Assembly (NCBI GenBank): GCA_031213475.1 | Contig: JARUPZ010000006.1 | Span: 5,204,045-5,268,044 of the forward strand | Source of the DNA: Nereocystis luetkeana | Lineage: Eukaryota > Sar > Phaeophyceae > Laminariales > Laminariaceae | Direction: 5' to 3' | Length of the DNA stretch: 64,000 nucleotides | Shown here: positions 1 through 64,000 of the stretch, piece by piece | Layout: every line of letters begins with the position of its first letter | Position numbering within the stretch: position 1 is the first letter of the stretch | Program-made: the position numbers and the translations under genes | Notes under the pieces: generated by a model | Seen by the model: only the letters and a program-made list of their open reading frames with translations | Told to the model about the DNA's origin: nothing | Database searches by the model: none

Positions 1-564
1 AAACAATACCACGCCGGATGGGTTTCTTTTCCGCGAACTCGAGCCGAGGGAGGCAAAAAACTGAAGCGGGTTCCGAGGAAAGAACGCTTGATGATGGACA
101 TTTAGGCCATGATAAACACAAGTCTTTGGGGGGAGAGGGAGCGGAGGCAATCTGGAACACACCAAAGGTTAAATGATTTGCGTTCCGCGTCGTGACTCGG
201 GTAGTCTAGACTACAGAGTAGTACGTCTATAGAGAAGTGATCGGAACTTAGGAACAAACCGTTCTCCGTTCTCCTTCGTCGTTTGATAGGCCACCTACTC
301 GATGATTTCGACAGTCAAACAGTAGACCCGTCTAAAATAACTAGGTGAAGGCTTTCTGCGCGGGCGCGAGGGGTGGCGAGTCCTCGTGGAGGGCGTCGGC
401 AGCAGCAGCGCCTCCAGGAGACGTCTGCGGCGGAGGCAATACTTCTGGCCCCAGGCAGTGAGCGCCGTATAGTGTTGGTGACGTGATCGCTACGGCCAAA
501 AGGCACGCAGAACGCAGTCAATTGGTACAACGGGCAAAGCGAACCAGCATCTTCTTTTTTTCCA
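1..564. other. Downstream of ARP6; possible alternative last exon
   Basis: No gene of its own is seen here. On the minus strand, 346-450 stays open in a frame that could follow the GTGAGT donor near 609 through an AG near 443 or 427, giving an Ala/Pro-rich tail. Otherwise this is 3' flank. Confidence 0.35.
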
Positions 565-660
565 TCAGACACAAGAGTCCGACACGTCAAGGCGGCACTC
601 ACTCGTCAAGCAGATGTTTGGGTTGCGATCCACGATCTCCTCTCCCATCGCGAGAGCCGC
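565..660 (-). CDS. ARP6: ARP6 exon 11 (C-terminus, end uncertain)
   Basis: The exon encodes [20 protein letters not shown] then [11 protein letters not shown] and a stop at 565. It aligns with the GG-LxA-x-F-x-VT-x-EYEE tail of ARP6. A strong GTGAGT donor lies inside it near 609. A further exon ending near 346 is therefore an alternative C-terminus. Confidence 0.7.
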   Translation of the reverse strand, partial: AALAMGEEIVDRNPNICLTSECRLDVSDSCV

Positions 661-1364
661 CTGCAGGTGAGTCATAACAGAGTCCATAGGTGTTCTGTGT
701 GCACAGCAGTGGCCTGTACCGTGCGTCGAAAAAAACTGAGCACTGGACGCGTTCCGTTCGGCAACACCACCATGGAAACCTTTTGCGAGGCATAAAACAA
801 AGGGGGCAGGGGTTGTTTTCCCACACAAAAATTACGTCGTTCCACCTTGAGCGGAAATATAAGAACCACTGGATAATAAATTTAAGCACTAAATAATCCT
901 TACATTTTCGTTCAAATTGGTACCTGGCGCAACCAAATACGAGGACACAGACCACGTGTCCATAGACACATAGACACAGACCACGTGTCGCTGTTGTTGC
1001 AGGAGACCCCGGCCGAATACCATAGATGCGAGAGGGCTATACAAGATGCAGGAGCTGTGTATGAGATATGAGCCGCACATATCAAGCCTGATAGGAAAGC
1101 AAAAATGTTGTTGTTCGTTCTTCGATTTTGGATCGCATAATATGCATTTATTCATTAATTCGCAATGCGGCACACATTGTTGTACTCAATGGGCTAATAA
1201 TGATCACTCCATCTTGGTGCTGCCCCGAATGCCTGCGCTTTGTTGTGGGCTCTGTTTTCGACCGCGTACCAGAGACGGCTGCTTCAGGCTCTTCATCGAG
1301 CTGCTAGAAGTACGAGAGGAGGAGCTTTTCGGCCTTCTTCGTGCAGCTATTATACTATCAATAA

Positions 1365-1411
<47 letters not shown>

Positions 1412-4400
1412 AAGTGAGTGTATACTGCTGCTGTTGTAAGCGCAGTGTTATTAATAGTATGTCTGTGTATATCATCAGTAATGTAGTTTTGTTGCGATAA
1501 TACCCACCGGCAGCCACAGCAGTCGTCAGCAACCCTGGCCAAACCCGAAACCCCAGCCGCCCCCCGCCCCCTCCCCCCCACCCCATCCCATCCCACACAC
1601 CCCACCTCATTTATTCCCTCCCCCCCCCCCCCCAGCAGTTTACTGAGGATTAGCATACTATTAGCAAGAAACTTGGTGCGAGAAAATTCAAACACACAAC
1701 AAACGGCAAGCTCGTACAGCATCAAAGACACGAAAAAACTTGCGCGAGGGGCGCAAGCGCCACACACAGCGGACCTCACCCAGAGTAAACTGAACTGGGG
1801 AACTGCACGACGCAGCCATGGATTAATTATTTTCTCCCGTGTAACATCACCACATACATCATCGAGGATCCAAACGACGACAAAACAATATTTCGAGAGA
1901 GAGAAAATAGATAAGGTTTGGTAAACGCCCCCCCTAGGACAATGACATACCAGTTGTTAGTACCTGGTACATGAATGCATGACGTTATAATGATGAATGC
2001 GAGAGGAACCACGGGGCGGCCACTACTTACCACTATGTATATTATGGCAAGTATTTAATAGTACTGTAGTAGTGCCCTCTAAGGGCTGGTATAAATACAA
2101 AATCATACACCAGGTATACAAGAGGACACTCGTTTCACCCATCTACTAGTTAAAACTACACCGTACTCTACAGCACGTACTGCTGCTGCACCTACAAACG
2201 ATGCTATTAATACTATAATTTCAAGCAATTTGTCTCCAAAATAGCTGTGGTGTAATTCTCAAACGGGGTTTTAAGGTTGTACCACACTCTGGCCGGAAAT
2301 AAAGTTCCCGTTTCATATTGTCATCAGATACCAAATGTATACCACAATCTCGGCCAGGGTGATACGATACATGATGACATGTTGAGATGGCCCGCAAGGA
2401 TTTATTACAGTAGTAACTACGTCATAGATAGCCCCCCCGCACGTGAGCCCAACGGGCTGGGCAGCCCACACCTCTCCCCTGGAACCCCGAACCGAGACTT
2501 CCTTCGAGGGTATACCATGTACCGCCGCCCCACCCACCCAACTAATTGTCACCAATATTGGTCTCCTTCCTCTTATCGTCTGACAAACCATGTGCACAGT
2601 GCACAGAATGTGCGAGTGTGTAACCACCAAAAAGTGACGAGAGAAATAAATAGCTTGAGGGAAACCTTCGATTTATTTGTTTGTCGTTATTTTCCGTCGG
2701 CTGATTGTTTGGCTAAACGGTATTAAGTGACAAAAACCGACAACAACGCGGTACCCTGTAAAATAACGCATCGCACTTTTGATGCCAGGATGGACAGACA
2801 GGTCGACACGATCGCGTGAACCCATCGCCACCGCAATCAGCCGATAGTGTTGCAAAATATCACGCTATTTATGCACGCCAAAAAGAAATAGTCTGGGCGC
2901 TGTTTCGCCGCAGCCAAGACTGGGTCCAACTTGAATGGAAGAAGCATCACGCAATACTCCTATGAAGACCTACGAGATACTTACTATACCTGGTATGGGC
3001 TACGAAATTTTAGGACGGCAACTTCTTTTGTAGTCGTCATAGACCTTACCAGTAGATACCTGGTTACGCTTCATCATACACCTGATACTATTTGATAGTA
3101 CAATATAGTAGTAGCAGTAGCATCAATGTTAGTAGTGGTCATGGAAATTCCCAGCGACGTAGTTGTACTATTAATAGCAGGGAAATAGTCCATCAATCAT
3201 CGTGCATCCCACGAACAACGAAGAAAAACGGAAGTCTGATCCTCTCCAAGAAACCCAAAAACGCAAAACAAGGGCGTCGTCAACGTCATAGCCCATAGTC
3301 GTCAACTTATCTACATAGCTGCATAACTCAATCAGGTGACACCCCAGACCATAGCACAACTTCTGTGCCAGTGCGTAAAATAGACGTGTGAGGCGTCCTT
3401 AATCTCGCGGAAAATACATGAAACAAAACACACCACCCGGCGCAACTCGAACACAGGAATATGCGATATGTATGGAAGTTTTTAACTCACCCACACAGAA
3501 CCTACAGTAGTATGACCTCATACACATGGACAACAGAGTAGCGAACGTACACCACGCTTACCTACCAAACGATTCAATAATAATAGCCCTCGGTAGGCCA
3601 CGTACTGGTACTGGTAACGATACCTACACAGCAGTACAGCAGTTACTAATACGAAGTATGCACAGAAGATCAAAGGGCGAACGACCGCACGCTCTGCAAC
3701 TATTAGCGATGGCAATAGCAGATGTCGCACGTTAGGGGAAGACTCTGCGCCCGAGACCTCACAGAAAGCGTTTCCCCCCCCACACCCCACGTTGCTCTTG
3801 ACCATACGTCACGGCTAACGTGCACACCGCGCTTGATTGCCAGATGTTTAGCCACTTTTATCTCCGTAGTCGATACACCGGTTGTTCACTACTACGTACT
3901 AGAAAATGAAGCACAATCTTGACACCCTTCATTGCCCGACTTATTGCCCGGACACGCCCAGCAGTCATCGATGCCCGCCGGAAGCAACAGCAAACAAGCC
4001 CGGGACGCAGCACGCCAAAAGGTTTCTCTCAACAAAGCCGTCCGCCTCATCACAGAACCCAGTTCCCAGCCAACAGTAAAGGCGACAAGGGCGGCACCCT
4101 CTTCTCACCCCCCCCCCAAAACAAAACGCCTCCGTGACGACGTCATCGCCGCCATACTGCTAGTAGTGGGCACAACACAGCAGCAACAGCCAGCCCTCGC
4201 CACGACGTCTCTCCACCAATGCTGTATGTGCGTGCCATATTTGAATGGAAGCAGCAGCTACCAGTCGGCATATCGAATCTTGCAGATGGTGTGCCCGAAC
4301 TCCTCGTACTCCTGCTTGCTCACCGCGAAGCTGCCGAACTCCGGGCTCGCGCCGAAGAGCGAGCCGCCTGCGCACGGCGAAGCGCGCGAACAGGGTCCAC

Positions 4401-7400
4401 ACAACGACAACACAAGCGCGTGAGAAAGGGGTGGGGTCAGTTACCATCCAGTCTGCTTTACACGTACCTGGTGTATGCTGATACTTCGAAGTATACCGTC
4501 ATGTACGGGTACAAACGGCCACGTGCGAGGGAACACATTTTCAGAGGGGCGTCAAATTTTTCGACAGTTTCCCCCGGTGGGTGCATTTAACGGCGTGGCC
4601 GTCGATTGGACTCGGCCAACAGTAGCCCCGTCGCCCCTTCGGGTATCAGAGATAGCGACCAATGGGTATTGAAGACAGCGACCAGTACAATGGTTAGTAA
4701 CTCTGGTGTTATCAACCATCTGTGTACGAGCAGCGTGAGAGTCCAGCAGTACTGCTGTACGAGTAACGATAACGTAGCGCCCGTGCCGTACGAGTCCTTG
4801 CATTCCACCATTGTAATACTCGGACACGAAAGTTGTACGACCTACGTACGCAGCGGCGGTTGCTGTAATCGCGATTTTTTGTCGCCGGTTCTCTCCTCTG
4901 CAAGTGGGTTAAGCGAAGAGAAGCACGTATCAAAAAGGTATATTAATAAAAAGTGAAAAACAAAAAACAAAAACGTTGTACCAATGGTGAAGCAGGTCAA
5001 AAATCATGGTGCAATGAAAAGAAAATAAACGAAACGAAACGGAGGGCTAAACAAAACAAGGGAAATAAACGAAACACACGATGCATAAAGAAACGGAACA
5101 ATACGAACACAAAACGTCACAAAACGACACAAAACAACCCAAAACAAAACAAAAACCAAAACAATCAAACCAACTGAAACAAAGGAAACAAAGAGAACCG
5201 GAAAATAAAAATAAAAATGAAGGGTATAATAAGACACAAAATGAAATATCAGCAAGTACCCCCCCGGTACCTGGCACGTACCCAGTGAAAACCAAACCAA
5301 TACGAATAGCTTACTTACAAGTAAAGTAAGAAACAACAAAAACATAGACGACACAAAAAACCCTGCCGAAAAGAACAAACAAAAGAAAATTAGGGGGCGT
5401 TCACACACCTCGCCAGGCGTGCAGCGTGGGCTCTTCGGGGAGGATGACGTTGACCTCGCAGTGTGTCGGGGCTGAGGCGCGAAGGTCTCTGTACACCCGC
5501 TCCCGGAGGTTGGGAATAGCGCAGTTGCCCCCGGTCAGGAGAACATTCGCGTAAAACTGGGGGCGTAACGCCTCGGGACACCTGCGGAAACCCCCCACGC
5601 GCAAAGCACACAAGAAAATGGAGGTGGAAAAACGTTCAAACGTTGAGAGCGGAGGAACGGCACAGCAGCAGCAGCAGCAGCAGCAGCGGTACAAGACACC
5701 ACGTGCTGTAAGACACTCTTGCAGCATTTCAAAGCTCTCGCACAGATCATCTACCCATCATCGATTCCCGCTTCATGACCTCAATATTTCAGGGCGGATA
5801 TATTCCTGATCTGTACTGGTATAATATGTACAGCTCGTGTTGCCCATGTATTATTAGTACTGCGCTGTACCGAAGCACATATCTGGCACCTGACTCCAAT
5901 TCCAAGTAACAAGTCCCCCTGAACGGGAGGGCAGTTCTAAAGGGAATTTTAACTCCCAACACTCTGAAAAGTGGCGTCGCGTACAGTGCCACAAGTAGTC
6001 TACGCAACAAGCGCGATTGAACGCTTCGACAACTGTTATCAGCAACAGCAACCCTTGTGAGAATCCCGAGAGGAAAACTAAACAAAAAAAAGTAATCACC
6101 GACTACGTACCGTACGGTACTACTGACTGTATCTGCTATTTTTACGATTTTTTCAGACAAAAAAACGGCTGGGTTACGGGGACGATAAACATGCTCGAAA
6201 AAAAAAGAATTCGCACACACCCACTGAGTTCTACAGCTGTCAGAGTGCGTTACCCTCAATAAGGGGCACCAGGCACAATGTATATATATCCATACCTCGC
6301 ACAGATAGACCATTTACAGATAGATCATGATACTCAGTACAGATCATTTGTGAAGATCCCCACTGCTATTGTGAGACGTTATGCGGGATCTGCATACGTA
6401 GTCCATCTCTAACCCAGGAAACACGCTCTGCCGTAGATCATGCGGGTTGCACGGCTTGCTCCCACCCGGCAACATGGGCTCTCAACCATGAAGGGTCGGG
6501 AAACTGGCCTATTTGCCTTGAAAAATCTAGATCATCAAATGATCTGTACACGATCTGTACATGATCTGGTCATGGTATGTCCGAGGTGGGGATGTATGTC
6601 CTTCACGAGGGGGTATCAAACCCGTACAGTTGGTACATCCGATCGAAGCGTACGACACACACAGCATGCAAAGATGAGTTTTCGACGACATCCTCCCCCT
6701 ACGCAAAGCAGCAGGGAGCCTCCTGCGAGGCAAAGCGTAGTATTAAACTGCGTACAGCGCTGGGACGTAATCACGGGTCTAATGTTTTTTCTTAATATAC
6801 TACCGGGACGTGATCACAGCTCTGACATTTTTTTTAAATATTTACACTGAAAGCACGCTACGAGCGACAATCTAAGGGGTTAGGACAATGATCTCCAACA
6901 AAAGACGTTAGGAGACCGGTCATTCTGGGGCGGGTCAAGACTTCTTGCGTTTGTCTTTTACGCAAACTACTGTAGTTTTAGCGTAAGGGAGCGGTCAGTC
7001 AAGCCGTCACCAAGCGGTCAAACCGCGATCTCCTATTTACCTGATGGTGTGTTTTAGTGCAGGGGAGCGGTCAGTCAAGGAGTCAAATCGCGGTCTCCTC
7101 TTTATATAGCATATTTAGTGTAGGGGCTGTCACTCAAGGGATCAGACCGCGGTCTCCTATATATAGTATATTCGAGTGTAGAGGGGCGGTCAGTCAAGGG
7201 GTCAAATCAAGGTCTCTTTTACATATGGTGTACTTTAGTGTAGGGGGGCGTACAGTCAAGCGGTCAAGCCCCGGTCTCCCAGCATGTTTTAGTGTAGGGG
7301 GAAAGTCAGTCTAAGGCCGTCAGTCAAGGGATATTTTAGGTGTAGGAGGGGCGGTCAGTCAAGCGGCCAACCCGCGGTCTCCTCTATGTATAGGATATTT

Positions 7401-10400
7401 AGTGCAGGGAGCGGTCAGTCAAGCGGTCAAACCACGGTCTGTCGGGGGCCGGTCAGCCAAGCGGTCAACCCGCGGCTTTTCTATCAATCACCTTTCAGTA
7501 CAAGGGGGGGGGGGGGCGATCAGTCAAGGGGTCAAACCACGGTCTCCTCGTATAAATAGCATATTTGACCGGCAACGGAAAACGCACCGTCCTATGCAGG
7601 CCGCGATGGCCTCCGAGAGCCCCATCTGCCTCAGCCCGATGTTGGACGGGTGGAAGAGCACCTCCGGTATGTGGAAGCGCTCGTTTCCCATCGTCAACAC
7701 CTGAAGAGCAAAGCAGCGCGGCGGAGGTCGTTGGGGTTGGGCGCGCGCGCGCGCGTGGGGGGGGGGGGCGGGGGGTTACTCATTTTTAGCTTGACTCGGT
7801 CATGTGGCCATAGGCCACGCATCCCTGCCGAGAAGGAGCACCGTTCCTACTCCTAGTATCGAGACACCAGCATTTGGGCGATCACTACGCTTTTCCCCAT
7901 TGGTGATCTCTACCCAAGGATAGTTGAATATTTAGATATTTAGTTGGTGCCAGGCACTTACTTCGATCGTTTTCGGCATGTTCACTCGACGCAAAATAAC
8001 ATAACTTCCGCCGCCACTGCACGCGCACGGCTCATTTCCCTTGCCCCCCACTCTGAGGTAGTCTTTCCCTCGGTGCCTTACCACATTCGACCAGAACTAA
8101 AGTGTCACCCACCCATCTCCTACCCGTATTCCCTAGCCCCTTATCCATACTCCCCCCCCCCCCGAACCCGACATGCATGTCCGCGGGTACCCGCCACAAT
8201 CTTCTCAACTCACCGCTCGACCCCTCATCTCCTATATACCCCGGCATGTATGTCAGTGGCTGTTGGCCAGGACTCTTCCGCGCGGTTCTATCCCTATGTC
8301 CCCCGCCCCCCGACCCCGATCCCCTGTCTCCCTTCGACCCCGATCCCGACATGCCTCCCTGTGGCTGTTGGTAGTAACGTTCCGCGCCGACCGACTCCCC
8401 GAACCCCCTACAACTCCTACTCTGGTAAATGCATGCTTGTGGCTCTTGGTAAAATGATTTCGAACCCTCATCCTCTACATATAACCCCTATGCGGTACAT
8501 GAAATATAGCCCCCATCTCCTACCCCGAAATGCATTTTTCTTCCTCTTTTTGCCCATCTCCTCTCTTCTCTTCGCTCCGCTTTTCCGGCTCCTTCCCTTT
8601 CGTCCTCAGATCCGGTGTCACATGTCGCATACCAGGTACCAGGTATTTCGCCCCCAATAGCACCTACCAGGGTACAGCATTACACTTCCCTACCCCCGGA
8701 GCATGCATGCCTGCAGCCTGTCGAAACCCCTGCACCTCCTATCCATTACCACCCCCTGCCCCCCTACCCCCAACATGCATGCCTGCGGCTGTCGGTCGTC
8801 CTCCACCCCGAGGTCCTCCTGCTGCCGTCTTCTCGCCCGGGCCTCCCAGTCGACCTCTCTTGGGTAACCCTTCAGTACGCTCTTGCGATCCGGCAGGACG
8901 AACTCTCTGCCTCGAGGACAAGGACAGGGGACAACGGGGGGGGGGGGGGGGTGAGGGTGGTGGTGGTGAGGGTGGGGATGGGGTAGCTCTCGTCCAGCTC
9001 TGGCTAGGAACTCGAGCTGGTGGATATAACCAAGGGGTAAGTTCGGTACGGTATAATACCGGTCCCAGAGGCGTACCGAACTTACCGAAGTGTCGGGTAC
9101 CAGTTTTGAGGCCGTGCCGAACTTACCGAGGTGTCGGGAAACGGTGTTGAAGTCGTACCGAAGTTACCCATGTGTCGGGTACCAGTATTGAGGCCGTACC
9201 GGACTTACCGAGGTGTCGGGTAACGGTATCGAAGTCGTACCGAACGTACCGAAGTGTCGGGTTCCGGTATCGGGTTCGTACCGAACCTATAACCGGAGTG
9301 TTCGGTAGGGATTTGAGGCCGTACCAAACTATACCGAGGACTTCGCCAAGGTATCAACACCCCCGAGATACCTTGGTACGTGTGTACCGTGCTGTATACC
9401 CTATGGAACATACACACCCTGGGAATAGTAATATTGGCAACGACTACTTATCATCAACTGCTGTATGCTCTAGTTGGAAGAGGCCTTTACCAACGACGAA
9501 AACAAAAAAAGGTTATCGGAGATTTTTTCGGCAGCCGGACCGGGCGGATTTCCGGCTTCTTTCATTCTCTTTACGCATAGGATCTCCGGCTTCATTCACC
9601 AAGCTCAAACGTAACGCATCAACCCTTTTAGGACCGCAGCCACGTTTTGGGGGCAAAACTACTTAGAATTTGAGTGGTTTGTCCGCCTAAACGGGACTGT
9701 AGTTCCGAAAAGGGTTCAGGCACGTCGTTCCAAAAATTAAGGCATGCCCTATCCCCTACCACTCTGAACGCAAGTATTAGGAACTCTTGGTGCGCTTATC
9801 AAATGACTAGTAAAAGTTTCGTGTACTTCATCTCAGGATGGTCTATTTTTATAGGCGGCCGTGTAAACGTGAGCAACTCGCTCCGCGCGCTCGTGATAAC
9901 TTTTTGTCAATTATTTTCTCCTTTTTCTTTTTCTCGTCGAAAAGCCCCTGGTCGGCAAAATAAAAAGGGCCGCACCTGACGATGGGGTTGTCCGGTCGTA
10001 CCCACCGCGCCGCGCGTAGGTCGGCGTCCAAGTCGAGGCTAACGTAACTAAGCGAGTCCTTCACCTCCTGCATGAGCTGTGGGGAGAGAGGGGAGGAGAG
10101 GGCGGGGGAGGGTAAGGAGTAAACACGAGAGGGGAGGGAGGGCGTTGAGGGGGAAGGAGGAGAGGGGGGGGCACTCATGACATGCATAGACCCTCGCAAC
10201 CCTAGAACGCTGGGACGGAGCACGTCGGGTTGTCACTGTCCAGGCAGACATTGCTTGCGCCAAGCGCCAAGGGGAAAGAGAATGGGGGGGGGGGCGGGGG
10301 GGGTCACGTGCGGGATTACTGAATATATCACCGGACGGGAATAACTGCTGTTAGTGAAGGCCCCTCGACAAAGCGACGAAGAAGTTCAGTTTGGTCACCT

Positions 10401-13400
10401 TTTCATGAGACTTGAGTGAGCCCTGCCGTCAGCCTTTATCTTACTTGAGACCTGAGACTGTACTTGGGGCATAAGGGGAAACACACAAAAACGCGAACGA
10501 AAACACACATGCATGTCTATACGAGCACCGCACATACAAAAACACGCATACGCATACACGAACACGAACACAGACACGGGAACGCAAGTGAGGTAGATGG
10601 GCCGGCAGACGGATGAAACAACAGCTAGACAGATAAACAGACAAGGCATGCAGATGAACTATATAAATACAGATACAGACAGATAGACAGACAGACAGAC
10701 AAAGCAAAATAAACTCACACACGTACCTCGAACTCGTCCATCATATTCCACTGCCGGTACGAGATGACCTCCTTAAGGTAATTTGTCAACAGTTTCCCGC
10801 CCACGTTCAGCCTCAACGCCTGCACAGCACGGACGTAGCGCCAACCGAGGGCAACGATTAAAGACACATGTTAAAGGCACCGATCAAAAGTAACAACCAG
10901 TGGTAACGACCAAAAGGAACAACCAAAGGTAACGACCGGAGGCAACGATCGTAGGCAAAGACCACAGATAACGACCAAACATAGCGCCCTTATGCAACTA
11001 CCAAAGACAACGACCAAAGGAAACGGCCGAAGGCAATGAACGACCAAAGGCAACAACCAAAGGCAGCGCCCGAAGGTAGCCCCGTAGTAACCTAAGGGAA
11101 CGACCAAAGGCAACGACCATAAAACAACGATAAAAAGTTGAAACGAAAGAAAGTAACGACAAAAGGCGACGTCGAAACCGCCCCCCCCCCCCCCCCCCCC
11201 CCCCACCTCCCCTCGTGAAAGTCCAGCCTCCTGTGAACAAAGAGACAAAACAAAAAAAGAGGCACGGTACTCGTACACCTCGTGCCCACCGATTTGTGCA
11301 GGGCGCGGCCCTGATAAAACGGCAGGATGTGGGTGAACGAGAAGCCCGAGTCCACCACGATACACACGTCCGACATGGGCCCCCTCCCGCTGCCGCCCAA
11401 GTCCGCCCCGGCCGGCTCGTCCAGCCGCACGTCCTCCTCCGTCTCCCAGACCTCCTCCTTCTCCTCTTCCTCCTCCTCCTCGTCTTCACCCCCTTCCCCG
11501 CCGTCCTCCCCCCCTGCCTTCTTTTCGTTGTCTTCGGTGGTGTCTCCATTGTCCGACCTCTTGCCCTTGCCGCCCTTGCCCCCCCCCCCGCCGCCGCCGC
11601 TGCTACCGCTTCCGCCCGTGGAAGACGACGAAGACTTTCGGGAGGAGCTCCGCTTGGAGGAGGCCAGGCCCATCACGCCCTCCGGGTCCGTGGGGTCGTA
11701 TCGCTGCCTGAGAGAACAAAAATACCGCCGACACCCAATACCAACCCCCGACATCATCACCAACACCAACACCAACACCAAAACCAACAACGCCAACACC
11801 AACGCCAGCACCAACGCCGGCACCAACATCAACACCGACACCAACACCGAACAAGGGGCGGGAGGCGGATACGGTGACGTCAGCGGCAAAGGAAAAGTGC
11901 GTAAGGAGGCGTCGAGATGGAGGGGGGAGGGGGGGGGTTACGCAAGGGTGGCCAGGGCTTAGGGGGAGGAGGGGATGGGTAGGACCACACATCTATTACG
12001 GGGGGCCATAGTTAACAGGACCTATGGTATAGTTAAAAACCTATATGTTTAACCATTTTTACTAACAATATTTGGTCCTGTTAACTATGGCCCCCCGTAA
12101 TAGACAGAAGCGCCACACAGCAGTGTATAGAGTGAGGGTAAGAGTGGCGTACGTACTCCTTTCACGGTAACCCCAAGCCGTAATCCAACGATCGTTTACG
12201 GTAACCCCAAGCGGTACTCCAGTGGCCTTTTAGGGTAACCCCAAGCGGTAACCTAACGACCTCGTACGGTAAACCCGAGCCGTAATCTAACGACCGTTTA
12301 CGGTAACCCCGAGCGGTACTCTAGTGGCATTTTACGGTAACTCCAAGCGGTAACATAACGACCTTGTACGGGAAACCCAGGCCGTAATCTAACGACCTTT
12401 TGCGATAAACTCAAGCGGTAATCTAACGACCTTTGGCGAAAACCCCAAGCGGCAATCTAACGAGATTCTACGGCAACCCCGATCCGTAATCAAACTAGCG
12501 AGCGGCGAGGGTATCGCTTAGGCCCAAGCTCCGTCAGCAGTAGCATGGGAAAACAAGAGCAAAGAACAACAACGCAGAAAACAAAGGAAAACACAAACAC
12601 GTAGAGAACGAACGACAAGAGAGGGGAAAACACAAAAGCAAAGCAACAACAAAAAAACGAAAGTGAAGAGGAAAATAAACACACACCAGGTACTTTGTAC
12701 ACACACAGATACGCAGATATCACATGCATACACAACACACACACAAAACAAAAAAACGAAGAAAAAAAAAAAAGGTGCAAAAAGCTCGGACAAAAAAAAC
12801 AACGTTCTCTTGTTCTCTCTCCCACCTAAACAAAAATGTTCGTGCCGCAATACTTCTCCTTCCCAGCAATACTAGCTGAGGGAAACCTGTCCGGCACAAC
12901 GCACCCATTTCCCGCTTCCTAAATCAACCGCTCCCCCCTCCCCTCCCCATCCCTCCCCTCTCCTCCCGCCCGTAAACATCCCTCCTCGAGGGGCAAACCA
13001 GGACAAGGGGGCGGGGGGGGGGGGGGGAGGGGGGGGCAGAAAACAGTCGACAAAAAAGCAGATCCGGTGGTGTTTATCTAGGAACGTGTCACTCACTTTC
13101 GTCTTCTTTCCCAAACAGACCCTTCTCACGGAAGGCATCCGATCGGAAAAAAAGGCAACAAGCGTGGGCGCACCGGGGAGGGTTTCCAAATGAGGCGGAG
13201 GCGTGCAGCGGACTGGACGGCAGCGGAGGAATTATCTCACGCAAGTCTCTCGCGAGAACTAGTGTGTGTGTCCGTCCTCCGAAACGTCGTGCTGTCTGCA
13301 GCAAAACTTCGATCCCCGCCCCCCCCTGCGCGATCGTGATGCTTCGCGCCTCCCGTGAGGGAGGGAAAGCATCATCGTCTGGTTCCATCGCAATCGGTCA

Positions 13401-16400
13401 GGGGAAAAAAAAGCAAAAAATACCCCGAGGCCCCAAGAAAGAGAGGGGCACCACCCGGTACTGTGCCGTACCGTATACTGCACCGTATCGTACAACATCA
13501 TACCATACCACACCACACCACCACACGACTCCACACGACTCCACACGACATCACACAACAGCATAGCATACCATAGCGTGCCATCTCTCTCTCTCTCTCT
13601 CCCTCTTTCTATCTCTTCTCTCTCTCCCTCTCTCTTTCCCCCCCGCGTGGTGCAAGCAATGCCTGCCTGGTCGGTGAAAACCCGACGTGCTCCGCCCCGG
13701 CATTGTAGGGGTGCGAGGGTCTACGGTCATACGACTACGGCCATGCATGACAATGAGTACCCCCCCCCCCATCCCCGCCCCCCAACACTTGTACCCTCCC
13801 CGCATTACCTCGTGTTGGCCGTGCCCACCAACACCCCTGTGCTGAGGCGCGTGCCGCGCCCGTGAACGATCCCTGACGCCGCCGCCGCCGCTTTCGCCGC
13901 CGCCCTCGCCGCCTCTGCTTCCGCCCTAACCCTAGCAGCCTCTTGCCGAGCTGCCCAAGCCGCCTTCGCGTCTATTTCTGCTTGCCTCTTTTTCATCTGG
14001 GCTTTCAAGCTGAACGAGGGGGGCGAGTGGGGGGGGTATTGGGGCGGGGAAGAAGGAAAAGGAGAAGGGAAAATAGTCAAGTCGAGAAAAATCGACGAGG
14101 AGGCAACCACGCTTCAAGCAATCGATCCATCACTTCGTTCAGGCGATCAATCGGTCAATCCATCGAACAGTCAATGAACGGACCAATCAAAACAACCAAC
14201 AAGTATCTACTTCGTATACAAATAAATGAACGAGTCAATCAACCGATCAACCAAATCTACGTCGTAATAAAACCAAACAACCAACCAAGCCAAAAAAACG
14301 AAAAAAATACAAGCAACCAATACGTAAACCAACCAACAAAGAAGGACAACAACAACCAACCAATCAACTAAATTAACATGTCAACGAACATATCAACCAA
14401 CCAACCAACCAATCAACCAACCAAAAACGACGTACCTGGTACAAAATTAATCCCCACAACTATTTACGGCTGAAACACGACCGCACTTTTTCCTGTTTTG
14501 ATCGGTCAACGTGGGTCCCGAACAGCCCAAGGGTACCAGGTACGTATGTATGTATGTATGTATGTATGTATGTATGTATGTATGTATGTATGTATGTATG
14601 TATGTATGTATGTATGTATGTATGTATGTATGTATGTATGTATGTATGTATGTATGTATGTATGTATGTATGTATGTATGTATGTATGTATGTATGTATG
14701 TATGTATGTATGTATGTATGTATGTATGTATGTATGTATGTATGTATGTATGTATGTATGTATGTATGTATGTATGTATGTATGTATGTATGTATGTATG
14801 TATGTATGTATGTATGTATGTATGTATGTATGTATGTATGTATGTATGTATGTATGTATGTATGTATGTATGTATGTATGTATGTACGTATGTATGACAC
14901 TCAAGGCAGTCGAAGCGCGGTGGGCGATGGGCGAGTAGGGCCGTGCAAACGGAAGAGGGATTTCACCGTCGCAGCTCTCCTCAGCTTCGAAGCATAGATG
15001 ACCTCTATACAACCCAGACAACCGAACCGACACGTGCAACAAAACACATCGGCAAGGCAAGTGAACAACGAATAAAAATCGTAAAAACATGCACACCTCC
15101 GAAGCAGATCATCTACAGATAGATCATCTACAGATAGACCACCTACATACAGATCGTGTACAGATATACCGTGTACAGGTAGGTCATCCACAATTAGATC
15201 ATCGAGATCATGGCCTGCCGCTACGAGATGTTGTGCAGGATCTGTACATACGGCTCTCACCCTGCAACATGAGGTGCAGTGGCTCATACAATAACGTGAG
15301 CAGATCTTCCCTGAAATAGGAAGATAATGAAGTGGGAATGATCTGTAGATGATACGTAGATGATCTTTCTTGTAGATGATCTGTCAGAGGTGTGAAAAAA
15401 AAAAACGCAAAGAGGGTTGCACAGCAGTTGTTGGGTAGCCCCTCAATTGAGAAGCCCCGTCGTTCAGAAATGTTTCAAGCACGAAAGTGCTGACCCCCTC
15501 AACCGCAATGCAGAGGCATGGTACCGCACTATAGAGGCATGTTGTCGCACTGCACTTGCATGGGACCGCACTGTAGAGACATGGTACCGCATTATAGAGG
15601 CATGGTACCGCAATGTGGAGGCATGGCTCCGTTGAGGCAACTCACATGCTCTCCCTCTCCTCTTCCAAGACCTGCTCGTGGTAGCAGCTGAGGGCCGCGG
15701 AGGGGCACCTGTAGCAGGCGGCGAACCCGAATTCTTCAAACACGACCTTTGCTTGCATGAAAACCAAAACGTAGAGAGAAAACAAAAAACATGGAAGAAA
15801 TACCGAAAAAGAACGGCGTAGGGAGGGAGGGAGGGAGGGAGGGAGAGGAGGACATAGAAGGAGGGGGAAGGAGAGGGGGGGGGGGGGGGGGGCAGAGAGA
15901 GCGAGAGAGTCGCACGCACAGAGGAAGATAGAGAGAATAGAGATCGGACCAAAAAAAGTGAGACAAAGGCCAAGACAAAAAGAGAGAAGGAAAAACGGAA
16001 GAGGAAGGGAGAAGAGGGCGACGACCAAGAGAACGGGGAGGGAAGACGCGAAGCACGCCACAGCGGCCACGGGATGAACTAAGCAGCTTCTTTCGGCGGT
16101 TGCGTGCAGAAAACACTCCCTATCCCCTCCGAATCACGCCCCTTATGTAAACATAAAAAGGCTCAAATGTATCGCTTCCCAGACCCAAGACTTCCTTCGT
16201 TCAACCTTCCACACTTCATCGATCGATCAACACAATAACCAACTGCAAGCAGCATCGCCAAACGGAAGACAAAATAAAAACGAAAAAACGAAAACACGCA
16301 GCAGTAGCAAGAAATAAAACCCGAGCGTAATTACTATCTCGCCTCCAGAGGCGCTCCTCACGCTCAAGGGGGGGAGGGGGGGGGGGGGGGGGGGGGGGCA

Positions 16401-19400
16401 CCACGACCCCTCCCCCCCAAAAAAACGGGAACACCAGAACTACAGTTGTAGTACCTGGTATACAGTGTAATGGCTTGCAGTTTTCTCCTGCAGGCTTGTG
16501 TCTACTATTATAACAGTTGCACACCTCGAACAGATAGATCATCTACAGATAGATCATGACCTATGTAGAAAATGATTCAGCTCCCCACCTGCCGTTGTGA
16601 GAAGTTGTGCAGGATCTGCCTTACAGGGCAGATCATCCAACCCAGGAAACAACATGTGCTACTGAAAATCATGCGGGTTGCACGGGTCCTACCGGGCAAC
16701 ATGAGCTAAATCATACCAGTAGAAGGCAGGGAATACATCTGCCTTGAAAGGTCTTCTGCTCAAGACCATCGACTGTGGGAACGAATGACTTGTAGATGAT
16801 CTGTCCGACGTGTGAATAGTTGCGCCACACCGCTATCGCTACCGCCGCCACCAACGTCGCACCTCATTAGCAGCCTCCTGCAGGACGAGAGGGCCGAAGG
16901 GCGCCTCGGTTGCCAAGAGACGGCTGTCGCTCGGCTCGGAGTTGAGAAAGCTTCGCCCGAGCATACGCCTCCATATCTGGGAAAACCCGCCGAAAAACGT
17001 AAAGGGTTGGAAAACGGATGGAGAGGAGAGGACAAGACGGGAGGGAGGAGAGGGAAGAAGAAGGGGGGGGAGGGTGTACTCATGTCATGCATGGCCGTAG
17101 TCGTATGACCATAGACATTCCCATCCCTGAATCGCCGGTACGGAACACGTCGGGGGGGGAGGGATAGCTTCTCGTCTACAACGCGAAAGAAAGGGGACCC
17201 CTTACGCACGAGCTGGCTGGAGCCGGAATCAACGATCGCCGACCGAGATGTACGATTTTCCAAATGATTCAACCAACATACACACAAGTTGACGACAGGT
17301 GCAAAATCCTGCAGCGCGAATTCCCAGTGACAGTTTGCACAATCTTAGACGAAGCACCCACACATGTAAACGGGTAGGATCGTTAAAACACAGACCCGGG
17401 TCGTATAATAATATCACCATCGACTGCCCGGCAGGGCAAAAGCCACACCCAGCCGAGGAAGCATCCGTGGACACTCCCAAAACAATAACGCCTCGTCACA
17501 CAATATAAACCCCAAATCTCCGTCGACCAGTATCGATCACCGCAGTATCACGAACAACTAATTTAAAAGGGTGTTTGCGAATAATTCGGTTGGAACCAAA
17601 GTTGGTTGGGTTCGTTGCGGTCTATTTCCTACATAGAAATGACCCCAACATATGGAACCTTCCTAAGAGTTAACCCAACCCGAAAATAATTACCAAATAA
17701 TGGCCAAAAATGCCACAAGCTCATTATTAGCGAGTTGGGGTACTGTAAAGGAAGGTTCCACGAGTTGGAATAATTTGTTTATTATGCAGGACACAGACCA
17801 CAACAAACCCGACCAATTCGGTTTCAACCAATTTTTTCGCGAAACACCCTGCCTGGCATCATGGCGCCCACCTCGAACTCTGGCTCCCAGTTGGTGACAT
17901 AGCCTCGGTCGAAGGGTCTCAGGATGGACACCAGCGCCGACTCCCGCGAAGCGTGGGACGTCTCGTCTCCCACCAGCGTCTGCGCGGTATCATCACAGGA
18001 GTTGGGTGTCGAGAGGGAATCGAGTTCGATTAAATACCGATATATAATAGACCCAAACAAAAAAACGAATCGATACGATTTCGATATTTGATTGGTATGT
18101 ATAATATCAGATGTACATCGAAAGCTTTCGTTCAGTAGCAGCATGCAACAAACACGGGGATGTCAGGGGATGGAGGGAGGGCTAAACACGTTCCAATATT
18201 ATACCTGGTACGATATATGAGAAGTTCGATATTGGAAAGATATTTCGATGGAGAATATCGAAACTTCCACACCTCGGACAGACCATCGGGTTCCACCGGA
18301 TGATCTTTTTTAAATAGATCTTTCAACGCAGATATTTCCGAAAAATCCCAGAAAAAGACGAAACTACTAAAATACATGTCTCGTCTCGATCTTGTACGCA
18401 TGATCTGCGAGTACAGTTTAGTAGCTCGTGTTGGCGGGTGGGACGCGTACAATCTGCAGGATCTTTGTAGCCCGTGCCTTGATGGGTTGGATCTGTATCT
18501 GTATTATGCAGATCCTCCACAACCTCTCACGAGGGTAGGTGAGGAACTATAGTAGTAGATGATCTATATGTGGATAGATAGATCATGATCTGCCCGGGGT
18601 GTGGAAACTTTCGATAACGATATCAACACTATCATTACATATCGTCTCAAAAATGTTCATATATTCATACTTCGGACAGATCAGCTACGTAGATCCCCGT
18701 TTGGTACTCGTATTTCAGGGCAGACGTACGTATGATATGTATGACATGCATATCCCTGATTTATACCAGGTCCTCGTATGGTATAAAGCTTGGTCATAGT
18801 CAAGACTTCTGCGTGGGATCTGTATGACACGACTCTTGCGCACATGTTCGCCAGGTGTGACCTGTGTGATACGGCTCCTGCACAACATACCAGGTAGGGT
18901 CAATAGATGATCCGCTCGTACTGCTCGCAGATCGTGGTCTGTCCGCATGTGTTATGTATATACCAGGTACAGCCCCAGCAGTAGTATATACCTGGTACCT
19001 GGTAGATGGTTTCTTATCGAATCTCGTAGTGCCAGACTGCTCCAGACCTTCTTTTGCAGGCTGCATCGACCCACGTGAAATGAATGGCACGGGTTGCTGG
19101 TACTGCTGCACGCTTGCAGATATGTTCGTGCTCGTGCTGCTACACTTCGTATACCGGGATGCTGATGCTGCTGTGCACGAGTCGTGTGGTTTTAGCACTC
19201 CTGCTACACTGCTATGGTGTCGCTGTATGTACTTCGTACGGGCTCTGTAAATAGGTTACGCACGATTGGTCCTGGCAGGTTTTGTCTCCCGAATCGAACC
19301 CACGTGGTCACATGATATGGACGACTCAGATAGTGCGCATGCCCCGCACATCGTCGTGTGATATGATTTTATAACTGAACAGGAGCTGGGCAAATGCGAC

Positions 19401-19947
19401 ACTGCTTCCGCTCTGTACGGACCAGTGCTCGGAACACCTCGTGATAGCGCACCGGCACTGCTGTCCGCCCTCTTGCATGCCTGAGCACACTGTTGTAAGC
19501 CAAACGCTGGGTACTGGGTACTCTATTTGTGAGTGGAAAGTGGACGCCTGTTTCGTACTCGTACGAGTAGAAGTACATATTTTACGTCGCTCTCGTATCC
19601 TGCTAATACTAGCATGGATATCAGCCCCGTTGGGCACGTCACATTGAGCAGCCCCAGTACTGATCTCTTCCAAACACCGGTGGTGGGAAGGTGTATACCA
19701 ACCCCAATCCTCGGCATGTGAGTGGTAGATCACAGCGTGATCCGCAGCTGGTCAGCGGCAAGCATTGAGAATGCATTCCAGTTCAGTTTAGTACGAGTAC
19801 TTCGAACGACCATACCGCAGTACACACCTGTGTATGGCCTTTAATTTTAGCTGTGCAGTTGGGGATCGTGTACGAAGGCCGGAGCTGCCCTGCAATGCCT
19901 GCCTTCAGTCCACCCGCTCCATTGTCGAACACCAACGTTTTGGACAT
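565..19947 (-). CDS. ARP6: Actin-related protein 6 (whole gene, 11 exons)
   Basis: This gene encodes ARP6, the actin-fold subunit of SWR1/SRCAP-type nuclear remodellers that place histone H2A.Z. Eleven exons join with consistent phase to 512 codons: 19828-19947, 17872-17979, 16863-16976, 15646-15746, 11290-11707, 10727-10819, 9976-10076, 8807-8906, 7588-7700, 5407-5581 and 565-660. Seen motifs are [13 protein letters not shown] (residues 5-17, phosphate loop 1), [14 protein letters not shown] (phosphate loop 2), [35 protein letters not shown] and VLLTGGN. These match ARP6 rather than actin or other ARPs, for example the GGKLLTN-LKE-ISYRQ block and the FVLPD block. The usual length is about 400-430 residues; the excess is a 110-residue insert in exon 5. 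The start is Met at 19947, because the family begins a few residues before LVxDNG; an in-frame Met lies 16 codons upstream. The exact C-terminus is uncertain. Confidence 0.93.
841..921. mobile_element. Family C small inverted-repeat element
   Basis: TGAGCGGAAATATAAGAACC at one end faces CCTTACATTTTCGTTCAAAT at the other; about 80 bp. Diverged copy. Confidence 0.65.
1364..1410. repeat. AGT trinucleotide array
   Basis: About 16 perfect AGT units lie in an ARP6 intron. They create long Ser or Val frames that are not genes. Confidence 0.95.
4935..5370. repeat. T-poor, A/C-rich block
   Basis: For about 430 bp the plus strand is made largely of A with C and G, in units such as ACAAAACGA and AAACAAAAC, and T is rare. 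The pattern is a strong strand asymmetry without a fixed period. The minus (transcribed) strand is accordingly pyrimidine/T-rich. Confidence 0.6.
5407..5581 (-). CDS. ARP6: ARP6 exon 10
   Basis: The exon encodes [20 protein letters not shown] through [12 protein letters not shown]. It carries the adenosine-motif LLTGGN and the ILPE-P-AW block. The donor is GGT|GTGTGA; it is preferred to a site two bases downstream in the plus direction because it keeps the next exon in the homologous frame (AWRG-AALAMG). Confidence 0.92.
6291..6592. mobile_element. Family B GATC-rich element
   Basis: The left end resembles CACACCTCGGACAGAT and the right end is its inverse (ATGTCCGAGGTGGGG). The middle carries the family words GTGAGACGTTATGCGGGATC, AACCCAGGAAACACGCT and CCCACCCGGCAACATGGGCT. 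About 300 bp, noncoding. Confidence 0.8.
6940..7560. repeat. Minisatellite, about 60-65 bp unit
   Basis: About nine imperfect units share GCGGTCAGTCAAGCGGTCAA, then CCGCGGTCTCCT, a TATA-rich spacer and TTTAGTGTAGGGG. The array ends directly before the ARP6 exon 9 donor side (7588). Confidence 0.85.
7588..7700 (-). CDS. ARP6: ARP6 exon 9
   Basis: The exon encodes [20 protein letters not shown] then [17 protein letters not shown] plus two bases. It is the conserved NERF-x-PE-LF-P-IG block. The acceptor is CTCTTCAG and the donor ACG|GTGCGT. Confidence 0.93.
7710..8806. other. ARP6 intron 8 content
   Basis: C-rich pyrimidine sequence with repeated CATGCATG and CCCTATCTCCTACCCC words, plus two stacked TACCAGGTA motifs at 8630-8645. 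Long open frames here are compositional. No gene is seen. Confidence 0.5.
8807..8906 (-). CDS. ARP6: ARP6 exon 8
   Basis: The exon encodes [20 protein letters not shown] then [18 protein letters not shown]-x-KGY matches the YVLPD-x-KKGF block of ARP6. A second possible donor 39 bp further on (near 8768) would lengthen it in frame. The chosen donor GGG|GTGGAG gives a loop length close to the family norm. Confidence 0.82.
9035..9345. repeat. Minisatellite, about 57 bp unit
   Basis: Units alternate GAGGTGTCGGGTA-CC and GTACCGAACTTACC half-repeats, about five copies, in ARP6 intron 7 sequence between exons 7 and 8. Confidence 0.8.
9620..9716. mobile_element. Family F inverted-repeat element, copy 1
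   Basis: The sequence starts AACCCTTTTAGGACCGCAG and ends with the inverted form CCGAAAAGGGTT. It is about 95 bp and folds into a hairpin. A second copy lies at 41140-41234. It has no coding capacity. Confidence 0.7.
9976..10076 (-). CDS. ARP6: ARP6 exon 7
   Basis: The exon encodes [20 protein letters not shown] then [13 protein letters not shown] plus two bases. It matches the QVKEDVCYVSQDF region of ARP6. The acceptor is CCCCACAG and the donor CAG|GTGCGG. Confidence 0.9.
10158..10262 (-). mobile_element. Family D dispersed repeat, diverged
   Basis: Reverse-orientation copy (GGACGGAGCACGTCGGGTTG, GCAGACATTGCTTGCGCC) next to a G/A-rich tract. It has lost part of the GGTCATACGACTACGG segment. 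Confidence 0.65.
10727..10819 (-). CDS. ARP6: ARP6 exon 6
   Basis: The exon encodes 31 residues, [20 protein letters not shown] then [11 protein letters not shown]. This is the most ARP6-diagnostic segment of the gene. Both ends are phase 0 and the donor is GAG|GTACGT. Confidence 0.95.
10880..11140. repeat. Degenerate AACGACCAAAGGC repeats
   Basis: About a dozen imperfect units of 18-25 bp built on AACGACCAAAGGCAACGACC lie between ARP6 exons 5 and 6. Confidence 0.75.
11181..11203. repeat. Poly-C tract
   Basis: The plus strand shows about 23 consecutive C residues close to ARP6 exon 5. Such runs recur in the window (for example 16378-16399 and 39607-39626 as G runs) and may be assembly-sensitive. 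Confidence 0.9.
11290..11707 (-). CDS. ARP6: ARP6 exon 5, with long low-complexity acidic insert
   Basis: This 418-bp exon opens with [10 protein letters not shown]. About 110 residues of Ser/Gly runs, a Lys/Gly patch and a long Glu/Asp run follow. The core then returns with [20 protein letters not shown], the second phosphate loop. The insert sits where other ARP6 proteins have only a few residues. The acceptor is CTCTCAG and the donor TCG|GTGGGC, which gives [12 protein letters not shown] across the junction. Confidence 0.9.
11750..11860. repeat. ACCAAC-type hexamer array
   Basis: Imperfect ACCAAC/ACCAAA hexamers fill about 110 bp just upstream (in transcript terms) of the ARP6 exon 5 acceptor. 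Confidence 0.8.
11993..12103. mobile_element. Family A MITE, copy 1
   Basis: The 111-bp element has perfect 30-bp terminal inverted repeats starting CTATTACGGGGGGCCATAGT. The core contains TTTAACCATTTTTACTAAC. It has no coding capacity and is the best-preserved of seven copies. Confidence 0.93.
12160..12500. repeat. Minisatellite, about 38-40 bp unit
   Basis: About nine imperfect units of the form CGGTAACCCCAAGCGGTAAT plus CTAACGACCTTTTA lie in an ARP6 intron. Confidence 0.85.
13644..13765 (+). mobile_element. Family D dispersed repeat, copy with full core
   Basis: The core runs GTGCAAGCAATGCCTGCCTG, CGACGTGCTCC, GGCATTGTAGGGGTGCGAGG and GGTCATACGACTACGGCCAT, ending in a C-rich run. Other copies: 57804-57918 (+, nearly full), 27672-27812 (-), 10158-10262 (-), 17075-17155 (-), 28678-28712 (-), 43805-43846 (-) and 50280-50338 (+). 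The class is unknown; no terminal inverted repeats are evident. Confidence 0.8.
14120..14430. repeat. CAATCAACCAAC-type tract
   Basis: A degenerate tetranucleotide-like tract made of AACC, AATC and AACA words with hardly any G. A similar tract lies at 53680-53900. Confidence 0.75.
14543..14896. repeat. GTAT tetranucleotide array, about 350 bp
   Basis: About 88 nearly perfect GTAT units follow a TACCAGGTA motif at 14534-14542. The array accounts for several long false frames on both strands. Confidence 0.97.
15092..15394. mobile_element. Family B GATC-rich element
   Basis: The copy begins CACACCTCCGAAGCAGATCA and ends GATCTGTCAGAGGTGTG, which are inverted ends. The middle has GTTGTGCAGGATCTGTACAT and ACCCTGCAACATGAG. 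Confidence 0.88.
15646..15746 (-). CDS. ARP6: ARP6 exon 4
   Basis: The exon encodes [11 protein letters not shown] through EEERES plus two bases of the next codon. [10 protein letters not shown] across the junction matches NE-ILFEEYQF of ARP6. The donor AT|GTGAGT splits a Met codon that exon 5 completes. Confidence 0.9.
16520..16814. mobile_element. Family B GATC-rich element
   Basis: This copy is nearly full length, from CACACCTCGAACAGATAGAT to GATGATCTGTCCGACGTGTG. It lies about 50 bp from ARP6 exon 3. Confidence 0.9.
16863..16976 (-). CDS. ARP6: ARP6 exon 3
   Basis: The exon encodes 38 residues, [12 protein letters not shown] through LVLQEAANE. It contains LLATEAPF, the counterpart of the conserved IITEPYF block. 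Both ends are phase 0, with acceptor TTTCCCAG and donor GAG|GTGCGA. Confidence 0.9.
17075..17155 (-). mobile_element. Family D dispersed repeat, partial
   Basis: The sequence CATGCATGGCCGTAGTCGTA followed by a diverged GTACGGAACACGTCGGG matches one half of the family. Confidence 0.6.
17567..17850. mobile_element. Family G inverted-repeat element
   Basis: About 285 bp with roughly 50-bp terminal inverted repeats at about 80 percent identity, starting AGGGTGTTTGCGAATAATTC and ending with the inverse of AGGGTGTTTCGCGAAAAAAT. No coding capacity. It ends about 20 bp inside ARP6 intron 2 from the exon 2 donor. Confidence 0.85.
17872..17979 (-). CDS. ARP6: ARP6 exon 2
   Basis: The exon encodes 36 residues, [14 protein letters not shown] through [15 protein letters not shown]. 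The block [11 protein letters not shown] corresponds to LPFQKGYLVNW of animal ARP6. The acceptor is CGCGCAG and the donor GAG|GTGGGC. An inverted-repeat element (family G) ends only about 20 bp past the donor. Confidence 0.92.
18268..18603. mobile_element. Family B GATC-rich element
   Basis: CACACCTCGGACAGACCATC at one end and GATCTGCCCGGGGTGTG at the other mark a copy in inverted internal orientation compared with 16520-16814. Confidence 0.82.
18666..18954. mobile_element. Family B GATC-rich element, diverged
   Basis: ACTTCGGACAGATCAGCTAC opens the copy and GTGGTCTGTCCGCATGTG closes it. The interior is diverged and carries a TACCAGGTA site near 18888. Confidence 0.65.
18989..19004. repeat. 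Two stacked TACCTGGTA motifs
   Basis: The sequence is TA-CCTGG-TA-CCTGG-TA; a further TACCAGGTA lies 28 bp before it. Confidence 0.95.
19828..19947 (-). CDS. ARP6: ARP6 exon 1
   Basis: The exon encodes 40 residues from [13 protein letters not shown] to AKIKGHTQ. It carries the first phosphate-binding loop and the IPNC motif typical of ARP6. The donor is CAG|GTGTGT and the exon ends in phase 0. The upstream in-frame Met at 19995 is possible but would extend beyond the family N-terminus. Confidence 0.9.
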
Positions 19948-21046
19948 GTGTACACTACACACAGCCTCGCTGTTTCTCTGTCCCTTCTTCGCCAAAAGTG
20001 ATATGATGGTGTTCCAACCTTTTAGTGAAGGCTACTAAAGGCAGGGAATCGGGTACATTTCGGTTACACGTTTTCTTCCCTGTTTTTCCTTGGCACGACC
20101 ACACGTCTATTCGCACGTATGAGTAGACATTTTTTGTAGCCGTATGATAGGAGTACGAGTACGAATAACGTACAAGAGTTGTAAAACGGATACCTGGTAT
20201 ACTGCTGTATACGCCGGTACAACCGGTTTAGCTGCCGATGTTGGAGCGAAGAGCCGCAGCCCAGTGCAGCAGTACAGTACAACGCCAACTACCGGCAGGA
20301 AGAACCTCCAGCACTCGCTCGGTGCAGGAGGACCTGGTCTACAAACAGGCCGTATTTCGCGATCACGAGGAAACGGGTGCTGGAGCCGCAGCAGTCCCGT
20401 CCAATGGGTCTCGGGGACGACCGCAACAACCCGTCCCCGTCATCAGCTCGGACCGACCGATGCATGTACAAAAAAAGGTTAGTTCCACCTCCAAGAGATC
20501 GACACATACCAATGCAGCTCGCTAGAGCTGTAGATACTCAGTAACTGTTCAGGTAGAAACGGAGTACCAACCAGAGGGTGTGTTCTCGCGTAGACAAAGT
20601 GCAGGTACTGGTGGTAGATATCGTGGATACAGACAACCGGCAGGAGGTCGTCGCTGCCGCGCGGACTAGCGAGTGCTGTTTTACTTTCAACAAGCACCGA
20701 CACCGATACGCGACAAAACATGGATATCCGCGCGGAGTACCTATCTCGTTGTTTGGGAGGTAGGAATGTTCGTGCCCAAGGGGCGACAGCAGTCTTTGCT
20801 CGTTTAGGTTGCGGTCTTGGGTCAGGGTCAGAGATAGGGATAGGGTTGGAGTTAGGAGTTGGGTGAGGTCTACGCCAGCACATGGAAATAAAAAGCAATA
20901 ACACCAGCTACGGCACCATACAACACACCAGAAACCCACACCCCCTGGGATGATTTTCGAGCCGGTTTTCCCCGAAACAAAGAAAGGGAGGCACTTACTC
21001 CCAGCGAAAACGGTGGCGTCGGAGACATCTCCTCGGGGTATTTCCA

Positions 21047-21077
21047 TACCAGGTACCTGGTACCCTGGTACCTGGTA
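21047..21077. repeat. Four stacked TACCWGGTA-type motifs
   Basis: The sequence reads TA-CCAGG-TA-CCTGG-TA, then -CCCTGG-TA-CCTGG-TA. It lies upstream of ARP6 in the intergenic gap. Confidence 0.95.
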
Positions 21078-22189
21078 TGTAAGAAGCATCGCTCGGCATC
21101 TCTACCCCCTCCCTCCCCCCCCTTCACTGTCGAGAAAATTGGCTTGAAAATTCGTCCAAGGGGCTGTGCTGTCTAATCACCCGTGTGATACGGTATAAAT
21201 ATGCCTTGAACAGTCTGGTCCAGTTCACAGCAACGTGCAGTAGCCACTCAAAAAATACAGTAGCCACTCAAAAAATACTTTGATGGCGTTATTAAACCAA
21301 TGTGTTCACCGCCGTGTTGTATGATCCTCCTCCTCCGCGGATGGCACAAAAAACAAGAGAGCTACTGTCGTAGCATGGCGCACGGTAGCGCGTCGGACAA
21401 TGCGGATTTCCGGTGTTCCAGGCGGGAAGTGGGTCGGGCACTGATTGACGGTTTGCGGCACTAGATCGATCGCGACGTCTTCTTATAGCCGACCGCACCC
21501 GTTAATGGTGGTCCCTACAGATACGTTGATGCAACGTAGCGTCGACAGGAGTGTCGAAGATTGTCATGGGAAGGAGAGGGGGAGGTGATTCAGGTGCACA
21601 TATGGGGAAGCTCATGGCAACGTTGATGTTTTGGTTGTGGAAACAAATGCACTTTTTATACTGTATTCTTCTTGACGGGGGCCTCATGTCCCAGTCATCT
21701 TGCACGGCGTTGCCGATCGTTTTTCTAGCTTTCATTACGACAATGGTGATATTTACGCGTTCGACGCCGCCGGGACGGTGGGAAACCGTGTCGGCAATAC
21801 GCAGACGGAGCACGTACCTTAGCTTGCAGACGGCGAGCTTGAAGAATGAGCATAGTTGTAGTACCGCTGTTGGGCAGAAGGCTAACCACGGTGACAGTAC
21901 CGGCGCTCTAATACTTGCTGGCAATGGGAAAGCGGGATGCTGGCCAAAGCTAGAATTTCATGGTCCCGAATTTCTGGTTTCCCCTGAAATCTCAGCCTGT
22001 GATTCTTGTGGCGCCCTTCCTTTTCAGAGGACTAGTAATAGTAGAGTGCTGTTACTGCAGTGTATCCCCACAAAGGTTTTCCTGGTATTATTTTCGCTGA
22101 CCATGATGTATGGCCGCAAAAACCCGGGAGAGGAAGGGGCGTAAACCGTATGACATCCGCGTACTGTAGACTGAATCCATTGTGACACA

Positions 22190-22378
22190 TTTATTGAAAA
22201 TACACTCTACCCTACCCTACCCTACCCTACGCTACCCTACCCTACGCTACCCTACCCTACCCTATCCTACCCTACCCTACCCTACCCTACCCTACTCTAC
22301 CCTACCCTACTCTACCCTCCCCTCCCCTACCCTATCCTACACTACACTACCCTATTCTACCCTACCCTACCCTACCAT
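22190..22378. repeat. CCCTA pentanucleotide array
   Basis: About 37 units of CTACC/CCCTA with occasional CGCTA, CCATA and CCCTC variants in the intergenic gap. Confidence 0.95.
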
Positions 22379-23489
22379 ATCTACCCGGGTAGTGCCTGGT
22401 GGGTAGGTGTCTTCCCAAGGCGTAGCAGGAAAGACTCTAAAGCAAAAAACTGGTGGGTAGGTGTCTTCGCAAGGGATAACAGGGAAGAGACTCAAGACGA
22501 AAAGTTGCTACTCTATTCTTTGTGTCGACATGTATTGACAAAATGTAGTTGGAAAGTGGGGTGGACCAACTCAATCTCTACCGAGCCGTCCTGCGAGCGT
22601 AGTACTTTATTTAGACAGCAGATACTGCCGACGCCACTGCCTCAAAAGATGCGCCTCATCAATACCCATCCACCAACCAACAGAAACGCTCGAGCATGGT
22701 GCGAGGGACGGCAGTGTGGCAATGAGCGTTGGTAATATTGATTTATGTTCACCGGTAGCCGGGACCCCCCCTTTCCACTATGTGCGCACACAAAAAGCGT
22801 TGTGAAGACATTGAACTATGTAGCAAACCCCCACGAGCTGTCGACAGCGTCTCAGTTCGGAACGCCTAACGGTGAGCTACGTATTTCAATGTCTCCCAAA
22901 ATTATTGTTTTACGCCCACATTGTGCAAGAGAGGGGTCCCGGCCAACTGTCTGTGTTGTGGTTGCTGTGCACAGCGCGGAGTGTGACTGTGACACGAGAT
23001 CTTGGTACAAGTGAACGAACGCACGAAGCTAACAGACATGGCGTATCCGCACGTCTCCATGGCCTGCAACGCCTGCAAGGCCTGCGTGTGTGTCTGCATG
23101 CCCCCTGCATGCCCCACGATCAATCGCGTTCTAGGCAAGAGCGATTCGTAAAAAGCATCATGTAAAAGCTGCTCGTCCGAGAGGTTCAACAAGCCACACG
23201 GTGGACTCTAGAACGACACTATCGAGCGGTAAGAGGAAGCGCAAGTACTGATAGGAGCTTCACGCCTACAACAACAGGACAACCCCACCGTCGTTGGTGA
23301 AGAGGTATGGTCGTGGCCGCCACCAGCATACATAGGCGGCTGCTCTCCGCCGCTGCAGATGGCGAGTTAAGCGCGCCGTGCGTCGTGGCAAGAGTAGCCG
23401 CGGAAGAAAATGCTTCATGCTTTTTGCGGGGGTGATACATGAGCTCTGAAGGTCGCTTTTAATGACACAGCATACAATGTGATGAAAAA

Positions 23490-23900
23490 ATGCCAAATTG
23501 GCATTTTTTGGCGAGCATATATTTTCAAGGGTTCGCTGCGAAAAAAATTGCCAACCGAAATTCGGATTTCCCAAATTTCCACAAAGTTGCCATTGAAGGG
23601 TTGGCGGAATATGTGAAAAAAACAAGCAGTGAGTTGCCTGCCAAATTTGTCGGACCTAAATTTCAGTTTGCATGGTCTTACCCAATGGAAACACTATACC
23701 TGGTAAGCCAAAAGTCAGTGTCATTACAAACGGCCCTGAAAACGGGTCAAATGGCGCTGGTCGATGCCTTGTCTGAAGAGGAGTGCGAGCAAAAGTGGAA
23801 TTATTTACAGCTTCGGAGTGGGCAGACGGGACAATTTAGTTTATTCGTTTTTCGGGGTTCATTTTTTCGCGTATGTAGGCAGGCGAAAAGAGATTTTTAA
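23490..23900 (+). CDS. Unassigned open frame
   Basis: A 136-codon open frame reads like ordinary protein in its middle part (for example SSELPAKFVGPKFQFAWSYP and SEEECEQKWNYLQL), unlike the repeat-driven frames around it. The ends are Phe/Arg-rich and look noncoding. I do not recognise a family. It may be an exon fragment, a transposon remnant or chance. Confidence 0.25.
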   Translation: MPNWHFLASIYFQGFAAKKIANRNSDFPNFHKVAIEGLAEYVKKTSSELPAKFVGPKFQFAWSYPMETLYLVSQKSVSLQTALKTGQMALVDALSEEECEQKWNYLQLRSGQTGQFSLFVFRGSFFRVCRQAKRDF

Positions 23901-24189
23901 AAAACTTCGCTCTGTACACGCAGCGCCTACGTTTGGCAGACAATGTCCAGCGCTCCTTAGCAAGCACGCAAATATCGTCTATGCACTACTTACATCCAGA
24001 TTTTTACAACAACGATGGTCGTGTACGTACATATATATGTATACGCAACCCCTGTCCACCCTACGCTTCCTATTCTGCCGTCAACGAAGTAAACAACTAC
24101 TGGCGCAGGCGTTTGCCGAGATCAAGCACACAGCAAAACTTTACTACGAACACACGTTCACAAATCAACAGGGCTATTCGTGGGTGGGG

Positions 24190-24385
24190 GCAAAACTCGC
24201 GGGTCGGTTCGGGTCGGGTCGGGCAAGGGTAAGGGTGACCCGACGCCATCCGTGAGATTTTGAAACCCTCCTGACTCGATCCGACCAGACCCGACCAGAC
24301 CCGACCCGACCCGGCCCGACCCGACCCGTGATATTTTGAAAACTTCCTGATCCGACCCGTGGGTCTGGGTCATGGGCCCGTGAAG
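24190..24385. repeat. GGGTC/GACCC dispersed element, copy 1
   Basis: GGGTCGGGTCGGGCAAGGGT turns over into CGACCAGACCCGACCCGACC, with two GTGAxATTTTGAAA spacers. An element of the same build in the opposite orientation lies at 43180-43405. Confidence 0.75.
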
Positions 24386-24708
24386 AAACTTGCATAAATT
24401 ACAACACCCGTGGGCTCCTATGATCACCAGGTGTGACTATTTGTAGGACTGGTTGACCATTGTTCCACCTGTACTGGAACGAGCGACACCGGTCACCAAC
24501 GTTGTCCCAACGAAAAAATATTGCTGCTAATACGTTTTTTTTTGTTACGTTACAAGTAAAGCCTTTCCCGCATCGACGGGAAAATAGTTCGAGTGCCACG
24601 CATGTATGCACACCTGGTGCATACATGAGCTGCACCGCCTGCCCGAAAACAAAAAATATATATACCAACAAAGATGGAATACTGACGACGACTGTGTCGG
24701 GGTCCCGT

Positions 24709-24783
24709 TTACTCGGCATCGCCCTTGTCCCCCGCCTTAAGCTTGCGGATGGTTTCCTTGAGTCTCGAAACTTCTTCTCCGTC
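24709..24783 (-). CDS. Kinesin last exon
   Basis: The exon encodes [20 protein letters not shown] then GDAE and stop. It is a short basic helix after the motor, where KCBP has EVARLKKLV. The acceptor is CGCTCGCAG. Confidence 0.88.
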   Translation of the reverse strand, partial: DGEEVSRLKETIRKLKAGDKGDAE

Positions 24784-27700
24784 CTGCGAGCGAAGAGCCG
24801 AGCGTTGTTTTTGGCACGGTCGCTCCGGTGATGAGTGCGATTGTTCGCCGGACAACGTTAATTCTGTTGATAGCCGATTGCCTAAATGATTTACCAGGTA
24901 CGCTCGAGTACTCGTGGAGTACTGGGGTGTGATACTGTGACGGCACCAGCCGAAAGTGCGGTCACTGCGGAGCGCGGGGACGAACATGTCAGGAGTATAC
25001 ATTTCGTACCTTCGCACGTACAACATCTGCAAGACAAACAAAACGAACACAGCACGCCTGGCCGGGACTCGACGCGAGCACGGCCGGGGCCGCCCCCGGC
25101 AGAGTTCGGAGAAGCGAGCAAGGTGAGGCACGGCGTGGAAACAGCCCACCGAGAGGTGCACCTCATCGCGAGAAAAAAACGTTCACGGCTCAAAACCTCT
25201 TGTAAAAATGACGTGTCGAGTCCTGACAGGATACGTCCAACATCATCATACCTACTACTATACGAAGTATAACTTGGGGGTGAACTAGGAAACGCCTTTC
25301 TCTTTGGGACGCGAAGCGGTGCAAGGTGTGTTTACATCAGAGGAACGCGGTGCCCACCACTGTTATTCAAGAGACCACGTGCCGAAGTTTTCTTCTACGG
25401 AGTCTGCTGGTTTTTACGCCGAGTACGCCCCGCTTAAACGCATGCTCTCCGGGCGGTAACGAAACGGTGACAGTGGTTGAGTAGGCTTGACGACTAGTGT
25501 TGGATATCGTATGGAATTTTTTGATAGCTCGTTTTGTCGAATGTGTTTTTGCCCCCCTCCATCCCCTGGTATCCCCGTGTTTGCTTCTGCAGGCACTGAG
25601 CGAAAGCTTCGATGTTTCAAATATCGAGATCGTACGTATCGATTTTTTTTGTTTATCGCTACCGTATCGAAGGCCCTTATCACACATGCAATATCCAAAC
25701 ACTAGTGATGACAAAACAGTGATCCAGGGATCTGCTGCTATTACCTGCGTGCACCCACTTGGGGCAAGCAAAACGCCATATTTCAATAGGCTGCTGTAAA
25801 TAAGGGAACGCTTCGAAAGGGGCCTCGGCCGAAGAAAGTACCCCATCGAATTGAGCTGTAGATCGTTTGAAAAGAGCGTCCGGCCTTGCTTATAGCTGCA
25901 CGCACCTGTTGCTTTTCCGCGGTGTTTGTGATCAGCTTCACGCGTGTGGCGTACGTGAGAGCAGTTACCGTCTCGTCCTGGTTGTAGTCCGCCGGCGATA
26001 TGTTGACGAACATGAGAGTCTTAGCGTTACCCCCGAGGGAGTCTTGCATCACCTATCGAACCCAGCAAGAAACGACGATGAGCACATTATCATCAGGCAC
26101 GCACGGCGTTGTTGCCGTCCAGGAAATGGACGCGTCTCGATAAAACAAGCCAGAAGGGCACGAAATAGTAAGACGTTTGCCGTCCCGTGGCGATCTCCGT
26201 ACGAGAAAAAAAAAAGGGGAGGGGGGGGGGGGACACCTAGTCGCGCCAACGAAGCATCCGCACTAAGACCACAGCAGTTCTTCTGCCGTTCTCGTTGTGG
26301 TCGTCGTCACCCCGACCGCCATCATCAGCACAATCACCGCTTCGTCGCGACGATTGACGATTGGACTAATATGCGGTGTTTACGGTGTAGCCATGGTCGG
26401 GTCAACATTCTCACGCGCCCGTGCCCGTGGTAGCAGCAGCAGCAGCAGCCGGTTCTGCTGATGCCAGGGGAACGACGGGTTAAATTGGCTCGCGACACGT
26501 ATTCTAAGCGTGGTAGCGTGGTGAGCTTTAGCTTTGGTTTCACCAATCCGCCGGAGGATTAAATTAAAATAAAAGAAAAACGGCGAACAGGTCCCCCGGT
26601 CGAGGCGAGATGTGCAAAAAGCGGAGACGAAGACAAACAAACACGCCATGAGCAGGAAAAACATCCTGGGACAAGGTTCTCCGCCCTCCCTCTCTGCCTT
26701 TTCTAAAACAAAACACACACAGAGGAAACGAGGCAAAGGGCGGCGATCGCACTCCAATAGTACAAAAAAAAACGATTTTTACTCCATATAATACAGTATA
26801 GGGCATCTATTAATAGGTTATCCACCAATGGTAAGAAACCAAAAATACTGAACCCAGACTGGGCTTCTTACTGGAAAAGAGGGTATTTACGCGGTGTAGC
26901 TTTAGTACAATAGCTCTCGAAGTTCTTATTTTCTGCGAATCTCCGCCCTGGTTTCTTTTTTTCGGGCTCGCTCTTTTTTTCCAACCTTTGGCCGGAAATA
27001 GAGTCACCGTGTGAGACTAGTCTCAGAGTTGAAACGGGGGATTATGTCCAAGGCCAGCGTTGCTTTCGGCTGTACACCTCTGACGTGTAGACTGCCGCGA
27101 TGGGAGGTTGTGTGGGATCGGTATGCTACAGATCCAACCCAGGAAGCACCCGCTATATATGTAGATGGTGGAGACCATGCTGCCTCCACTCGGCAGCATG
27201 TAGCTAGACCATACGCGCATCAAGAGAAACACCTACCCCAAAAGACCTGCCGGTAGACCTTTCACGTGGGAGATCGGTGGCCTGTCCGCGGCGCGTAATG
27301 GTTTACCTGGGTGAGCTTGTTGTTCCGATAAGGTATGAAACTCTCGTTCGTCGAGAGCGCCGAGATGACGTCTCCGAGGGCGGACAAGGACTTGTTGATG
27401 CTCTGGGCCTCCTTCAAGCGGTCGGCGGTCGCTCCGGTCTTGTCAGCCCTCTCCGAGCCCGCGAGATCGACCAGAGACAGCTTGCCGGTAGTGGTCTTTT
27501 TCGACGTCAGGTTGTACACCTACTCGGATCCCCAAAAGCACGGGCGATGACGGAAGAAGTTGCGATGCAACGGAACGCGAGCGAGAATGGGGTAATGGGG
27601 GACGACGGGTCGGACGTCGAGCGGGTGGGGTGGTTGGGCGAAAGCAATTGGAACGGAACCGGGGGGGTGTACTCGATAGGAGAGATGTACTCGATCTCAT

Positions 27701-30700
27701 GCATGGCCGTAGTCGTATGACCATAGACCCCCGCATCGCTACAGTGCCGGGACGGAGCATGTCGGGTTTTCACCGACCAGGCAAACATTGCTTGCACCAA
27801 GCGCGAAGCGCCGTGAGGTGTCTGGCGAGTCGCATGAAGGGTGAGCTGCATCCTACTAAGAACCGCTTTTGAGGCGGACTTGCATATGGACGACAGCTTC
27901 AATGAGTTGATTTAATTTCCGGTGTAGGCATTTCCAGAGACAGCAATGGGAGTACTATGTAACTGCCTCTTGGGTGCCTTACCTTGAACACTACGTGATA
28001 CGATCAATTCCCTTGTGCGGAGTAAAGGTTCTTTACCTCGCACAAATGATCTAACTCGACAACCAGCTGTGGGCGACCGCCAAAAAAACAAAAAAACGGT
28101 ACCCAGGTTGTCTAGCTCACGTAGTGAGCGGCATATTTTACAGTGTCGTTGCCAATCGACACCAACCCAACCTATAAAAAATAGGGGGTAAAAATGGACG
28201 CATCGGCAGTCGAGCGGGTGGGGTGGTTAGGCGAAAAATATTGGAACGCAAGACGCACGCCAGGGCAGTAGGGATAGTAGCACCCTATATTTGTTTTTGA
28301 GGCTTCACACTTTAGGAGCTCTCTATGTCTTAAGTAGCACCCAAAAACTGACTTTTAAGAAAAAAGGGCAAAAAAGCACACTCGTCGCGATGAGCAAACT
28401 CCCATGATCTCGGTCTGAAAACTCAACTTATCATACCAGGTATATGTACATTATACACATATCCTGCTGATAGCGTACCTCTAGCAAGATGCTGAAAACC
28501 GAGTGGGAGCGGCTCGACTCCGCGTTCATCTTTGTGCCGCCAACCTTCCGCTGCAGATTGCCTTGGGTGAACAGTTGCTCCAGGGCGTTCATGTCGGGCG
28601 CATCCTGCTCGTGGTTCCACCAAAGAGGTGGTCAAAGGGATGGTGAGGTTGACATGGGGGTTAAGGATTGGGAGGGGGGGTACTCATGTCATGCATGGTC
28701 GTAGTCGTATGACCGCAGCGTTGATGTGGGGGGGAAGGTGTAAGCGGGGGCACTCATCTGTAGTTTCCTTTTAGCAAATCGAACACCGACCCTCGCATCC
28801 CTTTCGAGAATTATCATGGGCACTCGGGGAGGGGGGGTCAATATGCCGCCTTCCTATTCCTACGGAGCGCGTCCTGAGGAAAAATCTGGATAACCTTAGC
28901 CCTCGAGAACCCCCAGAGACTACTACTGTAGATGGCCCACAAACTCGATTCAAGCATGAGGAGGAAAACGGCGTTGCATCCGTGCTGTCTATTTGAGGGT
29001 ACCAAGTGAATGCTGCACAGGACGGTGCTAGCAGACTGGTCTATCCAGAGACAGGGCTGCTGCCTGTAGCTCGCCAGTAGTTCCAATGAACCAGGTATTT
29101 CGTGAGTTCTGGCAATGTTGACGTGTCCCCCGCTCAGTGCCTGCTCGCCGCCTTCAGGACTTTTCTGCCCGTGATCCGTACAACAAGGAATCTAAAATTT
29201 GTACAGGTTCGCGTTCGGTTGAGGTGGCATACGGTAGTTATCCTTGCTGGCCTTGGCTCGACCGCTCCGCCAGACAGAGCTCCTGAACCTCCCCAAGTAC
29301 CCCCCCCCCCTCCTCCCTGCGCGCGCCATTATTTTCCGCAAGCGACTGCCATTCTCAAGATTCACGGCGACGTCCATCTATCGCCCAATCTTCGATACGG
29401 CCGCGTCCCGCATTTAAGAAGTGCGACGCAACGTGTGAAATAACCTTTTCAGCGGTATATCATAAAATATTTTTCTGAACGCGTAGCCACAATCACGAAA
29501 GGCCAGAAAGCGAGTCAATAGGAACGCAGGTCTTCGGGTGTGCCCTGTGATGTCGGTCGTTGCCCACTGCTGTCACTTCCTCGAATTGCCGATTATTTCC
29601 TCCCCTTCACGTCAATGTCACGCTTGCGTGATCCGCGTTGCATGGTGCCTGTGATAGATCACACGGTTGTTCACCCTATCCGCGCTTCGAATACATTTGA
29701 AATCCGTTCAGAAACCTGCCTACCCAGTATATATATACCAGTATATATTAATAGTAACAATCCCAACCCACGAAAAACCAATTGCTGTGGCAAAAAACGA
29801 CTAAAAAGACGCTTTGAAGTATCTTTGGGTTGGGACTCAAGTGTTCGTGGGTCGGATATCTCTGTGGGCTGGTTAGCAAACGGATCAACTTCTGAATTTG
29901 CCTTCGTAGCGCCTTCGTATTCACCTGTTTAACCGAAACAGCTTCCCATGTTTGTCGGTTTCATTTTCAAATATTTTTATAACCCAACCAAAATAAGATT
30001 TCTGCTACACCCTAGTCGCACCCACCCTTAACAACCACGTTCTTCACAGCAACTATTTTGTTGGTGCCCAGGCCAATCGCAGCATCCACCGCAGCGACCA
30101 CGCTCTTCACAACAACCGTTTTTTTATTTTGTCCCCCGACCAATCGCACCAACCGCCTTAACGACCACGTTCTTCACAAAAGCAATTTTGTTCGTGCTCA
30201 GGCTAATCGCACCCACCTTAACGACCACGTTCTTCACAACAACCATCTTGTTGGTGTCCAGCTTGACCTCAAGCTTCGGCGGGTTCCCCCGAGGGTTGTC
30301 CATTGCGAACAGCAGGTCCCGCAGGTTGTCGAGATACAGCTCGATAAAGTAGCAGGACACCTTGACCTGGAGCAGAGGAAGACGGCGCTTAGTGCCGGGG
30401 TTGAACCGCAAACAAATAGTAAAGAGTATTCCTCCCTGTGGTTTTATTTCCGCTCCCTTCGGGCCAGACCACGATCCAGATCATGTAGGTAGATCCCCAA
30501 CCTGCAACTATGATGTGTTGCCCAGGATCTGTATAGTACAGATCATCTAGATCCTACCCTGAAGCATCTGTACCAAAATAGTACAGATCAAGCCCCAGGA
30601 AACATGCTGCAGTAGATCAAGCAGGTTATATCATATCGCTCCCGCCCGACAACACACGCTACAGTAGCTCATGCAGATCAGGAACGTATCTGCCCTGAAA

Positions 30701-33700
30701 CATCCAGATCATGGAAGTACGGACCGGGGATCTGTCGGGCGTTGTGTAAAATCTTGTAACTTGGTGTGAGCCTGTGGGGTAGCAATCAACAACCACCAAA
30801 AACTATTTCCACCCGAAAAAAAAGCACGGCGAAACCGTTTCCACCTTACAGTACTCTGGGCGTGTAGATAGAAGGAACGGTCGGTCTTTATGGGTCCGTG
30901 GGGTAGCAAACCTGCAACCGTCGAAAACTACTTTCCACCTAGAAAAAGAAACGGGCGAGACCATTTCCACCTTATACCATCCACTGTGGGTGTAAAAGTA
31001 AGAACCGGCTGGTCTTCGTGTCAATGTCGTAGATTACCTTATATTCCGGCCCAGAATGGTGATGAGCGAGACCGCTTCCACCTTACGCACGAACGAAATT
31101 ACTTTGCCACCTTAGAAATCGTCAAAACTACTGCAACGTACTGCTTGCCACCTGATAAATCGACCAAACGGCTGCTTCCATCTGGATATGATCAACTAAA
31201 ACCGCTTCCACCTCACGACCCAAGAAAAGCTGCGTACTGCTTGCCACTTGATGGATCAAGAAAAAAACGGGTTGTCACCAACACCCCAACGGGTAGTGAG
31301 GACCGTAACTGGACCAAGTCCGGCGGGAAGGCCTCATAGCCTCGGTTTTTGTTAGTGGGTAAGCTCGCGCAAGTCCCACCCTACCCGGGAGAGATGACTC
31401 CCCCGGGTGGCTATCTCCACCCCACCTGCCCCTCTCGGGGGTCAGGTCGGGTCAACGTGCCCAAACGCCAGTAGTAACAGCAGCTTATGCTGAGGTTGCA
31501 ACGGGAGCTATAGGTTAAATTGACACACGACACGGTTACGTCGAAGTGTGGTGAGCTTAAGCTTATTTTTACCAATCCGCCGGAGGATTAAAAAAAAAAA
31601 GAAAAGGTTATCATCTATTGTAATCAACGAAAACCACTTCCACCTCACTGTGTCATCAATATAATCCCTTCCACCGCCTAATCAGCAAGACTATTTCCAC
31701 CCTCCAGTCAACAAGAACTGATTACATCCCACTATCACCCACGAGACTACTTCCCTGATGTATATACACAATCAAAACTACTTCCACCTTATCATAATCA
31801 ACAAAAGTATTCGACACCTCAGCTACCGTCTAGCACTATCACACTAGGGTGATAAGATAACACGCCCCCTAGGACCAAATTCAGTGCGGTTTCCTCCAAA
31901 ATGTGCGGGGACACACACAAGCGGAAATTGTGATTTCGTCGAGAACGTTTGCGTAGACGCATCGCTCTCGTCGTGGTCTGTATGCCCTCCCCGTTGACGA
32001 GAAACCCAGCTTTGAACATTGTCCGAGGGGGTGTGCTATCTTATCACCCTAGTGTGATAAGCGTTTTACGGTAAGAGCACATGACGGGCGGAAATATAAG
32101 GATCGTTTAGACATAACTAGGAAGACGCAACGGTCGTTATATTTGCGCCCATAGTGGTGCAATTTTTTTTTATAGGTAGCAAAATTACTTCGCCTTGACC
32201 CGAAGAAGAACTTCATGGTCTACAGCAGTATCACTACTAATAGGTGTCTGGCGAACAAAATACGGTAAAACACAAACCAGATTTGGCGGTTTTTCACTTG
32301 AGGAGGGAGCCGGTTGTTGCTACCTAACGTTGCTACCTGGTACAAAAATACCGGTCCCTCTCTATATAGTGCCGGTTGAGTAGTGCCGCTGCCCGCTATA
32401 TATAGTGCTGTGAAGTCGCTTGGCACAGATGGAATCAGCTATTCCGGAGGACCATAGCTAAAAGGACCAAATATTGTTAGTAGAAATGGTTAAATATACA
32501 GGTTTTTACGTATACCACAGGCCCCAATTGACTATGGTCCCCCGTGATAGTGTGGGCGGTGTGCGGAGGAGTGCCAGTTGCCGCTACACATAGTGCCGGT
32601 ATTGTTGGCTGGCGCATATATGCCGGCACAATAAGAGGCAACCGGCACCACTTTACCCCTATCGTGGCACGCTTGCCACCTTACAATCGAAAACCTGAAC
32701 CGCAAAAAAAAATGTACCCCCGCTGTTGGATACCTCGATGGCGCCCTTGGCCTGCTCAATGTTGCCGAAGATCTCCTCTATCACCCTGGGTGTTAGACCG
32801 CGCTGCTCCCCCTGCCCCCCGGTCATTGTCCACGTCTTGCCCGAACCGGTCTGCCCGTACGCGAACACACAAACGTTGAACCTGACCGAAGCATCGACAG
32901 GATACAACACGAAGGGGGAGATGTTTCGAGGGGGGAGGGAGGAGGGGAGGGAGGGGGGGGTGGATGGGAACAGCAGCGTCAGCCGATAGCTTTAAAGTTT
33001 TCACACACCGTTCGTTGGTCCTGCGTTCCCGAAAAAAGGGAAAACATGTGTCTGCTATTGATAATAGCCGCTTTTGAACGGTGAAACCGATCGTATAATA
33101 AAATTCGTCTTTGCCAAACTTTAAGGAAGAGGGGCGGCGTGATACGAAAACCCGATCAGCAAAAAAATGAGGGACTGCTGCTGATCTGAGCCCCGTCCGC
33201 GTGCTTCTCTCGGCGCCGGCATCGCCCAAACAGCTTCGTCCCAAGAACGTAAAAAAAAACATCTTTATAACTGATTGAAGCGAGCGATAGCAGAAGATGT
33301 ATCCTACCACCGCAATGAGAGCTTTGAGGAAAACTTCTGGAACAAACTCAATCAAACATACCATCAGCGAGGGCACAATTCGGAATCTAAGCCCAAAAGC
33401 GAACACGTGTAATGTTGAAGCGCAACCCAGCCACCATATACTCATCCTCGAAATAAGCTCCGGTCTCTTTCTCGGGGAGTCAAAGCGGATCGGGCAGGAC
33501 CAGGCTTGAGGGCTGAGTGCTTTAACCCAGCGCCCCCCGCGGTTGGTCACGTCTCGTCGGGCACGGAGGCATATTTGCCTACAGTGGAGTAATATTTTTC
33601 CGGCAGACAGGATCACGGCCACCCTCAAAAACAAACCCTCATGAACGCCTTGGGACACTGCTCTGAACGCAGTCAGCTATATACACCCACGTTTTTGGCG

Positions 33701-36700
33701 AGAAAACTTACTCAGATCTAGTGCAGGACGAAATTTGTCGAATTTTTATCGGGGGCCAGTAGTGCGGGGGGGATAAGGTGACCAGACCCAAACATGCTGC
33801 GTGAACGTAGGGGAATACCCACCTTTCGGGATCATCGTGTGTTCCGATTACTATGCGTTGCTATGTATTGCTATGGTACCCCGGAGTAGTGCACATAGTA
33901 TTAATAGTACGGGGGACCATAGTTAACAGGACCTATGGTATACATAAAAACCTATATGTTTAACCATTTTTACTAACAATATTTGGTCCTGTTAACTATG
34001 GCCCCCCGTAATAGTACATAGGGATACATACTGTAGTAATCGGAACCATGAAGAGTGAAGACAAGAAAATCGATCCGCAGAGTAGGATCATGATTTTCTG
34101 GTTTTGTTTTTCGAAACCGGCGAATTTCTCGGGGTGTATACGCGTTTTTTTGTTTCCTTCTTTTTTGATGATCACTCTCACTTTCCAGCTTGGGAGGTTT
34201 CACCCCCAGCGATCTTCCGGGCAAAGCCGTGGTCGCAGGTGTGACCCCTTCCCCTCCCCGGTTCGTGTCTTCGTTCTTATCGCACATAGGGTTCAGCATT
34301 CCCACTACTTCTCGTTGATTTTCATCGAATGTTTGCCAACTCACGCTCTCGCGCATTCCGCTGATCATTTTTTTAAGAAAGAAAAAGTCCTTACGAGTGC
34401 GAGTATGCACTCGGTGAGACTTGAACCCACGAAATTGATCTTAGTAGGCACGCGGACCACTTACCGAGCCACCGAGGTCGCCGGTAAAAGGAATGGTAAA
34501 TAAATTACTATTACGGGGGACCATATTAATAGGACCAAATATTGTTAGTGAAAATGGCGATATATAGAGGTTTTTGTGTGTACCGTAGGTCCTATTTAAT
34601 ATGGTATGGTTCCCCGTGATAATCCTCTTTCGGGACTTCAGAGGGGGGGGAAACGAAAATTTGACAGGAGAAAAAATGACGCTCACAGCTTACGGCATCG
34701 GCCGATCCATGTTTTTTTTGGGGGGGGGGTTATGATGAAAAGAAAGTTGATGTCCGACCTATGATACAGTACTACAAAGCTTGAAGCAGCACGACGCGGA
34801 CGCAGCATGATTCTGTATCCGTACTGCTGGACGCTCACACTATTGTACTAAGATACTATTATACTATTAATATTATACTATTATGCGTGCTCGTGGACGG
34901 TTTAGCACCAAACTTGGCTTTGTTTCGGTCGCATTCTCGGAGGTCCCAGAGGGTTACTGATAGGGGTATGCCGGTATACCGATAAATGGTTTTTGGATCC
35001 CCCGCGGGTTCTGACTATTTATACACCTCGGACAGATCAATGTACAGATCATGTACAGATCATCGATTCCCACAGTTCATGATCTAGATCTTCCGAGGCA
35101 GATCTACTCCCGATCACGTATGGTCTACACAGCAGCTCATGTTGCCGGGTGGGAGCCTTTTATATATACTCTGCATGATCTAGCACATGTTTTTCTGGGA
35201 TGAATCTGTACTGTATGCAGATCCTGCACATCACACCGTAACGGCAAGTTTAAGATCTATCTGTAGGTGACCTATCTGTAGATCGTGATATATTTGTCTG
35301 ACGTGTGGATTCACTATGGTCCCCCACCCTAGTAGTAAAAGGGGATACGGTACCGAAAACAAAATTCGGCCGCGTCCGCCCCCAGCTGCTCGTGTTTTCG
35401 TGTCTCTCACCCGTCGAGGGCGGACTGGACAAGGTTCCTGGTGTCCTGGAAGATGGCGGCTTGGCCTTGGTCTTCCGAGAACACCGAGTCAAACACGAAC
35501 TGTTTTGCTCCGTGGTGCCCTTCCACCTCCACCGTTGCCTCGTCCAAGAAGCGAACGGCTCTCTTGCAGTCCTGATCCAGCTCGTACCTGTTTTGTTTTT
35601 TCGCGTCGCACATCAGTCAATCAGGCGATCAGGACGTGTCGAAGGGAGGACTATTGCCAGCCATCACCCACCACGCGCGTGCGGATGGTTGACGAGTAGA
35701 CAAGCCGAAAGTTGGCACAGAAGGGAGGTGGACTTGGTGCGTGGGTTTCCTTTAGTTTCCGAGGTTTTCTTCTTTCGGGAAAGTTATGAGCAATCAATGT
35801 TGAAGATCATGCTGCACATTGTCGGAGGGCAAGATAAATATCAATATAAAAGGGGCATCATGTGTTGTGTTTCTAACCCTGTTCACGCCACGACTGGTGG
35901 TGCACGTTTCGGAAAACAGTAACCTACAGCAGTACCTGCGTCCAGAGTTTTTTTTCTGCAAGGTTCGAGTCCAGCGTCTGTCGTGACGAAGCAGTTTTCA
36001 TGTTTAGAATGTACCAGTATGCCGCTTGTCCCCCCCCCCAAACCGGCCATCGCCACTTACTGCGCGAACGGCCTGCAGCGCGCGTACACCCTGATCTTGC
36101 CCTTCATGTCCTCCATCATATTCCAGTATTTCTTCCGTAAGACCTGCGAAACGCACACACAACCGACGAAACAGGAAGGTACCGATAAGAACAAAGCATC
36201 GGGGGGGGGGAGGTCGTACTTAGTTGCTTGCCTTAGTCATTTTGAGCGCGGGGGACACCAGAGCGGGAGCAGCTGGACTGGCCCGCGAATGATCTCAATA
36301 CGAGTAACCCTTTTAATAACCGCGCGATACATCGACTCCACACTAACTCCAAGTAGTTTGTATCCGAAATGTGGGTGCACAGTTCTGAAGGCAGCTTATA
36401 AAACGAAAACTTTAACCCCCCCCCTACCCCACGTATAACCGAGAGTTCCTGACTGCGCAGCGTAAGCACAGTTTTTTTTTTTCGGGCTTGCCTGTTCCTG
36501 TTGGTAGAGAGCTTCCACGCGGTCTGTGTTCGCTATGACCTTCTTCAGCTCTGATTGCAGGCGGACCGCTTCCTCGGCCCGGGTTCTGAGGATCTGCAGC
36601 TCTTCGTCCATGGTGCCCATCGTAGAAACCTGCCGAAACGTTTTCGTCGTCGTTTTCAGCTCGTACAAAAGTTTGGGATTGATGAGATCCTCTCTGCCGC

Positions 36701-39700
36701 GATCGGCCTGAGACCCTCGCCCAGAGCTACTACCCCCCGGGGATTGATGAGACCCTCTCTGCTGCGATCGGCCTGAGACCCTCTCGCCCAGAGCTACTAC
36801 CCCCCGGGGATTGATGAGACCCTCTCTGCTGCGATCGGCCTGAGGCTGCTACCCTCCGCCGCGTTGATTCGATGGAAATCAACGCGGCACCTCTGCGAGT
36901 AGTTGCTCCGGTAAGAAATAAAGACGGTGCCGGATGGAATGGGAAAGTTAAGCGCCACCAAAAAAGCGGCCAGGAGGCGATTCTCGGCGCGGCGACAAAA
37001 ATGGCGACAATGGTACGTAACTGATACGCGGTATAGGCGCAAAGAAAAAGCGGTCGGAAGAAAAAAACAGTCAGGACACAATGGCAAGGATGCTACGAGA
37101 CGCAAACAAAAATCAGTCATGAGGCAATGCTACGTAAGCGCGAACAAAGAAGCGGTCAGGATAGCGCAACACGAAAACACATCCAGGAGGCACTGCTAAG
37201 TAGTCGCTAACAAGAAGTGAGGAGATAATGCTACGTGGGTGCAAACAGGAAGTAGTCAGAAGACACTGCTAGGCGCGGAAAACAAAAGCAGTCCGGAGAC
37301 AACTCAAACAAACAAGTAGTCGGGAGGCAATGCCACGTATATAGGCGCAAACAAAAAAGAGGAAGCCAAGATACAATGGCATTCCTAGGCGCAACCAGAA
37401 ACGGATAGTATGGAGATAATGCTAGCTGGTAGGAGCAAACATACTTCGTATACAGCAGTCATAGTAGGCGCAAAGACAACTAAAAAAAGCAGAAGACAAT
37501 ACTTGAAGCATAAAGGCGCAACCACAAGCAGTCAGGAATATGGTACGCCTCGGATGACCTAGCTCAAACTCGAGACCAGTATATAGCTGTACCACTCGAG
37601 TAAGTCAGCCACCTTATTAATTGTCGACGCGATGTAAGAGATGTGAACTATTACCGAGAAGAAAGGAATGACTGCCATGTGTGATGTCTCGGCACTAGAA
37701 GCAGTTCCGTTTTACACCCTACACAATCCTCATACACTTGAAACCCGGGGATATATCCCAGATATCCCCTGTAGACCACATCCGTTTTACCATAATCAAT
37801 TCCACCTATTATACCCGGGGATGTGCCCAGGCTGTCCCCTGATGACCACAGGACGCAATTGCTATAGTAGAAGGCTCGAACACGAAAAACACGAAGATGA
37901 CAATGCAATACAGACTCGAACAAAAAAACAGGCAGGAGGCAACACTTAGGCGGACAATGGAATGCATGCGCAAGAGGCACGCCCTTCGGTATCCCTTAGG
38001 ACCCTCCACAACCCCCGGCGGCGGAAGGAGAACTGTCAGTCGTGGCAGACAAAAAAAATCGAATCGTTTTAACGAACTCGTGGTTGCGTGCCTTTCTCCG
38101 TGAAAACAAAAGAGCCGTGCTTCGTACGGTAAGGTCTGAAGTTTTGAGCTCAAACACTCACAACTCTGACAGATCATCTACAAACCATCTGCAGATCACG
38201 ATCTAGATCTTTCAGGAAATATATATTCCTGATCTGAATGATCTGTATGTTCTGTATGATCTAGCTCATGTTGCCGAGTGGGAGCCGTATATGACCTGTT
38301 ATACTCTAATAGGACATGTTTCCTGAGGGAACTCTGTACTATACAGATCCTGCACAGCATAACATATTGGCCGGAAAGGGTCTACTACTGCTGTAGGTGA
38401 TCTATCTATAGATGATGTATCTGTGAGACGTGCGCAGTTCTTTCTCTCCCAGTAAGGCATGCCTTCTCGCCGGAATACCGTGAAAAAGGGCGTTGAGTTC
38501 GCTCGCAAGGGCGTGCGATCGTTTTTCAGCGACTTCGCTTTTCCAGAAAGGGAAGGTTTGGTTCGGCCAAATAAACACCGAACAAGGTTTGTTTTTCGGA
38601 ACAAAATCTGGTTGAAAATAGCCCCTTCCGAAAATCTGAATGATCGACTTTCTTTAGTAGTGGAAAGCACCCTTCTCGAACGTTTGTCGATATATTAAAA
38701 AAAAAACGAGCGCTGGAAGACTATCACGCAAACCCCTGTGCGAACGAAGTCAACGCTCTCTACAATACTTCTTGTAGTCGTTTTATTGGGTGGGGCTCAA
38801 TCTCATAGAATGTGTATGTCGTGCCTGTCGTACCCAGTAGTAGGATGACTTGGCATTGCGTTGTCTACTCCCCTTGCTGCATAACACTGTGCTGTAGTAC
38901 CTCTGTTGTCATACTTTTGTGACCACAGAGAGCTTGTATCTCCTCTAGAATTGAAGAACCGGTACGGACACTGGTTGTGCTGGATGCCGACGGGTAGAAT
39001 AGCGTCTTCACGTGAAGAACGCACACACAAGCCACAGCACGTCAAGAGCCAAAACAATATGTTCAGGGGGCTGACCCCGCCGCCGCGCGCGTCACAACGA
39101 AGTCGTGTACCATCGGGCATACGTCCGTGAGCCAAGTCAATGAACCTATGTGTGTATTATGTGTGTGCGCGTGGGTGTATTGTGTGTATGTTTGTGTTGA
39201 GTGTGTGCGGTTTCCATCTCATCTTGCCCGTATTTGTTCTTTGTGGCTCCTGCGCCCTTCTACGATAGCCGTAATTCAGATCCGGGGTCACATAAGTAGG
39301 CGCATCTCCTCTACGAGTCATACGACTGAGGTAGTGTGTGGCTTCGGTTCTATCCACAGCCTCAACTATTTCGGGGGATCATATTAAATAGGACCAAGTA
39401 TTGTTAGTAAAATTGTTAAATATATACCTGGTAGGTTTTTATGTGTACCATAGGCCCTATTAACTATGGCCCCCCGTAATAAACCCTTTTCGTGTATTTC
39501 TTCGTTCGAAAAAGAAGAAGAAGAAGAAAATAAGCAAAGGCTGACCGGGTGACGAACTTCTGAAGCCTCAGAGTGCTCTGGGCTTGAGGCGTTCCCTCAA
39601 GTCGGGCGGGGGGGGGGGGGGGGGGAGGTAGGACATTGATTCAGATCATTTGACAGATCATCGATTCGCGCTTGATGATATAGATCGTTCAAGCACAGGC

Positions 39701-42700
39701 AGATATATCTATTGCCGATCTGTATCATCTGTATCATCTAGCTCATGTTGCCGGGTGGGACCCGCATACTCTGTAATGGTCTAGCGCTCGTTCCTTGGTT
39801 TGGATCCGAACCATGCAGGTCCTGCACAATCCCTCACAACGGAAGGTGAGGACCTAGATGAACCACCGCAGTAGGTCATGATCTGTCACAGAGATGTGGT
39901 TTTCTGCTCTCAGTCTTCTTCACGGCGTCGAGGGTCCATTCACAATCAACATCAAGTTGCGGGTGAACGTATCATCGTACGAATATTTCTGATGCGGATG
40001 ATGTGTGATGCGAGCAAGCGCTGTAAATTGTCGATTGGCAAAGATGGAGCATTAAAAGTGCAGCAATAGTTGTGTCGTGCCCGTGTTGCGCCTCACCTGC
40101 TGACGGAGTTCGTCCCGCTCCTTTTCCACCTTGGCCAGCTTGGCTTTGCTGCTCTCCCACCCGCTGGATGCGGCCAGAAGCTCCAAGTTTAGTTTCTTCG
40201 GGCGCGTGTGTACGTATTGCCCGTCGGGAGGAGGGAGCATGGGCATCAAGGTCGGGTAGGGAAAGCGGGGAGATTGAGGAGCTCGGGAGTGAACGATAGG
40301 GCTACTATTGCTCGCATGAGGTACCTCTCTGGGCGGAAAGGTAAGGACCGTTGGAATCTGCACTTCCCACCTTTCGCACCCAAAAGGCTATTATGCTCGC
40401 ATGAGGTACCTCTCTGGACGGAAAGGTAAGGACCGTTGGAATCTGCACTTCCAACCTTTCGCACCCTCCGAACACGTCATCTACAGGTTATACAGATAAT
40501 TCACAGTTCATGATCTGGATATTTCAGGGCAGATAGATCCCTGATGTCTATGGTCTAGCTCGTGTTGCCGAGTGGGGGCCGCCGTGCATAAATCTACCGC
40601 AGTAGGATAATGTTTGCTTGGGCTGGATCTGGACTGTACAGATCCTGCGCGACATATCATAACGGCAGGTTATGAATAGGATCTGTCTAGATGATCTAGA
40701 TCGTGATCTGTCCCCTACTACTCTGGTCACTTACACAGGGACCGGGTGTTTTTAAAATTAACGTCCTAAAGGCCCATGTATTTCCCTCCAGCACTGCGGC
40801 CTACGAGCCTACCTCAAGTCACTGGACTTCTAGAAGGCCAGTGGGCGGCACGAGCGGCTTTCGAGTTCCCCCTGGCTTCGTATTTGTTTCTTCTGTGTAA
40901 TTTGTTCAGATCGGAGAGATTGGTCTATACGCGGCGGCTGGATATATAAATGACCCTCCGTAACGTACACGAGATGTTTTCTCACAGTAGTTAGCACGTC
41001 GAGGGCGAGACGATCGTACTAGCGGCAGACGTGTGCCACGATATGTATACGTATCACCTATTTTTTTCTTAGATTCACCCATTCGAGGAGCTCTGTGTCT
41101 CTCTGCCCCGAGATTTGGCTTCGAGACCAAAAGGACGCTTAACCCCTTTAGTACCGCAGTCCCGATTTGGGGACAAACCAGTCTAATTCCAAGTGATTTG
41201 TCCCCAAAACGGGATTGGGGTCCTAAAAGGGTTAATCTTCAGTTCATCGTACGTCGGTAGTAATCGAATCAACCAATTGACGAAAAAACAAAAAAACAGA
41301 TTTTAACGGCATTGGGTGACAGTAGGTAGTTCTTCATTTCAGGGACCCCGTTGAGTCACATTTTGTTTTTCACAGATCATGGGGCAAATCATCGATTCCT
41401 ACTTCACGAGCTAGATCTTCCGAGGCAGGTAGATAATCTATTCCCGTTCTTGTATGATCGTGCTCATTAGGTGTCCCGGTGAGGCACCCGTATAGCCTGC
41501 ATGATCTACTAGCGCCTGTTTCGTACCTGGTAGGTTGGATCTGTACTATGCAGATATATCCTGAACGCCCTTTCACCACGGCAGGTGATGAACTAGATCA
41601 TGATCTGTCTGTACACGACTGTAGATCATGATCTACCCGAGGTGTGCAATATTTTGGACCCAAAAAAAGGCCACCTACCCCACTGTCACAGCACGCCTCC
41701 GCCCACCTGATTCTTCTTCTCCGACTTGTCGAGTTTCTTGGTCGCGTCGCTCATCGCGGCCTTGGCCTCCGCCGACATGGCCGCCCCCTTCTTGTTTGCC
41801 GCGGTGGCGGCGGCAGCAAGGGCTGCCTGGAGCTCCGTGACTTGTAAATCGAGTTTCTTAGCCTTTTTTGGTCATGCATGCATGCGACCGGACGGAAGAG
41901 AGAAAAAAAAAAAAAAACACCCAAGACAGTTTTGCATCGTTATTGTTTTTTTTTTGTCGTGCTTGCTGTGATGGTAACACTCGCACATCGAGATTTTGAG
42001 GTTTGCTGTCGTGCACAACGGGTAATGATGTGTTGGCTACCGGACGGAAGAGAGAAACGAGGGGACAAAAAACCATACATCTCAGTATCGCTGTTGGACG
42101 ATTTATACCTGGTAGTTATTTGCGGTATAAATAGAGTATTGTGGTGTTAAAAAAAAAGGAATCCCCATCCCATTTATCAACTTCGCGCGACTTTCTCCAG
42201 CTCCCCCCCCCGTCGCATACGTATGTAGCAGGTGCTCCTCCTGTATGATGATGACGTATAAGTAGAGTCAACGCGAAGTAAGGGCTGAAGCATCCTCGTG
42301 CTAAAATTGCAAGGCACCAACCGTGGTGGGGAGGGGGGAGGAGGGAGTCCTGCTATGTGACCCCGGATCTGAGTTACGCCTATTACGGGGGATCATAGTA
42401 GATAGGACCTATGATACGGCACAGACAAAAACCTATACGTATATATACCTATATTTACTGACAGCATTTGGTCCTATTTACTATGGTTTACCTATTTTAC
42501 TAACAATATTTGGTCCTATTTACTATGGTCCCCCGTAATAGTGCAAGGATTGAAGAAAAAAAGGACGAATATAAATGTGACCCCAGGGTCTATGTACAGC
42601 AGGAGGGAGAGGAAAAAATAGGGGCGAAGATACTTCCCCTCCTCCAGCTCCAGCAAGCATGCATCCGTGATGAACTAAGACAGCACAAGAAAGCGTGTGC

Positions 42701-45700
42701 GTTCAAGTACTACGGTGTCCGCATTCGATTGGAGCTTTCTCCCCCCGAAGAACCACCCTTCAAAACGGTCGGGCGATACAGTAGGGTAGGCCCTCGTACG
42801 TACTACAGTAATAGTAGTGCCGTCGAAATTGGGGCCTTCCCTCGTATGCCACCAGAGTTGGTACCGACCCCTTGCACAGTACTGGTATGTATATATAGTA
42901 CCTGGTAGTACATAGTATACACCATTCTGTCCCCGAATTCAATCACCAATCCTATGCTACTAAGCAATCCTAACGGTCCTTACATTTAAGACACACAGCA
43001 CTCTGGACGTAAATATAAGGACCGCTTGGTCTTCACACCAATGTCTGAACGGCTCTTATATTTCCGCCCAAAGTATTAGTGGTATGCCGTCGTGGGCAAA
43101 AGTGGTGCGCAGAAAATCGAGGTCCCGTATACATACCGTTCTCCCTTGTTGCGGGCCCCCCTTAAAAGCAGGACTCCTCGTGGGTCATGACCTCAACCCG
43201 CGGGTCGGGTCAAGACGAAACCTCACGGGGTCGAGTCGGGTTGAATCGGGTCGGGTCGAGTTGAGCCGAGCCGGATCGGGTCAAGAAGTTTTCAAACACG
43301 GATCGGGTCGGGTCACCCTTACCCGACCTGACTCGACCTGACCCGACCTGACCCGACCTGACCCGACCTGACCCGACCTGACCCACGAAGTTTGATCCGA
43401 CCCGTGAACAGCCTCTGCTTAAAAGGGGCTCGTACCCTGTACCTTCAAAGGGGGCTACCTACGTACCAGGCACCTACGTAGCAAGTTCCTTTTCATTCGA
43501 TTTTTCTGTGTACACACCTTGGCCGATTCCTTGCTATTCTTCTCCTCCAATGACTTGATCTTGTGCTGGTCGGCGCGCGTTCGTGCCGGCGATACAGCGC
43601 CCGCGCCGCCGCCACCGCCGCCGCCGCCACCGCCGCTTCCACCGCCACTGCCACCGCCGCCACCGCTTGCCGCGGCTCCTCCTGCTCCGGCCGATGGGGC
43701 TTCGTCGAGGGCTTCCCGGAGGTGACGGCATTCGACTACGAGAGCGGCAGACGAAGTTAAAAACGGGGCAGGAGAAACGGAGGGGGGAGGAGGGGGGGGG
43801 AGGGTGCACTCATATTCATGCATGGTCGTAGTCGTATGACCATGGAGGGGGGGGGGAACGTACTCACTTCTTGTTCGCCTAAGTCTTCTGACCATTGAAC
43901 ACGCACGGAGCGGCAAACACGTTACAGATTCGCAAAGCGCCGCTCATGGCGGTTATGCAAGGACCGCTACTGTAGGTATTGGTATTTATCACATCAGCCG
44001 TCCTCAAGTTTCCGTCCAGAGTCGATCGCACTCTTATATACACCTTGGGCGGGCAGCCATCGAAATAACTTCCAACACTAAAACTAGCCTATTATGAATG
44101 AGGAGGGCTTGACGGGGCCAAAAACAGGCGGCGTCTTTTGGTGGTCAATAAGCCGCGTCGACAATTGGTCCCCTGAGATTGTCTTGTACGTGGGTCCGAT
44201 AGAACTAAGGAAATGTGTCAAAACTTAAATGCAAACTTCGAGAAAATTCCAAGACATTTTTAAAGGATGTTCTTATCCCAGAGATGATGAACGGAACCAT
44301 AATCATCACTTCGGATCATAATAGGAGTATAAAATGTGGATTATGTTCCAGGCCAGAGCAGTATAATTATCAGAACATCAACTCATTTCCCTCCACACCC
44401 GGCAGACGCGACCTAAAGCATAGCCAATCAGAACCAAATGACGCATGCTAAGGTGGAGGTGGACTGATTATTTTCTGAGAATTTTCTGAGGTCTCTAAAT
44501 TGAAGAGCTCAACATCTCAATACCTGCGGTAGCTCATTTGAAGCTCAACATCTCAATACATGCGGTAGCTCATCTTGATAAATAGAAAAGTGCAACCTAA
44601 TGAACCATCCTATTGCCTAAGTATGAAAAAGACGCACAATAATAAAAAGGGAAAATGTTGGCATTATTTCCGACGATTTTGGGGATAAGGAGCCCCCGTC
44701 GATGTGAAAATATTTTTTCGCGCCAAAAAATGATATTTATCCCGTATCGCATCCCGCCTCAAACATCGTGTGCAAACATACGGGGATACAATACTTTTCT
44801 TGTCCATCGTGGGTTTTTGATTGCTGTGCTCCCTAGCCGTGAGTAAACAGGCAAGTGGCACTCACCCTCCAGATCCTCCACCTTATCCTCCAGCTCCGCA
44901 CACCGGTGTGTGGCAGCTTCCAAAATCGACGCCCCCGCCGCGCCCTTTCCTCCTCCTCCTCCTCCTTTGCCCCCCCCTTCTGGGCCTCCGCCCCCATCCC
45001 CTGTCATCGCCGTCGCCAATGCCGCCGCCACATCGGCTTCGTTCTGCCTCGCCGACAACACTTCGAGCTGTCGCTTCAGCGACGCCACCACTGAGTTATC
45101 AGGCGGTGCCTCCGCCGTCGCCACCCCCACCCCTCCCGCTGCTGCTGCCGCTGCAGTTGCGCCAGCTTCGCTGTCGCTTACATCGGTGTCAGAGGGGGCT
45201 ACGGCCGCTACCGTCGTAGCTGTCGCCGCCGTTGCATCGGCGGCGGCCGCCGCTTTGGGTAAAACTTTAGCGGAGGCGCTCCTTGAGGCGGACGAGCTGG
45301 ATGGGGCGGAAGACCCGCGGGTGCCTGTGCTCGGACGGGTCAGGCTTTTCCCGCTCGCGCTGCCGAGCATGGCCCGGCTGTTCCGGTTGCTGCTGCTGCT
45401 GCTTTCCGACCCTCCGCGGGTCGGGCTCCGCTTGGCTTGCCCCAGGCTTTCCTTGGCCGCCATGGCCGCTTCGATCACCGTGTCGAAAGCTTTGCGCAGG
45501 GCGACGGCCGCCCTTGCCGGTTGGAGTCCCCTGTGTTTGTGTTTCCGGATATGTGTGAGTTTTTTTGCCGTCGGCGGCCGGTTTCGGTATCAAGGAGGGG
45601 TGGTTGCTTACATTGAGGGTGTTTACAAAACATCTGAGAGATACGTAGATCGACGACCGGTTCTCACTTCTTGACCTACCGTATATTTTTTTTCGAGGGA

Positions 45701-48700
45701 AAATATATTCCTACACACCGGGCAGATCCCGGATCTTCACCTCATGATCTACTGTAGATATTCCCTGATCTTTCAGGGGAGATTGGTTCCTTCGTACACC
45801 GGAGACAGATCACCGATTTTCGCTTCATGATCGACTGTAGGTGTTCCTTAAGTAGATCTTGCAGGGGAAGATTGGTTCCTGCACCTGACAGATCACCGAT
45901 TTTCGATTCATGATCTACTGTAGGTGTTCCTACAATATATCTTTCGGGGGGAAGATTTGTTCCCACACCAGACGGATCACCGATCTTCACGTCATGATCT
46001 CGTACTGACGATCCTTGAGGGCAGATATGTTCCTGATCCGCACTCTGTTAGAATCTATGTAGCTCGTGTTGTCGGATTGGAGTCGTGTAGTCTACGTGAT
46101 CCATTAATACGTGATGTATTAACTTTATAGCCTCCATATTTTCCTGGGCTTGATCTGTACTGAACAGATCTTGAACAGCGCCTTCTAACGGCGGGTTAGG
46201 ACCTACCGTAGCTCGTCTATCTACTTCGTGATTTCTGTGTGGAGGCCTGTTGACTATGATACGAAGTATGTGCTCTGCTGTGGGCCAAGCGCCAGACTGT
46301 ATTTAGCAAGTGTTTGGACATGGTGGGGTTGATCTCGAAGCGCGCCGTGCGTAGTTTAACACGGCACATATATAGGTGCGATGGCGAAGCTACCGCGCAT
46401 ACAGAACATATACATAGAGAGAGAGTTGTTCAGTTTAATCTCTCGAGGGTTTTTACAAACGAAAGATGGTTGACCGTGTGACAGCAGCTCAGTGACAGCA
46501 CTCACAGCAGTGTTCTGCGCTCTGTTGCGGGTGTACTCTCTCCCTTTTCGTTTGCTGGTCGTACTGCATGCACCAAGAGAGCAAATGTCGCCCTTCGCCA
46601 CAAAGCACGGGCGGCTAAAACGTCCGCCCGGTGTTCTTGAGAGCGCGAAGTGAGGCAATCTTAACCCTTGTCCTCACTAAAAGAGCTTCCCACTGTACTG
46701 TATTTCCAAGTGGTTCGTGCCGCCAAACCGTGGGTGCAGGGAGTTCCAACGGGGGTAGCTTACCACTGACTCGAAAAAATAGTTGAGGGTCACTGTGTAC
46801 AAGACGAATACAACTACTGTAACACCAACCCTAAGCAAATCAGAACGACCCTAACCCTGACCCTGACCCTGACCCTAAGCCAGTCAGACCAAATATCGTA
46901 CACTACTCTGCCCCAAAATCTAAAGGCGTGTCGTGAATTAATATTCGGTACAAACGGTCCTATTTCATCGGGACAGAGTGGTACCCGGTGGGTGGTAAGC
47001 TCTATATGTTCCAAACAGGGTTGAACTTTCATTTTCGTTTTGCTCATCCGTCGGAGGACTGCAAACAAAACTCGAAAACAAAAGTTCCCCCCGCGATTGA
47101 TCCACCGGTAGGGGTGGCAGCTTTTATTGCCTTCTGAGGCAATACTTTCTGACCGGTTGAGCTGGCTCAAGTGAGCAAACTACGGTTACTACAGTAGTAT
47201 CACAACTCTACTCCAGTAGCTCAACACTCTGGGAGTAAACATGAGGACCGCTTGGTATCCATATCAGTGACTAAACGTGCCTCATAGTTCCGCTCAGAGT
47301 GGTGCCCATTTGTTTTGTAGGACCATTAATAGAGCATAGGAAATCGTTCGTCCGGTTTTGCGCGCAAACAAAACTTTGTCGAAGTCATGTTTGGGGGGTG
47401 AGATATTAAGCTCCCTCATGTGAGTAACTCAGACAATAAGGCACCACCCCTAAACACCGCGTGGTCTTTGCTTCTCGGGCGTACCGTTTCAACAAAAGTG
47501 TCCAGAAGAAAAAAAAAGACACTCACTTCGCCGCCGCCAGCGCCACCCGCAGATCATCTTGAGCCTGCCCTGGTGGCATTTGCCCCGCGGCCCGCACGCC
47601 GGCCTTGGCGTAGAGCGCGTGGCATTCTTCTCGGCGCTCCCTCTTCCACAGATCGGTGCCCTCCTTGATGGCGTGGACAAGCGTGGCGGCGGCCAGCCTC
47701 AGCTGTTCTGCGGTACGCCTGAGGAGCATCCATACGCATATATATGTAAGGAGGCGACGGGGTATTTTTTTTCAGCAAGGTGCGTTCTCGTTCGATGTTT
47801 TATTTTTTGTTGTTGTTACATTTCCAGTATGATCTTTATTTGCGTTTTCGTTCAAACATTTTTTGTTTTTTGTTTTTTGGTCATGTTCTCTTCGCGTATT
47901 TGCCACACGGTCAGATTGCTTACGATTGATTGATGCATGGCTTAGCCCAATCGTAGAACCCACGCAGCTTTTTCAGGTGCCACGATAGCCAGATTCTTTC
48001 GATAGATGTGTGGCTGGGACCATCATCGAGAGTATGCAGGTGCCCTCGTGAACCTAGGAGCTTTACATCACATTATTTTGCGCCAAACGTGTATACGATG
48101 TATGCATGGCTCATCCATATAGAGGGTAGTATGCAGCTGCTCCGTTATCTGGGAGGTTAGCGCCACATGATCATGTGTCAGATGATTGCGACGTATGCAT
48201 GGCATAGCCTGTAGAGAGTATGCAGCTACCCACGTGAAGCTAGGAATTTGGTGTCACATCGTCACTTGCAAGCAGCTACCCTCCCCCCCCCCCCCGTCTA
48301 GCTAAAAAAGTGCCACATAGTCATTTTGCCAGATTTGTATGTTGTTGTATGCATGGCGTTGCCATACAGAGAGCATGCAGCCGCCCCCACGACCCTCCCC
48401 CCGCGACGAGGGCTGACGCTCGGGACGTGTCTGTGCTACGTACAGGACTCTCAACAGTTTCCGGCAAGGTTTCTGAATACGACGACAACGTCTGGCCGTG
48501 CCTTGCTGGTGCGGCAAATCTTCTAGAGAAACGTTTCTCACGGCTCGGACAGATAGATGATGATCTATCTGATCTGTCTATAGATCGATCATCTGATTCT
48601 CCAACCCAGGGAGCAAGTGCTATTAATAGATCACGCAGGCTGTACGGGGGTCCCGCTCGGCAACATGAGCTACATCAGATCATACAAGAGCGGGAATAGA

Positions 48701-51700
48701 TCTATCTGCCTTGAAACATTTAGATCATGAACTGTGGGAATGATCTAAAGATGATCTGCAGACTTTCTGTCCGAGGCAAGGAAGCGTTTAGAGGAGGCTT
48801 GGACGAGGGGGAAATACGGTGGGTTTCACGCACTACTACTAAGACCACTACCGCGTGTCTTGGTCGTTGTATAGAAAATAGTTGCACATCCGCGGTATAA
48901 TTAGCCCCTCGGGTGTCGGTGAGGTACCTACTATCCCGTTTATTTATCGATGTTTCGCTATTTTTCCGACGACCGACCGATGTCTCGACCCTCGACGCTC
49001 ATAATTACGCGTGGTCTCACCACACTACGAGTACACGGCATACATCAAACCTGGTATACTATAATATATATGACTGTTTAACACGCTAGCGATAGCACAC
49101 CTCCCGGGATGAATGCCAAAGCCGCTTTTCTCGACAGCGGCGACAGTGAAACCTCCAAGCGATGCATACGTCTACGAATACTACGGAAAGTGTTCGACGA
49201 GATATTTTCCAAGGCCACCGTTTCTGGTTGTTGCGTGTACATTGCAGTAGGTTTCCTTGTTAACGCTGTTGGGATTTCAGAGGGGGGCTAATTTGACGAT
49301 ACTAAAAAATGACGGTTTCAGCGACGGCTACCGCGTGATCGGGGGATATGATAACGATGGTTGGCGTCCGAACTACTCTACAATACAAGGATTCTCTCGT
49401 ACGGCATAGAGTAGCACTGCTGTAACATAAATCGTACCCGAACTGCTGGGCGCTCACGCTGCTCCTGCGCAGATGGTTGATGGCACCAAATATTCCAACT
49501 ATTGTCTTGGTTGCTATCTCGGGGTGTCCCAAAGGAGTTAATGAAGAAAACCATGGTTGGAAATTCGTCCCAGAGGTGTGTGTGGTTCTCTTGCGTGTTT
49601 TACGGTATACCGGGTATGTAGTACCATGTTCGATGTACTGCAGCTTGTCTCGCCGAACAGTATGACAAAATAAACGACGGTTACAACGGAGTATGCGACG
49701 GGGTTTCCAGCCTATGATACCATGCCTCCAACACGAACGTAAAGGGTTTTTTCACAAGTCGGACGGGCAGGTCACGATCTATCTATCTACTGTAGATCAT
49801 CTAGATCCTAACCTGCCGATATGATATGCTGTGCAGAATCTGTGCTGTTACAGATTCAATCCAGGGAACATGTGCTATATACTGTAGATCATGCACGTTA
49901 TATACGGCTGCCACTCGGCCACATGAGCTAGATCATACAGATCATCCATATCATACAGATCAGGAGTACATCTTCCCTAAAATATCTAGATCATGCAGGG
50001 GGAATGATCTATCCGATCTGTCCGAGGTGCGCTAGATTTTCGACATTCCATCATACCCCCCAGCAGAAACGCACCCGATCCCTAGACTTCCAGAGCGCTA
50101 CGATGCTGGTCTCCGTCTGTGTTTGTGCGCGCATAACGATTACACGTACATACAGTAGTAGGCGCGGGAGGATCTTTCTTCTAAAAGCCGTCATGTTGAC
50201 CCTGGTGCTAGTACTGCTGCAACACCCCAGGGGAACCGCCGGCCTACCGTGCAACACGTGTTATATGAGATAACACCCCCCTATGGTCATACGACCACGG
50301 CCATGCATGAAATCGAATACATCTCTCCTATCGAGTACACCCCCCCCCCCCTCCCTCCCTCTGTTCATTGTTCGGAGCTGAGAGTCTCTCGGCAGCGGGG
50401 GAGGGCGAGCGCAGACGCCGAGCGATGTGTCTCATATGGGATACGTATGAAGTTTCGACAATATGGTTTCGAGGCCACCTTTCTGGTTGCGTGTGCGTCC
50501 CCCCTTGTTACGGAGAAAGCCTGTTCGGAAATTCGTCCTATCATAGGGAGGAGGTGTTATCGTATCACACGTGTGCTACGGTATATATATATATATCGTA
50601 TACTCGACTGTATCAACCTGGCATATTGTATATTTATGGTTTCATATATATGCAGCCCCTACATGAGAACGAGGGATCGAAGTACAGTACGTACGTATAT
50701 ATGTATCGCACGCGGCTTCCAAAGATGAATTTCGACGAAATCCTCGCGCAAGCGATCTCACAGTTGACGCGTCTTAAACAAAAAAAAAACTGTAGACAAA
50801 ACTCACAACTACTTCCGTGTCCCGAAATATTGATAGGGGCCGTTTGGATATAATCGAGATATGAAGCGGTCCTTATATCGTCGCCTGCAAAATAACAACT
50901 GATGAGTTACACCTGTACTATTTTTTACTCAAGCCATTAATAATCAACTACGTATTTTTACCGTCCCATACCCTCTTGCATACCAGGTAAGCGTATTTGG
51001 CATCATAACTACTGTAGAATACGCGTTCGATATATACCAGCACAACTGGAATGTTCCTAAGAGTTTTACGGTTTAGGTTACCAGTTATTCGGGACAGAAT
51101 AGTACTATATACTTCCGGCAACCCATGCACACACGCACGTAGGCACACAAGCACGCACCGGTTCCCTACAGGTGTTGGCGGTCGCCCTCCTGGCACCCTC
51201 TGCGCTTCCGCCAGCCCTGCAATCAGCGCTGCGGCGTTGCCCTGCCCGATGTCTCTGCTGGCTCGTCTGAATTTGGCGGCGTTCAGGGCCGACTGCTGAC
51301 GGGCCTCCGCGGCTTCCTTGTTGTGAGCGGCGACCAGCTCCAGCGCAAGTGCGGCTCTGGAACAAAACACAAAAAAACGAAGGACGCCACACGCGTGCGT
51401 GAGTACGTGCGTGCGTGCGTGCATGCGTGCGTGGCAATACATTTTTGGTTCAATGGTTGTATATACAAGCCTGGAACGGCTCCAACACGACGAACACAAA
51501 ATCCCCATGCGTGTGTGGCAATTCGTTTATTCGTTGTATACGAAGTATAATGTTTATACATAGCTGGCATAGTGTAATTGGAGGGGGTACCCGGGAACCC
51601 TCTCAAGCGTCGCCCTTTCATCGAAGCGTTCTTCGTGTTTGACGCGGACTATTACGAGTAACCTCGTGGCCTCAGGAACCCCGCCCCCAATCTACCTCTA

Positions 51701-54072
51701 CAGTAGCATGCGAACCTTCGCGTGGCGTTGCGTACCGCACCTTTCCTGCGCCAAGATGACACCGCGAGACAGAGTCTCCTTCTCCTGCTCCAGGGTGCCG
51801 ACGGCCAGCACGAGGTCGGCTTCTCGCTTGCGCTGCTCGTCTTGCATGGTTCTGGGTGTCGCGCGGTGAGGGAATCGCGCTCGTGGAGAAGGTTCGTTTT
51901 TTTCGAGAGATGACTTTCGACTAAAATTAAAGTTATAGAGCGCGTGAACCCAACACTAATTTAGTCGTAGCCGGTTAAAATTGGAGGCGCTGCCAACTGT
52001 CTGCAGCACAAAAAAGAGCAACTGCTCTAGTAGCAGGCTGAGTTCGGAGGTATGATACCGGCCACGACCTGCGAACAGGAGAAATAGTAGTGCTTGTGGT
52101 CCGAAGAACGTGGTCGTACGAAGCATGTACCTTTGGTATGAATAAACCGGCCTTTGGAATGCGGCTTGTCCGAGGTGGAAAACGGCTAAGATCGGTCCTG
52201 TGATATCGCGCCGCGCCCAACGATCCCCCCTTGGCGAAGTTCTCTCACTCGTAACTGAGAAATACCCCCCATGTTCCCCTCGTTATACCCATTTCGGGCA
52301 GATATATCACGATCTATCTATCTACAGTTAGACCATCTACAGATCATCTAGATCTTAACCTGCCGTTATGGTTTGTTGTGCGGGATCCGTATACTGTGGT
52401 ACGGCTCCGACTTAGGAAACGCCGTCCCCAGGCCGTTCAGATTAAACGGCTCCCACCCGGCAACATGAGCTACAAGTGCAGGACACCTACTGAAGTAAGA
52501 AAAAGGATCACCAAGAAAGACAGACCTACGTAAGATTTACGGGAAAGTAAGAAATTAGACAGTCGTTGTATGTGTATTTGGTGTAGAACGCACCCCCTTT
52601 TCAAACTAAGAAATCCAGCCTGGGCCAGCTTTCCTGTTTTCCTTGTTAGATGTCCGGATGTCCGGTACCGTATAGACAGATTGGTACATATCAGGAATGC
52701 ATCCGCTCTGAAATAGCTAGGTCATGAATTGGGAGTCGACGATCTGTAGATTTTCTGTCCGAGGTGTGAGCCACTATCATTGCTCACGCATACGTGAGGG
52801 TGCTATCATTTTCATTACCGGGTTTAGGCCACTCGGATTAGTGGCTCTGTACCTCGTTCCAAGCTTCCAACTTTCGTTGGCGCAGTAGCGAGATGGACAT
52901 ATTCCCATGGCGGTTCACAGAACGCGAAACAAACAAGCCGTACGTACAAAAGCTTTATCATGCAAAATTAATGAGGTACGAGTAGCCCGTTCGGCCGAAT
53001 GGCTCTGGTGGTCAGAACAGTGAGGATGTGAACGCGACCACCCTATATGCCACCGTAGTAGCAGGAGTCCGCACCTGACGCGTTCAGCAGAAGCCGCCAC
53101 TCGGTCGGCTTCCCCCCTAGCGTCCTTCTCCCTTTCTCTCAGGTTGTTCAACTCCTTCTGCGCCTGCTCGAGCTCTTTCGCCATGTGCGCCACCGCCGCC
53201 GTCTGTTCGGAGTCAGATTTACCCCCCGCCCCCACCACTTCACGGCTGCTGCCGCTGCTGCTTCCTCGACGATCACTCGTGTCGACTGCGGCGGCGGTGA
53301 CTGCTGCGGTGAGGCCGACAGCAGCAGCAGCAGAAGTAGTAGCGGCGCCGGTTCCGGTTGTGTCGGCAGCGGCAGATGCGCGCGACGAGTTGTTCGCAGA
53401 TTTTGCCGCGGATAGTGCCTCTTGGAGAGTTTGCACCTGTGGTAAAAAAGAATGCCACATGGACGTTGCACGAGGCGGAGGTGGCGGGAAAAGGGAAAAC
53501 AAATCGGTCTGCAACCAGACAACAAACCAACCAACCGAATAAACAACCCATTTATTTCTCCAATCACTCTCCACAACTCCAACCACCAACCCCCAACGTG
53601 TTTCCGTCACGCGCGGCAATTGTGGCGCACGAGCGTTGCACGGAGCGGAAGTGACGACGGGAAGGCTAAATCCGTCTCCAACCTACAAACGAGTCAATCA
53701 ACCAACCAATCAACCAATAAATCTATCAACCATCCAATCCACCAATCTACCAATCAATAAACTATCAACTTATCGATCAACCCATCAACCAACCAGCGAA
53801 CCAATCAATCAACCAACCAATCAATCATCCAACAAGCTTATCAATCACCCCAACCTACCAACCATCTAACTAACCAACCAAGCAACCAACAAAACCAATC
53901 CGCCCCCCCCCCCCAACCACCCTCCACACCCCCAATCACCAGCCCCCAACGTATTTTGCGTCAAGCACATTATTTGGTACGGTACTGGTGCTCTTCTATC
54001 CAGACGATTTTGATCTCCCAGGCTATTTTGTGAGGACGGGCTAGATTTCAGGGAAATTACCTACTGTGAGAA

Positions 54073-54104
<32 letters not shown>

Positions 54105-54223
54105 CTGTCATCATCATCGTCATTATCATCATTATTTCATCATCACTGTCATGATGATGATGATCATGATGATAATGATCATCATCATCACCGTCATCAT
54201 CACCATCATCATCACCACCACCG

Positions 54224-54256
<33 letters not shown>

Positions 54257-57200
54257 GACTATGCCTTCCATCAGGATGTGAATTATCGTACATAACAATA
54301 TGGTCGCCGTGAGGAGGAGGAGGAGCCAGGCCCACGGCAGTTGCTGACCAGTGCGAGTAACAAACGTCAACCGTGTCCTTGAGCTACGCACTGGCATATA
54401 TTAAAATTCTACTTTCAACACCACTCGCCTAAACCGCAGCGTTCGATAACTATGCCATGCTTCCTTTTTCCGCGTTTTTTTTTGCGACTATCCGTAGCGT
54501 CGACTCTCAACATAACCCGCTCGGTTTCGACTCGCCCTGGCGCTGGATGGACTATTGCGTTTGAACGAAGCCTAAGCACGCGCCCAAGAACGTAAAACCT
54601 CGGCGTCTAGGCGAAGCCTGAACGCTTTACCAGGCGGAAAATAATATTTCTACCTTTCGTTCCGCTCCCGTGCGTGCCCTCGTTTGATGACCGCTGCCTA
54701 AACATTCCCCAAGGACATATAACTGCAACGTCTGTTTAGGCGAAGCCTGAATAAGTGAGTGGTTCGAGGCTGCACGAAAACCCGCTTTCTTTTGGTAACC
54801 TACCTTTTTTTCCGCCTCCGATTGCCCTCGCTTTATGCCGGCTTGTAGCCCGCGCGCCTCGGCAGCCGCGGCTTGGCTCTCGGCGTCGGCCGCTGCACCC
54901 CACCCGGCAGTGGCTGCTTTGGACTTGACCTCCAGGTCTGTCTTCAGGGCCTCCACCTTCATTTCAGGCGGGGAGGGTGCGCGATACGGCAGCCCGCAGC
55001 GCATTCGATCATTCAGAAAAGGTGAGAAAAGGAGAACGTGCGTATATACTCGGGGGAAAAAATAACACATATCGCAAAGGGTGCCGGCCGGGTGTTGCTA
55101 CGTAAAACGTACTGCTGCTCGCCTGTGCGTATGCAATGCTACTTTGTTCCACGCTCGGGCTTAACTGGGCGCCCGTCCGCAGTTCGCACAGCGTATGATC
55201 GCCTATCGATCGAGCGAGCAAAGTACTACTCATAATTCAACCCACCTGCTTCTTCGTTTTTTATGGTTTTTTTTCACAACCTCCGGCGGATGACCATAAC
55301 CAAAAAGCTTCAGGCCCACCACGCTTCCCACAAAAAAAAACAAAAAATGTGCCCGTGTGTCGATTTAACTCTTACCACGAGGGAAAAGACAACAATAAAA
55401 ACCAAGCACGGTGTGTAAAACATAGATGAGTACCTGTTTTTTGTGCCCATCGTAGGCTCTGATTGCTGTAGCAGTATACCCCTCCCCGCAATGGCTGTAG
55501 CGCTACCTACGTACACGGCGGTTGTTGGTCTACCCAACCGTGCTCCCGTGGCGCCGGCAACGCAAATTTGCCGCGACCTCGAACGCCGCGAGTACGCACC
55601 TGTTCCCGTAACCGCGCCGCCTCCGAGTCTTCATCCACCACCATCCGGCAAGATGCGAGCTCTCCCGTTGCCGCTTCCAGAGCAGCCGCTGCCTCTTCCC
55701 TCAGGCGCTCCGATTTTTTCGCTGCCAGAACAGCCTCGCGGGCTTCCTGTGGAGAGAGAAAGGTTGAGAGGGTTTGCACGGGGAAGTGTTCACTCATCGG
55801 TCGGAGAACGATGTAGATAAATTTACAGTAGATCCTAGCTAAACTATCACGATTTGTTTTCGATATACTTTGGTTCTAGCCTGTCGGTGTAAGAATGTTG
55901 TGGTGGCAGGGTCTGTGCTATGCAGTACAGAGCCGCAACCTCAGATTGTACGGCTCCCGCTCGGCAGCATGAGCTACTGCTGTAAATCACATGAACTATT
56001 TGTAGATTACATAACGAATAATACAAGGAAATATATCTGCCCTGAAGAAGGATCTAGATCACGGAGATGGAATCGAATTCATCTGTCTGAGGTGTGGAAG
56101 GTCTTGTGTCAGAGACTAGGTGGTGGGCGGAACGAGTTCGCAGGGAGGCAAGAGGGAAGGTCGAAGCGTTTGCAGGTAGGTTGTCGTCGTTCCGGCCAAA
56201 CAAACACATCTGATAGCACGTGAGGTGGAGAGAGAAAGTGAAGAGCGTCTCCGAGGTGTGTTAGTGTGCCTCCGCTTTAGCACAGTGCTCGTAGGCTCGA
56301 AAAGGGTTTGCGTGGTTCCGAAGAAACATAGTATGGGAGCACGGTGGACATCTACACTCCGCACTTTCTTCTAGCGCCTTGGAAGGTACTATTAATAGAT
56401 ACCCCTCACCTTCCCCACGATAGGCCTGGGCTGCGACGGCTCTAACACATCACTCCTATGGACAACGTGCTGTTTCGTGATGGAGGACTGCATTTGTTCC
56501 ACCAAATTCGAGATAATCACCCTGTTCCCCTACCCTATTCGCTCATCCACCCACCCACCCACCCACCCACTCACCCACCCATCCTTCCACGTCCCACCCC
56601 CCACTCCACAACCCAAATCCTCAAGATCATCAGAAAATCTCGCCTGCTGTGCATTCTGCAAGGTCTCCTCCAGTTGCCTCTCCCTCGTCTTCGCGTCTTC
56701 CGCCGCTGTGGCCTGCTCTTCTTTGAGCCTAGCCAGCGTCTGGGCTAGTGTCAGCGCTGCGTCCGGTTCTCCGGCGACAGCTGGGCCGGACGAGGCATCG
56801 CCAGACGCCGAACCAGGAGGACCGCCGATCGGCACCCTGCAACAGCGTCGAAGCACGTGGTGGTCATGGGTGGCTGGCGTGGTGAGCGGTTAGAGGAACG
56901 GGTGGTCACTGACTAGTCCATGAGTCGCGGGAAAAAGGGGTTACCTTCAGGTCTATACACTGGGCGCCCGGTGTTAACAAACGTCAGTTTGGTGTTCAGG
57001 CTCAACGTCTTATTTTTTTTCCGCCCTTGGATCTAACTCTGTTGTATAGGATTTAGAGTTGGGCCCACTGTTGAGCTGTGTTTCTCAACCCAATTTTCTG
57101 AGTGTTTGTGCCGATCTGAGCCGATTTTTCTCAACGAAAATGCTTATCAACTGCGAGCGCACACGGTACTCCCTTGAACTCAGCAGGGCCCCGGGGCCGA

Positions 57201-60200
57201 GCATCGCTGCACGTACCCGGCTACAGGTAAAGGGCGGACCCAGATAATATAACAACAGAGAGATACGAAAAGCAGAACGGTATCATGTGGTGACGTTCGC
57301 AGCAGGCCTCGTTACTGTTGGGTGGCAGCATGCCTGCCTGCATATCAGTAGTAAACTCATGTCGGTTACAAGTTACAGTATTGAGAACAGCATGGATGCC
57401 TACATACCAGTAGTAAACCCGCGAGGACGCCACAAGTATTCATCTCCGTGTCGGGGTCCCAGGAGAGCATACCTTCGGGGTGGGTGGAGAGGTAGAGATC
57501 CCTCTCCCAGAAAACGACAACCCCCCCTCGCTTGGTGGTACAGCACACGGAAAAAAGAAAAACACACACCACGCTCCTAATATGGTCAAAATGAAAAGCA
57601 CAGACATTGGGTTAGGATGTCTACACGTATACAGCAACCTAACAAGTTTGTGTTGCATCATTTGTTTGACCTGGTTTTAGTACGCCTGCCCCCCCCCTCC
57701 GCTTGTTGCGAGCGATATCGGCCTGGTCGCAAGCGGTTCTCTTGTAGCAAGTTGCAACCGACCCTTTCGCGCGACTCGCCAAACACATCATGGCGCTTTG
57801 TGCTTGGTGCAAGCAATGCCTGCCTGGTCGGTGGAAACCCGACGTGCTCCGTCCCAGCATTGTAGGGGTGCAATGGCCTATGGTCATACGACTACGGTCA
57901 TGCATGACAACGAATACCCCCCCCCCCTCGCCCCCCCCCGTCTAGGTAGGCCTCGGAAAAAACACATGGCGTTTCGTCTTTAGACCTAGTCGTTCGATCA
58001 TATAGCACCCTCCCCTCACTTGGTGGCGGTGCCGCTGAGCTCTGAGAGGGCGTTCTTGAGCAACGCCTCCTTTTCGTCGGACTCCTGGAGCTTTTGCGCC
58101 AGTAACGCGGCGTTTTTTCTTCCCTCCGCCGCCGCTACCTTTGCACCCTCGAGCTCTTTCGCCATTCTGGACAGTTCCGCCCGCTCCGCCTTGTTTTTTT
58201 TTTTAGTTTTCGGGCACGCCCACATTTGTTGGGGGCAGATTACTCCCAAGTAGAAATTATGCGGGTGGGAAAGCTACTGTTGCAGTGTACGTAGAAAGAG
58301 GTTTAAGGCGGCTGGGTTTCAGAGGTGACGAAATCGTTGTTCAAGGACGAAACAAAACGAAAGCTTTCGTGGGCGGCTGCTCTCAGCAGAGCCCGAATCA
58401 ATGATATTATTCCCTCAGGTATCGTTCCCCGGTGTCGTTTGTTCCCTGAACCCACCACTGATCGCTGACTGCAGTTAGAGACAAGTTGTTGATAGAGCGT
58501 TTTCAACTGCCTGACCAAAAATGGCGTCCAGGAGACGTTTTGCCTCGCACGGTATGATTAAGGACGACGACAAAACTAACACGAGCGTGGAGCACGAAAA
58601 ACCAAAGAACACTGAAAAGCCTGCCGAGATAGTTTACAGGGTTAAAAAAAACGAGCAAAGGAGAAACCGAGCAAAGTCCACGCGCCCATTGTTGCGTGCA
58701 TCTCCTCGGGAACTTCTTACACAGGCGTGCTACGATATATAGGGGTATATATATCACCGGCTTTTTCCGAGAAATTTCCTAGACTCCTCATTTGAGAAAA
58801 GTTTAAACCTTAAGACCAATAGATAATCGTCTCACGGGCTATATATCAAGTCTTGGGCATCTATCTAAGGAATGAAGCACCTTGAAAATTACCCATCGGA
58901 TCCAATCATACAATGGTTGTGCAGCTCTTCAGCTTGCAACGGTTGAGGAGGTCGGTCTCGGTGATAAAACGTTTAGGGCGCATAAGGTGCAAACCCCGAA
59001 TACGTGTCGTGTAGGACGACTCCGGTACTACAAGTAGCTGTTTCCTCACACTAAGCCGCCGTATATGGTGAAAGATTTCGACACCCGACACCACCACGAA
59101 CGCTTCGCTACACCCATGAAACTGCACACCACCAACACCTGCTCCGCATTGGTTAGGTAAGTGCACGCCGGCGCCACCAACACGACAAACAAAACGCACG
59201 TTTCGCCGCTCCGTATATACAGCAACGAAACAAATGCCGCGTCGACACCACCAACGAGCAATATCATACGGTGAGACCTCACATTTCCGCCTTCTCCGGC
59301 CGCTGCCGCCGCGGCACCCAATCCAAGCCCGCCCGCCCCCCCAATCCCCCCGCCCCCAGCGACCTCTCCACTAGTGGAGGCCAGCTGATCCCTCAGCTGA
59401 GCATTTTCGTTGCGGAGCTGTTCTGCCACGGCGGCGGCGGCGGCGATATCCGTTGCTGTGGGCATGGTGTTGCCGAAACCGGGAGCCGCGCCTATGGCGG
59501 GGGTGGCGGGTGTGTTGGGTGCGGTTGGCATCCCCCCTCCCTCTGGGAAGTTCTTGTTTTTTCCGAGTTCGGCCTGAGTCATTAGGGAGGGAGGGAGGGA
59601 GGGAGGGAGGGAAGGGTGCGGGATAAGGGGCACTTCATATGCTCTGGATGCTTGAATTGCCAATCTGTTACCCACATGCCCTCGGAGGAACGCGTATTAC
59701 GCGAGTTGAAGGGGGGGGGAGGGGACACAGATATACCGAAGCAGCGCAATAGTTGTATGAGGTTGTATTCTGTTCGCAGAATCGTGATGATATCAGGCAC
59801 AAAAGCTTCGTGAAGCCGAGCACTGCATCTGTAAAAACTTTCTTGCAACCAGCCGCCAGGTATTCTGGAGCACCATTTTGTCGGTGCCCGCGTGCGATAC
59901 GACCAAGCCAAACAGAGGCTTTCAGAGGTTGATGGCAAGGCGATGCCAAAAAAACATATACCTGGTACGTGATACGATCAATTCCCTTGTGCGGAGTAAA
60001 GGCTCTTTACCTCGCACAAATGATCTAACTCGACGACCAGCTGTGGGCAACCGCCAAAAAAATATAAAAAAAGCGGCACCCTGGTTGTCTAGCTCACGTA
60101 GTGAGTGGTATGATTTACAGTGTTGTTGCCAACCGACGCCAACTCAACCTATATATATATATAATTGGGGGGGGGTGGGGGTTCTGCTCTCCTGTATGCA

Positions 60201-60725
60201 CTCTGCACTTAAGCGTTCGATTGATAGAGAGCATCGTACATCCAAAGGTGGCGCGGTCTACTCGTGACCACTACGAACCTGGAAATGAGTTTGACAGCAG
60301 GATTGGGGGCCACCGTAATACAACATTGGTTGATAGCATACCCCTTCGAACGAATTTGTGAGCAGATTTTCTCGTCGATCGGGAGAGTGCAAACGCCCAA
60401 CGATGCGCCTATTTGTAGAAGAGGTCTCGACGAGACCACATTCCACGTCCCATCGTTTTCGTTTCCGTCCCTTTTTGTTTGTAGTGAACCCAGGGATGTG
60501 TGTGTTGTCATCCCAGGTGTGTATGTGTGTTGGCCATCGTCGTACGTGCCATCATGTAGCTACAGCGGGGCCTCTAAAATGGCGGCGGGTGTGCTTGCAA
60601 GTACTTTGCTTGCGTTTTGAGTCACGCCGTCATACATACATACATACATACATACATACATACATACATACATACAGGCATACCTGGTACATACATATAT
60701 ACTTACACACATGGCCATACATACA

Positions 60726-60757
<32 letters not shown>

Positions 60758-62166
60758 ATATACCAGGTATATATATATCAGGTACATACATACATGAATA
60801 CATACATACATACATACATACATACATACATACATACATGCATACCTCCAGGGCTAGGATCTCGCTGGCTAGCTGATCAGCCGTTTTTTCCAGCTTTTTA
60901 TGGGTCACGAACTTATCCCTGATAGCGGCCTGCAACAACAAACCAACCGAGAGGATGGGGGGGGCAGCCGCGACGACAGGGGTGGAGGGAGGGAGGGAGG
61001 GACGGGGGGGGGGTACGTAGAGAGGGGAAAGAGTCGATATAGGTTAGTGTAGACCCGTGCTTATTGTGTGTCGGGAGTACGTAGCCTTTACAGCTATTCT
61101 GAAAGTCGGCTGTTGAGTAAGGTGAGGATTCCCTCCTCAAGTAAAAAGCGAGAGTCAGAAACAAAAAGTAGGTGCTACTGCTACCCCCCCCCCCCCCCAG
61201 TCGAACTCAGCACGGCGTCCACTGCGTAGCGAAGAAGCTGATGCACGCGTCGGCGACAGCAAATTTCGTGGAAAACACACAAAAAGTGTACAGATACATA
61301 TATCGACAGCAAATTCCCTGGAAAATGCGAGGGGTGTAGATAAAGATGGGAGGAATACAATCGCTGAGCGTGCTGCAAACGTTGAGCGCGTCAGAGGGAA
61401 GGAAGGCTTTATTTTGGGAGGCGAGAATGTGTCTTGCTTGAAACGAATACCACCCTCGGCGGAAAAATAAGGGCGGCTTGAAATTCATTTTAATGTATGA
61501 ACTATCCTTATATTTCCGTTCAGAGAGGTATAGTTTTTTGCTATTTTTAGGGGGGAATATTTATGAGTGACCAAGGCTGAAGCTCACGCTGCCTGGGCAT
61601 TGCAGGATTTTTCTCCAACACGAAAGCAGTAACAATAGCGCCGGTCATTACACACCGTACGTGTACGTGTTAAAAGTTGCGGCCTCTCGACAGTCGCCGC
61701 TTCAGCGTGCCTTCCAATCATTTTCGAAAGGACGAGAAAGAGCATTTTTTTGTTGAGGAAGATATGCAGAGGTGTACTACACCGCGTGTGTCACTCGGCG
61801 TGGAATTGGACGACACGCCGATCGCACCGCGCCATAATAGAGACACTGGCTGTGCCTGTGAGCTTCGTGGAGATAAGAGCTGCAGCCTGACGCCACCCGA
61901 CGTATGTACGAGATCGAAGATAAGAAGAAAAAAAAAACGAAACGTTCCTCTAGAGCGAAAATGAGCGCGAGCCTATCTATAAAAATGGTCCATGAAAGCG
62001 GGATTACAGCAATCGCGAGCGTATTTTCAAAAACGGACCAGTTATTAAGCGAAAACCTTTTGCGAGATTATTGCGACCAAAGCCTATTCACCTTATCCTC
62101 GTTCCCGGCAGGCCTCCCCTCCCTCTCCTCGAAAGCCTTCATCCATTCCTTGATCTCAGCTTTTAC
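24709..62166 (-). CDS. C-terminal-motor kinesin, kinesin-14 class (whole gene, 24 exons, 5' end uncertain)
   Basis: This gene encodes a microtubule motor with its motor domain at the C-terminus, as in minus-end-directed kinesin-14, including plant/algal KCBP. The 24 exons keep phase throughout and give 1454 residues plus stop. Residues 1-53 carry a GRP-x-DK motif recalling the FAM13 C-terminus. Residues 54-1082 are mainly Ala/Glu/Lys coiled coil, broken by Gly/Ser/Ala linkers at about 54-150, 372-492 and 660-950. The neck and motor follow (about 1083-1430): [22 protein letters not shown] (P-loop, about 1177-1184), NAESSRSHS (switch I), VDLAGSER (switch II), IPYRNNKLT and [11 protein letters not shown]. 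All nucleotide-binding motifs are intact. The tail is a 24-residue basic helix ending at 24709. No MyTH4 or FERM domain is visible; more 5' exons may lie beyond 64000. Confidence 0.92.
25906..26052 (-). CDS. Kinesin exon: end of motor domain
   Basis: The exon encodes [20 protein letters not shown] through [20 protein letters not shown] and [15 protein letters not shown] are the last motor motifs. Phase 0; donor CAG|GTGCGT. Confidence 0.96.
26388..26580 (+). mobile_element. Family J, SINE-like repeat, copy 1
   Basis: It shares with 31425-31605 the order GTCGGGTCAAC, CAGCAGC, GGTTAAATTG, ACACG, GTGGTGAGCTT and the hairpin AATCCGCCGGAGGATT, followed by an A-rich tail. The tail and fixed 3' hairpin suggest a retroposed short element; no pol III boxes were recognised. 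Confidence 0.5.
27072..27295. mobile_element. Family B element, degraded
   Basis: Only the middle words remain clear: GGTTGTGTGGGATCGGTATG, AACCCAGGAAGCACCCGCT and CACTCGGCAGCATGTAGCTA. It lies next to kinesin exon 27307-27519. Confidence 0.6.
27307..27519 (-). CDS. Kinesin exon: switch II
   Basis: The exon encodes 71 residues. Motifs in order are [12 protein letters not shown] (switch II), [20 protein letters not shown] and [11 protein letters not shown]. Phase 0; donor CAG|GTAAAC. Confidence 0.97.
27672..27812 (-). mobile_element. Family D dispersed repeat
   Basis: This copy is in reverse orientation: CATGCATGGCCGTAGTCGTA through to GCTTGCACCAAGCG. A 40-bp neighbour, GTCGAGCGGGTGGGGTGGTT at 27614, is repeated at about 28211, suggesting a local duplication. 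Confidence 0.75.
27992..28190 (+). mobile_element. Family H dispersed repeat, copy 1
   Basis: About 195 bp starting CGTGATACGATCAATTCCCT is nearly the same as 59968-60160 in the same orientation, with roughly 90 percent identity by eye. It contains TTGTCTAGCTCACGTAGTGA. The class is unknown. Confidence 0.8.
28479..28604 (-). CDS. Kinesin exon: switch I
   Basis: The exon encodes [20 protein letters not shown] through [10 protein letters not shown]. It contains NAESSRSHS, the switch I signature (NxxSSRSH). Phase 0; donor GAG|GTACGC. Confidence 0.95.
30025..30262 (-). repeat. Tandem partial copies of a kinesin exon end with its donor
   Basis: The word ACGACCACGTTCTTCACAAC (plus strand) recurs at 30031, 30094, 30161 and 30221, giving spacings of 63, 67 and 60 bp. 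The 30221 copy is the real exon end. The others lie in the intron, and two of them keep a recognisable AAGGTGGGTG-like or CTTAACG-like junction. Confidence 0.85.
30217..30366 (-). CDS. Kinesin exon: motor, NExxxDLL region
   Basis: The exon encodes [20 protein letters not shown] through [13 protein letters not shown]. It matches the S-xx-EIYNE-x-DLL region of kinesins. The donor is AAG|GTGGGT. The last third of the exon together with this donor is repeated three more times in the adjoining intron. Confidence 0.95.
30461..30748. mobile_element. Family B element, diverged
   Basis: The middle words GTGTTGCCCAGGATCTGTAT and AGGAAACATGCTGCAGTAGA identify the family; the ends are eroded. It lies about 95 bp from kinesin exon 30217-30366. 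Confidence 0.7.
30770..31815. repeat. Degenerate ACTACTTCCACCTTA minisatellite
   Basis: Units of about 30-40 bp built on ATCAACAAAAACTACTTCCA and CCTTA occur at 30770-31270 and 31612-31815. A different sequence (family J) lies between. Confidence 0.65.
31425..31605 (+). mobile_element. Family J, SINE-like repeat, copy 2
   Basis: The copy ends AATCCGCCGGAGGATTAAAA plus more A, like 26388-26580. It splits two stretches of the ACTACTTCCACCTTA minisatellite (30770-31330 and 31612-31815), so it may have inserted into it. A related 3' end occurs near 47040-47075. Confidence 0.5.
31837..32059. mobile_element. Family E inverted-repeat element, complete copy
   Basis: A 223-bp element has about 34-bp inverted ends starting TATCACACTAGGGTGATAAG. 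The interior holds AAAGCTGGGTTTCTCGTCAA on the minus strand. No coding capacity beyond a short chance frame. Confidence 0.9.
32079..32160. mobile_element. Family C small inverted-repeat element
   Basis: GGGCGGAAATATAAGGATCG faces CGGTCGTTATATTTGCGCCC. It abuts the right end of the family E element at 31837-32059. Confidence 0.78.
32439..32550. mobile_element. Family A MITE
   Basis: CTATTCCGGAGGACCATAGC at one end faces CTATGGTCCCCCGTGATAG at the other; the core is ATATTGTTAGTAGAAATGGT. Diverged ends. Confidence 0.85.
32734..32881 (-). CDS. Kinesin exon: P-loop
   Basis: The exon encodes [20 protein letters not shown] through QAKGAIE. It contains the intact Walker A motif GQTGSGKT and the [11 protein letters not shown] segment. 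The donor is GAG|GTATCC. Confidence 0.97.
33904..34014. mobile_element. Family A MITE
   Basis: TACGGGGGACCATAGTTAAC faces GTTAACTATGGCCCCCCGTA. The sequence is very close to the 11993 copy. Confidence 0.92.
34407..34479 (-). other. tRNA-like sequence, probably a relic
   Basis: The minus strand shows an A-box-like TGGCTCGGTAAGTGG and a B-box-like GGTTCAAGTCTC 73 nt overall, with a good T arm (GTGGG-TTCAAGT-CTCAC). Only five of seven acceptor pairs form and no clean anticodon arm is seen. A functional gene is unlikely; a pseudogene or tRNA-derived repeat is more likely. Confidence 0.4.
34508..34621. mobile_element. Family A MITE
   Basis: CTATTACGGGGGACCATATT faces ATGGTTCCCCGTGATAA; the core is inverted compared with 33904. 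Confidence 0.88.
35023..35307. mobile_element. Family B GATC-rich element
   Basis: ACACCTCGGACAGATCAATG to TTGTCTGACGTGTGG, with CTCATGTTGCCGGGTGGGAG inside. Near full length, about 100 bp from kinesin exon 35411-35587. Confidence 0.85.
35411..35587 (-). CDS. Kinesin exon: motor
   Basis: The exon encodes [20 protein letters not shown] through [14 protein letters not shown]. It includes [19 protein letters not shown], the F-x-FD-VF-Q-x-VF region of kinesin motors. The donor is GG|GTGAGA. Confidence 0.94.
36061..36143 (-). CDS. Kinesin exon: neck and first motor strand
   Basis: The exon encodes [20 protein letters not shown] then ARCRPFA plus two bases. This is the conserved kinesin-14 neck entering strand beta-1 of the motor. 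Acceptor TTTCGCAG, donor CA|GTAAGT. Confidence 0.95.
36492..36629 (-). CDS. Kinesin exon: coil leading to the neck
   Basis: The exon encodes 46 residues, [20 protein letters not shown] through [10 protein letters not shown]. The join [10 protein letters not shown] to the next exon matches the kinesin-14 pattern KEQ-VLRKRYFN, which fixes the boundary. The donor is therefore CAG|GCAAGC, a GC donor; no phase-0 GT donor is available nearby. Confidence 0.9.
36665..36842. repeat. Tandem repeat, about 67 bp unit, 2.7 copies
   Basis: GATTGATGAGACCCTCTCTG, CTGCGATCGGCCTGAGACCC and CAGAGCTACTACCCCCCGGG recur almost unchanged beside kinesin exon 36492-36629. Confidence 0.92.
36930..37550. repeat. Degenerate 45-55 bp repeats
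   Basis: Words AGGCGCAAACAAAAA, GCAGTCAGGAGGCAATG and CTACGTA recur about a dozen times with drift in the kinesin intron 36630-40096. Confidence 0.7.
38158..38434. mobile_element. Family B GATC-rich element
   Basis: Begins CACAACTCTGACAGATCATC and ends ATGTATCTGTGAGACGTGCG. The interior GCTCATGTTGCCGAGTGGGA and ACATGTTTCCTGAGGG are family words. Confidence 0.8.
39366..39481. mobile_element. Family A MITE containing a TACCTGGTA site
   Basis: CTATTTCGGGGGATCATATT faces TTAACTATGGCCCCCCGTAA. The core reads ATATATACCTGGTAGGTTTT, where the family has ATATATAGGTTTT. Confidence 0.9.
39640..39899. mobile_element. Family B element
   Basis: The interior CATGTTGCCGGGTGGGACCC and GGATCCGAACCATGCAGGTC place it in the family. 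The left end abuts a G run of about 20 bases. Confidence 0.75.
40097..40195 (-). CDS. Kinesin exon: coiled coil
   Basis: The exon encodes 33 residues, [20 protein letters not shown] through KERDELRQQ. Phase 0 at both ends; donor CAG|GTGAGG. Confidence 0.86.
40297..40465. repeat. Direct repeat, about 77 bp, two copies
   Basis: CTATTGCTCGCATGAGGTAC, GGAAAGGTAAGGACCGTTGG and CACTTCCCACCTTTCGCACC occur twice in a row with very few changes. Confidence 0.92.
40465..40712. mobile_element. Family B element
   Basis: The interior GTGTTGCCGAGTGGGGGCCG and GATCCTGCGCGACATATC match the family; the terminal repeats are eroded. Confidence 0.72.
41140..41234. mobile_element. Family F inverted-repeat element, copy 2
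   Basis: TTAACCCCTTTAGTACCGCA and CCCGATTTGGGGACAAA face TTTGTCCCCAAAACGGGATT and CCTAAAAGGGTTAA. Strong hairpin of about 95 bp. Confidence 0.85.
41371..41647. mobile_element. Family B element carrying a TACCTGGTA site
   Basis: The interior GTGTCCCGGTGAGGCACCCG is a diverged form of the family word; the right end is ATGATCTACCCGAGGTGTGC. A TACCTGGTA lies at about 41525. Confidence 0.75.
41707..41856 (-). CDS. Kinesin exon: coiled coil
   Basis: The exon encodes 50 residues, [20 protein letters not shown] through [10 protein letters not shown]. Phase 0 at both ends; donor CAG|GTGGGC. Confidence 0.87.
42380..42541. mobile_element. Family A MITE with duplicated right end
   Basis: CTATTACGGGGGATCATAGT faces ACTATGGTCCCCCGTAATAG. 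The segment TTTGGTCCTATTTACTATGG occurs twice about 48 bp apart, making the copy 162 bp long. Confidence 0.88.
42999..43078. mobile_element. Family C small inverted-repeat element
   Basis: CACTCTGGACGTAAATATAA and GGACCG on the left face CGGCTCTTATATTTCCGCCC on the right. About 80 bp. Confidence 0.82.
43180..43405. repeat. GGGTC/GACCC dispersed element, copy 2
   Basis: The inverse of the 24190-24385 arrangement: GGGTCGAGTCGGGTTGAATC units, the spacer AAGAAGTTTTCAAACACGGA, then GGGTCACCC and a GACCTGACCC array. Confidence 0.75.
43518..43735 (-). CDS. Kinesin exon: Gly-run linker
   Basis: Split Val codon, then [19 protein letters not shown], about 25 almost uninterrupted Gly residues, and a coil [16 protein letters not shown]. 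The donor is AAG|GTGTGT. The Gly run is encoded by GGC/GGT trinucleotide repeat and is likely length-variable. Confidence 0.87.
44090..44830. other. AT-rich stretch in a kinesin intron
   Basis: This stretch is visibly more AT-rich than its surroundings and lacks the window's usual repeat families. It includes a tandem pair of 36-bp units (GCTCAACATCTCAATACCTG at about 44508 and 44543). No gene is supported. Confidence 0.5.
44866..45530 (-). CDS. Kinesin exon: largest exon, Ser/Ala/Gly-rich
   Basis: This 665-bp exon encodes 221 residues. A helix ([20 protein letters not shown]) leads into Ser/Arg-rich, Ala/Thr-rich and Gly-rich stretches with a coil between ([20 protein letters not shown]). 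It ends EDKVEDLE plus one base at donor G|GTGAGT. Confidence 0.88.
45711..46240. mobile_element. Family B element with repeated left arm
   Basis: The left arm (ACACCGGAGACAGATCACCG, TTCATGATCTACTGTAGGTG) occurs about four times in a row at 90-110 bp spacing. A single middle and right end follow. The whole is about 530 bp instead of about 300. Confidence 0.75.
47224..47304. mobile_element. Family C small inverted-repeat element
   Basis: ACACTCTGGGAGTAAACATG and AGGACCG face CGTGCCTCATAGTTCCGCTC and AGAGTGGT. Confidence 0.78.
47527..47718 (-). CDS. Kinesin exon: coiled coil
   Basis: The exon encodes [20 protein letters not shown] through DLRVALAAA plus two bases. The acceptor CTCCTCAG keeps the split Arg codon shared with the previous exon. 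The donor is AA|GTGAGT. Confidence 0.83.
48539..48778. mobile_element. Family B element
   Basis: The copy runs from CACGGCTCGGACAGATAGAT to TTTCTGTCCGAGGC, with CCCGCTCGGCAACATGAGCT inside. It is somewhat shorter than the norm. Confidence 0.8.
49084..49290. mobile_element. Family E element, diverged
   Basis: CTTTTCTCGACAGCGGCGAC, AAGCGATGCATACGTCTACG and GGCCACCGTTTCTGGTTG line up with the copies at 50370 and 63787. The termini are eroded. Confidence 0.55.
49753..50030. mobile_element. Family B element
   Basis: The copy runs from CACAAGTCGGACGGGCAGGT to GATCTGTCCGAGGTGC. It contains the uninterrupted word CATCTAGATCCTAACCTGCC, used below as an empty-site reference. Confidence 0.85.
50370..50582. 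mobile_element. Family E element, diverged
   Basis: GCCGAGCGATGTGTCTCATA, GGCCACCTTTCTGGTTGCGT and the right end GTGTTATCGTATCACACGTG match the family layout. The left end is not clear. Confidence 0.6.
51159..51356 (-). CDS. Kinesin exon: coiled coil
   Basis: The exon encodes [20 protein letters not shown] through RPPTPVGN plus two bases. A nearer donor, AG|GTGCCA near 51197, would drop 13 residues without changing frame. Confidence 0.8.
51741..51851 (-). CDS. Kinesin exon: coiled coil
   Basis: The exon encodes [20 protein letters not shown] through VILAQE, with split codons at both ends that match its neighbours. The donor is AAG|GTGCGG. Confidence 0.87.
52290..52769. mobile_element. Family B element with an internal insertion
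   Basis: The left and middle parts (AGATCATCTAGATCTTAACC, CCACCCGGCAACATGAGCTA) are separated from the right end (TTCTGTCCGAGGTGTGAG) by about 170 bp of unrelated sequence near 52485-52660. Confidence 0.75.
53075..53436 (-). CDS. Kinesin exon: Ala/Ser linker between coils
   Basis: The exon encodes 120 residues plus two bases. A short coil ([15 protein letters not shown]) is followed by a long Ala/Thr/Ser/Gly stretch and a second coil ([20 protein letters not shown]). The acceptor is TTACCACAG and the donor CAG|GTGCGG. Confidence 0.87.
53680..53900. repeat. CAATCAACCAAC-type tract
   Basis: AACC/AATC words without G dominate, like the tract at 14120-14430, beside kinesin exon 53075-53436. Confidence 0.75.
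54072..54255. repeat. CAT/ATC trinucleotide array
   Basis: An interrupted array of CAT units with a short inverted ATG section in the middle; it produces the long Ser, His and Met frames here. Confidence 0.95.
54804..54956 (-). CDS. Kinesin exon: coiled coil
   Basis: The exon encodes 51 residues, [20 protein letters not shown] through GQSEAEKK. Phase 0 at both ends; donor AAG|GTAGGT. Confidence 0.86.
55600..55746 (-). CDS. Kinesin exon: coiled coil
   Basis: The exon encodes 49 residues, [20 protein letters not shown] through SEAARLREQ. Strong heptads. Acceptor CTCCACAG, donor CAG|GTGCGT, phase 0 at both ends. Confidence 0.88.
55829..56098. mobile_element. Family B element, diverged left end
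   Basis: The interior GGCTCCCGCTCGGCAGCATG and right end ATTCATCTGTCTGAGGTGTG are clear; the left end is eroded. Confidence 0.72.
56644..56836 (-). CDS. Kinesin exon: linker and coiled coil
   Basis: The exon encodes [12 protein letters not shown], then a coil [20 protein letters not shown] through ETLQNAQQ. The chosen donor CAG|GCGAGA would be a GC donor. A GT donor in phase 0 exists about 36 bp further into the intron, so the 3' boundary is uncertain. Confidence 0.75.
57804..57918 (+). mobile_element. Family D dispersed repeat
   Basis: This copy is close to the one at 13644-13765 along its whole length, including the TGCAAGCAATGCCTGCCTGG start and the CATGCATGACAA end before a C run. It lies in a kinesin intron beside exon 58020-58189. 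Confidence 0.8.
58020..58189 (-). CDS. Kinesin exon: coiled coil
   Basis: The exon encodes [20 protein letters not shown] through [10 protein letters not shown] plus two bases. It has clear heptads. The upstream acceptor lies after an A-rich rather than pyrimidine-rich tract, so its exact start is slightly uncertain. Confidence 0.82.
58521..58742 (+). CDS. Small basic open frame inside a kinesin intron
   Basis: An ATG in good context (AAAAATGGCG) opens 73 codons: [20 protein letters not shown], then a Lys/Arg/Asn-rich stretch ending TQACYDI. It lies antisense in the intron 58190-59282. No family is recognised. It could be a nested small gene or a first exon, but it has no supporting signals beyond composition. 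Confidence 0.25.
   Translation: MASRRRFASHGMIKDDDKTNTSVEHEKPKNTEKPAEIVYRVKKNEQRRNRAKSTRPLLRASPRELLTQACYDI
59283..59573 (-). CDS. Kinesin exon: Gly/Ala-rich linker
   Basis: The exon encodes 97 residues, starting [18 protein letters not shown]. It has a short heptad stretch, [16 protein letters not shown], and then a Gly/Ala-rich end. Phase 0 at both ends; the donor is AAT|GTGAGG. Confidence 0.85.
59959..60160 (+). mobile_element. Family H dispersed repeat, copy 2
   Basis: Same sequence as the copy at 27992-28190, but preceded by TACCTGGTA where copy 1 has only TA. Confidence 0.8.
60634..60840. repeat. CATA tetranucleotide array interrupted by TACCWGGTA sites
   Basis: CATA units run up to the donor of kinesin exon 60846-60929. 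TACCTGGTA (60681-60689) and TACCAGGTA (about 60760) interrupt them. Confidence 0.95.
60846..60929 (-). CDS. Kinesin exon: continuation of GRP-DK motif
   Basis: The exon encodes [20 protein letters not shown] then ASEILALE. The IRDKF-x-KKLE pattern continues the FAM13-like block of the preceding exon and leads into coiled coil. The donor is GAG|GTATGC, directly beside a CATA microsatellite. Confidence 0.85.
61449..61530. mobile_element. Family C small inverted-repeat element
   Basis: ACCACCCTCGGCGGAAAAAT faces CCTTATATTTCCGTTCAGAG. The ends are more diverged than in the 42999 copy. Confidence 0.72.
62092..62166 (-). CDS. Kinesin exon: GRP-DK motif
   Basis: The exon encodes [20 protein letters not shown] then GNEDK. 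The pattern IKxW-x-FE-x-GRxP-x-DK recalls the conserved C-terminal block of FAM13 proteins. Both ends are phase 0 and the donor is AAG|GTGAAT. Confidence 0.8.
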
Positions 62167-62219
62167 CTGATGAGCAAGGCGTTCGATTAAGAAAAGGGGG
62201 TGGGGGGGGGGCTCTTTCA

Positions 62220-62462
62220 AGGCAGATCGATGCCCGATCTTGTATTTTCTACAGCAGTATTACGGGGGACGACAGTAAATAGGACCTACGGACTCTCAAA
62301 AACCTATATATTTCGGTATTTTTACTAACAATATATTTACTATGGCCCCCCGTAATAGTAGCTTATGTTGCCGGATGGAACCCGTACTATGTTTATGATC
62401 TAGCACATGTTTCCTGAGTTGGATCTATACCACGCAGGTCCTGCACAACCTCTCACGACCCA
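62220..62462. mobile_element. Family B element interrupted by a family A MITE
   Basis: The family B words TAGCTTATGTTGCCGGATGG and GGTCCTGCACAACCTCTCAC lie to the right of a complete family A copy (62258-62358). GCAGATCGATGCCCGATCTT lies to its left. Confidence 0.75.
62258..62358. mobile_element. Family A MITE nested in family B
   Basis: TATTACGGGGGACGACAGTA faces TACTATGGCCCCCCGTAATA. Family B sequence lies on both sides. Confidence 0.85.
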
Positions 62463-62940
62463 AAAAAATCAGGCACGGGGGTCATATCAAAACCTGTCGC
62501 GTGCAAATTACGAGTTTTGACGAAACCCTTGATCTACGCACACCTGATGTGTGTGTGTGCTTTCTTTTTTCAAAGCCATATTCGATCCCGCATGCGCCAC
62601 CTGGACGCAAAAAGGCCGGCGGCGATATCGCGCGCGTTTCGCTTCTACTTGCGAAGGTTTATTGGCCTTAAGATGAACCGATAACACGGAGCCAGCCTCC
62701 TCGCAAAGAGTCCACATTCCCTTGAGAATCGCATCGACCTTCCTACGCCTTCCTACGTTTTTGAGGGACCAAACACGTTTTCGTCTGCATTAGTGCAGCA
62801 TAGTGAACTGGAAGGTGGTGAAAAGGCGATATTATCGCGGGATATTCTGACAAAATAATTATCCGCCCACGCAGAAATCGGGGGAGAGGGCCCACAAGAC
62901 TTTGCCAAATCTTTGCAGCGGATTATGACTGGAACGACGT
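62463..62940. other. Upstream flank of the kinesin
   Basis: Apart from the candidate exon 62601-62717, nothing specific is visible. A promoter could lie here or further up if that exon is the first. Confidence 0.35.
62601..62717 (-). CDS. Candidate first exon of the kinesin
   Basis: An ATG at 62717 opens 39 codons ending FCVQ at a CAG|GTGGCG donor in phase 0, which is the phase exon 62092-62166 needs. The peptide (MWTLCEEAGSVLSVHLKANK, then a basic stretch) has no family I recognise. It may be the true start or chance. Confidence 0.35.
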
Positions 62941-63322
62941 CGGACAAATCACGATCCAGGCAATCTACCTGGTAGATCCCAAACCCGCCGTTTTGAGATA
63001 TTGATGTGCAAGATCTGTACGGTACAGATTCGACCCAGTGAACGTGTCCTAGATCATGCTGGTTGTAAGGCTCCCACCCTGCAACATGAGCTAGATCATA
63101 CAGATCATACAGATTATACAGATCATACATATCATGTATCATACAGATCATACAGATCGTACGTATCATATATCGAACAGATTATACAGATCATATATAT
63201 CGTACGGATCATACAGATCCTATGGATTACACAGATCTACGGATCGTACAGGTCATAAATATCATACAGATCATACTTATCATACAGATCATACAGATCA
63301 TGGATGATCTTCCGAGGTTTGG
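62941..63322. mobile_element. Family B element with expanded GATCATACA array
   Basis: The left arm, middle (CCCACCCTGCAACATGAGCT) and right end (GATCTTCCGAGGTTTGG) are present. About 200 bp of AGATCATAC-type units have grown between middle and right end. The left arm carries a TACCTGGTA at 62966-62974. Confidence 0.8.
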
Positions 63323-63786
63323 AAGATTGAGCTTTTGTAGTGTGTATGCACGGTTCGGCCTCTGCACAAGGAGCACATATCCTTTTTAACCTGAAAAAAA
63401 AAGTCCTTCATTCGTGACGTGGAACAGCTCGCCTATTAATAGGAAGAACGGCAATGCCTCCGCGAAGATTTAATCAATCATGACTGCTATTTCCAGCCAT
63501 TCCCCCCCCCCCCCTCTCGGCAGTCGTAGAAACAAGATCGGGCGCAAACATTAAAGCATTGTCGGAGGCGTGCCCAGTGCAGTGCTCGGCTTGGGAGATG
63601 GTTTATCCGTCCCCATGGTCATAAAGCTGATGGGTCATTCTATACAATGCGCACATAGTGGCAGCACGTCAGCTTGGAGTAGATACGTAATATATGCACC
63701 TCAACATCCACCACTCAGCAAGTATCAAAACATAGAATGTCCCTGCTACGTGGTAGCAGCTAGCTGGTGTAGAGAAGCGCGTACCG
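63323..63786. other. Region with no recognised gene
   Basis: No exon of the kinesin or other gene could be supported; a C run lies at about 63502-63514. Confidence 0.5.
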
Positions 63787-64000
63787 TATCACACGGGTGA
63801 TCAGATAACACTCCCCCGTCGGCAGAACTTCAAAGCTGGGTTTCTCGACAAAGGTGACAACAGAGTACACGCCGAGCGACGCGTCTATGAACGATCTCCA
63901 CGCGAGATCTTCCCAAATCCACCATTTTCCGTTGTATGTATACCCAAGGGCACAAAAAAAAAAAAAAGATCGACACGCCTCCCATTTTTTTTTTCGAGTC
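63787..64000. mobile_element. Family E element, cut by the window edge
   Basis: It starts TATCACACGGGTGATCAGAT and continues AAAGCTGGGTTTCTCGACAA. The right end is not in the window. Confidence 0.7.

What the first reader, a model, noticed from the sequence alone, without database searches (positions are those of the whole stretch)
1961..62974. A 9-base near-palindrome, TACCWGGTA, is scattered through noncoding DNA about 60 times more often than chance
By hand count about 29 exact TACCTGGTA or TACCAGGTA sites occur, for example at 1961, 2987, 8630, 14433, 14534, 18203, 20192, 23698, 24892, 28434, 32336, 39425, 42106, 50983, 59959, 60681 and 62966. About 0.5 would be expected for two 9-mers in 64 kb. 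None lies in an assigned exon. The centre base varies between A and T while the flanks are fixed. That fits a repaired mismatch in a self-complementary 5-base overhang, by analogy with the TACWGTA footprints of Tc1-type elements such as Sleeping Beauty. The parent element would have ends starting CCAGG or CCTGG and use TA targets.
Basis: partly seen in the sequence, partly recalled or inferred. Interest (0 to 1): 0.88.

Follow-up and report, generated by a model that had tools for sequence, protein, structure and literature searches.

The report
Genome peppered with transposon excision scars
A 9-letter DNA word occurs about 182,000 times in this genome, most likely because a jumping gene, itself not yet found, landed at TA sites and left again over and over, leaving a fixed 7-letter scar each time, so the genome keeps a countable record of past jumps.

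Summary
In detail: 29 exact TACCWGGTA sites in the window against about 0.5 expected, and 182,395 in the 465-Mb genome against 1,744 for the reversed word. The A/T "alternation" is only strand: the two words are reverse complements. The sites behave as insertions: in dispersed repeats, other copies often lack exactly 7 bp and read plain TA. Flanks carry a symmetric, AT-rich target preference around TA. Scars stack in 7-bp steps sharing TAs. Imperfect versions fit slipped annealing of two CCAGG 3' overhangs: TACCAGGGTA occurs 11,422 times genome-wide, TACCTGGGTA 1,578. This points to a lost element ending 5'-CCAGG, as Mos1 begins. Best explanation: excision scars of a cut-and-paste, TA-targeting element that works like Tc1/mariner, probably with a 5-nt stagger (published footprints are mostly 2-4 bp; a 4-nt stagger is not fully excluded). 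The parent was not found: half sites in 339 kb share no extension, DDE_3 gave no match, Transposase_1 was uninformative, other searches did not complete. Membership in Tc1/mariner is therefore unproven. The size of the scar record is the new part.

The parts
1961..1969 (.). scar TACCTGGTA
   Evidence: exact match
2987..2995 (.). scar TACCTGGTA
   Evidence: exact match
8630..8645 (.). two stacked scars sharing a TA: TA-CCAGG-TA-CCAGG-TA
   Evidence: 7-bp step
8665..8674 (.). imperfect scar TACCAGGGTA (+1 slip)
   Evidence: class tested
14433..14441 (.). scar TACCTGGTA
14534..14542 (.). scar TACCAGGTA at the edge of a GTAT microsatellite
16452..16460 (.). scar TACCTGGTA
18202..18210 (.). scar TACCTGGTA; one other repeat copy found, junction reads TA in one alignment and is ambiguous in another
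18888..18896 (.). scar TACCAGGTA
18961..18969 (.). scar TACCAGGTA
18989..19004 (.). two stacked scars TA-CCTGG-TA-CCTGG-TA
20191..20199 (.). scar TACCTGGTA
21047..21077 (.). four scars in a row sharing TAs: CCAGG, CCTGG, CCCTGG (+1 slip form, 21061-21070), CCTGG
   Evidence: sequence; positions
23697..23705 (.). scar TACCTGGTA
24892..24900 (.). scar TACCAGGTA
28434..28442 (.). scar TACCAGGTA
32334..32342 (.). scar TACCTGGTA
39425..39433 (.). scar TACCTGGTA at the central TA of a dispersed MITE-like repeat
   Evidence: 7-bp insertion against other copies; 21 of 25 clean junctions read TA, of 35 alignments
33905..34015 (-). copy of the same MITE-like repeat without the scar (empty site)
11994..12103 (-). 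copy of the same MITE-like repeat without the scar (empty site)
41524..41532 (.). scar TACCTGGTA in a diverged dispersed repeat; several other copies align better to the collapsed site but the junction is not clean
42106..42114 (.). scar TACCTGGTA
42899..42907 (.). scar TACCTGGTA
50981..50989 (.). scar TACCAGGTA
59959..59967 (.). scar TACCTGGTA whose right flank is the repeat CGTGATACGATCAATT; the left flank is diverged from the repeat
27990..28003 (+). copy of that repeat without a scar (ACTACGTGATACGA)
60681..60689 (.). scar TACCTGGTA inside a CATA microsatellite
60761..60769 (.). scar TACCAGGTA inside a CATA microsatellite
62966..62974 (.). scar TACCTGGTA at the edge of a dispersed AGATCAT-type repeat; weak empty-site evidence only (collapsing adds three bases to the repeat alignment)
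3047..3054 (.). first of 10 TACCAGTA/TACTGGTA words (-1 slip candidates) in the window; the others start at 3603, 3609, 5814, 9180, 16714, 29736, 36012, 42880, 57405. About a third of this class is expected by chance

Best explanation
TACCWGGTA is the excision scar of a cut-and-paste DNA transposon that inserts at TA and duplicates it. Steps. (1) Integration at a TA inside a symmetric AT-rich context; the signature is shown, the integration is inferred. (2) Excision by cuts at the element's 3' ends and about 5 nt inside its 5' ends, leaving two flanks with the 3' overhang CCAGG (inferred from the scar). (3) The two overhangs anneal C:G, C:G, A.A mismatch, G:C, G:C, and repair gives CCAGG or CCTGG between two TAs, a net 7-bp insertion (insertion shown in repeats, chemistry inferred). 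(4) Annealing slipped by one base gives TACCAGTA or TACCAGGGTA (enrichment and polarity shown). (5) The scar keeps two usable TAs, so later insertions stack scars in 7-bp steps (stacks shown). (6) Repeated over a long time by an element that stays rare (inferred), this left about 182,000 scars, one per 2.5 kb. It works like Tc1/mariner, probably with a longer stagger; the element and enzyme were not seen.
For: Excess: 29 in the window, 107 against 2.3 in 261.5 kb, 182,395 against 1,744 genome-wide. Insertion: of 129 sites in the 336.5-kb sample, 16 had alignments to other copies; of 200 alignments 122 have an ungapped junction and 107 of these read TA. In an earlier run (114 sites, 18 with copies) 50 of 175 alignments show an exact 7-bp absence leaving TA, 1 the full word, 124 something else; at control TA-N5-TA sites (600 sampled of 1,057, 110 with copies) the figures are 6 and 171 of 763. 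Cleanest case L022:2187, 9 of 9 other copies shown are empty. Target: 95 isolated sites show A at -3, Y at -2, R at -1 and A/T at -6 to -8, mirrored; leave-one-out score 1.39 against -1.79 for plain TA. Stacks: 6 pairs at exactly 7 bp, no other step under 60 bp more than once. Slip variants: CCAG 34 against 11.9, CCAGGG 9 against 0.6, both with the target signature; CCTG and CCTGGG without it. Out of sample: TACCAGGGTA 11,422 (control 409), TACCTGGGTA 1,578 (control 362).
Against: No parent element found: 118 half sites in 339 kb, 0.07% of the genome, share no extension outside other repeats and stacked scars. PF13358 DDE_3 gave 0 matches, 30 candidates scored; PF01359 gave 0 but its control was silent too. 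78 of 200 repeat alignments have a gapped junction, and some cases do not fit cleanly (L018:7520, L021:9581, L013:1490, L010:782). Four of the 16 sites are the same TA of one MITE family and supply most of the alignments. The slip model was formed after CCAG and CCAGGG were seen raised; only the genome-wide counts were a forward test, and the disfavoured TACCTGGGTA is itself 4.4 times its control. The stagger length is inferred: a 4-nt overhang CCAG annealed one base out of register and filled in would also give CCWGG, though not CCAGGG. Tc1/mariner footprints are given as 2-4 bp (PMC7913693, passages). One-mismatch forms are raised over 10 permuted controls (97 against 20-41) but not over the eleventh, CTAC, 100.
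Confidence: 0.86

Rival explanations
1. A selected short recognition motif (transcription factor, replication, chromatin or RNA signal) kept exact by purifying selection.
For: Sharply defined word: in the window exact sites outnumber all one-mismatch sites together (29 against 16).
Against: Other copies of the same repeats lack exactly 7 bp and read TA; stacks step by exactly 7 bp sharing TA; imperfect forms follow end-joining slips with polarity; one-mismatch forms in the larger sample exceed the order-3 expectation (97 against about 53), so the word seems to decay.
Confidence: 0.04
2. The elements are IES-like and are removed in a programmed way during development; the sequenced tissue carries the processed sites.
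For: About 182,000 scars and no resident element seen in 339 kb; ciliate IESs are a known TA-bounded precedent (recalled).
Against: Stacked scars (four in a row at 21047-21077) need repeated heritable insertion and excision at one place; scars at the same TA in four copies of one MITE next to many empty copies look like ordinary transposition with a target hotspot.
Confidence: 0.05
3. The 7-bp word is inserted directly as a tiny mobile unit or by an error-prone polymerase or ligation process at TA nicks, with no larger element ever present.
For: No parent seen; the insert is nearly palindromic.
Against: A symmetric target signature like that of Tc1-type elements and the -1/+1 slip spectrum with polarity are what a dimeric transposase and overhang annealing predict and are not predicted here.
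Confidence: 0.04
4. Scars of a DNA transposon of another superfamily with TA target, for example a CACTA-like element, rather than Tc1/mariner. This is a sub-case of the best explanation, so the odds overlap.
For: DDE_3 gave no match in the genome; PF03184 could not be searched (no attempt answered).
Against: TA target and AT-rich palindromic preference together are described for Tc1-like elements (PMC7913693 passages).
Confidence: 0.15

Closest known systems
Sleeping Beauty / ZB / Tc1-type excision footprints (IS630-Tc1-mariner superfamily)
   Same: TA target, scar made of the element's end between two TAs, AT-rich palindromic target preference (PMC7913693 passages); the mismatch in the middle of the annealed overhangs is recalled
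   Different: Scar core is 5 nt here; that paper gives 2-4 bp for Tc1/mariner. C. elegans Tc1 typically leaves a +4 scar in the soma (PMC13148408 passage); here it is +7. No element or enzyme was seen here.
Mos1 mariner (Drosophila)
   Same: Its 5' ITR begins CCAGG (CCAGGTGTACAAGTAG; PMC3419177 passages), as inferred here for the lost element
   Different: Mos1 substrates carry a 3-base overhang; 5 nt is inferred here. Shared first five letters are a weak link.
Stowaway MITEs / Osmar5 of grasses
   Different: There a handful of variable scars in one gene (one, TACTCC...AGTA, holds six end letters in all); here about 182,000 copies of one scar across a genome.
Mariner-Tc1 families of the brown alga Ectocarpus
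   Same: Perhaps the same broad lineage of host (inferred); 17 Mariner-Tc1 families, about 12,000 copies, mostly non-autonomous (PMC12477816 passages)
   Different: A word-start search of the held main text found 0 occurrences of footprint, excision and CCAGG.

Membership tests
IS630-Tc1-mariner superfamily | Insertion at TA with duplication of the TA | tested here: met
   107 of 122 clean junctions in other repeat copies read TA where the scar has TA...TA; 78 further alignments were gapped there
IS630-Tc1-mariner superfamily | Symmetric AT-rich target preference around TA | tested here: met
   literature comparison PMC7913693 passages
IS630-Tc1-mariner superfamily | Cut-and-paste excision leaving a scar from the element's ends | tested here: inconclusive
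   Exact and slipped scars fit, but no element was seen, so that the scar comes from its ends is inferred
IS630-Tc1-mariner superfamily | Scar core of 2-4 nt (usual, not strictly defining) | tested here: not met
   Core is 5 nt; range from PMC7913693 passage
IS630-Tc1-mariner superfamily | DD(E/D) transposase of this family in the genome | tested here: inconclusive
   PF13358 0 matches, 30 candidates scored, control rang in 3 of 14; PF01359 0 matches, control silent; PF03184 did not complete
IS630-Tc1-mariner superfamily | Terminal inverted repeats starting at the scar sequence | tested here: inconclusive
   No common extension among 118 half sites in 339 kb; a low-copy element would be missed
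Mos1-like mariner | Ends start CCAGG | tested here: inconclusive
   Inferred yes from slip polarity, 11,422 against 1,578; no end was seen
Mos1-like mariner | 3-nt stagger giving TA-CCA-TA scars | tested here: not met
   TA-CCA-TA 57 against 39.8 expected, weak signature z 2.6; TA-CCWGG-TA 129 against 2.1
Ciliate-type IES (programmed elimination) | Element present in germline, absent in soma at the same locus | not testable with these tools
   Only one assembly was available

The most novel reading that the evidence does not exclude
An unrecognised TA-targeting transposase lineage with a 5-nt stagger runs a near-pure hit-and-run cycle: it excises so reliably that resident copies are rare while about 182,000 scars record its history. 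In the boldest form, excision is developmentally programmed and the element is present only in another life stage.
Probability: 0.2. Interest if true: 0.9.

Novelty: new variant of a known kind. Interest (0 to 1): 0.74.

Why it matters
Transposon activity is normally read from the copies that stay. Here the copies have not been found, but every departure seems to have left a fixed mark, so past excision can be counted, dated by decay and mapped. The imperfect scars also suggest, from sequence alone, which letters the lost element ended in and how the host joins broken ends. The same word count could be run on other genomes to find elements that repeat annotation misses. One scar per 2.5 kb is also a large source of 7-bp insertions, each a frameshift if it falls in an exon.

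Tried and rejected
Parent search among half sites: 102 and 118 TACCWGG sites not followed by TA; the best-matching pairs lie in other repeats or stacked scars, and weaker pairs were not tested against chance. A 25-bp candidate TACCTGG-15 bp-CCAGGTA at L007:2208 (the same place as L008:422) was rejected: the only one in 339 kb, and its ends have the wrong polarity for the slip spectrum. TA-CAG-TA, the Sleeping Beauty-like scar, is raised (128 against 51) but lacks the target signature, so I do not count it as a scar class. High target-signature scores also appear for simple repeats (CATACA, TATA and others), for pieces of the MITE (GGACC; AAAACC, which scores above CCAGGG among six-letter inserts) and for CAGATCA, so the signature alone is not proof. 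Viral contigs: 9 stretches hold the 16-bp double scar; no enrichment test was made and they were not followed. Rfam: no match at gathering score. Pfam on 30 window ORFs of the 318 listed: a kinesin exon and two matches below their cut-offs. Papers: 0 hold the words themselves; the listings (20 of 135; 3 of 3; 19 of 19; 3 of 3; 12 of 63) showed no title or abstract start reporting genome-wide scars of this kind. (20 of 67 listed) looked for the recalled Tc1 target consensus and showed no occurrence. (6 of 16 listed) and one passage of PMC4344528 added nothing. The genome-wide comparison of TACCAGTA with TACCTGTA was planned and not run.


Full report
Observation. The window holds 29 exact TACCWGGTA sites, 19 TACCTGGTA and 10 TACCAGGTA, where 0.46-0.66 are expected under order-0 to order-2 models. 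The two words are reverse complements, so the changing centre letter reflects strand only. In the window all one-mismatch neighbours together number 16. In a 261.5-kb sample made of the window and 20 ten-kilobase pieces from ten contigs there are 107 sites against 2.3 expected under an order-3 model, 1 to 9 per 10-kb piece with mean 3.9 and variance 7.4. Among all 256 words of the form aWa' the median count is 2, and the word is the commonest complex 9-mer of the sample. Six further 10-kb pieces fetched later hold 0 to 6. Genome-wide the tool counts 182,395 sites in 465,085,209 bases, one per 2.55 kb, against 1,744 for the word read backwards (the pattern is its own complement, so forward and reverse are the same sites).

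Host. An 85-aa open frame at 27265-27519 on the minus strand matches the kinesin motor domain (PF00225, E = 1.6e-26). Of its 4,047 relatives, 120 were listed; only three of these carry an organism name, two Aphanomyces euteiches (an oomycete) and, lower, one Arapaima gigas. A stramenopile, perhaps a brown alga, fits this and the 465-Mb size, but that is inference.

The sites behave as insertions. For each site I joined the two flanks around a plain TA and looked for other copies. In the window, the site at 39425 lies in a MITE-like repeat whose copies at 33905-34015 and 11994-12103 lack exactly 7 bp. In the sample, L022:2187 has the scar where 9 of 9 other copies shown have only the TA; one of these is the copy at window 27990, while window 59959 has a scar beside the same right flank, its left flank being diverged. 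Over 129 sites in the 336.5-kb sample, 16 had other copies; of 200 alignments 78 had a gap at the junction, and of the 122 others 107 read TA. In an earlier run on 114 sites, of which 18 had copies, 50 of 175 alignments were exact 7-bp absences leaving TA, one had the full word and 124 were something else; at control TA-N5-TA sites (600 sampled of 1,057, 110 with copies) the figures were 6 exact absences and 171 identical of 763. Some cases are unclear: L018:7520, L013:1490, L021:9581, L010:782, and L014, where the other copies are a local tandem array. Four of the 16 sites hit the central TA of one MITE family (window 39425, L012:6350, L022:8898, L040:8053). That shows a target hotspot, but it also means that most alignments come from one family.

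The target has a signature. At 95 isolated sites, folding both sides together, the flanks favour A at -3, T or C at -2, A or G at -1, and A/T at -6 to -8, against all TA dinucleotides of the sample. The mean log-odds score, each site left out in turn, is 1.39 (sd 2.5, n = 100) against -1.79 (sd 2.6, n = 3,092) for plain TA. Simple repeats and pieces of the MITE also score high. Published Tc1-like elements prefer ATATATAT with the central TA as target (PMC7913693, passages). A similarity to the C. elegans Tc1 consensus is recalled only.

Scars stack. In the 261.5-kb sample there are 6 pairs at a step of exactly 7 bp, and no other step under 60 bp occurs more than once. At 21047-21077 four scars follow each other, sharing TAs, the third with one extra C. 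This is expected if the TAs on both sides of a scar are used again.

Imperfect scars suggest the mechanism and the end of the lost element. Two flanks with 3' overhangs CCAGG pair as C:G, C:G, A.A, G:C, G:C. A slip of one base keeps two pairs and predicts CCAG (or CTGG) and CCAGGG (or CCCTGG). If the overhang were CCTGG the products would be CCTG and CCTGGG. In 336.5 kb: exact 129 against 2.1; CCAG 34 against 11.9, target-signature z 6.5, highest of 61 four-letter inserts; CCAGGG 9 against 0.60, z 3.7, second of six six-letter inserts after a piece of the MITE; CCTG 15 against 9.1, z -0.3; CCTGGG 1 against 0.37, z 0; CCGG 11 against 3.6, z 3.2; CCCGG 11 against 1.7, z 3.1; CCATGG 4 against 0.42, z 1.9; both overhangs kept in full, 0. 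CCAG and CCAGGG had been seen raised before I wrote the model, so this is a fit. The forward test was the genome-wide count: TACCAGGGTA 5,725 + 5,697 = 11,422 with reversed control 409, TACCTGGGTA 780 + 798 = 1,578 with control 362. The direction is as predicted, 7.2 to 1. The second is still 4.4 times its control; single-base duplication in an exact scar could make it, but I did not test that. The overhang length is inferred. A 4-nt overhang CCAG, annealed one base out of register and filled in, would also give CCWGG with two pairs, but it would not give CCAGGG; five nucleotides, with four pairs, fit better.

Age and rate (inference). In the sample 97 one-mismatch forms stand against about 53 expected (order-3; the printed 106 and 54.8 count one centre variant twice), or against 20-41 for ten permuted words and 100 for the eleventh, CTAC. 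If the excess is decay, mean divergence is about 5-7% per base; some of it is imperfect repair, so this is an upper bound. With an assumed mutation rate of 1e-9 to 1e-8 per base per generation, 182,000 scars correspond to roughly 0.004-0.04 new scars per genome per generation. A rare element with modest activity over millions of generations would be enough; no burst is needed.

The parent. Half sites, TACCWGG without the second TA, number 118 in 339 kb, and the best-matching pairs lie in other repeats or stacked scars. This sample is 0.07% of the genome: a family of several thousand copies should have given several matching ends, one of hundreds would be missed. DDE_3 (PF13358) has no match in the genome, with 30 candidates scored and a control that rang in 3 of 14 genomes. 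Transposase_1 (PF01359) has none, but its control was silent. DDE_1 and a two-ended pattern did not complete by the tool.

Comparison. The Mos1 5' ITR begins CCAGGTGTACAAG (PMC3419177, passages). [quoted passage not shown] elegans Tc1 typically leaves +4 in the soma (PMC13148408, passage), and Stowaway/Osmar5 leave 1-4 bp end pieces, in one case six letters over both ends (PMC1925063, passages). Hsmar2 footprints vary (PMC3770610, passages). A uniform 5-nt core is not described in these passages. Ectocarpus has 17 Mariner-Tc1 families (PMC12477816, passages). I found no paper with the word (0 papers) and none in the listings that reports scars on this scale; those listings are partly capped, and subscription journals are mostly not held.

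Verdict. It works like Tc1/mariner excision; membership is open until the element is seen. The unusual points are the number of scars, the uniform 5-nt core, and that nothing that could have made them has been found so far.

Noticed in passing
27265-27519 (-): Kinesin motor-domain exon (PF00225, E = 1.6e-26); some relatives are named kinesin family member C2/C3; third codon positions are 81% GC.
   Followed up: partly
33905-34015, 11994-12103, 32435-32549, 34507-34632, 39365-39482, 42381-42542, 62258-62359: MITE-like repeat of about 110 bp with inner ends ACTATTACGGGGGACCATA...CCCCCGTAATA, many copies in the sample; its AT-rich centre is a hotspot for the scars.
   Followed up: partly
6291-6330, 15090-15204, 16520-16559, 38197-38298, 49794-49995, 63066-63321: Dispersed repeat rich in AGATCAT / ATGATCTGTA with tandem 9-, 11- and 15-bp units, many of them TA-bounded.
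   Followed up: no
G000:C1:1305185-1308362: TACCAGGGTA recurs seven times at 528-bp steps (one search list): apparently a tandem array that carries a copied imperfect scar.
   Followed up: no
sample L001-L028, L038-L043 and window: TA-CAG-TA is raised (128 against 51) but without the target signature; cause not known.
   Followed up: partly
L015: 2,500 of 10,000 bases read N in G000:C4:1000001-1010000.
   Followed up: no
14540-14896 and 60631-60845: Long GTAT/CATA microsatellites; the second holds two scars, and a scar borders the first.
   Followed up: no
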